A DNA stretch of 64,000 nt from an uncultured Eubacteriales bacterium (GTDB taxonomy: Bacteria; Bacillota; Clostridia; Lachnospirales; Lachnospiraceae). This document shows, piece by piece, positions 1 through 64,000 of this stretch (position 1 is its first letter; each line of letters opens with the position of its first letter). Location: assembly GCA_949283695.1 (NCBI GenBank), contig CASDTX010000025.1, positions 248,001 to 312,000 of the forward strand, read 5' to 3'. Below the pieces are notes generated by a model. It was not told the origin of the DNA. It saw only the letters and a program-made list of their open reading frames with translations, and did no database searches. Made by a program: the position numbers and the translations under genes.

Positions 1-228
1 GATAAAGGAGAGAACACCAACGAGCTGGCAATGGAGATGGCGCAGTGCATCATCGAGAACGGACGGGAAGAGCTTCAATCCTACTATCCGAACGCCCTGT
101 ATCATGGGGAGACGACTGACGCGGCAAATAAATCCGCGAATCCCCAGGTATTCCCGGAGAAACTGACCGTGGATCTTCTGAAGCAGCATCAGGCGCTCTC
201 CGAAGAGGCAAAAGTGGCCGGACTTTAA
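1..228 (+). CDS. C-terminal fragment of an unrecognised protein
   Basis: The frame is open from the first base of the window and stops at 226-228, so only the last 75 codons of a gene are visible. The fragment is polar, with no membrane segment and no motif I can assign; it ends in a helix-like, Lys/Glu-rich stretch. It lies 115 bp before phnW on the same strand. A role in phosphonate uptake or metabolism, for example a binding protein or an accessory enzyme, is therefore possible, but this rests on context only. The true start is outside the window. Confidence 0.6.
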   Translation, partial: DKGENTNELAMEMAQCIIENGREELQSYYPNALYHGETTDAANKSANPQVFPEKLTVDLLKQHQALSEEAKVAGL

Positions 229-260
229 GTGACACAGGGAGAAAGAGGACGAAGCAGAGA

Positions 261-337
261 AAATAGAATAAAGTAGGAAAGAGAACAAAACAGGAAAGAG
301 AACAAAACACAAAAATAGAACAAAACAGGAAAGAGGG
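261..337 (+). repeat. Purine-rich leader with tandem 17-bp units before phnW
   Basis: Two exact 17-bp units beginning AGGAAAGAG occupy 275-291 and 292-308. A degenerate third unit follows, and a partial copy at 327-337 provides the ribosome binding site of phnW. The strand is nearly all A and G with some C. The repeats place several Shine-Dalgarno-like AGGAAAG sequences in the leader. Confidence 0.6.
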
Positions 338-343
338 AAACAG

Positions 344-1450
344 ATGAAATCATATAAACTTCTGACACCGGGACCGCTGACAACAACGGACACGGTAAAG
401 CGGCAGATGCTCTTTGACCACTGTACGTGGGATGACGATTATAAACAGATCACACAGGAGATCCGCAGAGGGCTTCTTGAACTGGCCCATGTGCAGCCGG
501 AGGAGTATACGGCAGTGCTGATGCAGGGCAGCGGCAGCTTCGGCGTGGAGTCTGTGCTGACCAGTGTAGTCGGTGACGGCGACGAACTTCTGATCTGTGC
601 CAACGGCGCGTACGGAGAGCGAATGACAGAGATCGCAAGGCACGCGGGAATGAAGTATCACGTATACAACGAACATTACAATCGAGTGCCCAACGCCCAG
701 AAGATCGGGGAAATCCTGGATGCGGATCCTGCCATTACGCATGTGGCGATGGTCCACAGCGAGACGACTTCCGGCATTTTAAATGATATTGAGGCTGTGG
801 GCAAAGTTGTGAAAGAGAAGGGACGCGTGTTTATCGTGGATGCCATGAGCAGTTTCGGAGGGGTGGATATCCCTGTGAAGGCGTGGGGCATTGATTTCAT
901 CATCAGCAGTGCCAATAAATGCATTCAGGGAGTTCCGGGATTCTCCTTTATCATCGCGAGAAGAGATCTTCTGGAGCAGAGTGCCGGTAAGGCAAGAAGC
1001 CTTTCACTGGATCTGTACGATCAGTGGAAGACAATGGAAATTGACGGCAAATGGCGGTTCACTTCCCCTACGCATACGGTTTTGGCTTTTGCCCAGGCTA
1101 TGAGAGAACTGGCAGAAGAAGGCGGCATCGAGGCGAGAAACAAGCGCTACACCGAGAATAACCGTCTGCTGATTCAGAAGCTGGAGGAGATGGGGATCCG
1201 CCCGTACATTGACGGCACACACCAGGGACCGATTATCACCACATTTTTCTATCCGGAGCCGTGTCATTTTACATTTGCTCAGATGTATGAGTATATTAAG
1301 GACAGAGGCTACGCGATCTACCCGGGGAAGGTGACGGAGGCGGAGACGTTCCGCATCGGGAATATCGGAGAGATCTACCAGGAAGATATTGAGAAGGTAT
1401 GCGCGGTGTTGAAGGAATTTCTGGAGGAGTACAATCATGAAGAAAATTAA
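344..1450 (+). CDS. phnW: 2-aminoethylphosphonate--pyruvate transaminase
   Basis: This PLP-dependent class V aminotransferase converts 2-aminoethylphosphonate plus pyruvate to phosphonoacetaldehyde plus alanine, the first step of the phosphonatase route, in the cytosol. The protein is 368 aa, the usual family length. It opens with the typical LLTPGPL motif near residue 6. The PLP lysine is K192 in the SSANKCIQG motif. The start follows an AGGAAAGAGG site. The stop overlaps the start of phnX by 14 bp, so the two are almost certainly co-translated. The pst/pho genes downstream fit use of phosphonate as a phosphorus source. Confidence 0.95.
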   Translation: MKSYKLLTPGPLTTTDTVKRQMLFDHCTWDDDYKQITQEIRRGLLELAHVQPEEYTAVLMQGSGSFGVESVLTSVVGDGDELLICANGAYGERMTEIARHAGMKYHVYNEHYNRVPNAQKIGEILDADPAITHVAMVHSETTSGILNDIEAVGKVVKEKGRVFIVDAMSSFGGVDIPVKAWGIDFIISSANKCIQGVPGFSFIIARRDLLEQSAGKARSLSLDLYDQWKTMEIDGKWRFTSPTHTVLAFAQAMRELAEEGGIEARNKRYTENNRLLIQKLEEMGIRPYIDGTHQGPIITTFFYPEPCHFTFAQMYEYIKDRGYAIYPGKVTEAETFRIGNIGEIYQEDIEKVCAVLKEFLEEYNHEEN

Positions 1451-2210
1451 GGCAGTCATTTTTGACTGGGCGGGAACGACAGTGGACTATGGATGCATGG
1501 CGCCGGTGCAGGCGTTTGTGGAAGTGTTTAAAGAATTCGGCATCGAGCCGACGATGGAAGAAGTGCGGGAACCCATGGGCATGCTGAAGATCGATCATAT
1601 CCGCACTATGCTGAAAATGGAGAGAATCCGGAACCTGTGGACGGAAAAGTATGGGAAAGCTCCGGAGGATGAGGATGCGCAGAAACTGTATGCGATCTTC
1701 GAAGAGAAACTCTTAAAGATCCTTCCGGACTATTCAGATCCCAAGCCCGGGGTTGTGGAAGTCGTGAAGAAACTGAAGAGAAACGGATACCGAATCGGAT
1801 CTACCACAGGATACAATGACAAGATGATGGAAATCGTGGTTCCGGCAGCGAAGGAGAGAGGGTATGAACCGGATGTATGGTTCAGTCCGGACGCTGTGAG
1901 CCAGAAAGGCCGGCCCTATCCGTACATGATCTTCCGCAACATGGAAGCACTTGATCTGAAGAAAGTGCGCCGCGTACTCAAAGTGGGAGATACCGTATCT
2001 GATATCAAAGAAGGAAGAAACGCCGGTGTCTGGTCCGCCGGTATTGTGGTGGGCAGCTCGGAGATGGGGCTGACATTGGAAGAGTATGAAGTGCTCTCAT
2101 CCGAGGAGAAGGAGAGACGGTGTGATGAAGTGGCCCAGAAGTTCTTTGACGCAGGCGCCGATAAGGTGTTCTATACGATCGAGGATCTGGGGAACTATCT
2201 GCTCGGCTGA
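1437..2210 (+). CDS. phnX: Phosphonoacetaldehyde hydrolase
   Basis: This HAD-superfamily hydrolase cleaves the C-P bond of phosphonoacetaldehyde to give acetaldehyde and phosphate, completing the pathway begun by PhnW. The protein is 257 aa. The HAD nucleophile is D10 in VIFDWAGTT. K51 in the PMGMLK motif matches the Schiff-base lysine that separates phosphonatases from other HAD enzymes. A C-terminal KVGDTVSDI motif supplies the magnesium-binding acids. The start overlaps phnW, with a GGAGGAG site inside the phnW 3' end. The gene is closed by a hairpin terminator near 2300. Confidence 0.95.
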   Translation: MKKIKAVIFDWAGTTVDYGCMAPVQAFVEVFKEFGIEPTMEEVREPMGMLKIDHIRTMLKMERIRNLWTEKYGKAPEDEDAQKLYAIFEEKLLKILPDYSDPKPGVVEVVKKLKRNGYRIGSTTGYNDKMMEIVVPAAKERGYEPDVWFSPDAVSQKGRPYPYMIFRNMEALDLKKVRRVLKVGDTVSDIKEGRNAGVWSAGIVVGSSEMGLTLEEYEVLSSEEKERRCDEVAQKFFDAGADKVFYTIEDLGNYLLG

Positions 2211-2295
2211 GGGATATACAGCGGCGCTGTTATACGGGCAGAGCGCCTGGAGAGTCACTTTACATAACGATGGCCGTATTTGCGTGGGAAATGCC

Positions 2296-2326
2296 AAAAA
2301 CCCCGCAAATGCGGCGTTTTTTCATT
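2296..2326 (+). terminator. Rho-independent terminator after phnX
   Basis: The hairpin has the core CCGC-AAAT-GCGG at 2303-2314. It is extended by AAAAAC/GTTTTT pairing around one C-C mismatch, and the T run forms the 3' side. It separates the phn pair from the pst promoter. Confidence 0.75.
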
Positions 2327-2380
2327 TTACATAGATTTAACATAAAGCTGATTTTACATTTTACATTGCTTCTATATGAT
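2326..2380 (+). promoter_or_regulatory. pst promoter with probable PhoP/PhoB boxes
   Basis: TTTACA (2326-2331) and TTAACA (2337-2342) start 11 bp apart, the spacing typical of Gram-positive Pho boxes. Further TTTACA copies lie at 2353-2358 and 2360-2365. The copy at 2353 can serve as a -35, with TATGAT at 2375-2380 as the -10 (16-bp spacer). This fits phosphate-starvation control of the pst operon by the PhoB/PhoR-like pair encoded downstream. The regulatory reading is inferred. Confidence 0.6.
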
Positions 2381-2412
2381 AAGTAACGTCGACGGGAGAG
2401 CGGATTGCGAAC

Positions 2413-2440
2413 CCTGCGGCAGCAGGCGGCGAAGGGCCGC
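2413..2440 (+). promoter_or_regulatory. GC-rich hairpins in the pstS leader
   Basis: Two short adjacent stems, CCTGC/GCAGG (2413-2426) and GCGGC/GCCGC (2426-2440), lie in the 5' leader of pstS about 45 bp before the start. They share one base, so only one may form at a time. No known riboswitch class is recognised. Confidence 0.35.
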
Positions 2441-2482
2441 GGTACATAATAACCGGAATTGAAAAAAGGAGATTATCAGACA

Positions 2483-3391
2483 ATGAAAATGAAAAAGTTT
2501 ATCGCAGTATTATCAATCGCAAGTATGATGGCTGTTGCAGCTGCCGGATGCGGAAGCAGCGGGGACACAGCAAATGACACGAACACAGCAGAGGAAGGCA
2601 GCACAGGATCTGGGTGGGATGCAGCGAAGAAGATCACAGTCGTATCCCGTGAGGAAGGATCCGGAACAAGAGGAGCGTTCACAGAGCTGTTCGGTGTTGT
2701 AGACGAGGACGACAACGATATGACCACACTTGACGCTCAGATTACAAACAACACATCTGTTATGATGACCACTGTATCTGAGAATGAATACGCAATCGGC
2801 TATATCTCTCTCGGATCAATGGACGAATCTCTGGTAAAGGCTGTGAAGATCGACGGAGCTGAGGCGACAGCAGAGAATATCGAGAACGGATCCTATACCG
2901 TATCCAGACCGTTCAACGTAGCAGTGAAGAAAGACCTGGACAATGAAGTGGCGAAGGACTTCATGAGCTTCATCATGAGTACAGAGGGCCAGGAAGTGGT
3001 TGCAGAAGAGGGATTTATCCCGGTTGCGAACGTGACAGCATATTCTGGAAGTGCTCCGGCAGGAAACTGTGTAGTAGGCGGGTCTTCTTCTGTATCTCCG
3101 CTGATGGAGAAGCTGGTAGAGGCATACAAGACTGTGAATCCGGATGCAAAGATCGAACTTCAGACATCAGATTCTACCACAGGTATGACCTCCGCGATCG
3201 AGGGAAGCTATGACATCGGAATGGCATCCAGAGAGCTGAAAGACGAAGAGGCAGCAGAGCTTGACGGCACTGTAATCGCTACAGACGGCATCGCAGTGAT
3301 CGTGAACAAGAACAACCCGACAGATGATCTGTCCGTAGATCAGGTGAAGTCCATCTACTTCGGTGATGTGACAACATGGGATGCAATCTAA
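2483..3391 (+). CDS. pstS: Phosphate-binding lipoprotein, halves in permuted order
   Basis: This is the extracellular phosphate-binding protein of the Pst ABC importer, about 302 aa. The signal peptide ends in an AAGC lipobox, so it is probably a lipoprotein. ATG at 2483 is chosen because AAAGGAG lies 11 bp upstream; an in-frame TTG at 2459 lacks a site. The order of motifs is unusual. The SREEGSGTRGAF phosphate-binding segment, normally in the second half of PstS, comes first. The VGGSSSVSPLMEKL segment, normally near the N-terminus, begins around residue 197, and the protein ends soon after DQVKSIYFGDVTTW. The two lobes therefore look circularly permuted relative to classical PstS. Confidence 0.88.
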   Translation: MKMKKFIAVLSIASMMAVAAAGCGSSGDTANDTNTAEEGSTGSGWDAAKKITVVSREEGSGTRGAFTELFGVVDEDDNDMTTLDAQITNNTSVMMTTVSENEYAIGYISLGSMDESLVKAVKIDGAEATAENIENGSYTVSRPFNVAVKKDLDNEVAKDFMSFIMSTEGQEVVAEEGFIPVANVTAYSGSAPAGNCVVGGSSSVSPLMEKLVEAYKTVNPDAKIELQTSDSTTGMTSAIEGSYDIGMASRELKDEEAAELDGTVIATDGIAVIVNKNNPTDDLSVDQVKSIYFGDVTTWDAI

Positions 3392-3460
3392 TCCGGTCCG
3401 CTGTGATGGAGAATCTGATACAGAAGAATCTTGAAGCAAAAGACTTTCCGCTTTGAATAT

Positions 3461-3499
3461 ATGAGCCGGGCAGATATATGGCATGTCTTCCCGGCTCAT
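3461..3499 (+). promoter_or_regulatory. Intercistronic hairpin between pstS and pstC
   Basis: A perfect 10-bp stem, ATGAGCCGGG (3461-3470) with CCCGGCTCAT (3490-3499), encloses a 19-nt loop. It ends just before the AGGAGG site of pstC and has no T run, so it is not a simple terminator. It probably protects or uncouples the pstS message so that more binding protein than permease is made. Confidence 0.6.
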
Positions 3500-3511
3500 T
3501 AGGAGGAAAAA

Positions 3512-4405
3512 ATGAAATCAAAAGCATGGACTGAAAAATTCATGCAGGGAGTATTTTTCGTTGCCGCATGTGCATCTGTGCTGGCGGTGGCACTCATCTG
3601 CATCTTCCTGTTTGCAAATGGCATCCCTGCGATGAGAGAGATTGGGTTTATAAAATTTATTACAGGCCAGATCTGGCGTCCCGGCAGTGAGCAGTTCGGG
3701 ATCCTGCCGATGATCGTCGGAAGCCTGTACGTGACTGCGGGAGCGATTGTCTTCGGAGTTCCCATCGGGATTCTGACGTCGGTATTTATGGCAATGTACT
3801 GTCCCAGACAGATCTATAAGCCGCTGAAAGCGGCGACGGAACTTCTGGCCGGGATTCCCTCGGTTATCTACGGTTTCTTCGGCCTGGTGGTCGTTGTGCC
3901 GGTGATCCGCAGCCTCGGAGAAGCGCTGTATGATGCCAACATCGTGGAGACGTCAGGAGACGGAAACAGTATTCTGACTGCTTCTGTCATCCTGGGGATG
4001 ATGATCCTGCCGACCATCATCGGAACGACAGAGAGCGCCATGCGGGCGGTTCCGTCTCATTATTATGAAGGCTCGCTTGCGCTTGGAGCGACGAAAGAGA
4101 GAAGCATTTTCCGTGTGATTATCCCGGCCGCGAAATCAGGTGTGATTGCCGGGATTGTACTGGGAATCGGCCGTGCGGTGGGCGAGACCATGGCAGTGAT
4201 TATGATCGTCGGAAACCAGGCACGTTTAACATCCAGTATCCTGGAAGGAATCCGGACGCTGACCGGAAATATCGTCATAGAGATGGGATATGCAACGGGC
4301 CTGCACCGGGAAGCGCTGATCGCGACAGGCGTAGTGCTCTTCGTATTCATCCTGATTATCAATTTAAGCGTGGCACTGTTAAAGAGGGGGGCAGATCATG
4401 AGTAA
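3512..4405 (+). CDS. pstC: Phosphate ABC transporter permease PstC
   Basis: One of the two membrane subunits of the Pst importer, 297 aa. It has an N-terminal membrane segment near residues 14-38 and about five more. The BPD_transp_1 domain carries the coupling loop around ESAMRAVPSHYYEGSLALGA, which contacts PstB. The start follows AGGAGGAAAAA. The 3' end overlaps pstA by 8 bp, indicating translational coupling. Confidence 0.95.
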   Translation: MKSKAWTEKFMQGVFFVAACASVLAVALICIFLFANGIPAMREIGFIKFITGQIWRPGSEQFGILPMIVGSLYVTAGAIVFGVPIGILTSVFMAMYCPRQIYKPLKAATELLAGIPSVIYGFFGLVVVVPVIRSLGEALYDANIVETSGDGNSILTASVILGMMILPTIIGTTESAMRAVPSHYYEGSLALGATKERSIFRVIIPAAKSGVIAGIVLGIGRAVGETMAVIMIVGNQARLTSSILEGIRTLTGNIVIEMGYATGLHREALIATGVVLFVFILIINLSVALLKRGADHE

Positions 4406-5258
4406 TAAGACGACAATCGGAGATAAGCTCAGGACTTATCTGAAGCATCCGGGTTCATTTATCATCATGCTGCTCGTGATGCTGGCGACCATTATCACCT
4501 TTGCCGTGCTGATCTTCCTGATCGCTTATATCCTCATCAACGGCGTGCCGCATCTGAAGCCGTCTCTGTTCTCACTGGAATATACGTCTGAGAACGCCTC
4601 TGTGGTGCCGGCTCTGGTGAATACGGTGATTATGACATTATTATCCCTGCTGATTGCGGTTCCCTTCGGAATCTTCTCTGCAATCTTCCTTGTGGAGTAT
4701 GCAGGAAGAGGAAATAAATTCGTGGAGGTGATCCGTCTGACGACAGAAACACTTTCCGGGATCCCGTCCATTGTGTACGGTCTGTTCGGAATGCTGTTCT
4801 TCGTCAATACTCTGGGATGGGGCTTCTCCCTTCTGGCCGGAGCTTTCACGATGGCGATCATGATCCTTCCGCTGATCATGAGAACGACAGAAGAAGCGCT
4901 GAAATCCGTTCCGGATTCTTACCGGGAAGGAAGCTTCGGACTGGGCGCCGGCAAGCTGCGTACCGTGTTCCGCATCGTGCTTCCGTCCGCCATCCCCGGT
5001 GTGCTGGCAGGCGTGATCCTGGCCATCGGACGTATCGTGGGAGAGACGGCGGCTCTGATGTATACCTCAGGAACTGTGGCACAGATCCCGGACAGCATTA
5101 TGGGATCCGGGCGTACACTGGCGCTTCATATGTACAATCTGTCCAGTGAAGGACTTTATATGGATCAGGCTTATGCGACGGCGGTTATCCTGCTGCTGCT
5201 TGTGGTGGGGATCAATACGCTGTCAAGCGTGATCGCGAGAAAACTGACAAAAGCATAA
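4398..5258 (+). CDS. pstA: Phosphate ABC transporter permease PstA
   Basis: Second membrane subunit of the phosphate importer, 286 aa. It has six predicted membrane segments, the first near residues 18-46. The coupling loop TEEALKSVPDSYREGSFGLG matches the one in PstC. The ATG lies inside the pstC stop region and pstB follows after 24 bp, so it is part of the same transcript. Confidence 0.95.
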   Translation: MSNKTTIGDKLRTYLKHPGSFIIMLLVMLATIITFAVLIFLIAYILINGVPHLKPSLFSLEYTSENASVVPALVNTVIMTLLSLLIAVPFGIFSAIFLVEYAGRGNKFVEVIRLTTETLSGIPSIVYGLFGMLFFVNTLGWGFSLLAGAFTMAIMILPLIMRTTEEALKSVPDSYREGSFGLGAGKLRTVFRIVLPSAIPGVLAGVILAIGRIVGETAALMYTSGTVAQIPDSIMGSGRTLALHMYNLSSEGLYMDQAYATAVILLLLVVGINTLSSVIARKLTKA

Positions 5259-5282
5259 GAAAAAGTGTGAAAGGGAAAAGAA

Positions 5283-6032
5283 ATGTCTAAGATTAGTATT
5301 AAGAATCTGGATTTATATTACGGCGACTTCAAAGCCCTCAAGAATGTGAATCTGGAAATCGAATCCAATAAGATCACAGCATTTATCGGACCCTCCGGAT
5401 GCGGAAAATCAACACTTCTGAAATCCATCAACCGTATGAACGATCTGGTGGAGGGGTGCCGTATTGACGGAGAGATCCTTCTGGACGGACAGAATATCTT
5501 CAAGGGAATGGACGTAAATATGTTAAGGAAACGTGTGGGAATGGTGTTCCAGAAACCGAATCCGTTTCCCATGAGCATCTATGACAATATCGCATTCGGG
5601 CCCAGAACCCACGGCATTCACTCGAAGGCAAAGCTGGATGACATTGTGGAGAAGTCTCTGCGAAACGCAGCGATCTGGGATGAGTGCAAAGACCGTCTGA
5701 AAACAAGCGCCCTCGGCATGTCCGGCGGACAGCAGCAGAGACTGTGCATCGCCAGAGCACTGGCCGTAGAGCCGGAAGTGCTTCTCATGGATGAGCCTAC
5801 GTCCGCGCTGGACCCGATTTCTACATCTAAGATCGAAGATCTTGCGATGGAGCTGAAAAAAGACTATACTATCGTTATGGTAACGCACAACATGCAGCAG
5901 GCTGTCCGTGTGTCAGACAATACCGCATTCTTCCTTCTTGGAGAAGTCGTAGAGTACAACGATACAGAGAAATTATTCTCAATACCGTCCGATAAGAGAA
6001 CAGAAGATTATATCACAGGGAGGTTTGGTTAA
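5283..6032 (+). CDS. pstB: Phosphate ABC transporter ATP-binding protein PstB
   Basis: Cytoplasmic ATPase that powers phosphate import through PstCA, 249 aa. Walker A is GPSGCGKST at residues 36-44. The signature [18 protein letters not shown] and Walker [14 protein letters not shown] are intact. The [17 protein letters not shown] segment is typical of PstB. The start has an AAAGGGA site. phoU begins 3 bp after the stop. Confidence 0.97.
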
Positions 6033-6035
6033 ATT

Positions 6036-6707
6036 ATGCGTAATAGATTTGATCAGCAGCTTCATCGTCTGGATGAGCAGCTTACACACATGGGAGAACT
6101 CTGTGAGACAGCGATTGCCAAAGTGACGCAGGCGCTGAAAGACGGGAGCATCGATCAGGCGAAGATCGTGATCGCTGAAGACGAGGAGATCGACCAGATC
6201 GAGAAAGACATCGAGAGACTGTGTCTGAAGCTTCTGCTTCAGCAGCAGCCGGTGGCGAAGGATTTAAGAAGAATTTCCGCGGCGCTTAAGATGATTACCG
6301 ACATGGAGCGCATCGGCGATCAGACATCAGATATCGCCGAGATCATCATTTCTTCGAAGAAATGGGCGGCGACTGCCGAGAATATCCGGGTGATCGGAAC
6401 CATGGCCTCAGAGGTCAGCAAAATGGTGAGAAACAGTGTCACTGCTTACGTGAATAAGGATCTGGAGCTTGCGCGGGATGTCATGAAGGCAGACGATGAA
6501 GTGGATCTGTATTTTGATGAAGTGAAAGATGAAATGATCAGCTTCATTAAAGAAGAGAAGGGCGAGAACGGCAAGGCGATCTTTGATCTGATCATGGTAA
6601 CGAAATACCTGGAACGGATCGGAGACCATGCGACGAACATTGCAGAGTGGGTTGAATTCTCAATCACAGGCGTGCACAAAGACAGTGCGATCATACACGA
6701 AAGTTAA
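6036..6707 (+). CDS. phoU: Phosphate signalling/transport regulator PhoU
   Basis: An all-helical protein of 223 aa with two PhoU repeats, each with an acidic metal-binding helix (DEEIDQIEKDIE and DDEVDLYFDEVKDE). PhoU links PstB to the PhoR sensor and represses the Pho response when phosphate is sufficient. Its place between pstB and the PhoB/PhoR-like genes is the classical one. The ribosome binding site (GGGAGG) lies within the pstB 3' end. Confidence 0.95.
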   Translation: MRNRFDQQLHRLDEQLTHMGELCETAIAKVTQALKDGSIDQAKIVIAEDEEIDQIEKDIERLCLKLLLQQQPVAKDLRRISAALKMITDMERIGDQTSDIAEIIISSKKWAATAENIRVIGTMASEVSKMVRNSVTAYVNKDLELARDVMKADDEVDLYFDEVKDEMISFIKEEKGENGKAIFDLIMVTKYLERIGDHATNIAEWVEFSITGVHKDSAIIHES

Positions 6708-6730
6708 AACAGGTAAAGGAGAACTGCGAA

Positions 6731-7405
6731 ATGATATATTGCGTGGAAGATGATGACAACATCCGGGAACTTGTAATATATACACTGGAAACGACCGGGC
6801 TCAGGGCCAGAGGGTTTGCAGACGGTTCTGCTTTTATGGAGGCTCTGGCGTTTGATACGCCGGAGCTCATTTTGCTTGATATTATGCTGCCGGGCGACGA
6901 CGGACTGGAGCTTCTGAAGAAACTGAAAGCCTCTTCCAAGACGAAAAATATTCCGGTGATCATGGTGACGGCCAAAGGTTCAGAATATGACAAAGTTGTG
7001 GGGCTGGATTCCGGAGCGGATGATTATGTTACCAAGCCTTTCGGCATGATGGAGCTTGTCTCCAGAGTGAAGGCAGTCCTGCGCCGCAGCGGCAAGACGG
7101 AGGACCGGACCGATATCGAGACGTCCGGCGTCCATGTGGATGTGAAGAAGCATGAGGTGACCGTCAATGGCAAAGAGATCTCTCTGACGCTCAAAGAGTT
7201 TGAGCTTCTGGAGAAGCTGATGCGCAATCAGGGAATCGTGCTGACCAGAGACCAGCTGCTGACGGAGATCTGGGGATACGATTTCGACGGAGAGACGCGG
7301 ACGGTGGATGTGCATATCCGGACCCTGCGGCAGAAGCTGGGCGAGAAGGGGGAGATCATCCAGACCGTGCGCGGTGTGGGTTACCGCGTCGGAGGAGCGG
7401 CATAG
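6731..7405 (+). CDS. OmpR/PhoB-type response regulator
   Basis: A 224-aa response regulator. The receiver domain (about 1-118) has acidic pocket residues at 6-8, phosphoacceptor D50 in LLLDIMLPGDDG, T79-A80 and K101 in VTKPFG. It is followed by a winged-helix DNA-binding domain (about 128-222) ending in TVDVHIRTLRQKLG and RGVGYR. Its position directly after phoU and before a sensor kinase makes it the likely PhoB/PhoP that binds the repeats before pstS. An AAGGAG site precedes the start. Confidence 0.92.
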   Translation: MIYCVEDDDNIRELVIYTLETTGLRARGFADGSAFMEALAFDTPELILLDIMLPGDDGLELLKKLKASSKTKNIPVIMVTAKGSEYDKVVGLDSGADDYVTKPFGMMELVSRVKAVLRRSGKTEDRTDIETSGVHVDVKKHEVTVNGKEISLTLKEFELLEKLMRNQGIVLTRDQLLTEIWGYDFDGETRTVDVHIRTLRQKLGEKGEIIQTVRGVGYRVGGAA

Positions 7406-7426
7406 AGCCGTATCCAGAGCGCATTG

Positions 7427-7450
7427 CCCCTTGTATACCGACGCGATAGA
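7427..7450 (+). repeat. Copy 1 of a CCCCTTGTAC-type short repeat
   Basis: CCCCTTGTATACCGACGC begins at 7427 in the gap between the response regulator and kinase genes. It closely resembles CCCCTTGTACACCGACGC at 43440 and, inverted, the sequence near 38900-38923. No function is evident. Confidence 0.4.
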
Positions 7451-7485
7451 AGGAAGAAAGGAACAGGCGCCGGCAGAGGATCATA

Positions 7486-8892
7486 ATGCCGGCGGATCTG
7501 ACAGAATCAATGGAAGAGAAAACTCAGAATCACAAGAAAAGAAATCCCAAAAGCATGATGCGGAAAATACAGAAGAGCATGATGGTCATTCTTGCGGTGA
7601 CCTTCGTGCTTTTCTACGTTATTTTATCCGTAATACTTTATAATCATAATCTGTCGCTTCTGCAGAGTGAACTGCAGCAGGAGGCAAAATACATCTGCGC
7701 CGCGATCAATGTCTCCGGGGCACAATATCTGGAGGAGATGGATGAGGCGGCGGCTCAGACAAGAGTCACGCAGATCGACGAAGAAGGGAATGTCCTCTAT
7801 GATTCCCGGCGGGACGGAAGCAGCCTGGAGAATCACGGGGGGAGAAAGGAAGTTAAGGAAGCGCTGGCCCGGGGAGAAGGGGAAGATATGCGGCGCTCGG
7901 CAACTGTGCAGACGGATATGTACTACTATGCGCTGCTGCTGAACGACGGCACGGTGCTCCGGGTCTCCCGGGCGGCAGACAGCCTGGTCAGCACAGCCCT
8001 TCAAGTAGTACCGGTGATCGGAGCGCTGGGCGTGCTGATGCTGATCCTGGCCCTGCTTCTGGCCAGATGGCAGACCGGCCGGCTGATCCAGCCGATCAAT
8101 GAACTGGATCTGGAACATCCTCTGGACAACGAGGTTTACACAGAGCTTACCCCTCTGCTTCAGGCCATGGACCGCCAGAACAGAGAGAAAGAAGCGGTCT
8201 CAAATATGCGGAAAGAATTCTCCGCCAATGTATCTCATGAGCTGAAGACTCCGCTGACCTCGATTTCCGGCTACGCGGAGATCATGAAGAACGGGATGGT
8301 CCGGCCGGCGGATGTTCCGCTCTTCTCTGAGCGGATTTATAAGGAGGCAAGACGCCTGATTACCCTGGTTGAAGATATCATCAAGCTGTCCAGGCTGGAT
8401 GAAGAGTCCGTGGAGCTGGAGAAAGAAGAGGTAGATCTCTATGGCCTGACCAGGGAGATCATCAGCCGTCTGGCGCCTCAGGCCGGGCAGAAAAATGTCC
8501 GCATGGAACTGAGCGGGGAACCTGTGAAATATTGCGGGATCCGGCAGATCCTGGATGAGATGATCTATAATGTATGTGAAAACGCGATCAAGTACAACAA
8601 CGAAGGCGGCCGGGTGACGATCTGGGCCGGGAACACGCTGGATGGACCGAAGGTTACGGTCTCGGACACCGGGATCGGAATCCCGGACGAACACCAGGAA
8701 CGGATCTTCGAGCGCTTCTACCGGGTGGATAAGAGCCACTCCAAAGAACGAGGCGGCACCGGACTGGGACTCTCGATCGTGAAGCACGGTGCGCTGCTGC
8801 ACGGGGCCAGGATCAGCGTGGACAGTAAGCCGGGACGGGGAACCCGGATCGAGATGCAGTTCATGAGCAAAGAAGCGGCGCAGCCGCAATGA
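7486..8892 (+). CDS. PhoR-like sensor histidine kinase
   Basis: A membrane sensor kinase of 468 aa. It has a basic N-terminus, a first membrane segment near 33-56, an extracytoplasmic sensor region, a second segment near 168-190, H251 in SHELKTPLT, and an ATPase domain with N, G1 (DTGIGIP) and G2 (GGTGLGLSIVK) boxes. It is the presumed partner of the regulator 80 bp upstream. The start is uncertain: 7486 has a weak GAGG site and later Met codons are possible. The final codons and the TGA lie inside an 80-bp repeat that recurs at 11992-12154, so residues from about 459 on are probably not ancestral. Confidence 0.88.
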   Translation: MPADLTESMEEKTQNHKKRNPKSMMRKIQKSMMVILAVTFVLFYVILSVILYNHNLSLLQSELQQEAKYICAAINVSGAQYLEEMDEAAAQTRVTQIDEEGNVLYDSRRDGSSLENHGGRKEVKEALARGEGEDMRRSATVQTDMYYYALLLNDGTVLRVSRAADSLVSTALQVVPVIGALGVLMLILALLLARWQTGRLIQPINELDLEHPLDNEVYTELTPLLQAMDRQNREKEAVSNMRKEFSANVSHELKTPLTSISGYAEIMKNGMVRPADVPLFSERIYKEARRLITLVEDIIKLSRLDEESVELEKEEVDLYGLTREIISRLAPQAGQKNVRMELSGEPVKYCGIRQILDEMIYNVCENAIKYNNEGGRVTIWAGNTLDGPKVTVSDTGIGIPDEHQERIFERFYRVDKSHSKERGGTGLGLSIVKHGALLHGARISVDSKPGRGTRIEMQFMSKEAAQPQ

Positions 8893-8936
8893 GCACGTCA
8901 GTGCGGCTTTGCGAATGGCGCGGTCTGAACTGATAC
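8857..8936 (+). repeat. Small repeat, copy A (80 bp), overlapping the phoR 3' end
   Basis: This 80-bp stretch matches the reverse complement of about 11992-12071 with only four mismatches by direct alignment. It ends in CTGAACTGATAC, the terminal sequence shared by all three copies in this part of the window. Its first 36 bases are read as the last codons and stop of the sensor kinase. Confidence 0.75.
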
Positions 8937-8951
8937 CCTGATGGATTCCTC

Positions 8952-8980
8952 TTGCCAGATGAGTACTGCTGTGCTATTAT
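8952..8980 (+). promoter_or_regulatory. Promoter of the gntR-clpC unit
   Basis: TTGCCA (8952-8957) and TATTAT (8975-8980) are separated by exactly 17 bp, a good sigma-A-type promoter about 25 bp before the ribosome binding site. No CtsR heptad repeat or CIRCE inverted repeat is seen beside it. Confidence 0.7.
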
Positions 8981-9008
8981 GCATATAACACTTTCGGAAA
9001 GGAGTGTC

Positions 9009-9401
9009 ATGATGCTGATAGAAGTTGATTTTGACAGTGACGAGGCGATTTATATTCAGTTGTGCAATCAGATCATTATGGGGATTGCCACGTCTGTGAT
9101 CCGGGAAGGGGATTCGCTTCCGTCAGTGCGCCAGCTGGCGGAAGTGATCGGTGTGAATATGCATACTGTGAATAAAGCCTACGGCGTTCTGAAGCGGGAA
9201 GGATACATCAGTCTGGACAAGAGGCGCGGGGCTGTGATCGCCATCGATATCGATAAACTCGAACAGTTAGAAGAGATGAGGCGGGAGCTTCGGATTGTGC
9301 TTGCAAGAGGATGCTGTAAGAATATTTCACGCCAGGAGGTGCATGACCTGGTGGATGAGATCCTGGATGATTACAGTTCCTGTATGAAACGGGAGGAATA
9401 G
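9009..9401 (+). CDS. Short GntR-family regulator (YtrA type)
   Basis: A DNA-binding repressor of about 130 aa. The winged helix-turn-helix includes PSVRQLAEVIGVNMHTVNKA, followed by a wing and a short helical tail, but no large effector domain. That length is typical of the YtrA subfamily. ATG 9009 or 9012 fits the AAAGGAG site at 8998-9004; the open frame begins further upstream but overlaps the promoter. clpC starts 48 bp downstream. YtrA-type regulators usually control their own operon, so it may regulate clpC here; that is inference. Confidence 0.85.
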   Translation: MMLIEVDFDSDEAIYIQLCNQIIMGIATSVIREGDSLPSVRQLAEVIGVNMHTVNKAYGVLKREGYISLDKRRGAVIAIDIDKLEQLEEMRRELRIVLARGCCKNISRQEVHDLVDEILDDYSSCMKREE

Positions 9402-9449
9402 CAGCGCGGCAGGCAGACAGGATCAGTGAAGAGATAACAGGAGGACAGT

Positions 9450-11900
9450 ATGCAGATATCATATACAGAGCAGGCAGAGAATGCCATAAAATATGCGGCC
9501 AAGAAAGCCCGGGAGATGAACCATCCGTATATCGGAACGGAGCATCTTCTCCTGGGGCTTCGGGAGGAGATCTCCGGGGTGGCAGGACAGATCCTTGCCC
9601 AGAACGGGGTGGAGGAGGAGAAGGTACTCCGCCTCATGGATGAACTGGTGGCTCCGCGGGAGGAGTCCTTCGCCGGGAAGAAGCCGGAGGAGAGCCCCCG
9701 GTTTCGGTATATTCTGGAGAACAGCGGCAAGGAGGCGCGCAGACTGCGCATGCCGAAGACAGGAACGGAACATCTTCTTCTTTCGATCATTCGGGATACG
9801 GACTGTGTGGCAGCCCGTATTTTAATTACCCTGAATATCAACCTGCAGAAGATTTTCCAGGATATTATGAATGCGGTCGGCGTGGACACGAAGGAGTATC
9901 AGGATCTGATTCAGGAAGATTCCCGGGGAACCGGAACGATGATGGAACAGTTCTGTACGGATATGACGGCCAGGGCAGAAGAGGGCAAGCTGGATCCGGT
10001 GGTCGGAAGAGAGAATGAGATGTACCGGCTGATGCAGATCTTAAGCCGGAGGACAAAGAATAATCCCTGCCTGGTGGGAGAGCCGGGCGTAGGGAAAACC
10101 GCGGTGGTGGAAGGACTGGCACAGAGGATTGCCGCGGGGATGGTGCCGGAGAAGATGAAAGGCAGACGGATCTATACGCTGGACCTGCCGGGGCTGATCG
10201 CGGGTTCTAAGTACCGGGGGGAGTTTGAGGAACGGATGAAAGGGCTGATCTCAGAAGTGAAGGCCAGCGGGAATGTGATCCTGTTTCTGGATGAGATCCA
10301 TACCATGATCGGCGCAGGCGGCGCGGAAGGGGCCATCGACGCGTCCAGTATCCTGAAGCCGTCCCTTGCCCGGGGAGAACTGCAGCTGATCGGTGCTACA
10401 ACCATTACAGAATACCGCAAATATATCGAGAAGGACGCGGCGCTGGAACGGCGTTTCCAGCCGGTATCCGTGGAGGAGCCCACGAAAGAGCAGTGTCTGG
10501 AGATTCTGAGCGGGCTGCAGGAGAAATACGAGACTCATCACAAAGTACAGATCGAGAAGAAGGCGCTGGAGGCGGCTGTGCAGATGTCTCAGCGTTATAT
10601 CACAGACCGCAATCTTCCTGATAAGGCCATCGACGTGCTCGATGAGGCGTGCTCCAAAGTAAGCCTGAAAGGCTATCAGGTACCGGAGAATCTGACGGTG
10701 CTGGATACCATGGTCAGGGAACTGACGGCGCAGAAGGAAGAGAGCATCCGAAGGGGAGATTTCGCGGAGGCGTCCCTCATTCAGAAAGAGCAGGAAGCGG
10801 CGCAGGCGAAACTTCAGGCAGTGAAGAAGCGCTTTGAGAAGAAATGCGCTTCTATGAATCCGTCGGTGACAGAGGACGACATTGCAGAAGTGGTATCTGT
10901 GTGGGCGAAAGTTCCGGTGCAGAAACTGGCAGAGAGTGATACTGAGCGGTTAAAGAAGCTGGAAGCAGTGCTTCATAAGCGGGTGATCGGCCAGGAAGAA
11001 GCAGTCAGCGCGGTAGCCCGGGCGGTGAAGCGGGGGCGTGTGGGGCTGAAAGATCCCAGGCGTCCGATCGGTTCCTTCCTGTTCCTGGGGCCCACCGGCG
11101 TGGGGAAGACGGAACTTTCCAAGGCGCTGGCAGAAGCGCTGTTCGGCAGTGAAGAGTCTATGATCCGGGTGGATATGTCCGAGTATATGGAGAAGCATTC
11201 TGTGGCGAAGATGATCGGCTCGCCTCCGGGATATGTGGGACATGAGGAGGGCGGCCAGCTCAGTGATCAGGTGCGGACCCATCCCTATTCGGTGGTTCTC
11301 TTTGACGAGATCGAGAAGGCCCATCCGGATGTGTTCAATATCCTCCTGCAGGTACTGGATGACGGGCATATTACGGATTCCCAGGGAAGGAAAGTTGACT
11401 TCTCGAATACCGTTATTATCATGACATCCAACGCAGGGGCCAAGGCGATTGTGGAGCCGAAGAAGCTGGGATTTGCCGCCAAGGAGGACCCGGCAGGAGA
11501 CTATAAGCGGATGAAGCAGAACGTGATGGATGAGGTGAAGCTGATCTTCCGTCCGGAGTTTTTGAACCGAATCGACGAGATCATTGTATTCCATGCTCTT
11601 GAGAAGAGCCATATGAAGAAAATTGTATCCCTGATGTGCCGCGAGTTCGCGGCACGTCTGGAAGCCCAGCTGGATATTCATCTGAACCTTCGGGAGTCGG
11701 CGAAGAACCTGATCGCCGAGAAGGGAACAGATGCCAAATACGGGGCAAGGCCGCTGCGCAGAGCCCTGCAGACAGAACTGGAGGATAAACTGGCAGAGGC
11801 GGTGTTAAACGGCGAAGTGAAACCGGGAGACCATGTGGAAGCAGGCGCATCCAAAAACGGGATCCGTTTCTATATTAAAGAAGCTGGAACTTGTTCTTGA
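9450..11900 (+). CDS. clpC: ATP-dependent Clp protease ATP-binding subunit ClpC
   Basis: An AAA+ unfoldase that feeds proteins to ClpP, 816 aa, the normal ClpC length. It has a double Clp_N repeat (about 1-145). The first AAA domain has Walker A GEPGVGKT near 209. A UVR-like middle helix lies around 430-455. The second AAA domain has Walker [10 protein letters not shown] near 547 and the [11 protein letters not shown] loop, followed by the C-terminal ClpB_D2-small domain. It follows an AGGAGG site. The usual ctsR-mcsA-mcsB partners are absent here, and a GntR-type gene takes their place. ClpE and ClpL are less likely because they lack this N-domain/middle-domain arrangement. Confidence 0.93.
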
Positions 11901-11911
11901 TTGACCGGATT

Positions 11912-11929
11912 GCCTCTTGTACAAGGGGC
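11912..11929 (+). repeat. GCCTCTTGTACAAGGGGC near-palindrome after clpC
   Basis: This 18-bp sequence is self-complementary apart from one base pair and lies 11 bp after the clpC stop. Its CTTGTAC core is shared with the short repeats at 7427, 38910 and 43440. There is no T run, so it is not a clear terminator. Confidence 0.4.
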
Positions 11930-11991
11930 AGCACGCCTCGCAGGCCTCTTTCAGGCAGATGCAGGGGGAGAGTTCACGTAACAGAGTTCAG

Positions 11992-12154
11992 GTATCAGTT
12001 CAGCCCGCGCCATTCGCAAAGCCGCACGGACGTGCTCATTGCGGCTGCGCAGATTCTTTGCTCATGAACTGGCGCTCAGCACATCTGCCTATCAGCCGCC
12101 GGATTCTTATGCAAGCATAAATCCGTCTTCTGACGCAGATGGCTGAACTGATAC
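11992..12154 (-). repeat. Small repeat, copy B (163 bp composite)
   Basis: The element is bounded by perfect 14-bp terminal inverted repeats, GTATCAGTTCAGCC at 11992 and GGCTGAACTGATAC ending at 12154. Its left half matches copy A (8857-8936, inverted) and its right half matches copy C (14755-14820, inverted), with a short linker between. It occupies most of the 400-bp gap between clpC and the next gene. There is no transposase inside, so it resembles a MITE-like or REP-like element. Confidence 0.75.
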
Positions 12155-12206
12155 GAGTTCATAAAGGTTTCGAAACGATGTACTAGAAAAAGACCGGGTT
12201 TTATAT

Positions 12207-12212
12207 TATAAT
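12207..12212 (+). promoter_or_regulatory. Probable -10 for the gene at 12301
   Basis: A perfect TATAAT lies within an AT-rich stretch about 90 bp before the start codon. No convincing -35 is seen at 16-18 bp. A long leader with AGGAGGAAGAGG before the ATG follows. Confidence 0.4.
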
Positions 12213-12300
12213 ATCCCTAGCAGAAAATCACGGCTTCCGGCGGCAGGAAGAGAGCGCCGAAGGAAGCCGGATTCTGAAATACTTAGGAGGAAGAGGAAAG

Positions 12301-12714
12301 ATGGCAGCAGTGAAGGAATTATTGCGCGCAGAGCAGGATGGCACTCTCAGTTTCGGAGACTATACACTCGCGTCTAAGACTAAGAAAGACAACTACGAGT
12401 TTGAGGGTGATATCTATAAGGTGAAGACATTTGCCGAGATTACCAAACTTGAGAAGAACGGGATGTTCGTATATGAATCTGTCCCGGGAAGCGCAGTGGA
12501 GAACTTCAGAGAGACAGACAGAGAGGTTGCATTTGACGTTTCGGCACCGGGAGATGTACAGTTCACTCTTGAACTAGAACCGGAGAGTGAATACGAGGTA
12601 TTTATCGGCGGGGTTTCAGCCGGAAGGATGGGAACGAATCTGAGCGGGAAGCTCAGTGTCAGCGTGGAACTTGGAGCAGAGCAGAGTGCACAGATCAGGG
12701 TTGTCAAGTGCTGA
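12301..12714 (+). CDS. Conserved protein of unknown function, 137 aa
   Basis: A small, soluble, probably beta-rich protein with no signal peptide or membrane segment. The N-terminal half has alternating charged and aromatic residues (GDYTLASKTKKDNYEFEGD). The C-terminal half has a pattern like a small beta-sandwich (VQFTLELEPESEYEVFIGG). I recognise the general type as a conserved single-copy clostridial protein without assigned function. It is transcribed alone: an AT-rich -10 lies upstream and a good terminator follows. AGGAGGAAGAGG gives a strong start. Confidence 0.8.
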   Translation: MAAVKELLRAEQDGTLSFGDYTLASKTKKDNYEFEGDIYKVKTFAEITKLEKNGMFVYESVPGSAVENFRETDREVAFDVSAPGDVQFTLELEPESEYEVFIGGVSAGRMGTNLSGKLSVSVELGAEQSAQIRVVKC

Positions 12715-12744
12715 TGAGATAGAGCAGACAGGAATGCGGATGCG

Positions 12745-12772
12745 GGGTGGATGAGATGTCCACCCTGTTTTT
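12745..12772 (+). terminator. Rho-independent terminator
   Basis: A perfect 7-bp stem, GGGTGGA/TCCACCC, with a 7-nt loop is followed by TGTTTTT. It lies 30 bp after the 137-aa gene and before radA. Confidence 0.8.
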
Positions 12773-12870
12773 GCGCAATACGCCCGGCATGGCGGTGTGC
12801 GGATTGGCGGGGGAAGACGCCTGAGCGGCTCCGGAACAGAGGAACATTGACCGGAGGGAAAGGACAAAGT

Positions 12871-14247
12871 ATGGCAAAAGGGAAGAAAAGCGTGTTTTTC
12901 TGCCAGAACTGCGGACACGAGGAGAGCAAATGGCTCGGACAGTGTCCCATGTGCGGAGAGTGGAATACATTTGTAGAAGAGAAGATCGATAAAGGTGTCA
13001 CCAGAGGAACGACTGCGGCGGCGCGGGAGATCCGGGCATCTGTGAGACAGGCAGAGATTGTCCCTCTCAATGAAGTGTCTGCGGACGACGACACAAGGAT
13101 ACAGACAGGGATCTGCGAGCTGGACCGGGTGCTGGGAGGCGGGATTGTTCCCGGCTCTCTGGTACTGGTGGGCGGAGACCCGGGCATCGGCAAATCTACG
13201 CTTCTGCTCCAGGTGTGCCAGAGGCTGGCAGGGGATAAGAAGGTATTGTATATATCCGGGGAGGAATCACAGGCGCAGATCAAGCTGCGGGCAAACAGGA
13301 TGGGGTCATTTGCCTCCGGGCTGTACCTGTTGTGTGAGACCAACCTGGAGATCATCCGCGGGGTGATCGAAAAGGAACGCCCGGAACTGGCAGTCATCGA
13401 CTCCATCCAGACGATGTACAGCGAAGAAGTGTCGTCGGCGCCCGGAAGCGTGTCGCAGGTCCGGGAGTCGACGAATATCTTCATGCAGCTGGCCAAAGGT
13501 CTGTGCATCCCCATCTTTATTGTGGGACATGTGACGAAGGAAGGAACCGTGGCCGGCCCGAGAGTGCTGGAACATATGGTGGATACGGTATTGTATTTTG
13601 AAGGAGACCGGCACGCATCCTACAGGATCCTGCGGGCAGTGAAGAACCGGTTCGGTTCCACCAACGAGATCGGAGTGTTCGAGATGCGGCAGACCGGGCT
13701 GGAAGAAGTCGAAAACCCGTCAGAATATATGCTGAGCGGGCGTCCGGAACAGGCTTCCGGGTCTGTGGTAGCCTGCTCCATGGAAGGAACACGGCCGATC
13801 CTGATCGAGATCCAGGCACTGGTCTGCCATAGCAATTTCGGTATGCCCCGGCGGACAGCGGCAGGAACGGACTACAACAGAGTGAACCTGCTCATGGCTG
13901 TGCTGGAGAAACGGCTGGGCATGGCACTGGGGAATTCAGACGCGTATGTGAATATAGCCGGGGGGATCAAAATGAACGAGCCGGCGATCGATCTTGCCAT
14001 CGTGATGGCACTGGTATCCAGTTACCGGAACCGCCCGGTAGACGAGAAAACCATCGTATTCGGCGAGGTGGGACTCAGCGGTGACGTGCGCGCAGTCAAT
14101 ATGCCGGAACAGCGGGTGGCAGAGGCGAAGAAACTGGGGTTCGAGACATGTATCCTGCCGGAAGTATGTCTGAAGATGGTAAAAGAGATGAAAGGAATCC
14201 GGCTGGTCGGGGTGAAGACAATCGGAGATGCAGTTAATACAATTTGA
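12871..14247 (+). CDS. radA: DNA repair protein RadA
   Basis: A RecA-like branch-migration ATPase of 458 aa acting in recombinational repair. It has the N-terminal C4 zinc finger (C11, C14, C25, C28), Walker A GGDPGIGKST near residue 100, the RadA-specific KNRFGSTNE motif, and a Lon-protease-like C-terminal domain (about 285-455). ATG 12871 is chosen because GGAGGGAAAGG precedes it and the zinc finger starts shortly after. An in-frame extension to 12751 would overlap the preceding terminator. Confidence 0.96.
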   Translation: MAKGKKSVFFCQNCGHEESKWLGQCPMCGEWNTFVEEKIDKGVTRGTTAAAREIRASVRQAEIVPLNEVSADDDTRIQTGICELDRVLGGGIVPGSLVLVGGDPGIGKSTLLLQVCQRLAGDKKVLYISGEESQAQIKLRANRMGSFASGLYLLCETNLEIIRGVIEKERPELAVIDSIQTMYSEEVSSAPGSVSQVRESTNIFMQLAKGLCIPIFIVGHVTKEGTVAGPRVLEHMVDTVLYFEGDRHASYRILRAVKNRFGSTNEIGVFEMRQTGLEEVENPSEYMLSGRPEQASGSVVACSMEGTRPILIEIQALVCHSNFGMPRRTAAGTDYNRVNLLMAVLEKRLGMALGNSDAYVNIAGGIKMNEPAIDLAIVMALVSSYRNRPVDEKTIVFGEVGLSGDVRAVNMPEQRVAEAKKLGFETCILPEVCLKMVKEMKGIRLVGVKTIGDAVNTI

Positions 14248-14267
14248 AATATTCTGAAAACGGTGCT

Positions 14268-14330
14268 CAAAGGTGCCTGTCACTTCTGCAAAGGTGCCTG
14301 GCACCTTTGCAGAAGTGACAGGCACCTTTG
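14268..14330 (+). repeat. Perfect 31-bp inverted repeat (63 bp)
   Basis: Two 31-bp arms are exactly complementary around a single central T. Each arm begins CAAAGGTGCCTGTCAC and contains GGTGCC twice, so smaller hairpins can also form. The palindrome ends immediately before the AAAGGAGA ribosome binding site of the thioesterase gene. It has no T run. GGTGCCTGTCAC-type palindromes are known as dispersed repeats in many bacterial genomes. Confidence 0.85.
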
Positions 14331-14342
14331 AAAGGAGAAGTT

Positions 14343-14753
14343 ATGATACCTTATACGAAAACAGCGAAATATTACGAAACGGACCAAATGGGAGTGATCC
14401 ATCATTCCAACTATATCCGCTGGATGGAGGAGGCGCGGGTTGATATTCTCAATCAGCTTGGCTATCCTTACCGCAGATTTGAGGAGATGGGCTATATCAG
14501 TCCGGTGCTGCACGCGGAGTGTGAATATAAGAAGAGTGTGAAATTTGATGACGAGGTGAAAATCGTTGTCAGTCTTCAGGAGTTTGGCCGGGTGAAGTTT
14601 ACGCTCCGGTATGATATCTACAATGTATCGGAAGGCGGTGTCCTGAGTGCGTACGGGACAACGACCCATTGTTTCCTGAAGAAGGACGGCCGTCCGGTTC
14701 TGATGGACAAGGAGATGAAGGAGTTCACTGAGACGATGAAGCAGCTTCTGTAG
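14343..14753 (+). CDS. Hotdog-fold acyl-CoA thioesterase (YbgC/FadM type)
   Basis: A cytosolic 136-aa protein of the 4-hydroxybenzoyl-CoA thioesterase family. ETDQMGVIHHSNYIRWMEEA near residues 12-31 contains the catalytic Asp and the family signature. Such enzymes hydrolyse short or medium acyl-CoA thioesters; the substrate cannot be read from sequence. ATG 14343 follows AAAGGAGA. The upstream side is filled by the 63-bp palindrome. Repeat copy C starts 2 bp after the stop. Confidence 0.88.
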   Translation: MIPYTKTAKYYETDQMGVIHHSNYIRWMEEARVDILNQLGYPYRRFEEMGYISPVLHAECEYKKSVKFDDEVKIVVSLQEFGRVKFTLRYDIYNVSEGGVLSAYGTTTHCFLKKDGRPVLMDKEMKEFTETMKQLL

Positions 14754-14754
14754 G

Positions 14755-14833
14755 GTATCAGTTCAGCCATCTGCGTCAGAAGACGGATTTATGCTTGCAT
14801 AAGAATCCGGCGGTTGACAGGCTGAACTGATAC
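14755..14833 (+). repeat. Small repeat, copy C (79 bp)
   Basis: The element is bounded by perfect 14-bp terminal inverted repeats, GTATCAGTTCAGCC and GGCTGAACTGATAC. The interior contains a second palindrome (CGGATTTATGC with GCATAAGAATCCG, one bulge). The first 66 bases match the right half of copy B inverted, with about two mismatches. Confidence 0.78.
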
Positions 14834-14863
14834 TCTGTAGGGGACATGCAGTGAAACTGCAAC

Positions 14864-14890
14864 TTGTTTTCTGCTTTTCCCTGGTATAAA
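14864..14890 (+). promoter_or_regulatory. Possible promoter of the AraC gene
   Basis: TTGTTT (14864-14869) and TATAAA (14885-14890) are 15 bp apart, shorter than ideal. They lie 65 bp before the start codon and just after repeat C. Confidence 0.3.
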
Positions 14891-14954
14891 ATGGCAGAAG
14901 ATCATGCTGTGGGAGTTGAGCTGATCGAAAAATATAAGAAGGCAGGAACAGGTT

Positions 14955-16190
14955 ATGTCGGATTACTATTTTTTCTCCCAGATGGTGAGCATTATGGGGG
15001 CGCCTCTGCACGTTTATGATATGGACGGAAAGCTGCTGGACAGGATCGGCGGCGATGAAAAGGAGTGGTGGCTGTGGCTTGGCTATGACAGGGAGAAGGC
15101 GGCGGATATTCTTTCACAGCGCAAAGATTATCCGGCTATTTACACCGGAGAAGATGGATGCGCAGCAGCCATTCTTTATGATGAAAGGAGAGAGCGGATA
15201 CTCGCGGCGGGACCGGTGACGCTGGCCCCATCGACAGACAGGGTGACAGAAAGCGGCGGGAAAAGGAGAGACGGAGCAGGATGGAGGCGCTATTACGGCA
15301 GGGAGGCAATGCCGGTTTGGTGTTCTCTGGACGTGTTTGCCTCTGGCTGCCTTCTTCTGTACTGGAAGCTTACGGGCAGGGAGATGTCTGTATATGAACT
15401 GTGGGAGCATAACAAAGAGGATTATGAGAAAATATGTCAGATTCGGAAAAGGATTTCCGAAGATATGTTTTTCCGTCAGGAGAATTACGGCAAGCATAAT
15501 CCCAGCGAGCAGGAGCTTCGGGAGCTGGAAAGTATAGAGAACGGGGATCAGGAGGGGCTGAAAGAAAGCATCTCTGAGACATATGAGGGAACCATCGGCA
15601 TCCTTGCCAAGGATCCTCTCAGACATTATAAGAATGTGGCTATCGGCAATATTACGCTCGCCTCCCGCGCGGCGATCAGAGGCGGCATGAGTGCTGAGAG
15701 CTCTTTTTCTATGGCAGACAGCATGATTCAGCAGGTGGAGGAGATCAAGAACATACCCGAAGTGGAGATGTTTAAGAGAGAATGCCAGTTTATGTATGCG
15801 GCGGCAGTGAATGAAGAGAAAAGCAGGCGGGGAGGGGAATATTCTTCCGAGAAGAACCCGCTGGTCGGCAAGGTGAAAGACTACATATTCAGTCATCTGC
15901 ACAGCAGAATCAAGGTGTCGGATATTGCGGAAAGTCTTCAGGTGAATCCGAATTATCTTTCTCATGTATTCAGCATGAGTGAAAAAACATCGATCAAGAA
16001 ATATATCCTGCAGGAAAAGATCCGGCGAAGCCAGAATCTGCTGAAATATTCGGATTACCGCATCCAGGAAATCGGATTTTATCTCGGATTCAGCTCTCAG
16101 AGCCACTTTACCCGGATCTTCCAGGAGATTACAGGCATGAAGCCCAATGAATATCGAAAAAAGTACGGCAATCAGGAAAATTGGAAATAA
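14955..16190 (+). CDS. AraC-family transcriptional regulator
   Basis: A cytosolic regulator of 411 aa. The N-terminal part (about 1-130) looks like a ligand-sensing domain of the PAS/PocR sort. The middle is helical (about 140-290). The C-terminal two helix-turn-helix motifs (about 305-405) include VSDIAESLQVNPNYLSHVF and IQEIGFYLGFSSQSHFTRIF and end in TGMKPNEYRKKY. It lies directly upstream of the two giant CAZyme genes, with its own terminator between, and is the likely activator of that polysaccharide locus. The inducer is not known. Confidence 0.88.
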   Translation: MSDYYFFSQMVSIMGAPLHVYDMDGKLLDRIGGDEKEWWLWLGYDREKAADILSQRKDYPAIYTGEDGCAAAILYDERRERILAAGPVTLAPSTDRVTESGGKRRDGAGWRRYYGREAMPVWCSLDVFASGCLLLYWKLTGREMSVYELWEHNKEDYEKICQIRKRISEDMFFRQENYGKHNPSEQELRELESIENGDQEGLKESISETYEGTIGILAKDPLRHYKNVAIGNITLASRAAIRGGMSAESSFSMADSMIQQVEEIKNIPEVEMFKRECQFMYAAAVNEEKSRRGGEYSSEKNPLVGKVKDYIFSHLHSRIKVSDIAESLQVNPNYLSHVFSMSEKTSIKKYILQEKIRRSQNLLKYSDYRIQEIGFYLGFSSQSHFTRIFQEITGMKPNEYRKKYGNQENWK

Positions 16191-16205
16191 ATGTAAGGAA
16201 AATGC

Positions 16206-16246
16206 AAAACAGCTGAGAAACTTGATATATCTTAGCTGTTTTTTTT
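16206..16246 (+). terminator. Rho-independent terminator after the AraC gene
   Basis: A 13-bp stem (AAAACAGCTGAGA with TCTTAGCTGTTTT, one G-T pair) is followed by eight T residues. Confidence 0.85.
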
Positions 16247-16354
16247 AATATAATTTTTATTTAGTACAGGTATCCTCCCAGGGCTAAATAAGGGGGGAAA
16301 CAGCCGGGAAATATGACCGGCGGTCATGTACAGAATAAAAAAGGAGGGAAGAAG

Positions 16355-19300
16355 ATGAAAGCAACTAAAAAATGGGTTGCAGCAGCAGCGGCGGCAGCGC
16401 TTACTCTGACATCACTGCCGGCAGGTCCGGTGACGGTCCAGGCGGCGGGAAGTGTGGATCAGACGGTCAAGCTTCAGCCATGGAACGCGTCCACATTTAA
16501 CGACACGAACGGTGACGGACTTGGCGAGTTCGAAGGCTGGGGTACTTCACTGTGCTGGTGGGCGAATCGAATCGGCTACAGTGAGCAGCTGACAGCGCAG
16601 GCAGCGGAACTGTTCTTCAGCGATGCAGGACTGGACATGAACATCGGACGCTACAATGTAGGCGGCGGCGATGCGACCGGTGAGATCGAGGAAGTTCCGG
16701 TGAATGAGAACGCGCAGTTCTATGATCTGGAGACAGAAGGGCGCACGCCCGAGTATGCCGGAACGAGTATGGAAGTGGGCGACATCACTGCGATGCAGAG
16801 TGTACAGTATTCTGCTTCCGATGCGGACTTCGGCATCACAAAAGGCACCAATGTAGGGACTTTCAAAGCAATCGGCTGGATCAACGAGCTCGGCAGCGAG
16901 CCGGGATCCGGAGATAACCTGCACTACACAGTCAGTGCAGAGGAAGCAGGAACCTACACAGTCAAACTGCTCCTCACACTGACGGGATCCAATAAGAGAA
17001 ACGTCGGGATCCGTGTGAACGGAACAGACGATTATGTTGTAGATGCGGATACGATTAATGCGAATACAATCGCGTCCGGAAATAACAACATGCTCTTCGT
17101 GGCAACGATCAGTGATGTGGCTCTGAACGCCGGAGAAAATACCGTTGACATCGGCGGAGTCGGCGACTGGACACTGGATTTCGTGAAGATGGCAGTGATC
17201 AAATCCGGTGAAGAAGGCGTGCTTTCGGCAGAGGATGAGTTCACGCATGCAGAGCATATCATCCGTTCGGATTCCGGAGTTCCGGGATATGCCACAGACG
17301 TGACGAAGATCGACACCACTCAGCACCCGATCGAGTGGTATGAAGAGAACTTTGTAAGAGCGGACGAAGAATGCGGCTACGCATGGAACTATGACTGGGA
17401 TGCAGACGCGAATCAGATGAACATCCTCAAAGCAGCGGCTGCAGCCAGCGGAGAAGACTTTATCGCAGAAGCATTCTCCAATTCACCGCCGTATTTCATG
17501 ACAGTCAGCGGATGCAGTTCAGGAAATACGAACTCTAACGCTGACAACTTAAGAGCAGATTCGGTCAACGCATTTGCAGCTTATATGGCAGATGTCATCG
17601 AGCACTGGAATAATGAAGGTGTGATTACATTCCAGAGCACCACAGCGATGAATGAGCCGTACACCAACTATTGGGGCGCTTACAGCAACAAGCAGGAGGG
17701 CTGCCACTTTGACCAGGGCGAATCTCAGTCGAGGATCATTGAGGCTCTCAATGCGGAACTGGAAAGCAAAGGGATCAACATCATCATCTCAGGAACAGAT
17801 GAGACAAGCATTGATACCCAGATTACTTCCTATAATGCCCTGTCTGACGAGGCAAAACAGATTGTAGAGCGTATTGACACGCATACATACAGCGGTTCCA
17901 ACCGTGAAGGTCTGAAGAGCCTGGCAGAGAGCGAAGGCAAGAATCTGTGGATGTCAGAGGTTGACGGAGCTTACACAGGAGGAACGAATTCAGGCGAGAT
18001 GTCAGCAGCACTGGGACTTGCCCAGAGAATGATGACAGACGTCAACGGTCTCGGGTCTTCTGCATGGATCCTCTGGAATGCCATCGACATGCATGCGGAC
18101 GGCAGTGAATATGGACAGTCCTGGGTAAACAAAGGAAGCGCAAACGATTTCCTCAATATGGAAGATCTGGAAGCGGCATGGAAGTCCAAGAGCTCGAATG
18201 GCTACTGGGGACTTGCGGCAGCGGATCATAATAATGAAGAGATCGTGCTTACCATGAAGTATTACGGCTACGGCCAGTTCTCAAGATACATCCGCCCGGG
18301 CTACACCATCATCGGTTCAAACAGAGGAAGTACACTCTGCGCATATGATCCGGAAGGCCAGAAGGCAGTGATCGTAGCTATGAATACATCAGATTCCGAT
18401 AAGACATGGAAATTCGACCTGTCCGGTTTTGAGACCATGGGATCTGACATTACAGCGATCCGTACAAGCGGTTCTATGGAAGACGGCGAGAAGTGGGCTG
18501 ACGTGTCAGCATCTGATGATATCGCGGCAGATACAGAGAACAGAGCCTTTACCGCCACAATGAAAGCAAACTCCATCACAACATATATTGTTGAGGGAGT
18601 GAGCGGAATCCTTCCGGAAACGACAGTGGATACACCGATTGTCAGCAAGATCGATGTAGACGCTTCCCAGGTAACAGGGGGCAAGGTGTGGAATAACGGA
18701 ACAGTTAACACACCGCAGACCGTAGTAGACGGAAATTACAGCACCTTCTATGACGGTGTTGATGATGACAATGACGTGCCCGGACATGTAATCATTGATC
18801 TGGGTGAGCCAAAAGAGATTGCGGCATTCAGCTATGCGCCGAGAAGCGGATTCGCGGGACGTATGGTAGAAGGCGTGATTTACGGCTCGAATGACGGAAG
18901 CGACTGGACGCCGATCTACACCATCGACAGCGCACCGGCTGAAGGCAAAGATACCATGGTATACTATGGTGATTTCAACGATGGAAAACCAGTGACGTAC
19001 CAGTACATCAAGTACCAGCGCGAATCGGAATGCAACCTGTCCGAGTTCGGCGTCTGGGAGATGGCTTCATCGGTCGAGAGCCAGAAAACAGTTACAGCAG
19101 TGACGCTTGACGGTTCAGAGCCGAAGCTTCCGGATACCGTTGAGGTAACCCTTTCCAATGGAGAGTCGAAAGAGATCGCTGTCAGCTGGGATCTGGATGG
19201 GATCGACGTCAGCTGGGATGAGATGGACCTGTACGACTATGTGGCTGTGACAGGTACTTCCTCAGAAGCGAACGGCACTCTGGAGGCCTATATCCTCTGC

Positions 19301-22300
19301 GCACCGGACAATCTGGAATATCTCATCGACTGTATGTCGGGCGATACTCCGGTTTCAAGAGACAACGAGTATCAGTCGGATGTCTGGGCAGCGGCGTCAG
19401 CACTTGACAGCCTCCTGAACAAGGATTCTTCTGATCAGGCAAAGACGGAAGACAATACCTGGGGATTGACCACAGATCCGAGCGGCCTGAATACATGGGC
19501 ATATGACCAGGGAAGCACAACGCCTCTGTACTCCTATGGATACTGGGCAGGCAAAGATGTTTCCATCACCTATGACCTGACACTTCCGGCAGGACAGCAT
19601 ACGATCATGCTGGGATGCTATGATTTCTGGAGCGGCCGTACCATGGATGTCTATTATTCCGTGAACGGCGGCGAGAAGGAACTGCTGTGTGAACTTACAT
19701 CGAACCATGACACAGGAAGTTCCGCAGAAGGAACCATCACACTGGAAGAGGAAGCAGTCGTAACCCTCTCTGTAGAGAACGGCGGAGACGGCGATCCGGT
19801 ACTCGGATGGATCTCAGTCAATGAGACAAAAGAGCCTGAGCCGGCAGATGTACAGGCGGCAGCTCACTATGATATGTCTCATGAAGGCGCGGTGCTGAAG
19901 GATATCTCCGGAAACGGCAATGATGCGGCACTGTATGATACAGCAGACGCAGACTTCGCAGTATATGGAGAGGAAGAAGTTCTTCAGTTTAATAATAAGC
20001 AGTATGCGACGATTCCGGCAGGCGTTATCGACGACGCGGCTTCCTTCACCGTACAGGCGGTGGTAAGTGCGCCGACAGCAGGCGACAACTGGCTGTGGTG
20101 CTTCGGAGACGGAATCGGCAAGTGGGGCGAAGGCACCATCGGAGATTACATCTTCGTAAGCCCGAACTCCGGACAGAACGGATATACAGCAACCGTACTC
20201 AGCGCGGTGAAAGTCGGCAGTGAATCAGCAGGCGGCGAGTCCAGAATGCCGGCTCCGGAAGAGCAGCTCGGCGGCGGCTATACGACGATCACACTGGTAT
20301 CTGACGGAACAACGCTTACCATGTACATGGACGGCAAGGAAGTATCCACGCTGAATCATGGCAAAGACGTGTCAAGCGTGATTCCGGACGGAGATATCCT
20401 CGGCTACATCGGGCAGTCTCTGTACAGCCCGGACAAGAAGCTGATCGCAAATGTATCCGACATCAAGATCTGGGATACTGCTCTGGATGCAGTGACTGTT
20501 GCGGCACTTGCACCTTCCGCAGAGGAAAAGAACGAGATGCTGCTGGCGGATATCCAGGACGCACTTCTGAATGGAAATGCATCTGTGGATGAGATCGCCG
20601 CAGACGTGGCGTTCCCGGCAAGCGTGGATGGCGTAGACCTGACATGGAATGTGCCGGATAACGGATCAATCGCTGAAGATGGAAGCGTGAAGCTTCCTGA
20701 GTCCGATGAGACGGTAGAAGTAACGGTAACCTACACCTGCTATGGCGAGGAAAATACCGTGACATTCCCGCTGACTGTTCAGGGAGAAAATATAAATGAG
20801 ATCCTGGACCAGGCAGTGGAAGAGCTTGACATTCCGACGAAGGATGACGTGCGCGGCAATATTACACTCCCGGCAGAGACAGAATCCGGAGTACAGATTG
20901 CATGGACCACAGATCATCCGGAGATTGTGGATGTGGAATCGCATGAAGCTTCCGTGGAAGGCTACGACGGAACACCGGCAGGTGTTGTGACAAGACCGGA
21001 TGCGGATACGCAGGTGCAGATGACAGCCACACTTACTTATAAGGAAGAAACAAGAACAAAAGAGTTCACGCTGAACGTAAAAGCAGCGCCGCAGGAGATC
21101 GCGGAAGAAGATTATACAGATTACTTCTTCGCATACTTCGCAGGCGAGGGATATTCGGACGGCGAGCAGATCTATTTCGCGTCAAGCCAGGATGGCCTGA
21201 ACTGGGATGATCTGAATCACAATGATCCGGTTCTGACCTCCACACTTGGAGAACAGGGCGTGCGTGATCCGTTCATCATCCGTTCACCGGAGGGAGACAA
21301 GTTCTACCTCATCGCTACGGATCTTAAGATCTACGGCAACGGCGACTGGAACGCAGCACAGAACAGTGGAAGCCAGAGCCTGATGGTATGGGAGTCCACA
21401 GATCTTGTGAACTGGTCAGACCAGCGTATGGTTGAGGTATCTGCTGAGATCGGCGCGGGATGCACATGGGCACCGGAGGCAACCTACGATCCGCTGACAG
21501 GCGAGTACGTTGTATATTGGGCGTCCAGGACACCTGCTGTTGATGATAAACAGCGTGTATACTATGCGAAGACAAGAGACTTCTATACATTTACAGAGCC
21601 TGAGCTCTACATTGAGAAGGATCAGTCCAGTATCGATACGACTATGATCGAGAACGACGGAACCTACTACCGCTACACAAAGAATGAAGGCGGTGAGACG
21701 AACGAACTGGGCGCGCTGACGAAGACGATCTTCATCGAGAAGAGCAGCAGCGTACTCGGAACGTTTACGAACATCCCGTCCGCTTCCCTGAACTCATCAG
21801 ACAATCAGTGGGTTGAGGGACCAACGATCTTCAAGCTGAACAGCGATGATGCGGCGGAAGAAACCTGGTGCCTGCTTGTGGATGATTTCGGCGGCATCGG
21901 ATACTATCCGCTTCTGACCAACGACCTGGAGAGCGGAGAATTCACCACACCGGATGAGGGTACATTCCAGATGCCGAGCCGCGCAAGACACGGCACGCCG
22001 CTGCGCATTACAGCAGAAGAATATGAGCGCGTGATGACAGCATACGGCACTCCGGACGAAGTGAACGCGGCAACGTATATGGGAGAGACACCGGAACTTC
22101 CGGAAACGGTAACCATCAATACAGGAAGCGGCACGGTTGAGAAAGCAGTAACATGGAATCTGGACGCAGTTTCCTTCGAAGGAAATCCGTTTGACTATGT
22201 AACGGTTACAGGAACGGTAGAAGGCAGCGCGGCTGAAGCAGTGGCAGCAGTACAGATCATTCCGAAGAATATCGAGTACATGATCGACTGCAACAACCTG

Positions 22301-23638
22301 GAGTCCGAGACATGGGCCAACGCGGCGCAGTTAAGCGGCGGACTTCTGAATGCAGAAGCAGCAGATCAGGCGAAGACAGACGATAACACATGGGGTTACA
22401 CAAGTATCGTCGGAACTGACAGTTCAGCAGATATCACAGGATTCAGCCAGAGCAGCACCGCCAACCCGTACACCGGCGGATGGTGGGCACGCGGCGGAAA
22501 GAATATTACCTATCAGGTAACTCTTCCTGCAGGCGATCACCAGATCATGCTGGGCTGCAAGGGATGGTGGAGCATGGGCCGTCAGATGGATGTTTATTAT
22601 TCCGTGAACGGCGGTTCTGAGACCAAGCTTTGTGATTTCGACGCTGTGAACAGCAAGGAAACCTATTCATCAGGAACGATTACGCTGGATAAGGAATCGG
22701 TTGTGACGCTGACTGTGAAGAAGGCGGCAAGTGATGATCCGATCCTGAGCTGGATCAGCGTATCCGATGTGACGAAGCCGGTTGAGCTTCAGATCACGGC
22801 GAATCCGGAAGATTACGCAGGCGCGAAAGGCGAGACAGCTGTATTCGTGGTTGAGGCACAGGGAACCGGACTGAGCTACCAGTGGCAGTACTGCAACGCA
22901 TCCTCCAATATCTGGAGAGATTCTTCCATGGAAGGAAGCAACAGCGAGCGGGTAAGCGTACAGGTAGCAAGCTACCGTGACGGCCAGAAGTATCGCTGCG
23001 TGGTAACAGACGCGTCTGGAAATACAGCGATATCTGAGGCAGCAGTGCTGACGATGGTGGAGCCGGAGGCGCCGGTGATCACCGGACAGCCTAAGGATTA
23101 TACCGGCACCGTCGGTGAGACAGCGAAGTTCACGGTTCAGGCTTCCGGCACAGGACTGACCTATCAGTGGCAGTACCGCAATGCAGCCGGCGGAACCTGG
23201 AGAAATTCCTCTATGGCAGGAAGCGACACGGCAGAGATCAGCGTGCCGATCACGAAGGCAAGAGACGGCCAGTCGTATCGCTGTGTTGTAACCGGAGCCA
23301 ACGGCGGAAGCGTGACATCGAATGCGGCATATCTGACTGTGGGAGCAGCAGAGACGACACCGGTGATTGTTGCACAGCCGGAAGATGTAGAAGGACCAGT
23401 AGGCACGACGGCAGAGTTTACCGTTCAGGCGGAAGGCGTGGGACTGACCTATCAGTGGCAGTACTGCAACGCGTCCTCGAACATCTGGAGAAATTCTTCT
23501 ATGGCAGGAAGTGATACAGAGACGATCTCAGTACCGATTACAAAGGGCAGAGACGGCCAGAAATATCGCTGTATCATAACATCAGAGGACGGACGGAGCA
23601 TCATATCAGAGGCGGCAGTATTATCAGCCGCAGAATAA
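16355..23638 (+). CDS. Secreted GH30 + GH43 multidomain enzyme, triple Ig tail (2427 aa)
   Basis: An extracellular enzyme with a signal peptide ending near VQAA. The GH30 domain (about 40-750) resembles endo-beta-1,6-galactanases (GWGTSLCWWANRIG). The probable acid/base is E434 in TAMNEPYTNYW and the nucleophile E535 in LWMSEVDGAYTGG. A carbohydrate-binding-like beta-sandwich (about 142-283) is inserted in its N-terminal part. Then follow an F5/8 (CBM32-like) domain (760-906), a Big_4 domain and a Y-x-h-D-C module (910-1158), LamG (1166-1385), two bacterial Ig domains, GH43 (1583-1902, GVRDPFII, WAPEATYD), a second Big_4/D-C pair (1910-2142) and three Ig-like repeats (2146-2427). It likely attacks arabinogalactan side chains. 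ATG 16355 follows AAAGGAGGG. Confidence 0.9.
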   Translation: MKATKKWVAAAAAAALTLTSLPAGPVTVQAAGSVDQTVKLQPWNASTFNDTNGDGLGEFEGWGTSLCWWANRIGYSEQLTAQAAELFFSDAGLDMNIGRYNVGGGDATGEIEEVPVNENAQFYDLETEGRTPEYAGTSMEVGDITAMQSVQYSASDADFGITKGTNVGTFKAIGWINELGSEPGSGDNLHYTVSAEEAGTYTVKLLLTLTGSNKRNVGIRVNGTDDYVVDADTINANTIASGNNNMLFVATISDVALNAGENTVDIGGVGDWTLDFVKMAVIKSGEEGVLSAEDEFTHAEHIIRSDSGVPGYATDVTKIDTTQHPIEWYEENFVRADEECGYAWNYDWDADANQMNILKAAAAASGEDFIAEAFSNSPPYFMTVSGCSSGNTNSNADNLRADSVNAFAAYMADVIEHWNNEGVITFQSTTAMNEPYTNYWGAYSNKQEGCHFDQGESQSRIIEALNAELESKGINIIISGTDETSIDTQITSYNALSDEAKQIVERIDTHTYSGSNREGLKSLAESEGKNLWMSEVDGAYTGGTNSGEMSAALGLAQRMMTDVNGLGSSAWILWNAIDMHADGSEYGQSWVNKGSANDFLNMEDLEAAWKSKSSNGYWGLAAADHNNEEIVLTMKYYGYGQFSRYIRPGYTIIGSNRGSTLCAYDPEGQKAVIVAMNTSDSDKTWKFDLSGFETMGSDITAIRTSGSMEDGEKWADVSASDDIAADTENRAFTATMKANSITTYIVEGVSGILPETTVDTPIVSKIDVDASQVTGGKVWNNGTVNTPQTVVDGNYSTFYDGVDDDNDVPGHVIIDLGEPKEIAAFSYAPRSGFAGRMVEGVIYGSNDGSDWTPIYTIDSAPAEGKDTMVYYGDFNDGKPVTYQYIKYQRESECNLSEFGVWEMASSVESQKTVTAVTLDGSEPKLPDTVEVTLSNGESKEIAVSWDLDGIDVSWDEMDLYDYVAVTGTSSEANGTLEAYILCAPDNLEYLIDCMSGDTPVSRDNEYQSDVWAAASALDSLLNKDSSDQAKTEDNTWGLTTDPSGLNTWAYDQGSTTPLYSYGYWAGKDVSITYDLTLPAGQHTIMLGCYDFWSGRTMDVYYSVNGGEKELLCELTSNHDTGSSAEGTITLEEEAVVTLSVENGGDGDPVLGWISVNETKEPEPADVQAAAHYDMSHEGAVLKDISGNGNDAALYDTADADFAVYGEEEVLQFNNKQYATIPAGVIDDAASFTVQAVVSAPTAGDNWLWCFGDGIGKWGEGTIGDYIFVSPNSGQNGYTATVLSAVKVGSESAGGESRMPAPEEQLGGGYTTITLVSDGTTLTMYMDGKEVSTLNHGKDVSSVIPDGDILGYIGQSLYSPDKKLIANVSDIKIWDTALDAVTVAALAPSAEEKNEMLLADIQDALLNGNASVDEIAADVAFPASVDGVDLTWNVPDNGSIAEDGSVKLPESDETVEVTVTYTCYGEENTVTFPLTVQGENINEILDQAVEELDIPTKDDVRGNITLPAETESGVQIAWTTDHPEIVDVESHEASVEGYDGTPAGVVTRPDADTQVQMTATLTYKEETRTKEFTLNVKAAPQEIAEEDYTDYFFAYFAGEGYSDGEQIYFASSQDGLNWDDLNHNDPVLTSTLGEQGVRDPFIIRSPEGDKFYLIATDLKIYGNGDWNAAQNSGSQSLMVWESTDLVNWSDQRMVEVSAEIGAGCTWAPEATYDPLTGEYVVYWASRTPAVDDKQRVYYAKTRDFYTFTEPELYIEKDQSSIDTTMIENDGTYYRYTKNEGGETNELGALTKTIFIEKSSSVLGTFTNIPSASLNSSDNQWVEGPTIFKLNSDDAAEETWCLLVDDFGGIGYYPLLTNDLESGEFTTPDEGTFQMPSRARHGTPLRITAEEYERVMTAYGTPDEVNAATYMGETPELPETVTINTGSGTVEKAVTWNLDAVSFEGNPFDYVTVTGTVEGSAAEAVAAVQIIPKNIEYMIDCNNLESETWANAAQLSGGLLNAEAADQAKTDDNTWGYTSIVGTDSSADITGFSQSSTANPYTGGWWARGGKNITYQVTLPAGDHQIMLGCKGWWSMGRQMDVYYSVNGGSETKLCDFDAVNSKETYSSGTITLDKESVVTLTVKKAASDDPILSWISVSDVTKPVELQITANPEDYAGAKGETAVFVVEAQGTGLSYQWQYCNASSNIWRDSSMEGSNSERVSVQVASYRDGQKYRCVVTDASGNTAISEAAVLTMVEPEAPVITGQPKDYTGTVGETAKFTVQASGTGLTYQWQYRNAAGGTWRNSSMAGSDTAEISVPITKARDGQSYRCVVTGANGGSVTSNAAYLTVGAAETTPVIVAQPEDVEGPVGTTAEFTVQAEGVGLTYQWQYCNASSNIWRNSSMAGSDTETISVPITKGRDGQKYRCIITSEDGRSIISEAAVLSAAE

Positions 23639-23649
23639 ATTCTGCAAGT

Positions 23650-23713
23650 GCAGGGAAGTCCGCGGGGAACCGGAGAAACAACCGATTTACCGGCGGCACG
23701 CAGGCTTCCCTGC
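23650..23713 (+). promoter_or_regulatory. Inverted repeat between the two giant CAZyme genes
   Basis: GCAGGGAAG (23650-23658) pairs with CTTCCCTGC (23705-23713) around a GC-rich, potentially structured loop. The structure ends a few bases before the GAAAGGA ribosome binding site of the next gene. It may shape mRNA processing or translation within the operon. Confidence 0.45.
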
Positions 23714-23731
23714 CGTGAAAGGAAATTGAGT

Positions 23732-26700
23732 ATGGGACGAACGACGAAGAAAAAGGAATATGGCAAAGCAGTGCTGGCAGGTGCGTTGTCACTGGCCATG
23801 GTCATTCAGCCGATGACAGTATCCGCGGTGGAAGGCAGCAGCATTACCGAGGATCAGATTATCGCAAATGATTACCTGCTGTATCTGGCGAACTGCGGAA
23901 CACCAGATTCATCTGTGGTTCCGGAAGGCTTCAGCAGCATGGGTCTGTATCAGTCCAGCGTGGATCAGCGCTACGGCGAAGACGCGGGAACCGGACTGAC
24001 ATGGGGACTGGCGGAAGATACGGAGAATACCAGAGCCGTCAGCGGCGGATCTTCCGCTACTTCTCTGACAGGCAGCTACATCTATATGTCAGACAATGAA
24101 GAAGTGATCTATGAAGCAGGGAAGAGCGGATTTCTCTATTCCTTTGAGATGCCGGAACGGGAGAGCAATGAGTATCTCGTAACGGTTGGGATTAATAACC
24201 CGTGGTCACAGTGGGGAACGAAGTATGAAGATATTATCATCGAAGACACGATGGTAGAAGAGAATCTGACAGCAGTGGGATTCGAAAAAGAATATGAAGT
24301 CACTGTAACAGACGGAGAGCTGAATGTGTTTGTTCAGGCGCATCCGGACAGCAGGGAAGGCTCGGGGGATGACCCGGTCATCAGCTACATTATCGTAAAG
24401 GCAAAACCGCAGTATACGCTGGATGCCCTGCAGATCCAGATCGATTCTTATAAGGCCAGAGTGGAAGGCAGCGCTTACGGAGAAGCATCCAAGGCTGCTT
24501 TTGACGAGGCAATCGAAGCTGCACAGGCACTGGTTGACAGCGGCGCGGCGACAGAAGAAGAGATCCAGACCGCACTTGCTGCCATCGAGGAAGCTTATGC
24601 GAATCTGAAACCGGTATATACCTATACATCGATTACAGGTACTGCCGGGGAGCGGATGTTTGACAACAATGGAAACAAGATCCAGGCTCACGGCGGCCAG
24701 ATCCAGCAGTTCACCATAGACGGTGTGACGAAGTGGTACTGGTACGGCGAGGACAAGACGAACGGATACCGTCCGGTAGAGGGTGTTCATGTGTATTCGT
24801 CAACGGATCTGTACAACTGGACCGATGAAGGTCTTGCGCTTGACGCGATTGAAGTGCCGGATGAGCACTACGGCGACGACAGCTATGTAGACCTGACGAT
24901 CTTTGAGACGAATGAAGAGCTGAAAGCCCTGTACGGCGATTATGCGGGCGTGGCATCCGACGATCCGACGTATGAGACCAAGCTGGAAGAAGTTTACTGG
25001 AATCTGGCAGAAGACCGCTGCGTTATGGAGCGTCCGAAGGTTCTCTATAATGACGCGACAGGACAGTATGTGATGTGGTGGCACTGCGACGGCCGTACGC
25101 CGACGAATACAGCGGACTATGGAAAGGCCAGAGCAGGCGTGGCGGTTGCGGATAACCCGGCAGGCCCCTTCAAGTTCGTAGGCACCTATCTGCTGGCGTC
25201 CGATCCGGACCGCACGAATCATGGGTTTGACTCTGAGGGCGGACATGTCCGTGACATGAACCTGTTTAAGGATGATGACGGAACGGCTTATGTACTTTAT
25301 TCATCCGAAGGAAATGAAGTAATGTACATCGCCAGACTGAATGACAGTTACACCGGACTGGCAAAAGACGCAGAGGACATGGTGCTGGGCGAGGACTTCA
25401 CGATCAGCAGCACAGACTCCAGAGAAGCTCCGGCCATGTTCAAGTACAACGGCATGTACTACCTGATCACCTCCGGCTGTACCGGATGGGCTCCGAACCA
25501 GGCGCAGTACGCAGTAGCGGAAGATCCGCTGGGACCTTGGACCAGAATGGGCGACCCGTGTGTGGGCGACTCCAATAACAATACATTCCAGACCCAGAGT
25601 ACCTGCGTGATCCCCGTAGATGCGGAGAACGGCAAGTTCATCTATATGGGCGACCGCTGGTTCAATCCGGATTCAGGCGGAGACTTAAGTGATTCCAGAT
25701 ATGTATGGCTTCCGATCGAGTTCGGTTCAGACAACACGATCATGATCAAGGACTACAGCAACTGGACACTGGATGAGCTGGAAGGAAAGGGAAGTATCTC
25801 CATTGATACAGAACTTCCGAAAACAGCAGAGTCTGCGGGAAGCCTGATGGAAAGCCTTCCGGCAGCGATCGATGTGACAATCGGCGGCGTAACCTACAAT
25901 GATACACCGGTAGCATGGAGCCTGGATGAAGACGTGGCAGCGCTTGGCGACTATGTGCTTGGCGACGTTACGGTAACAGGAAGTCTGGCAGAGCTGAACA
26001 GAGAATTTACGATCAGCGTATTCTGCTGCCCGCCGTCACTGGTATACTTTGCAGACTGTGCGACAGGAACAGACAATCCGTCAGAGATCTATGACAGATT
26101 CGCGGCGGGAGCTGACGAACTGCTCAACATGGTTTCTGACCAGGCATACGGAAACGATAACGGAATCAACTGGGGATATACAAGCACACCGGGAGCATCC
26201 GGCGGCAGCTCTTCCCAGGATATGGGATCACACACACCGGGTGATTTCTATGACAGCGGCTGGTGGGCAACCAGCAGCGGAACCATTGATTACAGCTTCG
26301 AGCTGGATCCGGGAAGCTATGCAGTGATGACCGGATACCAGGAGTGGTGGAGCAGTACAAGAGGAATTAAGATCACAGTGAAGTCTGTGAGTGCGGACGG
26401 AACTGAGACAGAGATCGGAACGACCACATTCACACTGTCAGGCCAGCAGGATATGCAGCAGAGAACAGATGTGGTGGTACCGGATGATTCCGATCATGTA
26501 ATTGTAACGATCAGCAAGAATTCCGGCAGCGATCCGGTTCTGAGCTGGATCGGTATCGTAGGCACAGAAGCGGCAGAGCCGACGGAGAACCTGGTTGTAA
26601 ACGGAAGCTTCGAGAACGGATCTACAGGATGGAATCTGGGAAGCGGAGCATCCATCCAGACCGGAAGCGACGCTCCGGACGGAACGCAGTATATGCGCGA

Positions 26701-29700
26701 TAATGGAGCAGCACACAGCTGGGGCGACGGAAGCAGCCAGTCTGTAGCAGTTCAGCCGGAGACAGAGTATGTGCTTACTGGAACCGCGAAGACAGACAGC
26801 AGTGCTCCCTACTATGTAGGTGCGAATGTGGACGGCAGAGAGATTTATGCCGTATTCTCCACAGACAGCAGCTATACAGACACAGCGGACAGTGCTGAGA
26901 AGCTTGCTTACGACGTACATGCAGGCGTGACAGACTGGACGGACTTTGAGATCCGGTTCACAACAGGTTCTGAGACAGAGTCTGTAAATGTTTATACCTG
27001 GATCGACAGCGGATACGGCTATCTGGACAATGTAGTTCTTAAGGAAGTCAGCGGCAAGTTAGACTGGACAGAATTCGACGCGCTGATCGCTGAGATCGAC
27101 GCAATGGATGAAGCGGAATACACAGAAGATTCCTGGGCTGAATTCCAGACCGTTGTAGCGGAAGCGAAAGAATTCAAGGCAAATGCGTCCGACGAGACGA
27201 AGCAGAGAGAGATCCGCCAGATGATCTCCACACTCAAAGACGCGATGGAGAACCTGATTTCCATCCATGAGCCGACAGGCGACGTTACTTATTATGTAGA
27301 CGCTGAAAACGGAAACGACGATAATGACGGTACAACACCGGATACCGCATGGAAGACGCTTGCAAAGGCATCCTCCATCCGTCAGCTGAAAGAAGGCGGA
27401 AGCATCCTCCTGAAAGCAGGAAGCGTATGGAACGGCGAGCAGCTGACCGTGAAGAACGCTCAGGGAACGAAGGAGAATCCGGTTGTCATCGGAAGCTACG
27501 GCGAAGGGGCGAAACCGGTCATCAACGGAAACGGAGCGAACTGGGATTATGACAGCAAGGAAGAACTTGCGGCAGTTCACATTTACAACAGTGAGCACAT
27601 CGTCATCGAGAACCTGGAGATCACAAACTGGGATTCTTCTGTAGGCAGCGCATATGTACAGAGCAGCAAGCTGCTGTCCGGTCTTGTAGTGGAGAACAAG
27701 GACGCGGGAGCACTTTCGAATGTAGTGATCCGCAACAATGAGATCCACGATGTGAACGGAAGAATGGCAGGCGGAGCTGAGAAAGCGGCCGGCGGTCTGA
27801 TCGTGGTTGTAACCGGCGGCGGAACCAACCATACAGGTAAGGTTGAGTCCTGGTTCAACGGATTGACCATCGATGGAAACGAAGTTTATAATGTATGCCA
27901 CGAAGCAATCTACATGGAGAGCGTATGGGCAAGCCGTACATTAGTAGGCGGCACAAGCAGCGATACAGGCTATCAGAATGCCGGAAACAGCAACTGGGTC
28001 GGCAGCAATGATGTCCTGATCGAGAACAACTATGTACACGATGTAGCCGGCGACGGTATCGTGCCGATCAATACAACGGACGCACTCGTTCAGTACAACC
28101 TGATCGACAACTCAGCGGACAGCAACTGGAATTACAGTGCGAACCCGAACCATGCGGCGCTGTGGACATGGGATACAGACAATGTAACATTCCGTTACAA
28201 TGAGGCGTTTAACACGTCCAAGGATTCTAAGGGAACAGCAGTCGGAAACGACAGTATGGCATTCGACTTTGACTATGGTGTACAGAACTGTCTGTACGAG
28301 TACAACTACAGCCATGACAATCTGGGCGGATTCCTGATGCTCTGCCCGGGACCAGGAGCAACGGTCAACAATATCGCAAGATATAACTTAAGTGTAAACG
28401 ACGGCCTGTATGAGGGAGCACCGATGATCCGCGTGGGCGGAGGAAAATACGGTTCTAACGGCGTACAGATCTATAACAATACGATGTACTGGGAGGGCAC
28501 AGGATATTCGGCAGCTCTTGCACAGTCATCGGATTGGGAAGGCTCTGTTGTGACAGATGTATCGATCTTCAACAACATCTTCTACGGACCGGCTGTATCA
28601 GGCAGCGTGAAACAGTCTGACGGCGTATCCTATTACAACAACCTCGTATACAGCGAGGATGGAAGCGCACAGGCAGTTTACCAGGCAGCAGCAAATGACG
28701 AGAACGCGGTTTATGAGGATCCGATGTTCGCGGACGTAACAGATTTCACGACAGGAAGCTGGGCAGACGGCGAGACAACGCTTGGCACAGCAGACGGATT
28801 CAAGATCCAGGAAGGCTCACCGGCCATCGACGCAGGAGCGGAACATCCGGATGCACCGGCAAGCGCTCCGTCAGCAGTAGCGGACGAGCTGGTTCCGAAC
28901 ACGACAGACAAACCGTTATCTGACTACTACGGCAACGCGCTTACCGATGGAAAGAACGATATCGGCGCCAATGAGTATACGGAAGAAGAAGTGAAGGAAC
29001 TGCGCATTGTGGAGGATCCGGCAGACGCGGAAGGCCTGTCAGGTGAGAACGCAGTATTTACAGTGAAAGCGGAAGGAAACGGACTGAGCTATCAGTGGCA
29101 GTACGCAAATGCAGATTCATCTGTATGGAGAGCTTCCTCTATGAGCGGCAGCGACACACCGCAGATCACCGTGCCGATCGCAAGCTACCGCGACGGTCAG
29201 AAATACCGCTGTGTTGTCACAGACAGAGCGGGCAACAGCGTGACATCTGAGAGCGCATCGATCAAGATGACCGTACCGACAGGAACACCGGTGATCACAT
29301 CTCAGCCGGAAGACTATACAGGAACATCCGGTGAGACCGCAATGTTCAAAGTGGCAGCAGAAGGAAACGGACTGAGCTATCAGTGGCAGTACTGCAACAA
29401 GGACTCCAATGTGTGGAGAAACTCTTCAATGACAGGAAGCCAGACCGCAGAGATCAGAGTAGAGATCGCGTCCTACAGAGACGGCCAGAAGTACAGATGT
29501 GTTGTCACCAGTGAAACTGGCGCAAGTGCAACTTCAGACGCGGCAGCGATTATCGTCGGCATCGCGGACGACGCACCGCATATTGTAAGCCAGCCGGCAA
29601 GCTATGAAGGCGCGGCAGGCGAGACCGCAGTGTTTGAAGTGAAAGCAGAAGGCGAGGGCCTGACCTACCAGTGGCAGTACTGCAATGCGAACTCCAATAT

Positions 29701-29857
29701 CTGGAGGACGTCATCCATGAAAGGAAACGGAACGTCAACATTAAGCGTACCGGTGACTGCGGCAAGGAACGGCCAGAAATACCGCTGTGTGATCACAAGC
29801 GGAACAGGAAGAGTGGTAACGACAGAGACAGCAGTGCTGACAGTTACCGCAAAGTAG
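23732..29857 (+). CDS. Secreted GH43_24-like + beta-helix enzyme, triple Ig tail (2041 aa)
   Basis: An extracellular enzyme with a signal peptide ending near VSA. A D-C-type binding module comes first (about 40-215), then a FIVAR helix bundle (228-292). The GH43 domain (297-680) has EGGHVRDMNLFKDDDGTAYV and TFQTQST, as in exo-beta-1,3-galactanases of subfamily 24. Next are a Big_4/D-C pair (690-947), a CBM4/9-like domain (950-1106) and a second FIVAR (1110-1178). A right-handed parallel beta-helix (1183-1753) ends in a choice-of-anchor-Q-like SPAIDAG segment. Three Ig-like repeats (1755-2041) close the protein. With the upstream GH30 enzyme it fits breakdown of type II arabinogalactan. The beta-helix activity is unknown. 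ATG 23732 follows GAAAGGA. Confidence 0.88.
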   Translation: MGRTTKKKEYGKAVLAGALSLAMVIQPMTVSAVEGSSITEDQIIANDYLLYLANCGTPDSSVVPEGFSSMGLYQSSVDQRYGEDAGTGLTWGLAEDTENTRAVSGGSSATSLTGSYIYMSDNEEVIYEAGKSGFLYSFEMPERESNEYLVTVGINNPWSQWGTKYEDIIIEDTMVEENLTAVGFEKEYEVTVTDGELNVFVQAHPDSREGSGDDPVISYIIVKAKPQYTLDALQIQIDSYKARVEGSAYGEASKAAFDEAIEAAQALVDSGAATEEEIQTALAAIEEAYANLKPVYTYTSITGTAGERMFDNNGNKIQAHGGQIQQFTIDGVTKWYWYGEDKTNGYRPVEGVHVYSSTDLYNWTDEGLALDAIEVPDEHYGDDSYVDLTIFETNEELKALYGDYAGVASDDPTYETKLEEVYWNLAEDRCVMERPKVLYNDATGQYVMWWHCDGRTPTNTADYGKARAGVAVADNPAGPFKFVGTYLLASDPDRTNHGFDSEGGHVRDMNLFKDDDGTAYVLYSSEGNEVMYIARLNDSYTGLAKDAEDMVLGEDFTISSTDSREAPAMFKYNGMYYLITSGCTGWAPNQAQYAVAEDPLGPWTRMGDPCVGDSNNNTFQTQSTCVIPVDAENGKFIYMGDRWFNPDSGGDLSDSRYVWLPIEFGSDNTIMIKDYSNWTLDELEGKGSISIDTELPKTAESAGSLMESLPAAIDVTIGGVTYNDTPVAWSLDEDVAALGDYVLGDVTVTGSLAELNREFTISVFCCPPSLVYFADCATGTDNPSEIYDRFAAGADELLNMVSDQAYGNDNGINWGYTSTPGASGGSSSQDMGSHTPGDFYDSGWWATSSGTIDYSFELDPGSYAVMTGYQEWWSSTRGIKITVKSVSADGTETEIGTTTFTLSGQQDMQQRTDVVVPDDSDHVIVTISKNSGSDPVLSWIGIVGTEAAEPTENLVVNGSFENGSTGWNLGSGASIQTGSDAPDGTQYMRDNGAAHSWGDGSSQSVAVQPETEYVLTGTAKTDSSAPYYVGANVDGREIYAVFSTDSSYTDTADSAEKLAYDVHAGVTDWTDFEIRFTTGSETESVNVYTWIDSGYGYLDNVVLKEVSGKLDWTEFDALIAEIDAMDEAEYTEDSWAEFQTVVAEAKEFKANASDETKQREIRQMISTLKDAMENLISIHEPTGDVTYYVDAENGNDDNDGTTPDTAWKTLAKASSIRQLKEGGSILLKAGSVWNGEQLTVKNAQGTKENPVVIGSYGEGAKPVINGNGANWDYDSKEELAAVHIYNSEHIVIENLEITNWDSSVGSAYVQSSKLLSGLVVENKDAGALSNVVIRNNEIHDVNGRMAGGAEKAAGGLIVVVTGGGTNHTGKVESWFNGLTIDGNEVYNVCHEAIYMESVWASRTLVGGTSSDTGYQNAGNSNWVGSNDVLIENNYVHDVAGDGIVPINTTDALVQYNLIDNSADSNWNYSANPNHAALWTWDTDNVTFRYNEAFNTSKDSKGTAVGNDSMAFDFDYGVQNCLYEYNYSHDNLGGFLMLCPGPGATVNNIARYNLSVNDGLYEGAPMIRVGGGKYGSNGVQIYNNTMYWEGTGYSAALAQSSDWEGSVVTDVSIFNNIFYGPAVSGSVKQSDGVSYYNNLVYSEDGSAQAVYQAAANDENAVYEDPMFADVTDFTTGSWADGETTLGTADGFKIQEGSPAIDAGAEHPDAPASAPSAVADELVPNTTDKPLSDYYGNALTDGKNDIGANEYTEEEVKELRIVEDPADAEGLSGENAVFTVKAEGNGLSYQWQYANADSSVWRASSMSGSDTPQITVPIASYRDGQKYRCVVTDRAGNSVTSESASIKMTVPTGTPVITSQPEDYTGTSGETAMFKVAAEGNGLSYQWQYCNKDSNVWRNSSMTGSQTAEIRVEIASYRDGQKYRCVVTSETGASATSDAAAIIVGIADDAPHIVSQPASYEGAAGETAVFEVKAEGEGLTYQWQYCNANSNIWRTSSMKGNGTSTLSVPVTAARNGQKYRCVITSGTGRVVTTETAVLTVTAK

Positions 29858-29878
29858 AACGTTGAAAACAGCACGGGC

Positions 29879-29924
29879 TCTGCCGCACATCGAAGGGTGC
29901 GGCAGACCCTGTGCATTTTCAGGG
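29879..29924 (+). promoter_or_regulatory. Tandem hairpins between the CAZyme and foldase genes
   Basis: A perfect 10-bp stem, TCTGCCGCAC (29879-29888) with GTGCGGCAGA (29897-29906), is followed at once by CCCTG/CAGGG (29907-29924). There is no T run. The ribosome binding site of the next gene follows directly. Partial attenuation or mRNA stabilisation is likely. Confidence 0.55.
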
Positions 29925-29939
29925 CAGGAAGGTAAGACA

Positions 29940-31004
29940 TTGAAAAAACGTGTTTTGGTTTTATGTACGGCATTTCTATGTACAGGAGTGATGCCCGGAT
30001 GCGGCTCTGACCAGGCGGACGGGCCGGAGAAAGAGGAGACTCCGAATGCGGACCATGTCGTCATGTATCTGGACGGGGACGCTGTGACAGAAGAGGAATA
30101 CGCTCTGATCGCGGCAGAGAACCGGAACCAGATCACCATGCAGTATACGACAGACCAGGTGAACGGGGAAGACTTCTGGCAGACGGAAATCGACGGAGCA
30201 GTCCCCTGCAGTCAGCTGGAGGAGCTTGTGCTTGAGGATCTGAAGTATGATTATGCAGTGAAGCATCTCGCCGTGGAGGCCGGGGTGACGGAAGATTATA
30301 CATACGAAGACCTGCTGGATAACATGGAAAGCGGGAACCAGGAGCGGGCGGACCAGCTGGCCGAGGAAGAGGTTGTTTACGGACTGACGGAATACGATGA
30401 GGCAGCCTATTATAACTACTGGTATTCCAATCTGGAAACACAGTGGAAAAACGAATGGATTCAAGGTGAGGCTGACGTTGGTGAGACAGACTGCAGGGAG
30501 TATTATGAGGAACATGCCGAGGACTTTACCTATGAGACCAGCGTCAGAATCCTGTACGCTGAGTTCTCATATCGCTCGGAGGAGGACTACGGAGAAGCGC
30601 AGCATTGGGGTCTGAGCCTGTCCCGGGCCATGGAAGCTTCTGAAGATCTGGAAGAGATCAAAGAGGCTTTCCCGGAGGCAGAGTTTCGAGAGCTGGAACT
30701 CAATGATTTCGACACCCAGGAGGGCATGAGCGGGGCTTATCTTCAGCGGTGGGAATACGCATCACAGCTGGAGGAAGGTCAGGTCTGCGGACCTTATGAA
30801 GATCATGGGCGGATCTGTGTGATGAAATGCATCAGCCGTACAGAGAACGGAACGCTGGAATTCGATGACGTGAAAGACAGAATTGAACGGATGCTGCAGG
30901 TAGAAGCCGCTGACCGGTGCATTCAGGAGACAGCAGACAGTATGAAAGTGGAAAGCGGTAAAATTTCAGCAGAATCTGTCATTATGAAGACAGTGAGCGA
31001 TTAA
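29940..31004 (+). CDS. PrsA/SurA-like peptidyl-prolyl isomerase lipoprotein
   Basis: A probable extracytoplasmic foldase of about 354 aa. The signal peptide ends in a MPGC lipobox (Cys21 from the TTG start at 29940), so it should be membrane-anchored. The middle has a SurA_N-like helical region. The C-terminal half (about 180-330) has a parvulin-like pattern (SVRILYAEF, GQVCGPYEDHGRICVMKC). TTG 29940 is preferred to ATG 29862 because AGGAAGG precedes it and it starts a clean signal sequence. Its place right after two very large secreted enzymes suggests it helps fold them; this is inference. Confidence 0.7.
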   Translation: MKKRVLVLCTAFLCTGVMPGCGSDQADGPEKEETPNADHVVMYLDGDAVTEEEYALIAAENRNQITMQYTTDQVNGEDFWQTEIDGAVPCSQLEELVLEDLKYDYAVKHLAVEAGVTEDYTYEDLLDNMESGNQERADQLAEEEVVYGLTEYDEAAYYNYWYSNLETQWKNEWIQGEADVGETDCREYYEEHAEDFTYETSVRILYAEFSYRSEEDYGEAQHWGLSLSRAMEASEDLEEIKEAFPEAEFRELELNDFDTQEGMSGAYLQRWEYASQLEEGQVCGPYEDHGRICVMKCISRTENGTLEFDDVKDRIERMLQVEAADRCIQETADSMKVESGKISAESVIMKTVSD

Positions 31005-31027
31005 CGGACGGGAGGAGAATGTTGAAC

Positions 31028-31513
31028 ATGAAGAAGAAAACAGGACTTTTATTATCACTGATATTGATTGTAATATTTGCGATCTCCGGATGCGGGGACG
31101 GCGACGCCGATAAAAAGGAAGGAACGCAGCAGAGCCAGGAGGACGAAAATGTTGACAGCTCAAAAGCGTTAACCGTGGAGAATGATACCTTCACTGTGGA
31201 TGACTTGATCTCCGGAATCGGATCGGAAGAGGCCGGACTTCTGACGATCCTTGGCGTGACCGAACCGGCAGAGTCCTATGAGGCGAATCTCTTTGGCCAG
31301 AAAGCGACTGTTACAATAACAGCGGATGAAGGGACTGTCAGCGCAGTCAACATGGAATTCTCATCTGTAGATGCAGGCTCCGTGCGAAATGCTGTTGCAG
31401 AACAGCTTGGACAGGACGGAGAGACGGCAGACGACGCTACCACATGGACATCAGGGGACCGGACAATTGTATTAACAGAGACGGATACAGGATGTACAGT
31501 GGAAATAAAGTAG
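31028..31513 (+). CDS. Small lipoprotein of unknown function
   Basis: A 161-aa protein with a hydrophobic signal and an ISGC lipobox (Cys22). The mature part begins with an acidic low-complexity linker, followed by a compact beta-rich domain without recognised motifs. ATG 31028 is chosen because GGAGGAG lies 10 bp upstream; ATG 31019 is too close to that site. It sits between the foldase and the exopolysaccharide genes and is probably in the same transcript. Confidence 0.72.
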   Translation: MKKKTGLLLSLILIVIFAISGCGDGDADKKEGTQQSQEDENVDSSKALTVENDTFTVDDLISGIGSEEAGLLTILGVTEPAESYEANLFGQKATVTITADEGTVSAVNMEFSSVDAGSVRNAVAEQLGQDGETADDATTWTSGDRTIVLTETDTGCTVEIK

Positions 31514-31556
31514 AACAAGACAGAAGACAAAAACAGACGCTAGGGCGGGGGACTTT

Positions 31557-32279
31557 ATGGACAAGATGAAAAATACAGCGTGCAGCCAGCTGCACTTGCA
31601 AAAGCAGAATACAAAATATTACATCATGAAGCGGGCAGCAGATATCGGCATATCTTTGGCAGGAATTGTGCTGCTGTCCCCTGTGCTGGCGGCCACCGCA
31701 GCGGCAGTCAAACTCTATGACGGCGGGAATGTGCTGTACAGCCAGATCCGTCTGACACAGAACGGGAAGCCGTTCCGTATCTATAAGTTCCGGAGTATGA
31801 GGATGGATTCTGAGAAGGACGGCATTGCCCGCATTGCTCAGAAAGACGACCAGCGCATCACCCCGGTAGGGAAGATGATCCGCAGACGGCATATTGACGA
31901 GCTGCCGCAGCTGTTTAATATTCTCAAAGGCGATATGTCCCTGGTGGGGCCAAGGCCGGAGCGTCCGGAGATCATGGAGAAATATATGCAGGAGCTTCCG
32001 GAATTCAGCCAGCGCCTTCAGGTGAAGGCAGGCCTGACCGGTTACGCGCAGATCTATGGCACGTATTATTCCACCCCCAGTGAAAAGCTGGAGATGGATA
32101 TGACATATGTTGAGCGGGCGTCACTCCTGGAAGACTTCCGGCTCCTGCTCGCGACAGGGAAGATCCTTCTGGCGGGGGACAAGGAAGAACAGGAACAAAA
32201 GAAGAAGATGCTTACCGTCAGTGCAGATTCCACAGGCTGGGATCATGTGCGCTGTGAAGGGGTCAGAGTGAAATATTAA
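31557..32279 (+). CDS. Exopolysaccharide initiating sugar-1-phosphate transferase
   Basis: A membrane-bound phosphoglycosyl transferase (Bac_transf/WcaJ-C family, 240 aa) that moves sugar-1-phosphate from a nucleotide sugar to undecaprenyl phosphate, starting the repeat unit. It has one hydrophobic segment (about 30-52), the YKFRSMRMDS motif, HIDELPQLFNILKGDMSLVG and GPRPERPE. It is the short monotopic form, lacking the N-terminal membrane domain of WcaJ. A close paralog lies at 53700-54383. It opens the Wzx/Wzy operon. Confidence 0.92.
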   Translation: MDKMKNTACSQLHLQKQNTKYYIMKRAADIGISLAGIVLLSPVLAATAAAVKLYDGGNVLYSQIRLTQNGKPFRIYKFRSMRMDSEKDGIARIAQKDDQRITPVGKMIRRRHIDELPQLFNILKGDMSLVGPRPERPEIMEKYMQELPEFSQRLQVKAGLTGYAQIYGTYYSTPSEKLEMDMTYVERASLLEDFRLLLATGKILLAGDKEEQEQKKKMLTVSADSTGWDHVRCEGVRVKY

Positions 32280-32306
32280 GATACATAACGAGGAGAAGGG
32301 AACCGG

Positions 32307-33254
32307 ATGGGCAGAGTAAAATACAGCGTTGTAATTCCCCTGTATAATAAGGCAGAATACATTCAGCGGACGATCAAGAGCGCGCTGAAGCAGAATTTCC
32401 AGGACTTCGAGGTGATCGTTGTAGACGATGGTTCTACAGACGATTCTCAGGAGCAGGCGCAGCAGGCCGCTTCGGATAAGGTCCGAATCATTCCGCAGGA
32501 GAATCAGGGAACCGCAGCAGCCAGAAACACCGGGATCCAGCATGCCTGTGGAGAGTATATTGCGTTTCTTGACGCGGATGACGAATGGGGGCCGCATTAT
32601 CTGGAGACCATCGACCGCCTGACGGAAGCATATCCACAGAGCGATATCTTCGTCACGGCCTACCGCATCGCCATGGGCGGAGGGAAATACAACTATTCCA
32701 GCCAGCTTACACCCGCCCAGGGGTGTCTTGACAGCTACTGGATGACCTTCCAGTATCCTTATGATTTCGTGTGGACTTCCGCAGTGACGATAAGAAAAAC
32801 CGCCATACTGAAAGCCGGATGCTTCAAACCCGGAGAGAAGATCGGCCAGGATCTTGACTTGTGGGCCCGGGTGGCGCGCGGCAATCCCAAAGTCGCATAT
32901 TCCTCCAGGATGTGCGTGACTTATAACAGAATGGCGGGACAGAACGCCAGAAGCAGAGAGAAGATCGCCTGTGCGGCCGCATTTCTCAAAGATCTGGAAG
33001 AAGAGCTGGAAAATACAGCACACACCAGAGAAGAGTTAGAGATGATACAGTATAAATATGATCTGAAAATGACGGTATACGTATTTACCTGTATCCTTGC
33101 CGGAGAGAAAACACGTGCCCGGAATGTGTATGCGGCATGGCGAGGGAAGAGAACAGCCAGAACAAGGCTGCTTCGGGCAGGACTGAAAGCGGCAATGATG
33201 ATGCCGGGAGGTGTGAACAGACTGCTGTATCAGGTACGGCTGAAGGTGTTTTAA
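32307..33254 (+). CDS. Family 2 glycosyltransferase
   Basis: A 315-aa inverting glycosyltransferase with a GT-A fold. SVVIPLYNKAEYIQRTI lies at the N-terminus, VVDDGSTDDS near residue 36, and the DxD-like FLDADDEW near 90. It adds a sugar to the lipid-linked exopolysaccharide intermediate on the inner face of the membrane. The donor and acceptor are not predictable. The C-terminal part is basic and helical, as in membrane-associated GT2 enzymes. Confidence 0.9.
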   Translation: MGRVKYSVVIPLYNKAEYIQRTIKSALKQNFQDFEVIVVDDGSTDDSQEQAQQAASDKVRIIPQENQGTAAARNTGIQHACGEYIAFLDADDEWGPHYLETIDRLTEAYPQSDIFVTAYRIAMGGGKYNYSSQLTPAQGCLDSYWMTFQYPYDFVWTSAVTIRKTAILKAGCFKPGEKIGQDLDLWARVARGNPKVAYSSRMCVTYNRMAGQNARSREKIACAAAFLKDLEEELENTAHTREELEMIQYKYDLKMTVYVFTCILAGEKTRARNVYAAWRGKRTARTRLLRAGLKAAMMMPGGVNRLLYQVRLKVF

Positions 33255-33294
33255 AAGGGAATAGATCAGAAAAGGAAAGGAGTCGGCAGATCCG

Positions 33295-34536
33295 ATGATA
33301 ATAGCAGCAGCACAGTGCCTGTCAGGAATATGGATTTTATACCGGTACAGACAGAATTATTTTCGGGCGATTGTCCTTTTTACATGTTTCTATATGGTTT
33401 TCCTGACTGCAGCAGAAGAAATGGACGTTACATTTACTCTGTATATTCTGTTCACTTTTTTTTCTCTTGCCATGGCTGAGAAGAAATTATCGAAAGGAAC
33501 GCTTCTTTTTCTGATATTTCTGCTGGTTTACGGATTCATCGGAGTACTTTTCCAGGAACCGATGAATACGGCCAGCGTATTGTGCACTAGATACGGTTTT
33601 TTAGTGCTGGGGCTGATGCAGTGCAGTCTGCATCTGCCTCAGTCTTTTGATGTCAGAAAGGAGATTGTATTTTCTCTTAGATGTGGGACAGCGACAGAGC
33701 TATTCATTTCAGCTTACCTGATGGTGCATGGCGATCTCGAGAGCAGACTGACGATTAATCATCAGGCAGTGGGCGGCTCTATGTCCATTGGACTTATTTT
33801 GTTGATTCTTGCGGTTTATTTTTATGACAGAGAGCAGTGGAAGAAACATCCTCTTTGGATTTATCTTGCTGTAAATCTTTGGGTTGTTGTGATGTCAGGA
33901 ACAAGAGGATATATTGTTATGGCATTTTTGCCCTTAATTCCGTTTGCGTGGAATTATTTTATGGAGAGAAAGTATTACAGGATGCGCTGGGCTGCAGGCG
34001 CTGTGATTTTGTGGATTTGTGCAGCGCTATTGATTTTCCGGTTTGAAGATGTTTATGAAACTCTCTCGGATCTATTGCGCTTGAATGAATCAATTGGTTA
34101 CCGAGTTTATGAAAATGCGTTTGTGAGAGAACTATATGTTATAGAACCATGGTATCATAAATTGGTTGGATTTGGGCTTGGAGGACGCGCAAACCATCTT
34201 CCAGAGACGCTTTCTGTAGCATGGGAAGCGGCGGGAGGCAGAGTCTGGATGGTGGAGAAATTGCTGACGGAAACGACTTGTCATAATTACTGGTACACAG
34301 TACTTTTCAAGCAAGGGGCACTGGGGCTCGCGGCAGTGTGTACGGTTATTATTCATTTTGTCAGCGAGAGCTTTAAAACAAGGAAATACAGCGGGGGAAT
34401 GTTCTGGACTCAGTTGTTTTTTGGTGCTGGAATTTTAATTTCGCTGACCTATAGAATTTCATCAACTTGTGGAATTTTTGAAACCCTCGTTTTACTCTGG
34501 ACAGCCAGAATATTTCAGGAAAAACAGGTAAGATAA
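33295..34536 (+). CDS. Wzy-type O-antigen/EPS polymerase
   Basis: An integral membrane protein of 413 aa with about ten hydrophobic segments and a larger extracytoplasmic loop (about 255-330) containing YHKLVGFGLGGRANHLPE. This loop pattern is typical of Wzy polymerases and O-antigen ligases. The base composition turns markedly AT-rich here. It lies between a glycosyltransferase and the flippase, as expected for the polymerase. Confidence 0.8.
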   Translation: MIIAAAQCLSGIWILYRYRQNYFRAIVLFTCFYMVFLTAAEEMDVTFTLYILFTFFSLAMAEKKLSKGTLLFLIFLLVYGFIGVLFQEPMNTASVLCTRYGFLVLGLMQCSLHLPQSFDVRKEIVFSLRCGTATELFISAYLMVHGDLESRLTINHQAVGGSMSIGLILLILAVYFYDREQWKKHPLWIYLAVNLWVVVMSGTRGYIVMAFLPLIPFAWNYFMERKYYRMRWAAGAVILWICAALLIFRFEDVYETLSDLLRLNESIGYRVYENAFVRELYVIEPWYHKLVGFGLGGRANHLPETLSVAWEAAGGRVWMVEKLLTETTCHNYWYTVLFKQGALGLAAVCTVIIHFVSESFKTRKYSGGMFWTQLFFGAGILISLTYRISSTCGIFETLVLLWTARIFQEKQVR

Positions 34537-34538
34537 TT

Positions 34539-35969
34539 ATGAATTTAATTTTTATGATCAGTATTGTTTTAAAGGCGGCAGGGGCTGTGCTTGAAATACT
34601 TCTGCAGATTGTTATAACGAGAGGGATCGGCGTTTCCGGATATGGAAGTTATACTACTTGGATTAATGCTGCCGATCTGTTATTCTGGTGCCTGTTCTCT
34701 GGAATTGTAAAGTGCAATACATTTTATCTGTCCGGCGGGCAGAATGCTCTGCGTATATTTAAGCGGAAATATTATACAAGATATGTGATACCTGTTATAA
34801 TATGTATCTGTGCTGCAGTATGGTGCGGGGGACAAACGGAATATCTTATCATAGCTGTAATTGCTCTGGCAGAACTTGGGATGCTTGACCAGAGCAGCTG
34901 TCTTCTGGCAGAGGGGCGCTATATTGTCTCACTGACAGGGGAGTATGTTTTCGGAAGACTTTTTCTCCTTGGCGGAGTGTTCACGCTTCAGCTGATGGGC
35001 AGATTCAGCCTGAATAAAGCTGTGGCGCTGTATCTGATCCAATACATATTTGTCATTCTTTTCTTTCTGGCTGCTGAAAAAAGAAAAGAAAGGGCTGCCC
35101 GGAAGGGAGCAGATCAGCAGGAAGACGGCGGGGGAGATCAGCAGAACATTTCTGTCAGAAAACTGCTGCGTTATCAGCGGGCGGATATTATGCAGGCAAT
35201 GATCGGACAGATGCCGGTCATTCTTCAATATTTTTTCGCGGGAGCATTTGAGGCGGGCGTAGTTGCGATCGTGCTCCTTGTAAAAAAGCTGATCAACTTT
35301 ATATCCGGACCGACTGCGAAAATATTCCTGCCGGAGTTCTCCCGTCTTTATCACAGGAAGGATAAAGACGGTCTTAAAAGGGAATTTTCCTCAATTATGA
35401 GGATACAGATGCTGTTTGCCGGACCGCTTGCCGTGGTACTGGCAGGGTATCCGGAAGTGGTTCTGCGGATTCTTGCAGAGGAACTGCTTCCATATGCGGG
35501 ACTTTTTACAGGATGTTCGCTTATATTTATTCTTGCCGCGACACTTGGGCCGTGCGGAGGCCTGATGCAGATGACGGGAAATGAACGGATGGATAACAGA
35601 TGCCGGGAAGCGGCTGTTTTATTCATGCTGGGAGTATTTGCCGTCATGCATAAAGATCCCCTTTTCGCGCTCTATGGACTTGGCGCCCAGACACTGGCAG
35701 AGTCTGTCAGTAAATATATATTTGTCTGCCGGTGGCTGGACGGCGCGCCTGTAAGGCTGTCTACATATCTGTCATGGTGGATCCTGCCCGCAGCAGGGGT
35801 GGGAATTACCAGGCTCGCACACTGGCAGGATTCACTGGTTATGATGATTCTCTGCGCTGGGGCGGTGTTCTGTATACAGTTTGTGACAGAAATGAAAAAC
35901 GGAAAAGGGCAGCTGGCTTTGAGGCGGCATATAAGGAGACAAGATGAGAAGAAAAATACTGATGATTAG
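34539..35969 (+). CDS. Wzx-type oligosaccharide flippase
   Basis: A polytopic membrane protein of 476 aa with about 12-14 hydrophobic segments and a polysaccharide_synt-like pattern (ITRGIGVSGYGSYTTW near residue 26). It would flip the lipid-linked repeat unit across the membrane. It begins 2 bp after the polymerase stop, and its 3' end overlaps the acyltransferase gene by 26 bp, so the three are tightly coupled. Confidence 0.88.
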   Translation: MNLIFMISIVLKAAGAVLEILLQIVITRGIGVSGYGSYTTWINAADLLFWCLFSGIVKCNTFYLSGGQNALRIFKRKYYTRYVIPVIICICAAVWCGGQTEYLIIAVIALAELGMLDQSSCLLAEGRYIVSLTGEYVFGRLFLLGGVFTLQLMGRFSLNKAVALYLIQYIFVILFFLAAEKRKERAARKGADQQEDGGGDQQNISVRKLLRYQRADIMQAMIGQMPVILQYFFAGAFEAGVVAIVLLVKKLINFISGPTAKIFLPEFSRLYHRKDKDGLKREFSSIMRIQMLFAGPLAVVLAGYPEVVLRILAEELLPYAGLFTGCSLIFILAATLGPCGGLMQMTGNERMDNRCREAAVLFMLGVFAVMHKDPLFALYGLGAQTLAESVSKYIFVCRWLDGAPVRLSTYLSWWILPAAGVGITRLAHWQDSLVMMILCAGAVFCIQFVTEMKNGKGQLALRRHIRRQDEKKNTDD

Positions 35970-36510
35970 GCTGTTGCTTTGCAGGAACGGATACCGTCGC
36001 GCAGAGTATCTCAAAAAAAGACACTATTTTCACAGGCAAGGAAAGAACTGTTTTTTTATCCCTTTCAATTTTGGAACAGAGCCCCATTTGCTGGCATTTG
36101 GCGATAACGTGCATGTAGCCACAGGAGTGACCTTTATCAACCATGATGTTATAGCAAAAATGTTCCGGCATATGGAGAGTTATAACGGTTCGGAGCTTGT
36201 AAGCCGGGCCGGCACGATTGAGATCGGGGACAATGTCTTTATTGGAGCAGGGAGTACGGTTCTGTATGATGTGAAAATCTGCAATAATGTAATTATCGGG
36301 GCAAAAAGCCTTGTCAATAAAAGCATTGCAGAAAGCGGAGTTTATGCGGGAGTGCCCGCGGTAAAAATAGGAGACTTTGACAGGTATTTTGAAAAAAGTC
36401 TTGAGTTTTCAGGGAAAGTAAACTGGACAGAAAACGAGAAGAGGAAAGACATTGTAAAGAAGCAGAAAGAGTATTTTTGGGGAGGCAGGGAGAATGAAAA
36501 TGCAGTATGA
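35944..36510 (+). CDS. Hexapeptide-repeat acyltransferase
   Basis: A 188-aa left-handed beta-helix acetyltransferase-like protein. The hexapeptide pattern runs from about 45 to 145, with IEIGDNVFIGAGSTVL and VIIGAKSLVNKSI, and the family's GVPAVKIGDF closing motif. The probable role is O- or N-acetylation of the exopolysaccharide repeat unit. It overlaps the flippase by 26 bp and the next gene by 17 bp. Confidence 0.85.
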   Translation: MRRKILMIRLLLCRNGYRRAEYLKKRHYFHRQGKNCFFIPFNFGTEPHLLAFGDNVHVATGVTFINHDVIAKMFRHMESYNGSELVSRAGTIEIGDNVFIGAGSTVLYDVKICNNVIIGAKSLVNKSIAESGVYAGVPAVKIGDFDRYFEKSLEFSGKVNWTENEKRKDIVKKQKEYFWGGRENENAV

Positions 36511-37381
36511 CAGGTGGCTTTTAAGAAGGCTGCTGACCTGGGCAAACCGGTTCCTGATCCGGTTCATTCCCGTGCCAAAAGTAAAAGAACTGAATGCAAG
36601 GTTTATTTATCACAGGAGAATCGATATCAGTCATCCGCAGAAACTGAATGAGAAAATCCTCTGGATAGAGTATCATACGGATCAATCAGTGCGCAGCAGA
36701 CTGAGTGATAAATATGAGGTCCGGTCATATGTCCGGGAAAAAGGATATGGGAAATACCTTGTACCGGTGTATGGAATCTACAATTCGGCGGATGAAATTG
36801 ATTTTGAGACGCTTCCGGAACAATTTGTGCTGAAAGCAACACATGGATCTGACATGAATTATATATGCAGGGAGAAAAAGGCCGCGGACGTCCGGGAGAT
36901 GAAAAGAAAGCTGAAGCGCTGGATGAAGACCAATATGGCATATATGTCGCTGGAAATGCATTATCAGGATATTCGTCCAAGAATTCTTTGTGAAAAATAT
37001 ATAGACAGCGGAAATGGAATGCTTATGGATTATAAAATACACTGCTGTGATGGAAAAGCCAGGTTTATCCTTGTCTGCAGTTATTGGAATCAAAGAAAAT
37101 TTTTGGATGTATTTGATACAGAGTGGAATCATCTGCCGGTCGTGACAGGAGCAGAACAGAGTCCTGTGGCTCCTATAAAGCCAGAAGAATTCGGGGAAAT
37201 GTGCAGAATAGCGGAGGATTTAGCAGTGGGGATTCCATTTGCCCGTATTGATCTGTATATGGCAGACAACAGGATTTATTTTAGCGAGATGACATTTACT
37301 CCGGCTACAGGACTACTTTTTCACTTTTCTGATGATTTCTTGCTAGAACAGGGCAAGTATTGCACCATCTCTGACACATAA
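36494..37381 (+). CDS. TupA-like ATP-grasp protein
   Basis: A 295-aa protein of the TupA-like ATP-grasp family found in polysaccharide loci. LNEKILWIEYHTDQS near residues 50-64, the LSDKYEVRSYV segment and FVLKATHGSD near 115 are typical. The acidic metal-binding part is IDLYMADNRIYFSEMTFTP near 255-273. ATP-grasp folds usually ligate a carboxylate, so an amino-acid-type decoration of the glycan is possible, though many members are annotated as glycosyltransferases. Confidence 0.8.
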   Translation: MKMQYDRWLLRRLLTWANRFLIRFIPVPKVKELNARFIYHRRIDISHPQKLNEKILWIEYHTDQSVRSRLSDKYEVRSYVREKGYGKYLVPVYGIYNSADEIDFETLPEQFVLKATHGSDMNYICREKKAADVREMKRKLKRWMKTNMAYMSLEMHYQDIRPRILCEKYIDSGNGMLMDYKIHCCDGKARFILVCSYWNQRKFLDVFDTEWNHLPVVTGAEQSPVAPIKPEEFGEMCRIAEDLAVGIPFARIDLYMADNRIYFSEMTFTPATGLLFHFSDDFLLEQGKYCTISDT

Positions 37382-37425
37382 AGTAAGGAGTGTCAAATTT
37401 TATTGAAGAAATATTGGAGGATAAA

Positions 37426-38163
37426 ATGGATCTTGGAAGAAAAGCAACAAGAAACAATATCGAGATCAGTGAGCTTTTAATGCTTATTAGAAAGAATATC
37501 GCACTTATTTTTTCTTTCGGAATCATGTTCGCAGCAGCAGGTTTTCTGATATCGAGTTATCTGCTTGTGCCTGTTTATGAGGCGAATGCAAAAATGATCG
37601 TCAATTCCGGAAAAAATGAAACGAATATCACAACTGATCAGATTACGTCGGCACAAAATCTGGTGAATACATATGCCATTATTCTGCGCAGCAGAACTGT
37701 TCTCCAGCCGGTAATCGATGAACTGAATCTTTCAGTGGACTATGAGGAATTATATAAGAATGTATCAGTGGGAGCAGTTGAGGGAACACAGGTTATGGAA
37801 ATCTCAGCCCGCAGCACCAACCGTGAAACAGCAGAAAAAATTGTAACAGAGATACTGGATATATCTCCTGACATTATTATCGATTCTGTGGGGGCTGGAT
37901 CAGTAAAGACAATAGAAGCAGCATATTGTCCGGAAGAACCGGCTTATCCTGATAAAACGCAAAATACTATTCTTGCTGCATTGTTTGGATTTATTACCGG
38001 ATTTGCTGTTGCTGTAATTCGTTTCGCATTTCGTGATACAATTCAGACAGATCAGGATATTCTGGACGAACTGGAGATGCCTGTACTGGGGATCATTCCT
38101 GCCATTGACAGCTGCAGAGAAACAGGAGGAAAAACAGTCGGAATCGGAGGGTATAAAAGATGA
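37426..38163 (+). CDS. Wzz/CpsC-like chain-length determinant
   Basis: A co-polymerase of about 245 aa with two membrane segments (about 25-48 and 185-208) flanking an extracytoplasmic domain, and the Pro-rich EEPAYPDKT segment before the second one. It is the transmembrane activator of the tyrosine kinase that follows. TTGGAGG five bases upstream supports ATG 37426; a GTG at 37390 is an alternative. The stop overlaps the kinase start by 4 bp. Confidence 0.88.
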   Translation: MDLGRKATRNNIEISELLMLIRKNIALIFSFGIMFAAAGFLISSYLLVPVYEANAKMIVNSGKNETNITTDQITSAQNLVNTYAIILRSRTVLQPVIDELNLSVDYEELYKNVSVGAVEGTQVMEISARSTNRETAEKIVTEILDISPDIIIDSVGAGSVKTIEAAYCPEEPAYPDKTQNTILAALFGFITGFAVAVIRFAFRDTIQTDQDILDELEMPVLGIIPAIDSCRETGGKTVGIGGYKR

Positions 38164-38897
38164 AATTAAAGAACAGACAGAGAACTGCATCAGCGGGAAA
38201 GACAAAAAGACAAGATTTGATTCTAGCTTCAAAGTCTCCGTTTGAATATGCAGAGGCATATAAGAAACTCCGTACAAATATAGAATACCTTCATCAAAAT
38301 AACGGCATTAAAAAACTGATTATAACCAGTGCAGTTCAAGGAGAAGGGAAAACAGCTCTCTCTGTTAATCTCGCAGCAACATTGGCCGAAAATGGAGCAA
38401 AAGTAATCCTTCTGGACTGTGATCTCCGGAATCCATCCATACATAAATATCTTCGGGGGATGGATGATTATAAAAACGGGCTGACAACACTGCTGCGGTC
38501 AAAAGATCCGGCAGACAGTATAAAAATCTGCCGGAATAATGATACGGGTATTTCTTATATTATGGCAGGTGCTGTACCGCCCAATCCTACAGAACTGCTT
38601 GGGTCCAAAAGGATGGAACGGCTGTTGGAGATGCTGACAAAAAGCTATGATTATGTAATCTGTGATACACCGCCGGCAGGAATTGTTACAGATGCAGTTC
38701 TTTTGAATCGGTATTGTGACGGCGTATTATTTGTGGTTAGGCAGGATTATGCATCGAAGGACCAGATTGTTACGGCAAAAAAAAATCTGGAAAATGTTCA
38801 TGCTAATATTATCGGTTCTGTACTTAGCTGCTTCGATCTCAAAGAGAGCGGGGCGGAGAAAAAAGGATATTATTATGGATATCATTATAGAAGATAA
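38160..38897 (+). CDS. CpsD/CapB-like tyrosine-protein kinase
   Basis: A 245-aa bacterial tyrosine kinase (BY-kinase) controlling exopolysaccharide length and export. Walker A is AVQGEGKTA near residue 60, Walker A' is ILLDCDLRNPS, and Walker B is YVICDTPPAG. The C-terminal tyrosine cluster YYYGYHYRR is the autophosphorylation tail. It pairs with the upstream CpsC-like protein, the usual split Gram-positive arrangement. No CpsB-type phosphatase gene is present. Confidence 0.93.
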   Translation: MKLKNRQRTASAGKTKRQDLILASKSPFEYAEAYKKLRTNIEYLHQNNGIKKLIITSAVQGEGKTALSVNLAATLAENGAKVILLDCDLRNPSIHKYLRGMDDYKNGLTTLLRSKDPADSIKICRNNDTGISYIMAGAVPPNPTELLGSKRMERLLEMLTKSYDYVICDTPPAGIVTDAVLLNRYCDGVLFVVRQDYASKDQIVTAKKNLENVHANIIGSVLSCFDLKESGAEKKGYYYGYHYRR

Positions 38898-38899
38898 CT

Positions 38900-38923
38900 T
38901 AGCGGTGGCGTACAAGGGGCAAT
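38900..38923 (-). repeat. Short CCCCTTGTAC-type repeat, inverted copy
   Basis: On the minus strand this reads ATTGCCCCTTGTACGCC followed by ACCGCTAAG. It closely resembles the copies at 7427 and 43440. It lies between the kinase stop and the operon terminator. Confidence 0.4.
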
Positions 38924-38953
38924 AGAATCATATACAAAAACGTGCTTAATTTA

Positions 38954-38999
38954 GGAACAGAGCAGTCGATCTTATGTCGGACTGCTCTGTTCCTTTTTA
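38954..38999 (+). terminator. Strong terminator of the exopolysaccharide operon
   Basis: A perfect 14-bp stem, GGAACAGAGCAGTC/GACTGCTCTGTTCC, with a 12-nt loop is followed by TTTTTAT. Confidence 0.92.
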
Positions 39000-39090
39000 T
39001 AGTCAGGGAAGGACATTACTCCAGAAAAACACCGCTTTTCAGAGGAAACAAGATGTCGGTATAGAGGTATCAGAGAAAGAACGCTCTTTT

Positions 39091-39096
39091 TATAAT
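39091..39096 (+). promoter_or_regulatory. Probable -10 of the MFS/hydrolase operon
   Basis: A perfect TATAAT lies 29 bp before the chosen MFS start. The -35 region is poor, which would fit an activator-dependent promoter. The YesN-like regulator encoded in the same operon is a candidate. Confidence 0.4.
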
Positions 39097-39124
39097 GTAT
39101 GTGTGTAGGAAAGGAAGAAGAGTG

Positions 39125-40333
39125 ATGAAAGAAAAGTTATGGACATACCAGTACGGCATTCTGGTTTTTGCCAACACGCTGAACAGTTTTGGATTTTACA
39201 TGATAACCACAATTTTGTCTACATATCTTACCGATGCCGGGATTGCTTTGTCAGCAGCGGGGATAGTTGTTGGAATGTTTTCCGTGACCTCTTTTGTAAT
39301 CCGGCCTTTCTGCGGGGTGCTTTCAGACAGGGCTGACAAGGTAAAGCTTCTTTGCTTGTCTTTTCTCATGGCAGCTGTTGGGACAGCAGGCTATTCGCTT
39401 GTCCCTCAGATTGGTGTCATCGTCGTATTCAGAATCCTTCACGGACTGGGGTTTGGGATATCCAGCACCGTTCTGATCACGATCGCAGTTCACTATATAC
39501 CAGAGAAAAGGATGGGAGAAGGGATCGGATATCTGGGGATCAGCCAGGTCATCGCATCTGCCGCAGCACCTGGACTTGGGATAGCGGTCGCTGAGGTGAC
39601 GGGTTATCGTCCGGTATTCTGGATTGCAGGGGGATTCGTACTGGCGGCTGTGGGAATGGTGTTCCTTTTCCGGAAAGGTTTTTCAGCAGAAGGATTACGG
39701 CCTGCTGCGGATAAGAAAAAGGGCAAGAAGATGATTTGCGTGAAGGATATCATTGCGGAGGAAGCTCTGGGATACACATTGATCTCAGGAGTGTACTCTT
39801 TCAGCAATGGGGTAATCGCAGCCTTCATTCTGCTGTATGCACAAGAAAAGGGACTGGAAGGAATCAGCATGTATTTTACGGTATGCGCTGGGGTGCTTTT
39901 TCTGTCAAAACCGGCATCGGGGAGACTGGCAGACAGCAGAGGGCTGGCGGTGGCTGTGTATCCGGCTACGGTTTTGGCTGGGCTGTCAATGTTCATGCTG
40001 GGTCATGCGGAAGGGATCGGGATGATCCTTTTATCCGGAATTATACGCTCCATCGGACAGGGAACAGCGATGCCTGCTCTGCAGACGGAATGCATAAGGG
40101 CAACAGGGCTGGAGAGAAGTGGAGTGGCTACGAGCACCTATTATCTCGGCGGAGATGTGGGACAGGGGATTGGCCCTATGATAGGGGGCGTGATTGCCGG
40201 AAGTATTGGTTATGAGGGATTGTTTTATCTTTGCGGGATACTGCTCCTGAGCATGACAGTCGTATTTTATTATCTGGAAAAGAAGAAAAGGAGAGAAACA
40301 TATGAGAAGAGAACTGGAAAGAACTACGCCTGA
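39125..40333 (+). CDS. MFS transporter
   Basis: A major facilitator carrier of about 402 aa with 12 hydrophobic segments. The loop motif GVLSDRADKVKLL between segments 2 and 3 and the repeated SGRLADSRGLAVAV in the second half are typical. Substrate unknown. ATG 39125 follows AAAGGAAGAAG; the longer frame would overlap the promoter. The 3' end overlaps the serine hydrolase gene by 32 bp, so the two products are likely linked in function. Confidence 0.88.
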   Translation: MKEKLWTYQYGILVFANTLNSFGFYMITTILSTYLTDAGIALSAAGIVVGMFSVTSFVIRPFCGVLSDRADKVKLLCLSFLMAAVGTAGYSLVPQIGVIVVFRILHGLGFGISSTVLITIAVHYIPEKRMGEGIGYLGISQVIASAAAPGLGIAVAEVTGYRPVFWIAGGFVLAAVGMVFLFRKGFSAEGLRPAADKKKGKKMICVKDIIAEEALGYTLISGVYSFSNGVIAAFILLYAQEKGLEGISMYFTVCAGVLFLSKPASGRLADSRGLAVAVYPATVLAGLSMFMLGHAEGIGMILLSGIIRSIGQGTAMPALQTECIRATGLERSGVATSTYYLGGDVGQGIGPMIGGVIAGSIGYEGLFYLCGILLLSMTVVFYYLEKKKRRETYEKRTGKNYA

Positions 40334-41810
40334 AAGTGTGGGCATACACAGTGAGGATATCCTTCATCTGATTGATGAACTGGAAAAATGTGAAACTCAG
40401 ATGCACGGAATCATGATCCTGCGGCATGGAAAGGTGGCGGCTGAAGGCTGGTGGAGTCCTTTTGCACCTGGTATCCGCCATGGATGTCAGTCATTGACAA
40501 AAACTTATACGTCCACAGCTGTCGGGCTTCTCTATGATGAAGGTCGGGTGAGTCTGGATGAGAAAATTGCTGATATTTTTCCGGAATATCTGCCGGAACA
40601 TGTACAGGAAAGAATCCGCAGGATTACGGTTCGGGATGCTCTCTGCATGAGCAGCGGGATGTACAGAATGCCGGATGTATCATCTCCAAACTGGCTGAAA
40701 GAGTATTTTACGATCGAAGCGGAGAAGGAGCCTGGAAAGGGATTCTTTTACAATTCTGCTACGTCTTCCATGCTGGCGGCTATCGTTCGCCAAAAGACCG
40801 GTCTGTCTCTTCTGGAATATTTGAAGCCCCGGCTTTTTGATCGAATTGGGATTGATGCGGATAACCTGAGAATCCTCTCAATGCCGGACGGGCTGGACAA
40901 TGGAGGCGGAGGGCTGTTTTCCACAACAGAAGATAACGCACGTCTGATGCAGCTTTATCTGAACAAAGGCATGTGGGATGGAGAACGGGTGCTGTCAGAA
41001 GAGTGGATTGATATGGCATCTTCTTATCAGAATTCCACAGAAGAAGACAAGGGAATTCGTGATTGTCATCTGGGCTATGGGTTCCAGATGTGGATGTGCA
41101 GGCCCAAAGGAGTATACCGGGCAGATGGAGCCTATGGACAGTATTCTATTGTATTTCCGGAACAGGATATGGTCATCTCTATCAATGAAACAGCGGAACT
41201 GGGCGTATGGCCCCAAAAGGTGCTGGATATTATCTGGGATGAGTTTATGCCGAGGGTACCAGCAGGAGTGATCAGCTTTCCGGAAGCACCGGAGGCTTGG
41301 GAAAAGCTTCAGATCCGGCTTCGAGGCCTGAAGGCAGATCCGATGATATACGCTCCTGTACCGGACTGGGTAAGAAGTGCAGAACATGTGGAGTACAGGA
41401 TGGATGACAACCGGATCAGCATTGTTCCCGGAGTGTATCATGAGCTGTCAGGAGTAGAAAATGGAACTGTGGAAAAAATAGCCTTCAGATTCAAAAGATC
41501 AGGAGACATGGAGATGGTCTTCCAATATTGCGGACAGGAGTATTTATTCCGCGTGGGATTGGACGGCAACGGAAGGCTGAACGATACATTGCCGGAGTGG
41601 TCAGTGCCTCAGATGACTTTTGCCAGAGGTGTCTGGGAGGAAGAAAACAGGCTGACAGTCTGGCTGCGTTATCTGGAAACCTGTTTTGAAAAGCGGTTCA
41701 CTTTTATTTTCGATGGAGATGATTTGTATGCTATATTAGAAGAAGGAAACTCAAGTGTAGCAGTACAAAATGTGGTGAAGGAAAAGGTGACAGGTCATAA
41801 AATTGAATAA
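40302..41810 (+). CDS. Beta-lactamase-fold serine hydrolase (class C type)
   Basis: A 502-aa enzyme of the Beta-lactamase/EstB/PBP4* family. The nucleophile motif S-L-T-K is S64-K67, the Tyr motif is FYNSATSS, and the third motif is likely DGAYGQYS. There is no signal peptide, so it acts in the cytosol. A C-terminal extension (about 350-500) is beta-rich. It shares its layout with the hydrolase at 49406 in the same operon. It is probably an esterase or amidase on the imported compound rather than an antibiotic resistance enzyme. Confidence 0.88.
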   Translation: MRRELERTTPESVGIHSEDILHLIDELEKCETQMHGIMILRHGKVAAEGWWSPFAPGIRHGCQSLTKTYTSTAVGLLYDEGRVSLDEKIADIFPEYLPEHVQERIRRITVRDALCMSSGMYRMPDVSSPNWLKEYFTIEAEKEPGKGFFYNSATSSMLAAIVRQKTGLSLLEYLKPRLFDRIGIDADNLRILSMPDGLDNGGGGLFSTTEDNARLMQLYLNKGMWDGERVLSEEWIDMASSYQNSTEEDKGIRDCHLGYGFQMWMCRPKGVYRADGAYGQYSIVFPEQDMVISINETAELGVWPQKVLDIIWDEFMPRVPAGVISFPEAPEAWEKLQIRLRGLKADPMIYAPVPDWVRSAEHVEYRMDDNRISIVPGVYHELSGVENGTVEKIAFRFKRSGDMEMVFQYCGQEYLFRVGLDGNGRLNDTLPEWSVPQMTFARGVWEEENRLTVWLRYLETCFEKRFTFIFDGDDLYAILEEGNSSVAVQNVVKEKVTGHKIE

Positions 41811-43470
41811 GAATAAAAGGCAGTACAGCCTGAAAATAATAATAGCATGGGGAATGGCGTTGATCGCCATTCTCTTGTTTGGGTTATGTATGTGTTTCGC
41901 GGTATCCACCTGGAGACGGCTGGCGGAACATGAGAAAACAATCTATACGGAAAGCCTGGAGCTGCAGGTAAGTATCGCAGAAAACGAATTCCAAAGGCTG
42001 CAGAACGATCTGCTGAGCATCACCGTGACGGAGACATCCTATATCCTTCTGAAAGAAATAGAATCAGGATCACCGTATAATTTTCAGAGACTTCAGCTTG
42101 CCGCTGCCTTAAGACAGATGCTGGAAGGGTATAGCTATATCAATGGTCTGTTCCTATTTGATACTGATCAACAGAAAGATCTGATCCAGTATGACAGCAC
42201 TGAGGATTACGACAGTGCGGATCTGGTCAGACAGGCTTTGATTAGAGAAATAGAAGCAAATCAAGGAGAGATACCCAAGCAGAAAAACACTCTGATGGAG
42301 ATAAGCGGAAGTTGGTATTACCTGTACCAGATGAGTGACGAAGATATGATCCTGGGAGGATGGTGTGATCTGACAAGCATTCTGGAATTTATGAAATCGA
42401 TACAGCCTGTCTGCGGATATGAAATGTCCCTGGATGGTACGGCTCTGCGGAGTAAGATGTCAGAAAAGGATGTGTTTGATGTTTATACTACAGGCAAGAT
42501 TTCTGGGGCGGAATACCGTATCTTTTTCTCCAGAAGTGCGCTTCATCAGCTGGTGTTTCAGACTATGAGCGGGGATGTAGTCATAGCAGTGATCGGAATC
42601 ACGTTAATGCTGACGGTGCTTCTTGGAATCCGCAGGATGGTTTTGAATCCTGTGAAGTATATGGAGAAAAATGTGTGGAAGATCAGTGAGGGAAACCTTA
42701 AAGTCCGTCTGTCAAACAGGAACCATCCCAGGGAATACCAGATGCTGTATCACAGCTTTAACCAGATGCTGGATCAAATTGAAAAGCTGAAGATACGGGT
42801 ATATGAGGAGCAGATGGAAAAACAGAAAACGCAGATGGCATATCTGGCCATGCAGACAAATCCTCATTTTTATGTAAATTCACTGAATGTGATTCATAAT
42901 CTTGCTGAGATGAAAAACTATCCTTTGATCGAGAGGATGACACAGTGCCTTTCAGGATATTTTAACTATATGTTCCGGACAGACATGGATACCGTGGTCC
43001 TGGGTGATGAACTTCGGAATTTGAGTAACTATCTGGACATTCAGAAGATCCGTTATGCAGAAAAAATCGAAGTGAAGATGGATGTACAGCCAGAATGTCT
43101 GGATGCCAGAAGTCCAATTCTGCTGGTTCATACATTTGCAGAAAATTCTATGAAATACTCAGGGATTGATCTAGGAAGTCTGGTAATGTCGCTTACGATT
43201 TATAAAGAGACTGACGGAGATCACATTCGGATGATATGGGAGGATAACGGAGTGGGATTTTCTGATGATATGCTGGAAAAGCTCAACAGAAGAGAAAAGA
43301 TCGTAAAGCCGGATGGAGAGCATATCGGGATCTCGAATCTTCTGAAGCGTGCGGAGATTTTTTATTCCGGGGATTTTGCGGCACTTTTTGGAAACCGGAA
43401 GAGAGGGGGCGCGTGGATCCAGCTGGAGATTCCTTATATCCCCTTGTACACCGACGCTAAGATAAGATGA
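41803..43470 (+). CDS. YesM-type sensor histidine kinase
   Basis: A membrane kinase of 555 aa. It has two membrane segments (about 12-32 and 250-272) around an extracytoplasmic sensor, HAMP near 275-325, His_kinase (MQTNPHFYVNSLNVIHN near 349) and HATPase (EDNGVGFSDD). This is the class that partners AraC-type response regulators in sugar uptake operons. The start is a TTG overlapping the previous gene by 8 bp, with a weak site. The C-terminal codons coincide with a short repeat (43440-43464). Confidence 0.9.
   Translation: MNKNKRQYSLKIIIAWGMALIAILLFGLCMCFAVSTWRRLAEHEKTIYTESLELQVSIAENEFQRLQNDLLSITVTETSYILLKEIESGSPYNFQRLQLAAALRQMLEGYSYINGLFLFDTDQQKDLIQYDSTEDYDSADLVRQALIREIEANQGEIPKQKNTLMEISGSWYYLYQMSDEDMILGGWCDLTSILEFMKSIQPVCGYEMSLDGTALRSKMSEKDVFDVYTTGKISGAEYRIFFSRSALHQLVFQTMSGDVVIAVIGITLMLTVLLGIRRMVLNPVKYMEKNVWKISEGNLKVRLSNRNHPREYQMLYHSFNQMLDQIEKLKIRVYEEQMEKQKTQMAYLAMQTNPHFYVNSLNVIHNLAEMKNYPLIERMTQCLSGYFNYMFRTDMDTVVLGDELRNLSNYLDIQKIRYAEKIEVKMDVQPECLDARSPILLVHTFAENSMKYSGIDLGSLVMSLTIYKETDGDHIRMIWEDNGVGFSDDMLEKLNRREKIVKPDGEHIGISNLLKRAEIFYSGDFAALFGNRKRGGAWIQLEIPYIPLYTDAKIR
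43440..43464 (+). repeat. Short CCCCTTGTAC-type repeat inside the kinase 3' end
   Basis: CCCCTTGTACACCGACGC followed by TAAGATA is read as the last residues of the kinase (PLYTDAKIR). Similar copies lie at 7427 and, inverted, near 38900-38923. Confidence 0.45.
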
Positions 43471-43492
43471 GACAGCAAGGAGATGAGACGGA

Positions 43493-45070
43493 ATGGAGTT
43501 ATTGATCGTAGATGACGAGCAGCTGGCTATTCAGGGAATATCCATGCTGCTGAACTGGGAAAGTATGGGCATCCATCATATATGGACAGCAAATACAATC
43601 GCAGAAGCAAGAGATGTGATTCGTGAGGAGAACATCAGTATTGTACTTTGCGATATTGAGATGAGAAATGAAAACGGCTTGTATCTTGTGGAATGGATTC
43701 AGCAAAATTATAAGGGGATAAAGTGTATTATCGTTACCGGACATGTGAATTTTGATTATACCAGAAAATCTGTGGAATTAAATGTGGTGGATTACCTTGG
43801 AAAGCCAGTGAAACAGAAGGATCTTAAAGAGGCGGTGGAAAAAGCGATCACTCAGCTGAGTCGGGAAAAAAGAGACAGCATGACCAGAATGGAAAATGAG
43901 AAAAATCTGGAGAATCATTTTTTCCGGTCTCTCCTGCAGGAAGAGAGAGAATATGATCCGGATAAAATAAGAGAACAGATAGAAACCCGAGGCCTGTCTC
44001 TTTCACCAGAGACGACCTATTATCTGATTCTGATGAGGTTCCGGATATGGAATCCGGAATATGGAGAAAAAGAGAGGAAACAGCTGATGTATGGCATTAT
44101 CCCAGAATTGCAGAGAGGAGCACTTAAGAATATTCGGCTTCTTGGAGCAAAGCTCGGGGAGGACAGTGCTCTGATCTGTTTTCCCCAGTATAAAATGGAA
44201 ATCAATACTCTAAAACAGCGTATGGAGGATTTGGTGGAGTTCTATCTGACTTATTTTGGCTGCCAGATATATATCTATATTTCTGAAAATATGGAGATGG
44301 AAGAATTTGCTCCGGGACTTCGCAGACTCCGTCAGAGTGACTTGCGGAATCTGGTCAGAAACAAAGGAGTATGTCTGGTGGAGGACAGTCCGGTAAAAGA
44401 AGTTCCGTTTGTCTATCCGGAAGTGAAGATATGGGCACTGCTTCTGGACAATGGTGAGTATGATAAACTTGAAACAGAGGTGAAAACTTATATCAGTTCC
44501 AGCTATTTTCTGAATGGCATAACACCAGAACGAATGAGAAAGCTCATATCTCTTTATAAAGAAATGTATATCATCTGGTTAAGAAAACGGCAGGCTGAGT
44601 CGGAAAAATTCTGGCAGTTAGTTTCATTTCAGCAGAAAGAAGAAGAGGCTGCAAGGTCGGCTGAGCAGTGTATGGGCTGGATGCTTGTATGTATAGAGAC
44701 TGCGCGGACAATGACAGAAGACGATGTAGAGAAGAGCGTGGTCAGAAGGATCTGTGAATATATTGATGCCCATCTGTCAGAAGATGTGGGAAGAAAGGAA
44801 CTGGCGGATCTGGTTTATTTGAGTCCGGATCATATGGCAAGAGTATTTAAGAAAGAAACAGGGATGACCCTGACAGATTACATTGTAGAGAAGAAAATGA
44901 AGAAATCAGCTGAACTGCTTGAAAAGACAGAGTTTTCCGTGTCTTTTATTGCATCCTACATCGGGTATAGCAATCTTTCGCATTTCTCAGGAGCATTTAA
45001 GAATTTTTCCGGGCTTTCTCCATCAAAATACAGAGAAACATATAGGAAGGAAGAGAACGGAACAGCGTAA
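43493..45070 (+). CDS. YesN-type response regulator with AraC domain
   Basis: A cytosolic regulator of 525 aa. The receiver domain (1-120) has D7-D8, D54 and K104 in LGKPVKQ. A long middle helical region follows, and the C-terminal double HTH (about 425-520) has GRKELADLVYLSPDHMARVF and IASYIGYSNLSHFSGAFK. It is the partner of the kinase 22 bp upstream and the likely activator of the ABC importer operon. The start follows AAGGAGATGAG. Confidence 0.93.
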   Translation: MELLIVDDEQLAIQGISMLLNWESMGIHHIWTANTIAEARDVIREENISIVLCDIEMRNENGLYLVEWIQQNYKGIKCIIVTGHVNFDYTRKSVELNVVDYLGKPVKQKDLKEAVEKAITQLSREKRDSMTRMENEKNLENHFFRSLLQEEREYDPDKIREQIETRGLSLSPETTYYLILMRFRIWNPEYGEKERKQLMYGIIPELQRGALKNIRLLGAKLGEDSALICFPQYKMEINTLKQRMEDLVEFYLTYFGCQIYIYISENMEMEEFAPGLRRLRQSDLRNLVRNKGVCLVEDSPVKEVPFVYPEVKIWALLLDNGEYDKLETEVKTYISSSYFLNGITPERMRKLISLYKEMYIIWLRKRQAESEKFWQLVSFQQKEEEAARSAEQCMGWMLVCIETARTMTEDDVEKSVVRRICEYIDAHLSEDVGRKELADLVYLSPDHMARVFKKETGMTLTDYIVEKKMKKSAELLEKTEFSVSFIASYIGYSNLSHFSGAFKNFSGLSPSKYRETYRKEENGTA

Positions 45071-45078
45071 ATCATGTG

Positions 45079-45110
45079 ACGGAATAAAGGTAGTGCCTTT
45101 ATTCCGTTTC
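45079..45110 (+). terminator. Hairpin terminator after the regulator gene
   Basis: A perfect 12-bp stem, ACGGAATAAAGG/CCTTTATTCCGT, with a 5-nt loop is followed by a short T-rich tail. A TATAAT at 45114-45119 just beyond could start transcription of the binding-protein gene. Confidence 0.6.
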
Positions 45111-45172
45111 ACTTATAATCGGATTAACAAATATAACAACACAATAACAAAATAATAGGGAGGAGAGAGAAC

Positions 45173-46675
45173 ATGAAGAAAAAAATACTTTCACTTGTTC
45201 TGGCAATGACACTTGCAGGAAGTCTGCTCACTGGATGCGGTTCCGATACGTCGGACGGAAGTTCCGATGACGGAGACAACGGAAACATGCCCAATATTAC
45301 GCTGACATTTCCGATTCTCACAGCAGTGCCGGCGGATCTGGACAAGGTGGAAGCAGATATGTCGGAGATTGCGGAAGAAAAAGCTGGATGCACGATTACA
45401 CTGCAGCCGCTGGGATTTGCAGATTATACGACACAGGCATCTCTCATGCTTTCAGGCGGCGAGGATATCGGTCTGATGATCCATTTTGACCCGATCACAA
45501 ATTTTTCTACCATGGTACAGAAAGGTCAGATTCAGGATATTACGGAGCTGGTGGATGAATATGCTCCGGAGATAAGAGATGTAGTAGACGAAGCTTATCT
45601 GAGTACCAGTACAGTAGATGGAAAGTTGTACGGAGTTCCCACTCTTCACGATCTGGCAACAGGGTATGGGGTGATCATGAGAACGGATCTTCTGGAAAAA
45701 TATAATATCGATGTGAGCGGAATAGAAACGTTGGAGGATCTGGAACCGGTATTTGCCACGATTAAAGAAAATGAGACAGACATAGCGCCTATGTTTACCG
45801 GAGGCGCTGCCATGAACCCGCTTGACGCGGTAATCAAGACAAGGGCGGATATTCTGGGAGACGGATACGGAGTACTGATGAACCGCGGACAGGAAACCAC
45901 AGTTGCCAACTATTTTGAAACACAGGAATATAAAGATTATGTTTCTTTGTTTTATGACTGGGGGCAGAAGGGCTATCTGCTGGCAGATTCTGAATCGATT
46001 CAGGACACATATACAACGTTGTTCAAGGCAAATAAAATTTTTGCATCGTTTATGACAACAAAACCAGGACAGGTTTATCAAGATGAAAGAAATACGGGAA
46101 TGGATCTTACACTTGTAGAAATTGAAGAGCCATTGACCATGACCAATCTGGTAAACGGACTTCAGTGGATTGTACCTGCCGGTGCATCTAATCCCCAGAA
46201 ATCTGTGGAGGTTATGAAGCTTTTATACACAGATGCGGAGTTCCTTAATCTTCTTAATTATGGAATTGAGGGAGAACATTACGTAGTGACGGGGGATAAT
46301 ACGATTTCTCTGCCGGAAGGTGTGACGGCAGACAAAAGCCCGTTTAACTGGTCGATTGCCTATGAGTCAGGCAACGAATTTCTCTGTTATACATGGGATA
46401 CGGATGAAGAAGACCTGTGGGAAAAAACAAAGCAGTACAATGAAGAAGCTGAGAGATCCAAGGCTATGGGGTTTATCTTTGATTCCAGCAATGTCTCAGC
46501 CGAGATCACAGCTCTGGCCAATGTAAGCAGCCAGTACAGGGTGGGACTTGAAAACGGTGTGCTGGATCCGGAAGAATACCTGGATCAGTTTATTGCAGAT
46601 CTGAAGACAGCCGGCATTGACACTGTAATTACAGAAAAGCAGAATCAGCTGGATGAATGGCTTAAGGCAAACTAG
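45173..46675 (+). CDS. Extracellular solute-binding lipoprotein (LplA-like)
   Basis: A binding protein of 500 aa for the ABC importer encoded next. The signal ends in LLTGC (Cys22), and an acidic SDTSDGSSDDGDNG linker follows. The size and pattern match family 1 binding proteins associated with LplB/YtcP permeases, which usually bind oligosaccharides or glycosides. AGGGAGGAGAGAG gives a strong start. A hairpin after the gene may raise its level over the permeases. Confidence 0.88.
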   Translation: MKKKILSLVLAMTLAGSLLTGCGSDTSDGSSDDGDNGNMPNITLTFPILTAVPADLDKVEADMSEIAEEKAGCTITLQPLGFADYTTQASLMLSGGEDIGLMIHFDPITNFSTMVQKGQIQDITELVDEYAPEIRDVVDEAYLSTSTVDGKLYGVPTLHDLATGYGVIMRTDLLEKYNIDVSGIETLEDLEPVFATIKENETDIAPMFTGGAAMNPLDAVIKTRADILGDGYGVLMNRGQETTVANYFETQEYKDYVSLFYDWGQKGYLLADSESIQDTYTTLFKANKIFASFMTTKPGQVYQDERNTGMDLTLVEIEEPLTMTNLVNGLQWIVPAGASNPQKSVEVMKLLYTDAEFLNLLNYGIEGEHYVVTGDNTISLPEGVTADKSPFNWSIAYESGNEFLCYTWDTDEEDLWEKTKQYNEEAERSKAMGFIFDSSNVSAEITALANVSSQYRVGLENGVLDPEEYLDQFIADLKTAGIDTVITEKQNQLDEWLKAN

Positions 46676-46683
46676 AATTTTGA

Positions 46684-46732
46684 GGACAGGTACTTTCCAG
46701 GCAGGGCATGCCGTTGAGAGACCTGTCCCTTT
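46684..46732 (+). promoter_or_regulatory. Intercistronic hairpin after the binding-protein gene
   Basis: GGACAGGT (46684-46691) pairs with ACCTGTCC (46721-46728), followed by CTTTT. It lies directly before the AAAGGAGG site of the first permease gene. Partial termination here would favour the binding protein. Confidence 0.5.
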
Positions 46733-46749
46733 TGAAAGGAGGATATGCT

Positions 46750-47667
46750 ATGAAGGCAATAAAGAAACGAAAACTGAGAAAATATCTTCCGCTTTATCTG
46801 ATGATGGTTCCGGGATTTATTTATCTGACCATCAATAATTACATTCCTATGGCAGGGCTGGTGGTTGCATTCAAAAATGTGAATTTTACAAAAGGAATCT
46901 GGGCAAGCGACTGGTGCGGCCTGAAGAATTTTAAGTTCCTTTTTATGACGGACGATGCATGGGTAATCACAAGAAATACAGTGCTTTATAATCTGACTTT
47001 TATTGTGATAGGCACCAGTTTTGCAATCATGCTGGCTATTTTTCTCTGTGATATGAAGAATAAAATGTTTACAAAGTTCTGCCAGAATATTATTATCCTG
47101 CCAAGTCTGATCTCTATGGTGATTGTGGCAGTGCTGGCCTATGCTATACTGAGCACGAATTCCGGAGTCCTTAACAAATTCCTGGAAATGATCGGGATTG
47201 ACGGGGTGAATTGGTACAGTACTCCAAATGCCTGGCCTTTTATCCTTGTAATCGTTTACCTTTGGAAAAATGCGGGGTTTCAATGTATTTTGTTCATTGC
47301 TGCTATCATAGGAATCAGTCCGGATTATTTTGAAGCAGCCAGGATTGATGGAGCAACAAAATGGCAGCAGATCCGATATGTTACTCTGCCGCTGATCAGG
47401 CCGACTATCATTATGGTAGTGGTCCTTGCCCTCGGAAAAGTTTTTTATTCGGATTTCGGCCTGTTCTATCAGGTGACCAGAGATTCAGGAGCTCTTTATT
47501 CCACTACAAATACCATCGATACCTATGTGTTCCGGGGACTGCTCTCGCTTGGAGATATAGGAATGTCGTCGGCAGCAGGATTTTATCAGTCACTGGTAGG
47601 GTTCCTGTTGGTCCTTGTATCAAATTTTGTGATCAGAAAGGTGAACAGAGAGAGTGCATTATTTTAA
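46750..47667 (+). CDS. ABC sugar permease, LplB type
   Basis: A membrane subunit of about 305 aa with six hydrophobic segments and the coupling loop YFEAARIDGATKWQQIRYVTLP. The N-terminus is basic (KAIKKRKLRKYLP). ATG 46750 follows AAAGGAGG; the longer frame from 46708 overlaps the hairpin. It forms the channel with the next gene product. No ATPase is encoded nearby, so a shared MsmK/UgpC-type ATPase elsewhere is expected. Confidence 0.9.
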   Translation: MKAIKKRKLRKYLPLYLMMVPGFIYLTINNYIPMAGLVVAFKNVNFTKGIWASDWCGLKNFKFLFMTDDAWVITRNTVLYNLTFIVIGTSFAIMLAIFLCDMKNKMFTKFCQNIIILPSLISMVIVAVLAYAILSTNSGVLNKFLEMIGIDGVNWYSTPNAWPFILVIVYLWKNAGFQCILFIAAIIGISPDYFEAARIDGATKWQQIRYVTLPLIRPTIIMVVVLALGKVFYSDFGLFYQVTRDSGALYSTTNTIDTYVFRGLLSLGDIGMSSAAGFYQSLVGFLLVLVSNFVIRKVNRESALF

Positions 47668-47680
47668 GGAGCGTACAATC

Positions 47681-48559
47681 ATGAGGAAAGAAAACAGAGG
47701 ATTTGAGATCCTTGGGTATATCGTTCTGGGAATCCTGACAGCTGCCTGCATCATCCCATTTCTACTTCTGATCTCAGGGTCGCTGACGGATGAAGTGGCA
47801 ATCACGGCCAATGGGTACTCCTTCTGGCCGTCAGTCTTCGGAACAGAGGCATACAAATATATTATTGATCATCTTCCTACATTTGGAAGAGCAGCCCTGA
47901 TCAGCATCAGTGTTACCATAATAGGAACTGTAATCCATACACTGCTTGCGGCATCTATGGCGTATCCATTATCTCGGACAGAATTGCCGGGAAGAAGTGT
48001 CCTTTCCTTTTTGGTAATCATAACCATACTGCTAAATGGAGGACTGGTGCCTACATATCTTGTATACACGCAGATCTTGGGAATCAAGAACACTTATCTT
48101 GCACTTCTTGTGCCGACGCTGCTTTTGAATGGATATAACATTATCCTGATGAGAAATTTTTTCTCCCAGAGCATACCGGTCAGCATGATTGAGGCTGCAA
48201 AGCTGGATGGTGCTTCAGAGTGGCAGATATTTGTCAGAACAGTATTTCCCATCTCGAAGCCGATGCTTACGACAGTGGCATTGATGGCCGGAATGGCTTA
48301 CTGGAATGACTGGAATAACGGCTTGTATTATATGACAGATGCGAACAAGATGGGCCTTCAGAACATTCTGAACAGTATCATTAAAAACGCTGAGTTCCTG
48401 AGCCAGAATGCTGGAAGCGTCAGCGGCAGTATGACCATACCAGTAGAGTCTCTGCGTATGGCGGTGGCGGTATTTGCAGCTCTGCCCATGATCATTGCTT
48501 ATCTGATCCTGCAGAAATACTTCATAGCAGGCATGACTATGGGTGCGGTAAAGGAATAA
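47681..48559 (+). CDS. ABC sugar permease, YtcP type
   Basis: The second channel subunit, about 292 aa with six hydrophobic segments and the coupling loop MIEAAKLDGASEWQIFVRTV. The C-terminal FIAGMTMGAVKE ending is typical of YtcP-like permeases. ATG 47681 follows AAGGAGCG, 13 bp after the first permease stop. Confidence 0.9.
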   Translation: MRKENRGFEILGYIVLGILTAACIIPFLLLISGSLTDEVAITANGYSFWPSVFGTEAYKYIIDHLPTFGRAALISISVTIIGTVIHTLLAASMAYPLSRTELPGRSVLSFLVIITILLNGGLVPTYLVYTQILGIKNTYLALLVPTLLLNGYNIILMRNFFSQSIPVSMIEAAKLDGASEWQIFVRTVFPISKPMLTTVALMAGMAYWNDWNNGLYYMTDANKMGLQNILNSIIKNAEFLSQNAGSVSGSMTIPVESLRMAVAVFAALPMIIAYLILQKYFIAGMTMGAVKE

Positions 48560-48574
48560 AAGGAGGACGAGAAA

Positions 48575-49375
48575 ATGGCACTGATCCATTACAATTTTGA
48601 TTCCAGAGAGCTGGGAAGAAAGACTGATCTGCTGGTAATCCTGCCGGATGTGGAGTGGAATGAAAAAAATCAGGGGAAAAAGTATCAGATCCTTTATCTG
48701 CTCCACGGAGGCGGTGAGGATTACACGTGTTATGTAAGATATACCAATATCGAGAAATGGGCGGAAAAATATCAGCTGGCGGTAGTCATGCCTGACGCAG
48801 AGAATAGTTCTTACATGAATATGGTCCACGGCGACAGATTTTATTCTTATATTTCTGAAGAGCTTCCGAATCTGATGCAGAGTGTGTTCCCTCTCAGCAG
48901 AAGCAAGAAGGATCATTTTGTAGCTGGATTTTCCATGGGAGCTAACGGAACTCTGCACTGGGCTATGGATAAGCCGGAGTTTTTTCAGGCGGCCGCAGTC
49001 ATGTCGGGCGGCAGCGGATTTGGAGAGTCTGCCAGATATATTATGCCGGGAAAAGCGGACTCCCAGGCTGATATCTTTCACTGCCCATTTGGCGGGATCG
49101 AACATCTGGCTGGAAGCGATGGAGATGTATACATGCTGGCCAGAAAGATGGCTGAGACGAAACCGAGAGAACAGTGGCCTGCACTGTTTTCAGCAGTGGG
49201 AAAAGAAGACTTTATGTATCCTGGAAGCTGCAGATTTAAAAAGTATTTGGATTCGATTGGAGTTCCGATGGAGCTTCATACAGGTGCAGGAGGGCATTCC
49301 TGGGATTTCTGGAACGAGTGGCTCCCAAAGATTCTGGAGTGGTTCGGTCTTGCCGGAACATTGGTGGAGGAATAG
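48575..49375 (+). CDS. Alpha/beta-hydrolase esterase (esterase D/EstA family)
   Basis: A cytosolic enzyme of 266 aa related to tributyrin, acetyl and feruloyl esterases. The nucleophile is S120 in AGFSMGANG, the oxyanion strand is ILYLLHGGGED, and the likely catalytic His is in GAGGHSWDFWNEW near residue 247. There is no signal peptide, so it acts after import. AAAGGAGGACG precedes the start. With two serine hydrolases in the same operon it suggests an acylated substrate. Confidence 0.88.
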   Translation: MALIHYNFDSRELGRKTDLLVILPDVEWNEKNQGKKYQILYLLHGGGEDYTCYVRYTNIEKWAEKYQLAVVMPDAENSSYMNMVHGDRFYSYISEELPNLMQSVFPLSRSKKDHFVAGFSMGANGTLHWAMDKPEFFQAAAVMSGGSGFGESARYIMPGKADSQADIFHCPFGGIEHLAGSDGDVYMLARKMAETKPREQWPALFSAVGKEDFMYPGSCRFKKYLDSIGVPMELHTGAGGHSWDFWNEWLPKILEWFGLAGTLVEE

Positions 49376-49405
49376 CGCAATACGGCAGAAAAAGGAGAAT
49401 GGATT

Positions 49406-50905
49406 ATGAGCAGACGGATCAAAAACGGTATCTCCGAGAAAGCGTTGAACCACTTTTTCAGAGAGATCAAAAAGCAGGAGATCGATCTCCATAGTATGGA
49501 AATATGGAGGCAAGGAGAATGCGTGTTTTCCACCTATGGTTATCCGTTTACCAAGGAAACGATGCATCGCATGTATTCATCGGGCAAGATGTTGGTGGCT
49601 CTGGCCGTAATGAAAGCTGTGGAGGAAAAGAAAGTATTTCTGGATGACAAAGTGATCTCCTATTTTTCTGGACAGCTGCCGGAAGATCTGGACGAAAAAT
49701 ATCAAGAACTCACGGTTTATCATATGCTTTGTATGAATACGGGGCATGATCATGATACGATGCGGGAGATGCGTTCGGACTCGGACTGGATACATGGCTT
49801 TTTCAAACAGAAGCTGAAATTCATGCCCGGGGAGCTGTTTTTTTATAACAATGGTGCACCTTATATCCTGACTCAGGTTGTTAAGAAAGCAGTTCATATG
49901 GATTACATGGATTACCTGGAACAGAAATTTTTTAACGAAATGGATATTAAGACGGCGGCTGTCAGAACTCCTCAGGGAGACACAGACCCGTCCGGTGTCA
50001 GTATCCGTATGGGGGATTTCCCCAAACTTGCCAGGTTCCTGCTGAACAAAGGCGAGTGGGAAGACAGATCATTGCTGGATCCCAGGCTTGCAGAGATGAT
50101 GGGGCAGTACCATGTTTCTTCGATCCAGCTTGAGAAGGTCAAAAATGCAGCGCTTGATACGAAATACGGGTACGGATTCTTTCTGTGGAGAAACAGTGTG
50201 GGAGGATATCGTTTGGATGGCGGACGGGGACAGTTCGGCATCGTATTGCCGGATTTGGACATGACGGTATCCTTCATGTCTTTTGAAGAAGATCAGGGCC
50301 TGATCCCGGAAATGTTCTGGAGGATCGTATATCCCTTCCTCTGGAAGGAAAGTGCCCCGGCAAGCGAGAAGGTGGATGGATTCTTGGGAAACGGTTATGA
50401 GGCACTGCCGGATTGGGGCCGTACATATGATGATGTGACGGAGATTGATGGATGTACCTATGTGCTTGAGGAAAACGAGATGGGCATGGAGGAGATCCGG
50501 TTTGATATAAGAGAGGAAGAGATTCGGTTTTCAGGGGTTCAGAATAAAAAAACTTTCTGTTTTAAGGCAGGACTAAGGAATTCCTGCTGTGTCAATGACA
50601 GTTTTCCGAATATGCCGGAGTATAACTGGTTCATGGATTATATTCCAGGCAATCAGGATGACCGGTATTATATCCGAGGGGAGTTTTATCGCTCGGAGGA
50701 CTTTGCTGCAAAACGGGAGATCCGAATCTTTGTACGGAATATGCAGCAGGCACATTACTGGGTATGGAATTTCCGAATCGCGGACGGCGGGATTCGGATT
50801 GAGGTGGATCATGGTTCCTGGTACTGTGTGAGAAACAGGGGAAGACTGGAACTGTTGCCCCATATACCGGAACCGGTGATGATTTACGGCAGCAGGAAGC
50901 GGTAG
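49406..50905 (+). CDS. Second beta-lactamase-fold serine hydrolase
   Basis: A 499-aa paralog of the hydrolase at 40302 with the same layout: S58-S-G-K61, FFYNNGAPY as the Tyr motif, DGGRGQFG as the third motif, and a beta-rich C-terminal part. There is no signal peptide. AAAGGAGAATGG precedes the start. Its last codons overlap, in another frame, sequence that appears to belong to the following glycosidase, so the final few residues may derive from a rearrangement. Confidence 0.87.
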   Translation: MSRRIKNGISEKALNHFFREIKKQEIDLHSMEIWRQGECVFSTYGYPFTKETMHRMYSSGKMLVALAVMKAVEEKKVFLDDKVISYFSGQLPEDLDEKYQELTVYHMLCMNTGHDHDTMREMRSDSDWIHGFFKQKLKFMPGELFFYNNGAPYILTQVVKKAVHMDYMDYLEQKFFNEMDIKTAAVRTPQGDTDPSGVSIRMGDFPKLARFLLNKGEWEDRSLLDPRLAEMMGQYHVSSIQLEKVKNAALDTKYGYGFFLWRNSVGGYRLDGGRGQFGIVLPDLDMTVSFMSFEEDQGLIPEMFWRIVYPFLWKESAPASEKVDGFLGNGYEALPDWGRTYDDVTEIDGCTYVLEENEMGMEEIRFDIREEEIRFSGVQNKKTFCFKAGLRNSCCVNDSFPNMPEYNWFMDYIPGNQDDRYYIRGEFYRSEDFAAKREIRIFVRNMQQAHYWVWNFRIADGGIRIEVDHGSWYCVRNRGRLELLPHIPEPVMIYGSRKR

Positions 50906-50928
50906 GCCCGCGTGACCAGAAGCTGGGA

Positions 50929-53670
50929 TTGGAAGACGAGGACATGTCAGACTACTGTTATTGGGACGGCAGTATCATCAAAGACGAAGACACTGGAAAG
51001 TATTACATGTTCGCAAGCCGCTGGAACCAGGCAGGCGGACACTGGGGTCAGGACGGGATCTCAGGCTGGCAGGGTTCCCAGGCTATCTATTCGGTCAGCG
51101 ACAATCTGTATGGACCCTATGAGGATATGGGCCCGATCTGGCCGGACTATTATGACGGGGCAGGCCATAATGTCTTCGCGCTGAAACTAAGTGAAAACGA
51201 TCCGGTTTATGAAGAGGGCTATCGATATGCGATTTCCGTCAGTGATACGGGAATGCACGGGGACGAGATGAACGGGACCCTGCATATTGCCAAAAGCCTG
51301 GACGGCCCCTGGGAGCATATCGGCAAGATGAATATCGGCAGCGGGGAATTCGGGCTGTCCAACATCTGCATTCTGGTCCGCCCGGACGGACGGTATGAGG
51401 CGATTAACCGAAACGGCGACCTGGCAACAGCAGACAGTATTGAGGGACCATGGACAGTGGAGAGCAACGGACTGTGGTGGAACGTGGAGGGAATGCCCAA
51501 CACGAACATCGAAGATCCGGTGATCTGGTATTCTGACGGTCTCTATCACTGCGTGGCAAATAAATGGGACGCAAAAGAGGCCTACTATCTGACATCAGAG
51601 GACGGCCTGACGAACTGGGTGCGGCATTCCGGCGTAGCCTACACGCCGCAGGAAACGTTCCTGAAATATACAGATGGTACGGAAAACAACTGGACGAAAC
51701 TGGAGCGGCCGAACGTATATATTGAGGACGGCACGCTGAAGGCAGTGACATTTGCGGTAATCGACGTGGAGAAAGAAGAAGATTTCGGCAATGACGATCA
51801 CGGCAGCAAGATTATCGTAGTGCCTTTTGACGGGGAGTCGCTGAAAGAGTTCGCGAAGACAGACGTATATAAGGATCCCATGTCAGACCGAGGCGGCATC
51901 GCTCCCGTCGAAGACAGCAACGTTCAGTCATGGCAGGACGAAGAGTGGAAGAACTATGGAGCAGAGCATTATCTTCAGCTGCAGAGAAATACGGAGCAGG
52001 GACTCTTCGGAGAAGGGGAAAAAACGAACTGGGATTATGACTGCAAAATCACTTTCCTGAAATATGATCTGTCGTCCTTCAACCTGGCAGAAGACGCCTC
52101 TAATCTTGAAAGCGCGGTTCTGTCTCTTGTGTTTGAGAGTCAGGAGGCCGGAGACGCGGCAGAAAATCAGATTCAGGCGGCCCTTGCTGATTCTGACTGG
52201 ACCGAAGGAACCGGGCGTGAAAGTACCAACGGCAATTACGCTGAGGAGGGCTCCCTGGTCTGGGGAAATCAGCCGGAGATCTTCTATGATCCTGAGAATG
52301 TGGAACACACGACGGCAATCTCAGAGCCTTTCGATATGACGGACGGTGTTCAGGAAGTAAAAATTGACGTTACAGAGCTTGTACAGACATTGAAAGCCGG
52401 GCATCCGGATGAGGATATCATGACACTGGCACTCTGTGAGACCGCAGGCAGCCGGATCCGCATCGGCAGCAAGGAAGGCGGAGATGATCTCAGAGCTCCG
52501 CGTCTGATCGTAAATACGCTCGGTGCGGCAGCAGAAGGCATCAGCCTTGACAGAGAACGCCTTGAGCTTGAAACCGGTGATACACTGACATTGAAAGCAA
52601 CTGTAAGTCCCGAGGACGCTTGGAATCAGAATGTGATCTGGTCATCGGAAGATCCGGAAATCGCAGATGTAGACGAAGCTGGGACAATCACCGCGAGAAA
52701 AGCCGGATCTACGGTGATCACGGCCACAGCGGCAGATGGCGGTTTCCAGGCCTTCTGCGAAGTAACCGTAAAAGAAAAAGAAGAGCCGGATGATCCGGAA
52801 CAGCCCCTGCGCATTACGGCGAATCCGCAGGATGTGGAAGGAGCGGCAGGAGAGAACGCGGTCTTTACGGTAAAGGCAGAGGGCAGCGGCCTGAGCTATC
52901 AGTGGCAGTATGCCAACGCGAATTCATCGATCTGGAGAACCTCCTCTATGAGCGGAAACGACACACCGGAAATCACCGTGCCCATCGCTTCTTACCGGGA
53001 CGGCCAGAAATACCGCTGTGTTGTGACAGATCAGAACGGCAGCAGCGTGACATCCGAGAGCGCGGCTGTAAAAGTTATTATACCTGCGGATACCCCGGTC
53101 ATTGTGTCACAGCCGGAAGATTTCACGGGAATATCCGGAGAGACGGCAGTATTCACAGTCGAAGCAGAAGGAACCGGGCTCAGTTATCAGTGGCAGTACA
53201 GCAATGCAGGATCCAGTGTATGGAGAAATTCTTCCGCGGCAGGCAGTACGACGGAGGCAATCTCTGTGGAGATCGCTTCTTACAGAAACGGCCAGAAATA
53301 CAGATGTGTGGTAACCGGAGCATCCGGGCACAGCGTAACCTCTGACGTGGCGAAAATCATTGTCGGAGCTGCAGAAGGAGCGCCCGTGATCACAGGCCAG
53401 CCGGAAAGCTATACAGGTGAGGTCGGTGCGACAGCAGTATTTGAAGTCAAGGCAAGCGGAACCAATCTGACGTATCAGTGGCAGTACTGCAACGCAAAAT
53501 CTAATATCTGGAGAGCTTCCTCCATGGAAGGCAGTACAACGTCCAAACTGAGCGTGCCGGTTACAGCAGGCAGAGACGGCCAGAAATACCGCTGCGTAAT
53601 AACCGGCGGCAATGGAAGAATGACGATCTCAGAGACGGCTGTGCTGGAAATTTCCGAACAGAAAGAGTAA
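50929..53670 (+). CDS. 5'-truncated GH43-like enzyme with triple Ig tail
   Basis: It has a five-bladed beta-propeller glycosidase-like domain (DYCYWDGSIIKDEDTG, MFASRW, NTNIEDPVIW), then a CBM96-like domain (LQLQRNTE to LIVNTLG), Big_2, and three Ig-like repeats (about 625-913) like those of the enzymes at 16355 and 23732. No signal peptide is present. The same frame stays open upstream to about 50800 and encodes VGPRDQKLGLEDED just before this start, a motif I associate with the mature N-terminus of this family. TTG 50929 and ATG 50944 both lack a properly spaced ribosome binding site. The 5' end, with its signal sequence, was probably lost by a rearrangement. It is likely not secreted and may be a pseudogene. 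Confidence 0.75.
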   Translation: MEDEDMSDYCYWDGSIIKDEDTGKYYMFASRWNQAGGHWGQDGISGWQGSQAIYSVSDNLYGPYEDMGPIWPDYYDGAGHNVFALKLSENDPVYEEGYRYAISVSDTGMHGDEMNGTLHIAKSLDGPWEHIGKMNIGSGEFGLSNICILVRPDGRYEAINRNGDLATADSIEGPWTVESNGLWWNVEGMPNTNIEDPVIWYSDGLYHCVANKWDAKEAYYLTSEDGLTNWVRHSGVAYTPQETFLKYTDGTENNWTKLERPNVYIEDGTLKAVTFAVIDVEKEEDFGNDDHGSKIIVVPFDGESLKEFAKTDVYKDPMSDRGGIAPVEDSNVQSWQDEEWKNYGAEHYLQLQRNTEQGLFGEGEKTNWDYDCKITFLKYDLSSFNLAEDASNLESAVLSLVFESQEAGDAAENQIQAALADSDWTEGTGRESTNGNYAEEGSLVWGNQPEIFYDPENVEHTTAISEPFDMTDGVQEVKIDVTELVQTLKAGHPDEDIMTLALCETAGSRIRIGSKEGGDDLRAPRLIVNTLGAAAEGISLDRERLELETGDTLTLKATVSPEDAWNQNVIWSSEDPEIADVDEAGTITARKAGSTVITATAADGGFQAFCEVTVKEKEEPDDPEQPLRITANPQDVEGAAGENAVFTVKAEGSGLSYQWQYANANSSIWRTSSMSGNDTPEITVPIASYRDGQKYRCVVTDQNGSSVTSESAAVKVIIPADTPVIVSQPEDFTGISGETAVFTVEAEGTGLSYQWQYSNAGSSVWRNSSAAGSTTEAISVEIASYRNGQKYRCVVTGASGHSVTSDVAKIIVGAAEGAPVITGQPESYTGEVGATAVFEVKASGTNLTYQWQYCNAKSNIWRASSMEGSTTSKLSVPVTAGRDGQKYRCVITGGNGRMTISETAVLEISEQKE

Positions 53671-53699
53671 GGCAGATAAAAGATTGTCTGAAACGGTAC

Positions 53700-54383
53700 A
53701 TGATCATGGAAGAATTAGAAAACAAGGTGAATCATCAGTTATACCGGGGAAAAGGACATTCCCAATATATGATTGTGAAAAGAGCGGCAGATATTGCTCT
53801 GTCGCTGGCGGGTCTCGTTCTGTTCTCACCGCTGCTGGCAGTAACAGCGGCGGCAGTGAAACTCTGCGATGGCGGATGTATCCTGTACAGTCAGGTTCGT
53901 CTGACGCAGGGGGGAAAATGCTTTCGCATCTACAAATTCAGAAGTATGAGAATGGATTCGGAGCAGGAAAGGGGCGCTCAGCTTGCAGCGCGGAATGACG
54001 AACGTATCACTCCGGTCGGGAAAATAATCCGCGAGAGACATATAGACGAACTTCCGCAGCTGATTAATATTTTAAAGGGGGAGATGTCAATGGTCGGGCC
54101 GCGGCCGGAACGGCCGGAGATGATGGAGGCATACATGGAGGTTCTGCCTGAATTTCATGAACGGCTGCAGGCAAAGGCAGGCTTGACTGGATATGCACAG
54201 ATTTACGGTGACTATTATTCTACACCCGGTGAAAAGCTAAGGATGGATATGGAATATCTGGAAAGAGCATCACTTGCCGAAGATTTCAGGCTTATCATCG
54301 CAACGGTCAGAATATTGCTGTTCGGTGAAAACGAAGCCGGACGTTCAGTGCGGCTGCCTGCAATGGGGATGAACAAGCAGTGA
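53700..54383 (+). CDS. Second exopolysaccharide initiating sugar transferase
   Basis: A 227-aa monotopic phosphoglycosyl transferase, a paralog of the protein at 31557. It shares VKRAADIALSLAGLVLFSP, YKFRSMRMDSEQ, HIDELPQLINILKGEMSMVG and GPRPERPE. As at the first locus, it follows a CAZyme gene with three Ig repeats. No other exopolysaccharide genes follow; the next gene is a broken regulator. The start has no clear ribosome binding site (ATG 53700 or 53706). Confidence 0.88.
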   Translation: MIMEELENKVNHQLYRGKGHSQYMIVKRAADIALSLAGLVLFSPLLAVTAAAVKLCDGGCILYSQVRLTQGGKCFRIYKFRSMRMDSEQERGAQLAARNDERITPVGKIIRERHIDELPQLINILKGEMSMVGPRPERPEMMEAYMEVLPEFHERLQAKAGLTGYAQIYGDYYSTPGEKLRMDMEYLERASLAEDFRLIIATVRILLFGENEAGRSVRLPAMGMNKQ

Positions 54384-54400
54384 AGACGGAATGAATATGT

Positions 54401-54430
54401 GGAGAGCTCAGAAACGGGCTCTCCGTTTTT
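54401..54430 (+). terminator. Rho-independent terminator
   Basis: A perfect 7-bp stem, GGAGAGC/GCTCTCC, with a 10-nt loop is followed by GTTTTT, 17 bp after the sugar transferase stop. Confidence 0.82.
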
Positions 54431-54454
54431 CGTGGCAGAAGACAAAGAATCGTG

Positions 54455-54460
54455 TATAAT
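54455..54460 (+). promoter_or_regulatory. Probable -10 of the AraC pseudogene
   Basis: A perfect TATAAT lies 25 bp past the terminator and about 68 bp before the ATG at 54528. The -35 is weak. Confidence 0.4.
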
Positions 54461-54527
54461 AATGGTACATGAATACTTCGTAGATTATGGCGTATCGATT
54501 CGGATATGCCGGAAGGGAACACAGAAT

Positions 54528-55479
54528 ATGGAACAGGAAATTCTACAGAGAGATAAGGAGAAAAAAGTTGAATACAGGTATTATGAGATGCCTGTAAATT
54601 CTTACGTACTGCCGCTGTTGGGAGAAAGATGGACCACCAATTATGGGAGAGATTCCCTTCACTTCCATAACTACCTTGAGATCGGCTACTGTTATTACGG
54701 GAAGGGGAAGATTGTTACAGAAGAACAGTCCTATGAATATGAGAACGATACATATACAGTGATACCAAAAAATTATATACACCGGACCCAGAGCAATCCG
54801 GAGAGAATTGAGAAATGGGAGTACTTGTTTATTGATATGGATCGTTTCCTGGCTGCCTTCTATCAGAATGAGCATACGGCGATTGCAGATTTGATGAAAG
54901 AAGCAATTGACAAGAATGTTCAGGTATGTACTGCCGGGGAAACCCCGGAAACTGCGGAAGTGATCCGTTATACTTTGGAGGAAGCGAGGAGCAGAAAGAA
55001 GTTTTATAAAGAAAGTATCAAAGGGTGCCTGCAGACGCTTCTGGTGATGATTGCCCGAAATGCTGCCTCTGATGCAAAGGAGACGGTGGAAGATGAAAAA
55101 GGCAAAAAAGAGAACCGGCTTGGAGTCGTTCTGGAATATATCTCGACCCATTATCCCGAGCAGATCCGCATCTCGGATCTGCATCTCGGATCTGGCAGAT
55201 ATGTGCCATGTAAGTGAAACACATCTTAGAAGACTGTTCCAGGAAGTCATGAATATTTCGCCTCTCGAGTATATGAATCTGGTCCGGGTCCAGGCGGCCT
55301 GCCATGAACTTCACAGGACAGACAAACCGGTCGACAAGATTCGGACAGAGGTCGGATTTGAGACTGCGTCTACTTTTAACAGGAATTTTAAGAAATTGGT
55401 GGGCATGTCTCCCAATGAATGGCGGATGAAGAAAAAGGATAAGGCAGACTATAATATTTCCATTTATAAGGGATGGTAA
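54528..55479 (+). pseudogene. AraC-family regulator broken by a 13-bp tandem duplication
   Basis: The first frame encodes a cupin-type sensor domain (about 20-140, with HFHNYLEIGYCYYGKG) and a linker, then stops at 55217. The second frame, open to 55479, carries the rest of the double HTH (DLADMCHVSETHLRRLFQEV, and VGFETASTFNRNFKKLVGM). At 55169-55194 the 13-mer CATCTCGGATCTG occurs twice in tandem. Removing one copy joins QIRISDL to ADMCHVSE in a single frame. The gene therefore looks recently broken and could revert. The intact protein would be about 312 aa. Confidence 0.88.
55169..55194 (+). repeat. 13-bp tandem duplication causing a frameshift
   Basis: Two exact adjacent copies of CATCTCGGATCTG at 55169-55181 and 55182-55194. 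One copy is required for the normal AraC reading frame; the second shifts it by +1. Confidence 0.92.
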
Positions 55480-55529
55480 TGAGGAACTGGCGCTCCCCTG
55501 TGAACCGGAACCAACTGCTGCAGAGAAAC

Positions 55530-55549
55530 CGAGCACACTCGATTTTTTT
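55530..55549 (+). terminator. Weak terminator before the liv operon
   Basis: A short CGAG/CTCG hairpin with a 4-nt loop is followed by ATTTTTTT. The stem is brief but the T run is good. Confidence 0.5.
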
Positions 55550-55550
55550 A

Positions 55551-55580
55551 TTGCGATCCCTGTATGCCCTGTGTTATAAT
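55551..55580 (+). promoter_or_regulatory. Promoter of the livHMGF operon
   Basis: TTGCGA (55551-55556) and a perfect TATAAT (55575-55580) are separated by 18 bp, about 50 bp before the livH start. Confidence 0.7.
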
Positions 55581-55628
55581 CGAGATAATGTCTAACACTA
55601 AGATAAAACAAGATGAAAGGGAATGAGT

Positions 55629-56513
55629 ATGAGCTTTATATCGTATTTAATCAACGGATTGAGCCTGGGAAGTGTCTATGCGATCATAGCCCTTGGATAT
55701 ACCATGGTATACGGCATCGCGAAGATGCTGAACTTCGCGCATGGCGATGTCATCATGATCGGGGCGTATATTGCGCTTATTTCTATGACGCAGGCAGGAC
55801 TGCCCCCGATTGCCGCACTGCTGATCGCGGTTGTTGTCTGTACGCTGCTCGGTATGCTGATCGAGCGCGTGGCATACAAGCCGCTGCGAAACGCGTCTTC
55901 ATCGCTGGCGGTACTGATCACAGCGATCGGTGTCAGCTATTTGCTGCAGAATATTGCACTGCTGGTCTTTGGGGCGAATGCCCAGACATTTCCGTCGGTG
56001 ATCAAATGGAAGGGACTGTCTTTGGCAGGAGGAAAGTTAAATATTTCCGGAGAAACGATTGTGACGATTGCTGCCTGTGTGATTATCATGGCAGTGCTGA
56101 TTACGTTCGTGCAGAAGAGTAAACCGGGACAGGCGATGCGCGCGGTTTCCGAGGATAAGGGGGCGGCGCAGCTTATGGGAATCAACGTCAACGGGACGAT
56201 CGCCCTGACCTTTGCGATCGGTTCTGCGCTGGCTGCTGTTGCCGGCGTGCTCCTGTGTTCTGCGTATCCGAGCCTGACCCCCTACACCGGGGCCATGCCG
56301 GGAATTAAGGCCTTTGTGGCAGCAGTATTCGGCGGAATCGGCTCGATCCCGGGCGCGTTCATCGGGGGCCTGCTTCTGGGCGTGATCGAGATCTTCGGCA
56401 AGGCCTACATCTCTTCACAGATGGCTGACGCCATTGTGTTCGCGGTGCTGATTATCGTGCTCCTTGTGAAGCCCACGGGACTTTTGGGCAAGAAGATTCA
56501 GGAAAAAGTGTAG
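55629..56513 (+). CDS. livH: Branched-chain amino acid ABC permease LivH
   Basis: A membrane subunit of about 294 aa with eight or so hydrophobic segments and the family motifs NGLSLGSVYAIIALGYTMVY and LNFAHGDVIMIGAY. It imports branched-chain amino acids or related compounds with LivM. ATG 55629 is preferred to 55623 because AAAGGGA lies about 6 bp upstream. No binding-protein gene (livJ/K) is present before it. Confidence 0.93.
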   Translation: MSFISYLINGLSLGSVYAIIALGYTMVYGIAKMLNFAHGDVIMIGAYIALISMTQAGLPPIAALLIAVVVCTLLGMLIERVAYKPLRNASSSLAVLITAIGVSYLLQNIALLVFGANAQTFPSVIKWKGLSLAGGKLNISGETIVTIAACVIIMAVLITFVQKSKPGQAMRAVSEDKGAAQLMGINVNGTIALTFAIGSALAAVAGVLLCSAYPSLTPYTGAMPGIKAFVAAVFGGIGSIPGAFIGGLLLGVIEIFGKAYISSQMADAIVFAVLIIVLLVKPTGLLGKKIQEKV

Positions 56514-56522
56514 GTGGATGAT

Positions 56523-57590
56523 ATGGACAGACTGAAGAAAATGAGTAAGAATACAAAGAGCAATCTGATCACGTACGGGATCGCCGCTGCGGCGTTTGTC
56601 ATCATGCAGACCCTGATCAGTACGGGCAACATTTCCAGTCTTCTGGAAGGACTGATGGTTCCGCTGTGCATCTATGTGATCCTGGCGGTTTCTTTGAATC
56701 TGGTGGTAGGATTTCTCGGCGAGCTGAGTCTGGGACACGCAGGTTTTATGTGTGTGGGCGCGTTTGCCAGCTCTTTCTTCTCCAAATGCATGAGACATGT
56801 GATCACCATAGACGGACTGAGATTCTTCTTCGCGCTTCTGATCGGGGTCGCTGTGGCAGCTGTATTCGGGATCATCATCGGGATCCCGGCTCTGCGCCTG
56901 AAGGGAGATTATCTGGCGATTGTGACGCTGGCCTTTGGCGAGATCATTAAGAACCTGGTCAATGTGCTCTACATCGGGAAAGATTCCAATGGATTCCATT
57001 TCTCGACGAAGGATGTGATGTCTCTGAACATGGAAGCGGACGGCACAGTGATTGTCAACGGGCCCCAGGGAATCACAGGAACACCGAAGGATTCTACGTT
57101 TTTGATCGGATTCCTTCTCGTGCTGGTGACATTGTTCGTTGTCATGAACCTGGTGAATTCCAGAGACGGGCGGGCGATCATGTCCATCCGTGACAACCGG
57201 ATTGCCGCAGAATCTGTGGGAATTAATATTACGAAATATAAGCTGATGGCGTTTACGGTATCTGCAGCGCTCGCAGGAGCGGCGGGCGTGCTCTATGCGC
57301 ACAATCTGTCTACGCTGACAGCCAATACGAATAACTTCGGGTACAACCAGTCGATTATGATCCTTGTGTTTGTCGTTCTGGGAGGCATCGGAAGCATCCG
57401 CGGTTCTATGATCGCGGCCGTGATCCTTACCCTCCTTCCGGAGATGCTCCGCGGATTGTCAGACTACCGGATGCTGATCTACGCGATTGTGCTGATTATC
57501 ATGATGCTCTTTAACTGGGCGCCGAAGGCAGTTCAGTGGAGAGAGAAGTACCTGACCTTCGGCAGAAAGAAAAAGGAGGCTGTAAAATAA
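56523..57590 (+). CDS. livM: Branched-chain amino acid ABC permease LivM
   Basis: Second channel subunit, about 355 aa, with the LivM motifs VVGFLGELSLGHAGFM and GIPALRLKGDYLAIVTLAFG. ATG 56523 follows AGGTGG; an in-frame GTG 9 bp upstream is less likely. The stop overlaps the start of livG by one base. Confidence 0.94.
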   Translation: MDRLKKMSKNTKSNLITYGIAAAAFVIMQTLISTGNISSLLEGLMVPLCIYVILAVSLNLVVGFLGELSLGHAGFMCVGAFASSFFSKCMRHVITIDGLRFFFALLIGVAVAAVFGIIIGIPALRLKGDYLAIVTLAFGEIIKNLVNVLYIGKDSNGFHFSTKDVMSLNMEADGTVIVNGPQGITGTPKDSTFLIGFLLVLVTLFVVMNLVNSRDGRAIMSIRDNRIAAESVGINITKYKLMAFTVSAALAGAAGVLYAHNLSTLTANTNNFGYNQSIMILVFVVLGGIGSIRGSMIAAVILTLLPEMLRGLSDYRMLIYAIVLIIMMLFNWAPKAVQWREKYLTFGRKKKEAVK

Positions 57591-58348
57591 TGGCATTACT
57601 GGATGTGAAAAATCTTGGCATTTCTTTTGGCGGTCTCCGTGCGGTAAATGCATTTGACATCTCTATCGAGAAAGAAGAGCTGTACGGCCTGATCGGACCG
57701 AACGGCGCGGGCAAGACCACGGTATTCAACCTGCTGACAGGCGTCTATAAGCCGGACAGCGGGAAGGTGATCCTGGATGGACAGGATATTACCGGGAAGA
57801 AGACGATTGAGATCAGCAAGGCGGGAGTTGCAAGAACGTTCCAGAACATCCGTCTGTTTAAGAAGCTAAGTGTGCTGGACAATGTGAAGGTAGGGCTTCA
57901 CAATAAGCATCACTATTCCACAGCGGAAGGAATTCTGCGTCTTCCGAAATACCGGAAAGTGGAGAAGGAGATGAATGAGCAGGCCATGGAGCTCTTGAAA
58001 GTGTTCAATCTGGAACACGCAGCGCATCTGGAGGCGGCAAACCTTCCTTACGGTCAGCAGAGGAAGCTGGAGATTGCCAGGGCTTTGGCCACAGAGCCGA
58101 AACTTCTCCTGCTGGATGAGCCGGCAGCGGGCATGAACCCCAACGAGACCGGGGAACTGATGGATATGATCCGTTTCGTACGGGAGAACTTCCATATGAC
58201 GATTCTTCTGATTGAGCATGACATGAAGCTGGTGAGCGGAATCTGTGAGAGGCTGACCGTACTGAATTTTGGCGAGGTGCTGGCCCAGGGGCAGACTTCA
58301 GATGTTCTGAATGATCCGCGGGTTATCACGGCATATCTGGGAGAATAG
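57590..58348 (+). CDS. livG: Branched-chain amino acid ABC ATPase LivG
   Basis: An ATPase of about 252 aa. Walker A is GPNGAGKTT near residue 37. ARTFQNIRLF, the LPYGQQRKLEIARAL signature and LLLLDEPAAGMNP follow, all typical of LivG. The start is at the livM stop with AAAGGAGG upstream. The longer frame from 57536 overlaps livM and is not needed. Confidence 0.95.
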   Translation: MALLDVKNLGISFGGLRAVNAFDISIEKEELYGLIGPNGAGKTTVFNLLTGVYKPDSGKVILDGQDITGKKTIEISKAGVARTFQNIRLFKKLSVLDNVKVGLHNKHHYSTAEGILRLPKYRKVEKEMNEQAMELLKVFNLEHAAHLEAANLPYGQQRKLEIARALATEPKLLLLDEPAAGMNPNETGELMDMIRFVRENFHMTILLIEHDMKLVSGICERLTVLNFGEVLAQGQTSDVLNDPRVITAYLGE

Positions 58349-58363
58349 GAGGAGACGTTAGTT

Positions 58364-59074
58364 ATGGCTATGCTTGAAGTGAAAGATCTGGAAGTGTTTT
58401 ACGGCGTGATCCAGGCCATCAAAGGCATCTCCTTCCATGTGGAACAAGGAGAGGTCATCGCTCTGATCGGAGCAAACGGTGCCGGAAAGACGACCACACT
58501 GCACACGATTACCGGGCTTCTCAGCCCGAAGAAGGGGCAGGTCTTGTTCGAGGGCAAGGATATCACGAAGATTCCCGCCCACAAGATCGTGTCTATGGGA
58601 ATGGCGCATGTGCCGGAAGGGCGGCGCGTGTTCGCTGAGCTGAGTGTGTATGAGAACCTGAAAATGGGTGCATATACGCGGAAAGACAAGAATGAAATAG
58701 AAGAAAGTCTGCGGAATGTTTACAAGAGATTTCCCCGTCTGGAGGAGCGGAAGAACCAGATGGCGGGGACACTCAGCGGCGGGGAGCAGCAGATGCTGGC
58801 CATGGGCCGGGCGCTGATGTCCAAACCGAAAATCATCCTCATGGATGAGCCGTCTATGGGACTTTCGCCGATTATGGTAAATGAGATCTTCGATATCATC
58901 CGTTCGGTCAGTGAGAGCGGAACAACGGTGCTGCTGGTGGAGCAGAACGCGAAGAAGGCGCTTTCTATTGCGGACCGGGCGTATGTTCTGGAGACCGGGA
59001 ATATCGTTCTGGACGGAAATGCCAGGGATCTGCTGGAAGACGATTCGATCAAGAAAGCTTATCTCGGAGAATAG
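58364..59074 (+). CDS. livF: Branched-chain amino acid ABC ATPase LivF
   Basis: A 236-aa ATPase partner of LivG. Walker A is GANGAGKTT, with GMAHVPEGRRVFAELSVYENL, the LSGGEQQMLAMGRAL signature and ILMDEPSMGLSP. AGGAGGAGACG precedes the start. It ends the liv genes; a kinase-like gene follows with its own AGGAGG. Confidence 0.95.
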   Translation: MAMLEVKDLEVFYGVIQAIKGISFHVEQGEVIALIGANGAGKTTTLHTITGLLSPKKGQVLFEGKDITKIPAHKIVSMGMAHVPEGRRVFAELSVYENLKMGAYTRKDKNEIEESLRNVYKRFPRLEERKNQMAGTLSGGEQQMLAMGRALMSKPKIILMDEPSMGLSPIMVNEIFDIIRSVSESGTTVLLVEQNAKKALSIADRAYVLETGNIVLDGNARDLLEDDSIKKAYLGE

Positions 59075-59086
59075 GAGGTGCACTTG

Positions 59087-59710
59087 ATGAGGAATATTGT
59101 GGTTACCATTGCAAGACAGTATGGAAGCGGCGGCAAGACCATCGGGGCGATGCTGGCGAAGGACCTGGGGATCAACTGTTACAGCCGTGAGATCCTGCGT
59201 ATGGCTTCAGAGGACAGCGGGATCAATGAGCGCCTCTTCGGTATGTCAGATGAGAAGGTACGCCGGGCAGGATGGTTCCGGCTTCTCAGCCGGCCTTATG
59301 AAGGAGAACTGATCCCGCCGGAGGATAAAGAGTTTACGTCTGACGACAATCTGTTCAACTATCAGGCCAAGATTATTAAGGATCTGGCAGCGAAGGAATC
59401 CTGCGTGATCGTGGGGCGGTGCGCGGATTATGTCCTGAAGGATTACCCGAATGTTATGAGCGTGTTTATCCATGCGGACCGGCAGTTTTGTCTGGACCGG
59501 GCCATGGAGCGCCACAGCATGACAGAGAAGGAGATGCAGAAGTACATCGAGCGGACGGACAAGTACAGAGGAGATTTCTACCGGTATCACACCGGACATG
59601 AGTGGGCGGATGCCAGAAATTATGACCTCTGCCTGGACAGCGGAAAGCTGGGATTTGAGAAATGTGTAGAAGAGATCAAAGCTTATAGAAAAATACGGTT
59701 TGACCTGTAA
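59087..59710 (+). CDS. Cytidylate kinase-like protein
   Basis: A 207-aa P-loop protein of the cytidylate kinase-like family. RQYGSGGKTIGAMLA near residue 10 is the nucleotide-binding loop, and VIVGRCADYVLKDYP is near 107. Unlike true Cmk it lacks a clear CMP-binding insert, so the substrate is uncertain. ATG 59087 follows AGGAGG by 8 bp. It is 12 bp after livF and probably read through from that operon. Confidence 0.82.
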   Translation: MRNIVVTIARQYGSGGKTIGAMLAKDLGINCYSREILRMASEDSGINERLFGMSDEKVRRAGWFRLLSRPYEGELIPPEDKEFTSDDNLFNYQAKIIKDLAAKESCVIVGRCADYVLKDYPNVMSVFIHADRQFCLDRAMERHSMTEKEMQKYIERTDKYRGDFYRYHTGHEWADARNYDLCLDSGKLGFEKCVEEIKAYRKIRFDL

Positions 59711-59946
59711 AACAGCATTCTGAACGCGCGGCGCGGCAGGATGAGAGGAGAGGATTTCGTGTGTCATGCATGGAATCCTTTTTCGATTCCCGGAACTGTA
59801 AACATCTACTGGACTTACAGCACCGGAAGAGGTAAAATCATAATAAGTATAAATCTGACACGGGCAGAGCTGAAGGGCATAGATCTGTACGTCCGGACAG
59901 ACTGCACGTGCCGGGACAGAGAAACCAGAAGAAGGGAGATGACAGT

Positions 59947-60204
59947 ATGAAATCATTTGTTTATGTCATCAAAGACAAAGTGGGGATTCACGCGAGACCC
60001 GCTGGGATACTTGTGAAAGAAGCGAAAAAGTATGAATCGGAGATCCTGGTCAAGAAAGGCGAGGCGCAAGGCGACGCGAAACATCTGACACAGCTTATGT
60101 CTATGGGGATCAAGTGCGGTGATGAGATTACTGTAGAAGTGACGGGGGCTGACGAGGAAGCCGCGGCTGCATCCATGGAAAAAGTATTCAGCGGGCATCT
60201 TTGA
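59947..60204 (+). CDS. HPr-like phosphocarrier with His at position 46
   Basis: An 85-aa protein of the PTS HPr family. The active-site H15 lies in GIHARPAG, where PEP-dependent Enzyme I phosphorylation occurs. The position of the regulatory Ser46 is His here ([12 protein letters not shown]), so control by HPr kinase at that site is not expected. The gene stands outside any PTS operon. ATG 59947 follows GAAGGGAG. The 236 bp upstream hold no gene I can support, though a TAAAAT at 59833 could be a -10. Confidence 0.87.
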
Positions 60205-60221
60205 GAATGGAGGAAGATAAA

Positions 60222-60764
60222 ATGGCAAATATCTGGCATGATATCAGTGAGGACAGGATCTTTCCCACAGACTTTGTCGCAGTGGTCGAGATATCGAAAG
60301 GAAGCAAGAAGAAATATGAGCTGGATAAGGAGACCGGATATATCATTCTGGACCGTGTGCTCTATACATCCACGCATTATCCCATGAATTATGGATTTAT
60401 TCCGCGCACGCTCGGGGACGACGGAGATCCGCTGGATGTGCTTGTCATGTGTTCAGAGCCGCTGGAGCCGCTGACTCTGGTGCGCTGCTATCCCATCGGC
60501 GTGATGAAGATGACGGACGGCGATTCCGGGGATGAGAAAGTGATCGCAATTCCGTGGGCGGATCCTACATATGAGGCATATACAGACATTTCGGAACTGC
60601 CGAAGCATATTTTCGATGAGATCAAGCATTTCTTCACCGTGTATAAAGACCTTGAGGGCAAAAAGACAGCCGTCAACGAGTTTGAGGGCGCGATCGGAGC
60701 TGTCAAGATCATTGAGGAATGTATTGACCGGTATAAAGAGAAGTACGGAGCTCAGGAAGAGTAA
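60222..60764 (+). CDS. ppa: Inorganic pyrophosphatase (family I)
   Basis: A cytosolic enzyme of about 180 aa that splits pyrophosphate to two phosphates. The metal-binding [11 protein letters not shown] motif, the active-site [17 protein letters not shown] strand and YPMNYGFIP are present. ATG 60222 follows GGAGGAAG; a start at 60201 overlaps the HPr stop. It is probably co-transcribed with the HPr gene. Confidence 0.93.
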
Positions 60765-60784
60765 CAGGAGGCGGATACAGATCA

Positions 60785-61141
60785 ATGGAAAAGTTCAGTG
60801 ACAACATCAAAAAGGTGATACTTGCGGGAATCGGAGCTGTGGCGGTAACAGCGGAGAAATCCAAAGATCTGCTGGATGAGATGGTTGAGAAGGGCGAACT
60901 GACGGTAGAGCAGGGCAAGGTACTCAACGAAGAACTGAAGCACAATATCAAGAAGACGGTGAAAGAGAAGGTAAATGCAGTGAAGCCGGCTGCAGAGCCG
61001 GATCTTGCCGAGCTGCTTGACAAGATGACGCCGGAGCAGATCGCGGCGCTGAAAGAGCAGATCCTGAAGAAAGAAGCGGAAGCGGCTGCAGATCCGAAAG
61101 AAGCGGCAGAAGATGCCGCAGAAGAGACCTGCGCAGAGTAA
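60785..61141 (+). CDS. Phasin-like small helical protein
   Basis: A 118-aa mostly helical protein, with a hydrophobic stretch (KKVILAGIGAVAVTA) near residues 9-23, coiled-coil-like segments and an Ala/Glu-rich tail. It resembles small phasin-like or PHA regulator-like proteins commonly found just before ABC1/UbiB kinase genes. It precedes such a gene by 46 bp and may be its partner at the membrane. Confidence 0.75.
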   Translation: MEKFSDNIKKVILAGIGAVAVTAEKSKDLLDEMVEKGELTVEQGKVLNEELKHNIKKTVKEKVNAVKPAAEPDLAELLDKMTPEQIAALKEQILKKEAEAAADPKEAAEDAAEETCAE

Positions 61142-61187
61142 GACGGCAGAAGAGGAAGTATACAGGCACAGGAGAACGCAGATACGG

Positions 61188-62771
61188 ATGAGTACAATAG
61201 AACCGATAGAATATAATTCAAGACTCCGGGAGATTACAGCGGTACTGCGCAGGCACAACATTACGAGAGGAGTGACCCCGAAGAAGCTCCGGGCGATTCT
61301 GGAGGATCTGGGCCCTACCTTTATCAAGCTGGGACAGATTATGTCCATGCACTCGGACATTCTTCCGAAACGCTACTGCGATGAACTGATGCGGCTGCGG
61401 TCCGATGTAACTCCGATGCCGTTTGAAGAAGTCATAGAAGTAATTGAAGGGTCCTATGGCCGTTCCTGGAAGAGAGTTTTCTCTTCCATTGAAGAAAAGC
61501 CACAGGGCTCTGCTTCTATTGCCCAGGTTCACCGGGCGGTGTTAAGGAGCGGCGAGGAGGTCGTCGTCAAGGTCCAGAGACGGGGGATCTATGAGAAGAT
61601 GGCCAGGGATATTGACCTCCTCCACAAGGCGGTGAAACTGATGCCGCCGGTGAGCATCAAGGGAATGGCAGATCTGGATCTGGTCCTGGATGAGATGTGG
61701 TCTGTCACGAGAGATGAGATGAACTTCCTGACAGAGGCATCGAACATGGAAGAGTTCGCCCGCAGGAACCGGGAGGTGGCTTTCATCGGGACGCCGGTTC
61801 TCTATCAGCAGTATACAACAGTCAATGTTCTGGTCATGGAGTACATCGACGGCTGCGGGATTGACGACAAAGAAGCGCTGATCGAGGGCGGATACAATCT
61901 GAAAGAGATCGGAAGCAAGCTGGTGGACAACTATATCAAGCAGGTTATGGACGACGGATTCTTCCATGCGGATCCCCATTCGGGAAATGTGAAGATCCGG
62001 GACGGAAAGATCATCTGGATCGATATGGGGATGATGGGCCGTCTGACAGAGCATGACCGGGAGATGATCGGGAAAGCAGTGCAGGGGGTCGCCCTGAACG
62101 ACGTGGGCCTGATCCAACAGGCAGTTCTGGGGATCGGAGAGTTCCGGGAGCGGCCGGATCAGCGGAAGCTCTACGAAGATATTGACAGTCTGCTGATGAA
62201 ATATGGCAATGTAGAGATGGGGCAGATCAACGTGGCAGAAGTCATGACGGATCTGATGGAAGTGATGAAGAATCATAAAATCAAGATGCCCCACGGACTG
62301 ACCATGCTTGCCCGGGGACTGACCCATATGGAAGGCGTGCTGGCAGATATCGCGCCGGATATCAATATGGTGGAGATCGCGACGGCCCATATGGCAGGAG
62401 AGTTTTTCCGCACGCTGGATCTGAAAAAAGAACTGAAAAGCAGCGGGAAAAGCATCCTGAAATCTTTCCGGAAGGCCCTGGATATACCGTCCATGGTCTC
62501 AGATATCATGAATGGATATCTGAAAGGTCAGGCGAAAATCAATCTGGATCTGCAGGTGACAAATGAACTGGCACAGCTTCTGCGAAGACTTGTAAGGAAC
62601 ATCGTGATGGGGCTGTGGGTGATGGCGCTTCTGATCAGCTCGAGCATCATCTGTACCACGGACATGACACCAAAGATCCTGGGGATCCCGGCGATCGGGG
62701 CCATCGGGTATATCCTGGCGTTCCTGATCGTCATGTATGTGTTTATCAAACATCTGCTTTCACGGAAATAA
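61188..62771 (+). CDS. ABC1/AarF/UbiB family atypical kinase
   Basis: A membrane-associated protein kinase-like ATPase of 527 aa. It has the KLGQIMSMHSDILP (KxGQ) motif, the Ala-rich GSASIAQVHRA loop, the VKVQ lysine, HADPHSGNVKI and IDMGMMGR. Two hydrophobic segments at the C-terminus (about 475-523) anchor it. UbiB homologs support isoprenoid-lipid synthesis, but an anaerobe like this probably lacks ubiquinone, so the lipid target is unclear. ATG 61188 is preferred to 61113, which overlaps the previous gene. Confidence 0.9.
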   Translation: MSTIEPIEYNSRLREITAVLRRHNITRGVTPKKLRAILEDLGPTFIKLGQIMSMHSDILPKRYCDELMRLRSDVTPMPFEEVIEVIEGSYGRSWKRVFSSIEEKPQGSASIAQVHRAVLRSGEEVVVKVQRRGIYEKMARDIDLLHKAVKLMPPVSIKGMADLDLVLDEMWSVTRDEMNFLTEASNMEEFARRNREVAFIGTPVLYQQYTTVNVLVMEYIDGCGIDDKEALIEGGYNLKEIGSKLVDNYIKQVMDDGFFHADPHSGNVKIRDGKIIWIDMGMMGRLTEHDREMIGKAVQGVALNDVGLIQQAVLGIGEFRERPDQRKLYEDIDSLLMKYGNVEMGQINVAEVMTDLMEVMKNHKIKMPHGLTMLARGLTHMEGVLADIAPDINMVEIATAHMAGEFFRTLDLKKELKSSGKSILKSFRKALDIPSMVSDIMNGYLKGQAKINLDLQVTNELAQLLRRLVRNIVMGLWVMALLISSSIICTTDMTPKILGIPAIGAIGYILAFLIVMYVFIKHLLSRK

Positions 62772-62782
62772 GCAGCGGTCCC

Positions 62783-62884
62783 GGCGGAAGCAGGGATCGG
62801 ACAGCAGGAACGATCCGGCCGGAGCAGAGATCAGACAGCGGGAACGATCCGGCGGAATCGGGGATCAGACAAGACAGCAGGGAA
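62783..62884 (+). repeat. Degenerate tandem repeat between the kinase and dgkA genes
   Basis: About three imperfect units of 32-38 bp, each containing GATC-GACAGC-GGAACGATCCGG-like blocks, fill the gap between the two genes. No coding potential is evident. Confidence 0.5.
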
Positions 62885-62894
62885 GAGTGAGGGA

Positions 62895-63275
62895 ATGAAG
62901 AAAAACAGAAAGAATCCTCTGTACGAAAGCTTTGGCTATGCGTTCGAGGGGATATGGACAGGAATCAAGAAAGAACGGAACATGAAGATTCACTGCCTGG
63001 CGATCATAGGTGTGACGCTGGCAGGAACGCTGTTTCAGATAACGGCGGCAGAATGGTGCATCTGTCTTCTGCTTTTCGCGCTGGTGGCAGGGCTGGAACT
63101 GGTGAATACAGCAGTTGAGGCGGTAGTGGACCTGGTGACGGAGGAGCGCAAACCGCTGGCAAAGATTGCAAAAGACACGGCTGCGGGGGCTGTATTGTTT
63201 GCGGCCTTGATTTCTGTGATGATCGGATGTATTATCTTTCTGCCATATCTATTGGAACTGCTGGGAAAGATGTGA
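62895..63275 (+). CDS. dgkA: Diacylglycerol/undecaprenol kinase (DgkA family)
   Basis: An integral membrane kinase of 126 aa with three hydrophobic segments (about 36-52, 56-76 and 98-122). It has ERNMKIH, the ELVNTAVEAVVDL catalytic helix and the KIAKDTAAGAVL motif. Gram-positive members mainly phosphorylate undecaprenol to feed cell-wall and exopolysaccharide carriers. The start follows GAGTGAGGGA. Confidence 0.92.
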   Translation: MKKNRKNPLYESFGYAFEGIWTGIKKERNMKIHCLAIIGVTLAGTLFQITAAEWCICLLLFALVAGLELVNTAVEAVVDLVTEERKPLAKIAKDTAAGAVLFAALISVMIGCIIFLPYLLELLGKM

Positions 63276-63281
63276 TATACT
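63252..63281 (+). promoter_or_regulatory. Probable promoter of the SseB-domain gene
   Basis: TTGGAA (63252-63257) and TATACT (63276-63281) are 18 bp apart. They straddle the end of dgkA and lie 35 bp before the next start codon. Confidence 0.5.
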
Positions 63282-63315
63282 GTCCAGTAGATCAACCGGA
63301 AAGGAAAGAACGATC

Positions 63316-64000
63316 ATGAGTGATAAACATACAACAGTGACGAAACAGGAGACGCTGGCAGCGCTTCGCAGTCCGGGAGAGCTTTATGTGGTGATGTCAG
63401 TGGCTACGAAGCTTCCCTTTGTCTGCTGTGATGAGGAGACCTTTGATGATAAAGTGTTCCTCTACTACAGGATGGAAGACGCGAAGGAACGGGCCCAGGA
63501 ACTTCTGAATCAGAAATATCCGGCGGCAGTGGCCAAGGTAGAAGAGAAACAGCTTCTTGCATTTTATACCAGTCTGTATACAATGGGAATTAACTGTCTG
63601 TCCGTCAATTATGGCACGGATACGCAGATTGAGATTCAGCTTGCGGACCTGGTGAAACGGAAGACGCCGGAAGAACTTCCGGAGGGGAAGAAAGTGATTG
63701 AGAATTCCGCACTGCACCTGACTGCAATCTATTTCATGCAGGAGGCGCGGCGTCAGGAAGCTCCGCAGATGACCGAGAAGTTAAAGGAACTTCAGGAAGA
63801 GCTGCTGGCTCATTACAATAAAGGAACATTTCTCATCGGGATCGGAGAAGACGGGAAGGCACCGATCCTGCAGCAGAAGGACGGAACAATCTATCAGCCG
63901 GTCTTCACGGACATATTGGAGTTCCAGAAGTTCCTCAGAGGGAAGAAGCTGAGGAGCCTGGTGATTCCGGCAGAGAAGATCCCGGAGATTCTGGCTCCGA
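63316..64000 (+). CDS. SseB-domain protein, 5' part
   Basis: The frame is open from ATG 63316 to the end of the window (228 codons) and continues beyond. GGAAAGGAAAG precedes the start. The C-terminal visible part (about 150-228, with FLIGIGEDGKAPILQQKDGTIYQPVFTDI cut here by the family boundary) resembles the SseB N-terminal domain, a conserved soluble fold of unclear function. There is no signal peptide or membrane segment. A related half-domain seems to occupy residues 15-110. Confidence 0.7.
   Translation, partial: MSDKHTTVTKQETLAALRSPGELYVVMSVATKLPFVCCDEETFDDKVFLYYRMEDAKERAQELLNQKYPAAVAKVEEKQLLAFYTSLYTMGINCLSVNYGTDTQIEIQLADLVKRKTPEELPEGKKVIENSALHLTAIYFMQEARRQEAPQMTEKLKELQEELLAHYNKGTFLIGIGEDGKAPILQQKDGTIYQPVFTDILEFQKFLRGKKLRSLVIPAEKIPEILAP

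Follow-up and report, generated by a model that had tools for sequence, protein, structure and literature searches.

In the source passages, three tandem CWB2 repeats of C. difficile (with the PSII locus) hold functionally diverse proteins on the cell non-covalently, and the SLH triplet binds the producer's pyruvylated secondary cell wall polymer (PMC6081394, PMC5817068). Two further systems are similar in part, again as described in the passages seen. In RbmA from Vibrio cholerae, tandem FnIII domains, which are beta-sandwiches related in fold, bind exopolysaccharide of the producer itself (PMC5605196), and C-terminal Ig-like domains of the RiGH26 mannanase from Roseburia intestinalis were proposed to serve cell attachment, the location being supported by immunofluorescence (PMC6385246). 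RbmA is a Gram-negative matrix protein and not an enzyme tail, and is compared here by fold and role; RiGH26 is comparable by description and not by sequence, and the source passages mention no polymer operon.

The locus analysed here bears on how large secreted enzymes stay on the cells of a gut Firmicute without a sortase signal, SLH domains or choline-binding repeats. Its arrangement would work like the CWB2/PSII and SLH/polymer pairs, yet it belongs to neither. As with CWB2, three tandem repeats occur on different proteins with a proposed non-covalent retention, but the fold is Ig, CWB2 matches are absent and the operon looks like a Wzx/Wzy type. As with SLH, a tandem triplet is proposed to bind the producer's own polymer; however, neither an SLH match in the window proteins nor a pyruvyl-transferase match in the window operon was found. 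In the open-licence literature, we found no Ig tail directly tied to exopolysaccharide or surface anchoring in these bacteria. As far as that literature shows, the linkage to an operon and to a lipoprotein and the evidence from tail swapping are new, while the attachment proposal for Ig-like domains is known from RiGH26.

We propose that the Ig triplet is a C-terminal module that would hold secreted glycosidases non-covalently on the producer's surface. Its likeliest ligand would be the polysaccharide of the operon immediately downstream of the Ig-tailed enzymes (lipoprotein, transferase, GT2, Wzy, Wzx, TupA, Wzz, BY-kinase), and one common receptor could serve several enzymes with one tail type. 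The sequences show one tail type on different enzymes, a linkage kept in four genomes of two genera, and other tails on related enzymes elsewhere; from them we infer export, binding, the ligand and the stay of the operon's product on the cell.

Ig-tailed enzymes and polysaccharide genes of the window

The window, i.e., the whole analysed stretch of 64,000 nucleotides (positions 248001-312000 of contig C25 in genome G000, which is 79% complete), encodes three proteins ending in the same tail of three ~96-aa Ig-like repeats (ends 23638, 29857 and 53670):

16313..23638, + strand: P0001, putatively secreted 2441-aa enzyme with GH30-like, F5/8C and GH43 arabinofuranosidase-like parts and the Ig triplet
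22781..23635, + strand: Ig triplet of P0001
23648..29857, + strand: P0002, putatively secreted enzyme (2069-aa frame) with GH43 and GH136 (lacto-N-biosidase-like) parts and the Ig triplet
28994..29854, + strand: Ig triplet of P0002
50929..53670, + strand: P0003, 913-aa frame with a catalytic-looking region of no named family, DNRLRE, Big_2 and the Ig triplet
52801..53667, + strand: Ig triplet of P0003

The original prediction of a shared triplet with common motifs was confirmed, since YQWQY, W-x-x-SS and (D/N)GQ-x-YRC are present in all nine repeats. Their alignment has 31 invariant columns and a mean column identity of 69%, and the tails of P0001 and P0003 are 60% and 71% identical to that of P0002. 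The Pfam scan of the three proteins gave Ig_3/I-set matches above the curated cut-off. The AlphaFold2 model of the P0002 triplet consists of three Ig domains (pLDDT 93, pTM 0.53), for which the nearest solved structures are animal Ig arrays, and the best solved profile matches of the triplet are listed as "Immunoglobulin-like domain protein" (9ncf) and "tail protein" (9c2d). Judged by profile and model, the repeats are bacterial I-set/Ig_3 domains with a predicted Ig fold. Within the 79% complete genome, these nine were the only strong matches to the repeat, with a weak tenth (E 1.2e-4). Only 0-2 aa follow the Ig profile match in P0001-P0003, the tail being thus the extreme C-terminus. As had been claimed for LPXTG, SLH and choline-binding repeats, neither a sortase-type C-terminal signal (xxxTG, hydrophobic stretch, basic end; letters and script pattern) nor a match to CWB2, SLH or choline-binding repeats (Pfam, E<=0.01) was found in the three proteins.

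The description as three giant CAZymes does not hold for P0003 with its 913 aa, in which frame no signal peptide was found. In the P0003 homologues of genomes G032 and G093, a signal peptide precedes the conserved start (V/I)G(P/A)RDQ..GLED, which is kept in P0003; the window copy is therefore 5'-truncated or frameshifted. Matches to solved structures relate P0001 to endo-beta-1,6-galactanase (GH30) and P0002 to exo-beta-1,3-galactanases (GH43) and lacto-N-biosidases (GH136), and NCBIfam recognises the arabinofuranosidase-like stretch in P0001 and the DNRLRE domain in P0003. The substrate of the window enzymes may be type II arabinogalactan.

P0002 is followed by two lipoprotein genes and a polysaccharide operon, and P0003 by a second transferase:

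29862..31004, + strand: rotamase lipoprotein, LnbY/GH136I-like
31019..31513, + strand: small lipoprotein ("lip") of no assigned family
31557..32279, + strand: polyprenyl-phosphate sugar-1-phosphate transferase, first copy (PF02397)
32307..33254, + strand: GT2 glycosyltransferase, 65-79% identical in linked genomes
33295..34536, + strand: Wzy-like polymerase (weak PF04932, below its cut-off)
34539..35969, + strand: Wzx-like flippase, without Pfam match and named from position and hydrophobicity
35944..36510, + strand: hexapeptide transferase
36494..37381, + strand: TupA-like ATP-grasp protein
37390..38163, + strand: Wzz chain-length protein
38160..38897, + strand: BY-kinase-like ATPase
53700..54383, + strand: second sugar-1-phosphate transferase, same clade as the first copy
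54399-54426: strong terminator-like hairpin behind the second transferase

Of the components of a Wzx/Wzy-type system, PF02397, GT2 and Wzz are clear in the window, Wzy is below the cut-off and Wzx is without a Pfam match. From P0001 to the kinase, all frames share one strand and are spaced by -26 to 43 nt, which makes co-transcription plausible; the true starts of P0002 and the rotamase gene are probably ~80 nt inside their frames. Promoter and terminator scans gave counts of 24 and 20 at 14700-33500 (shuffle means 16.7 and 13.1) and counts near the shuffle means at 37000-55800, and set no clear boundary inside the operon.

A transferase had been described as following the last Ig gene at both loci. 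The second copy begins 29 nt after P0003, while the first begins 1699 nt beyond the Ig gene, with the rotamase lipoprotein and the small lipoprotein between. Likewise, exopolysaccharide genes (GT2, Wzy-like, Wzx-like, hexapeptide transferase, TupA, Wzz, BY-kinase) adjoin the Ig-tailed genes at the first locus, but at the second the transferase stands alone: beyond it are the hairpin, a cupin/AraC-binding gene and a BPD_transp_2 permease, with no further polysaccharide genes. In a tree that included four wrong-strand sequences, both window transferases fell into one clade with those of genomes G011 and G050 (support 1.0), without being clearly sisters (support 0.255). The window holds two of the five transferase genes of its genome.

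The rotamase gene was considered as a part of the anchor and ruled out, its relatives adjoining GH136 proteins with choline-binding or fn3 tails (L146, L150, L151). The gene thus belongs to GH136, in agreement with LnbY/GH136I. The source passages describe LnbX/LnbY as a GH136 system (PMC7335108), and P0002, with its GH136-like domain and LnbY-like next gene, resembles it; this accounts for the rotamase gene but leaves the Ig tail aside. For the fold of the small lipoprotein, no match was obtained at E 0.001 or better (best E 0.0087); the best of its weak matches were to proteins with CAP/SCP domains.

Distribution and synteny of the tail, lipoprotein and operon

Among 58 genus members, the triplet was found at E<1e-140 in three, i.e., the window genome, G011 (Mediterraneibacter glycyrrhizinilyticus An427) and G050, with 3, 3 and 6 copies, respectively, and as weak partial matches in three more. 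In the family sample of 397 members, only its own genome and two genomes from genus g74 (1e-59) passed E 1e-50. When one genome from each of 84,980 species was scanned by pattern, 14 loci emerged, including G011, four in G050, two Eubacterium MAGs and others that are more distant. The small lipoprotein occurred at E<1e-80 in the same three of 58 genus genomes, with weak matches near its N-terminus in four others; in the family sample it was strong in its own genome only, 22 others reaching <=33.5 bits. Overall, it was strong in the triplet genomes and in the Eubacterium MAG UBA5416 (L054), and all other sampled genomes lacked a strong match. GT2 at E<=1e-60 was found in four of 395 relatives: the window genome, G011, G050 and G226.

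The order AraC-P1-P2-rotamase-lipoprotein-transferase-GT2-Wzx-TupA is kept in the window, G011 and G050. The full order in the last two is AraC, P1, an extra Ig-tailed enzyme, P2, rotamase, lipoprotein, transferase, GT2, Wzx, TupA, Wzy, Wzz and kinase, with one more Ig-tailed enzyme between P2 and rotamase in G050 and a hexapeptide transferase in the G011 stretch. Identities are mostly ~64-88%, and only 30-35% for Wzy, Wzz and kinase. The P3-like gene of G050 begins ~9 kb beyond the transferase. All 11 tails read in the close subfamily form the extreme C-terminus, a count without the tail on contig 25 of G050, for which the wrong strand had been read. We also looked for tails evolving in concert inside each genome, a possible prediction of a genome-specific ligand, and rejected this, as the tails follow enzyme orthology.

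In UBA5416, the Ig-tailed enzymes are a GH2 beta-galactosidase with laminin-G domains and a GH85 endo-beta-N-acetylglucosaminidase. The GH85 protein carries an Ig pair, and that of GH2 lies in the overlapping next frame, apparently because a frame change has split one gene; the tails have thus two repeats, not three. Behind these enzymes are the lipoprotein, a full-length transferase, GT2, Wzy, Wzx, TupA, Wzz and kinase, with identities to the window of 45% for the lipoprotein, 65% for GT2 and 71% and 55% for Wzx in two pieces. Since the enzymes differ while tail, lipoprotein and operon are kept, the tail seems to follow the operon rather than the substrate, and we regard this arrangement as the strongest evidence for such a reading. 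Repeats at the very end of unrelated proteins, as would be expected of a polymer-binding triplet anchor, were three in number in the window, G011 and G050.

The small lipoprotein, apparently as tightly linked as the operon, is the main alternative candidate for the receptor: the tail would dock on it as a membrane-fixed anchor and the polysaccharide would be incidental. Nothing tested matches the distribution of the close triplet more tightly (3/3 against no strong match in 55 others), the lipoprotein is also present in UBA5416, and G226 has such polysaccharide genes (GT2, transferase, Wzx), yet neither the Ig triplet nor the lipoprotein in the 27 kb read. Nevertheless, we consider this docking rather unlikely: in UBA5416, a terminator-like hairpin, seen by eye, parts the lipoprotein, which heads the polysaccharide genes, from the enzymes, its best fold match is the one at E 0.0087, and up to six enzymes would depend on one small protein.

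The transferase model was run on the frames of the retrieved loci. It matched at four of four Ig loci and at none of ten non-Ig loci of the same enzyme families, 25-51 kb each (G216, G169, G236, G233, two of G103, G223, G003, G093 and G032), and additionally at G226. The first model held four wrong-strand sequences, and a clean model of 17 gave the same six matches. Outside the ten-locus count, the transferase was also absent from six shorter non-Ig loci of 5-19 kb (G190, G200, G223 C24, G197, G032 C59 and G169 C36). The exact value was 0.001 for 4/4 vs 0/10; with each genus counted once (2/2 vs 0/10) it was 0.015, even this being generous because one of the two collapsed loci contains the discovery locus. 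The four Ig loci amount to an orthologous locus shared within one genus and a further one from a second genus, i.e., approximately two independent loci.

Polymer-synthesis genes thus adjoin the tailed genes in the close subfamily (4/4 loci), but not at eight distant Ig loci (L055, L056, L058-L061, G130 and G433; 30-47% identity). In the available sequence of these, some of it short, there was no transferase (0/8) and no match to the window's polysaccharide proteins, the Pfam scan among them covering parts of L055 and L058. The transferases of G130 and G433, which have long Ig arrays, are on other contigs. Moreover, the 44-kb contig C25 of G050 carries an Ig copy and no transferase, and the L053 contig of 5.3 kb is too short to judge. 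Among the distant loci, a polysaccharide cluster was seen at L057 only, where a protein of four Ig domains, apparently with a signal peptide and without a catalytic domain, immediately follows a flippase gene; the 21 kb of this locus gave no transferase. The Ig repeats of L058 are not C-terminal. Because of these loci, the operon claim is limited to the close subfamily.

The triplet could also be a mere spacer or stabiliser, its linkage to the operon being hitch-hiking of neighbours in one transferred island. The independent loci are few, genomes G054 and G046 have single related Ig domains inside proteins that also carry sortase-type ends, and no transferase lies near the long arrays of G130 and G433. 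This is improbable, as enzymes differ in UBA5416 while Ig tail, lipoprotein and operon stay together at 45-71% identity, and as the close-subfamily tail occupies the extreme C-terminus, where related enzymes elsewhere have other tails.

Tails of related enzymes

The catalytic part of P0002 matched in 17 of 395 relatives, including the three Ig genomes, and that of P0003 in six of 245. Tails were classed from the C-terminal letters and Pfam matches of the last 400 aa, the sortase-type class from letters and script and not from Pfam. The 19 classed C-termini of non-Ig genomes were four sortase-type signals (two different enzymes of G032, G003 and G093), four with choline-binding repeats (G216, two proteins of G103 and G190), two dockerins (both G236), four fn3 (two each in G200 and G233), three Big_2 (two of G223 and one G169 protein) and two LRR_5 (another G169 protein and G197). 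Among these, the L146 tail is partly masked and that of L149 runs off the contig end, both being classed on their visible letters, and the Big_2 match of L155 is just below the Pfam cut-off. Unclassed were G159 (masked), G054 (broken frame) and G230, G171, G529 and G044, in which nothing follows the catalytic part. Anchoring is a known role of choline-binding repeats, sortase signals and dockerins; fn3, Big_2 and LRR_5 ends are, to our knowledge, not established as anchors.

With the Ig genomes counted, one tail type per genome was seen in 10 of the 11 genomes with at least two classed proteins, against a mean of 1.87 in 100,000 shuffles, none of which reached 10. Without the Ig genomes, the tail was uniform in six of seven, a value reached by 9 of 100,000 shuffles; these figures are no strict probability because neighbouring genes may share tails by duplication. 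A tail following the host rather than the enzyme is the pattern that an anchor would predict, and this swapping supports surface retention as the probable function of the Ig tail.

The proteins compared within one genome often lie side by side, so that tail sharing may partly reflect duplication.

Substrate targeting by binding of an external glycan (arabinogalactan, mucin), in line with the resemblance of P0001 and P0002 to arabinogalactan enzymes and with the link of phage Ig-like domains to weak carbohydrate binding, is distinctly unlikely, and the original alternative of plant-substrate binding is accordingly weakened, since the same tail type occurs on GH85 and the presumed GH2 of UBA5416 and on GH28-like and GH43 proteins of G050 and G011, and in related enzymes the same position is taken by known surface anchors or other tails.

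Surface retention and its consequences

Taken together, retention at the producer's surface is likely from the sequence comparisons. The full statement, surface retention by binding of the triplet to the operon's polysaccharide, is the best single guess, to which we give an even chance. The link with the own polysaccharide is supported by synteny, including that in another genus with unrelated enzymes, and by the control with none of ten non-Ig loci. The original prediction that the triplet may bind the producer's own polysaccharide coat gains from the same close-subfamily synteny and control, and loses from the eight distant loci and from the second locus with its transferase alone. Its description as a sortase-free device agrees with the window proteins, which carry no sortase signal. 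Yet sortase-type proteins (script pattern) are encoded ~17-20 kb upstream in G011 and G050, so that the Ig tail would be an additional route, at most an alternative anchor, and no substitute for a missing sortase.

The comparison of tails offers a testable way to spot anchors, namely a catalytic part that is kept and a tail that is exchanged by host. More tentatively, and with the chances somewhat against it, the Ig triplet may be a further non-covalent repeat anchor beside SLH and CWB2, with the receptor polysaccharide and a helper lipoprotein coming from the same gene block, all as one transferable cassette that would let gut Lachnospiraceae change the anchors on their own glycosidases. If true, the retention proposed here would give a function to the polysaccharide operon and the small lipoprotein and would link the coat of a commensal to its feeding apparatus.

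Divergence within the polysaccharide operon

Compared with G011 and G050, the two genomes that share the triplet and operon with the window, GT2, Wzx and TupA retain 64–79% identity, whereas Wzy, Wzz and the kinase (window 33295–34536, 37390–38897) reach only ~30–35%; the polymerase and chain-length genes look exchanged.

Genes between the two Ig loci and the start of P0003

A two-component system, an ABC transporter and an esterase lie between the two Ig loci, bracketed by two genes without an evident signal peptide:

Window 40302–41810, beta-lactamase-family serine hydrolase
Window 49406–50905, beta-lactamase-family serine hydrolase

A beta-lactamase-family gene immediately precedes the Ig-tailed enzyme P0003 (window 50929–53670). 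The signal peptide and initial residues present in its homologues are absent here, and the 5′ end is truncated or frameshifted.

Ig repeats and other tails

The YRC cysteine is conserved in all nine window repeats (22781–23635, 28994–29854, 52801–53667), and a second, immediately after YQWQY, occurs in only five; this pattern is unusual for an Ig domain. Ig tails X and Y of G050 (L032, L033) are probably the product of a recent duplication, since they share 97% identity. Two further loci contain polysaccharide genes:

L057 9569–11119, protein of four Ig domains that lacks a catalytic domain and has an apparent signal peptide, encoded inside a polysaccharide cluster and immediately preceded by a flippase gene
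L106 1988–19217 (genome G226), set of transferase, GT2, Wzx and hexapeptide genes, with giant, apparently secreted proteins encoded behind it

The G226 GT2 is 65% identical to that of the window. Neither the Ig triplet nor the small lipoprotein was found within the 27 kb read, and two of the giant proteins have in common an LRR-like C-terminal repeat region, as judged by eye. Among related enzymes of other Lachnospiraceae (L116, L117, L146–L161), C-terminal tails are of at least six kinds, with mostly one kind per genome.
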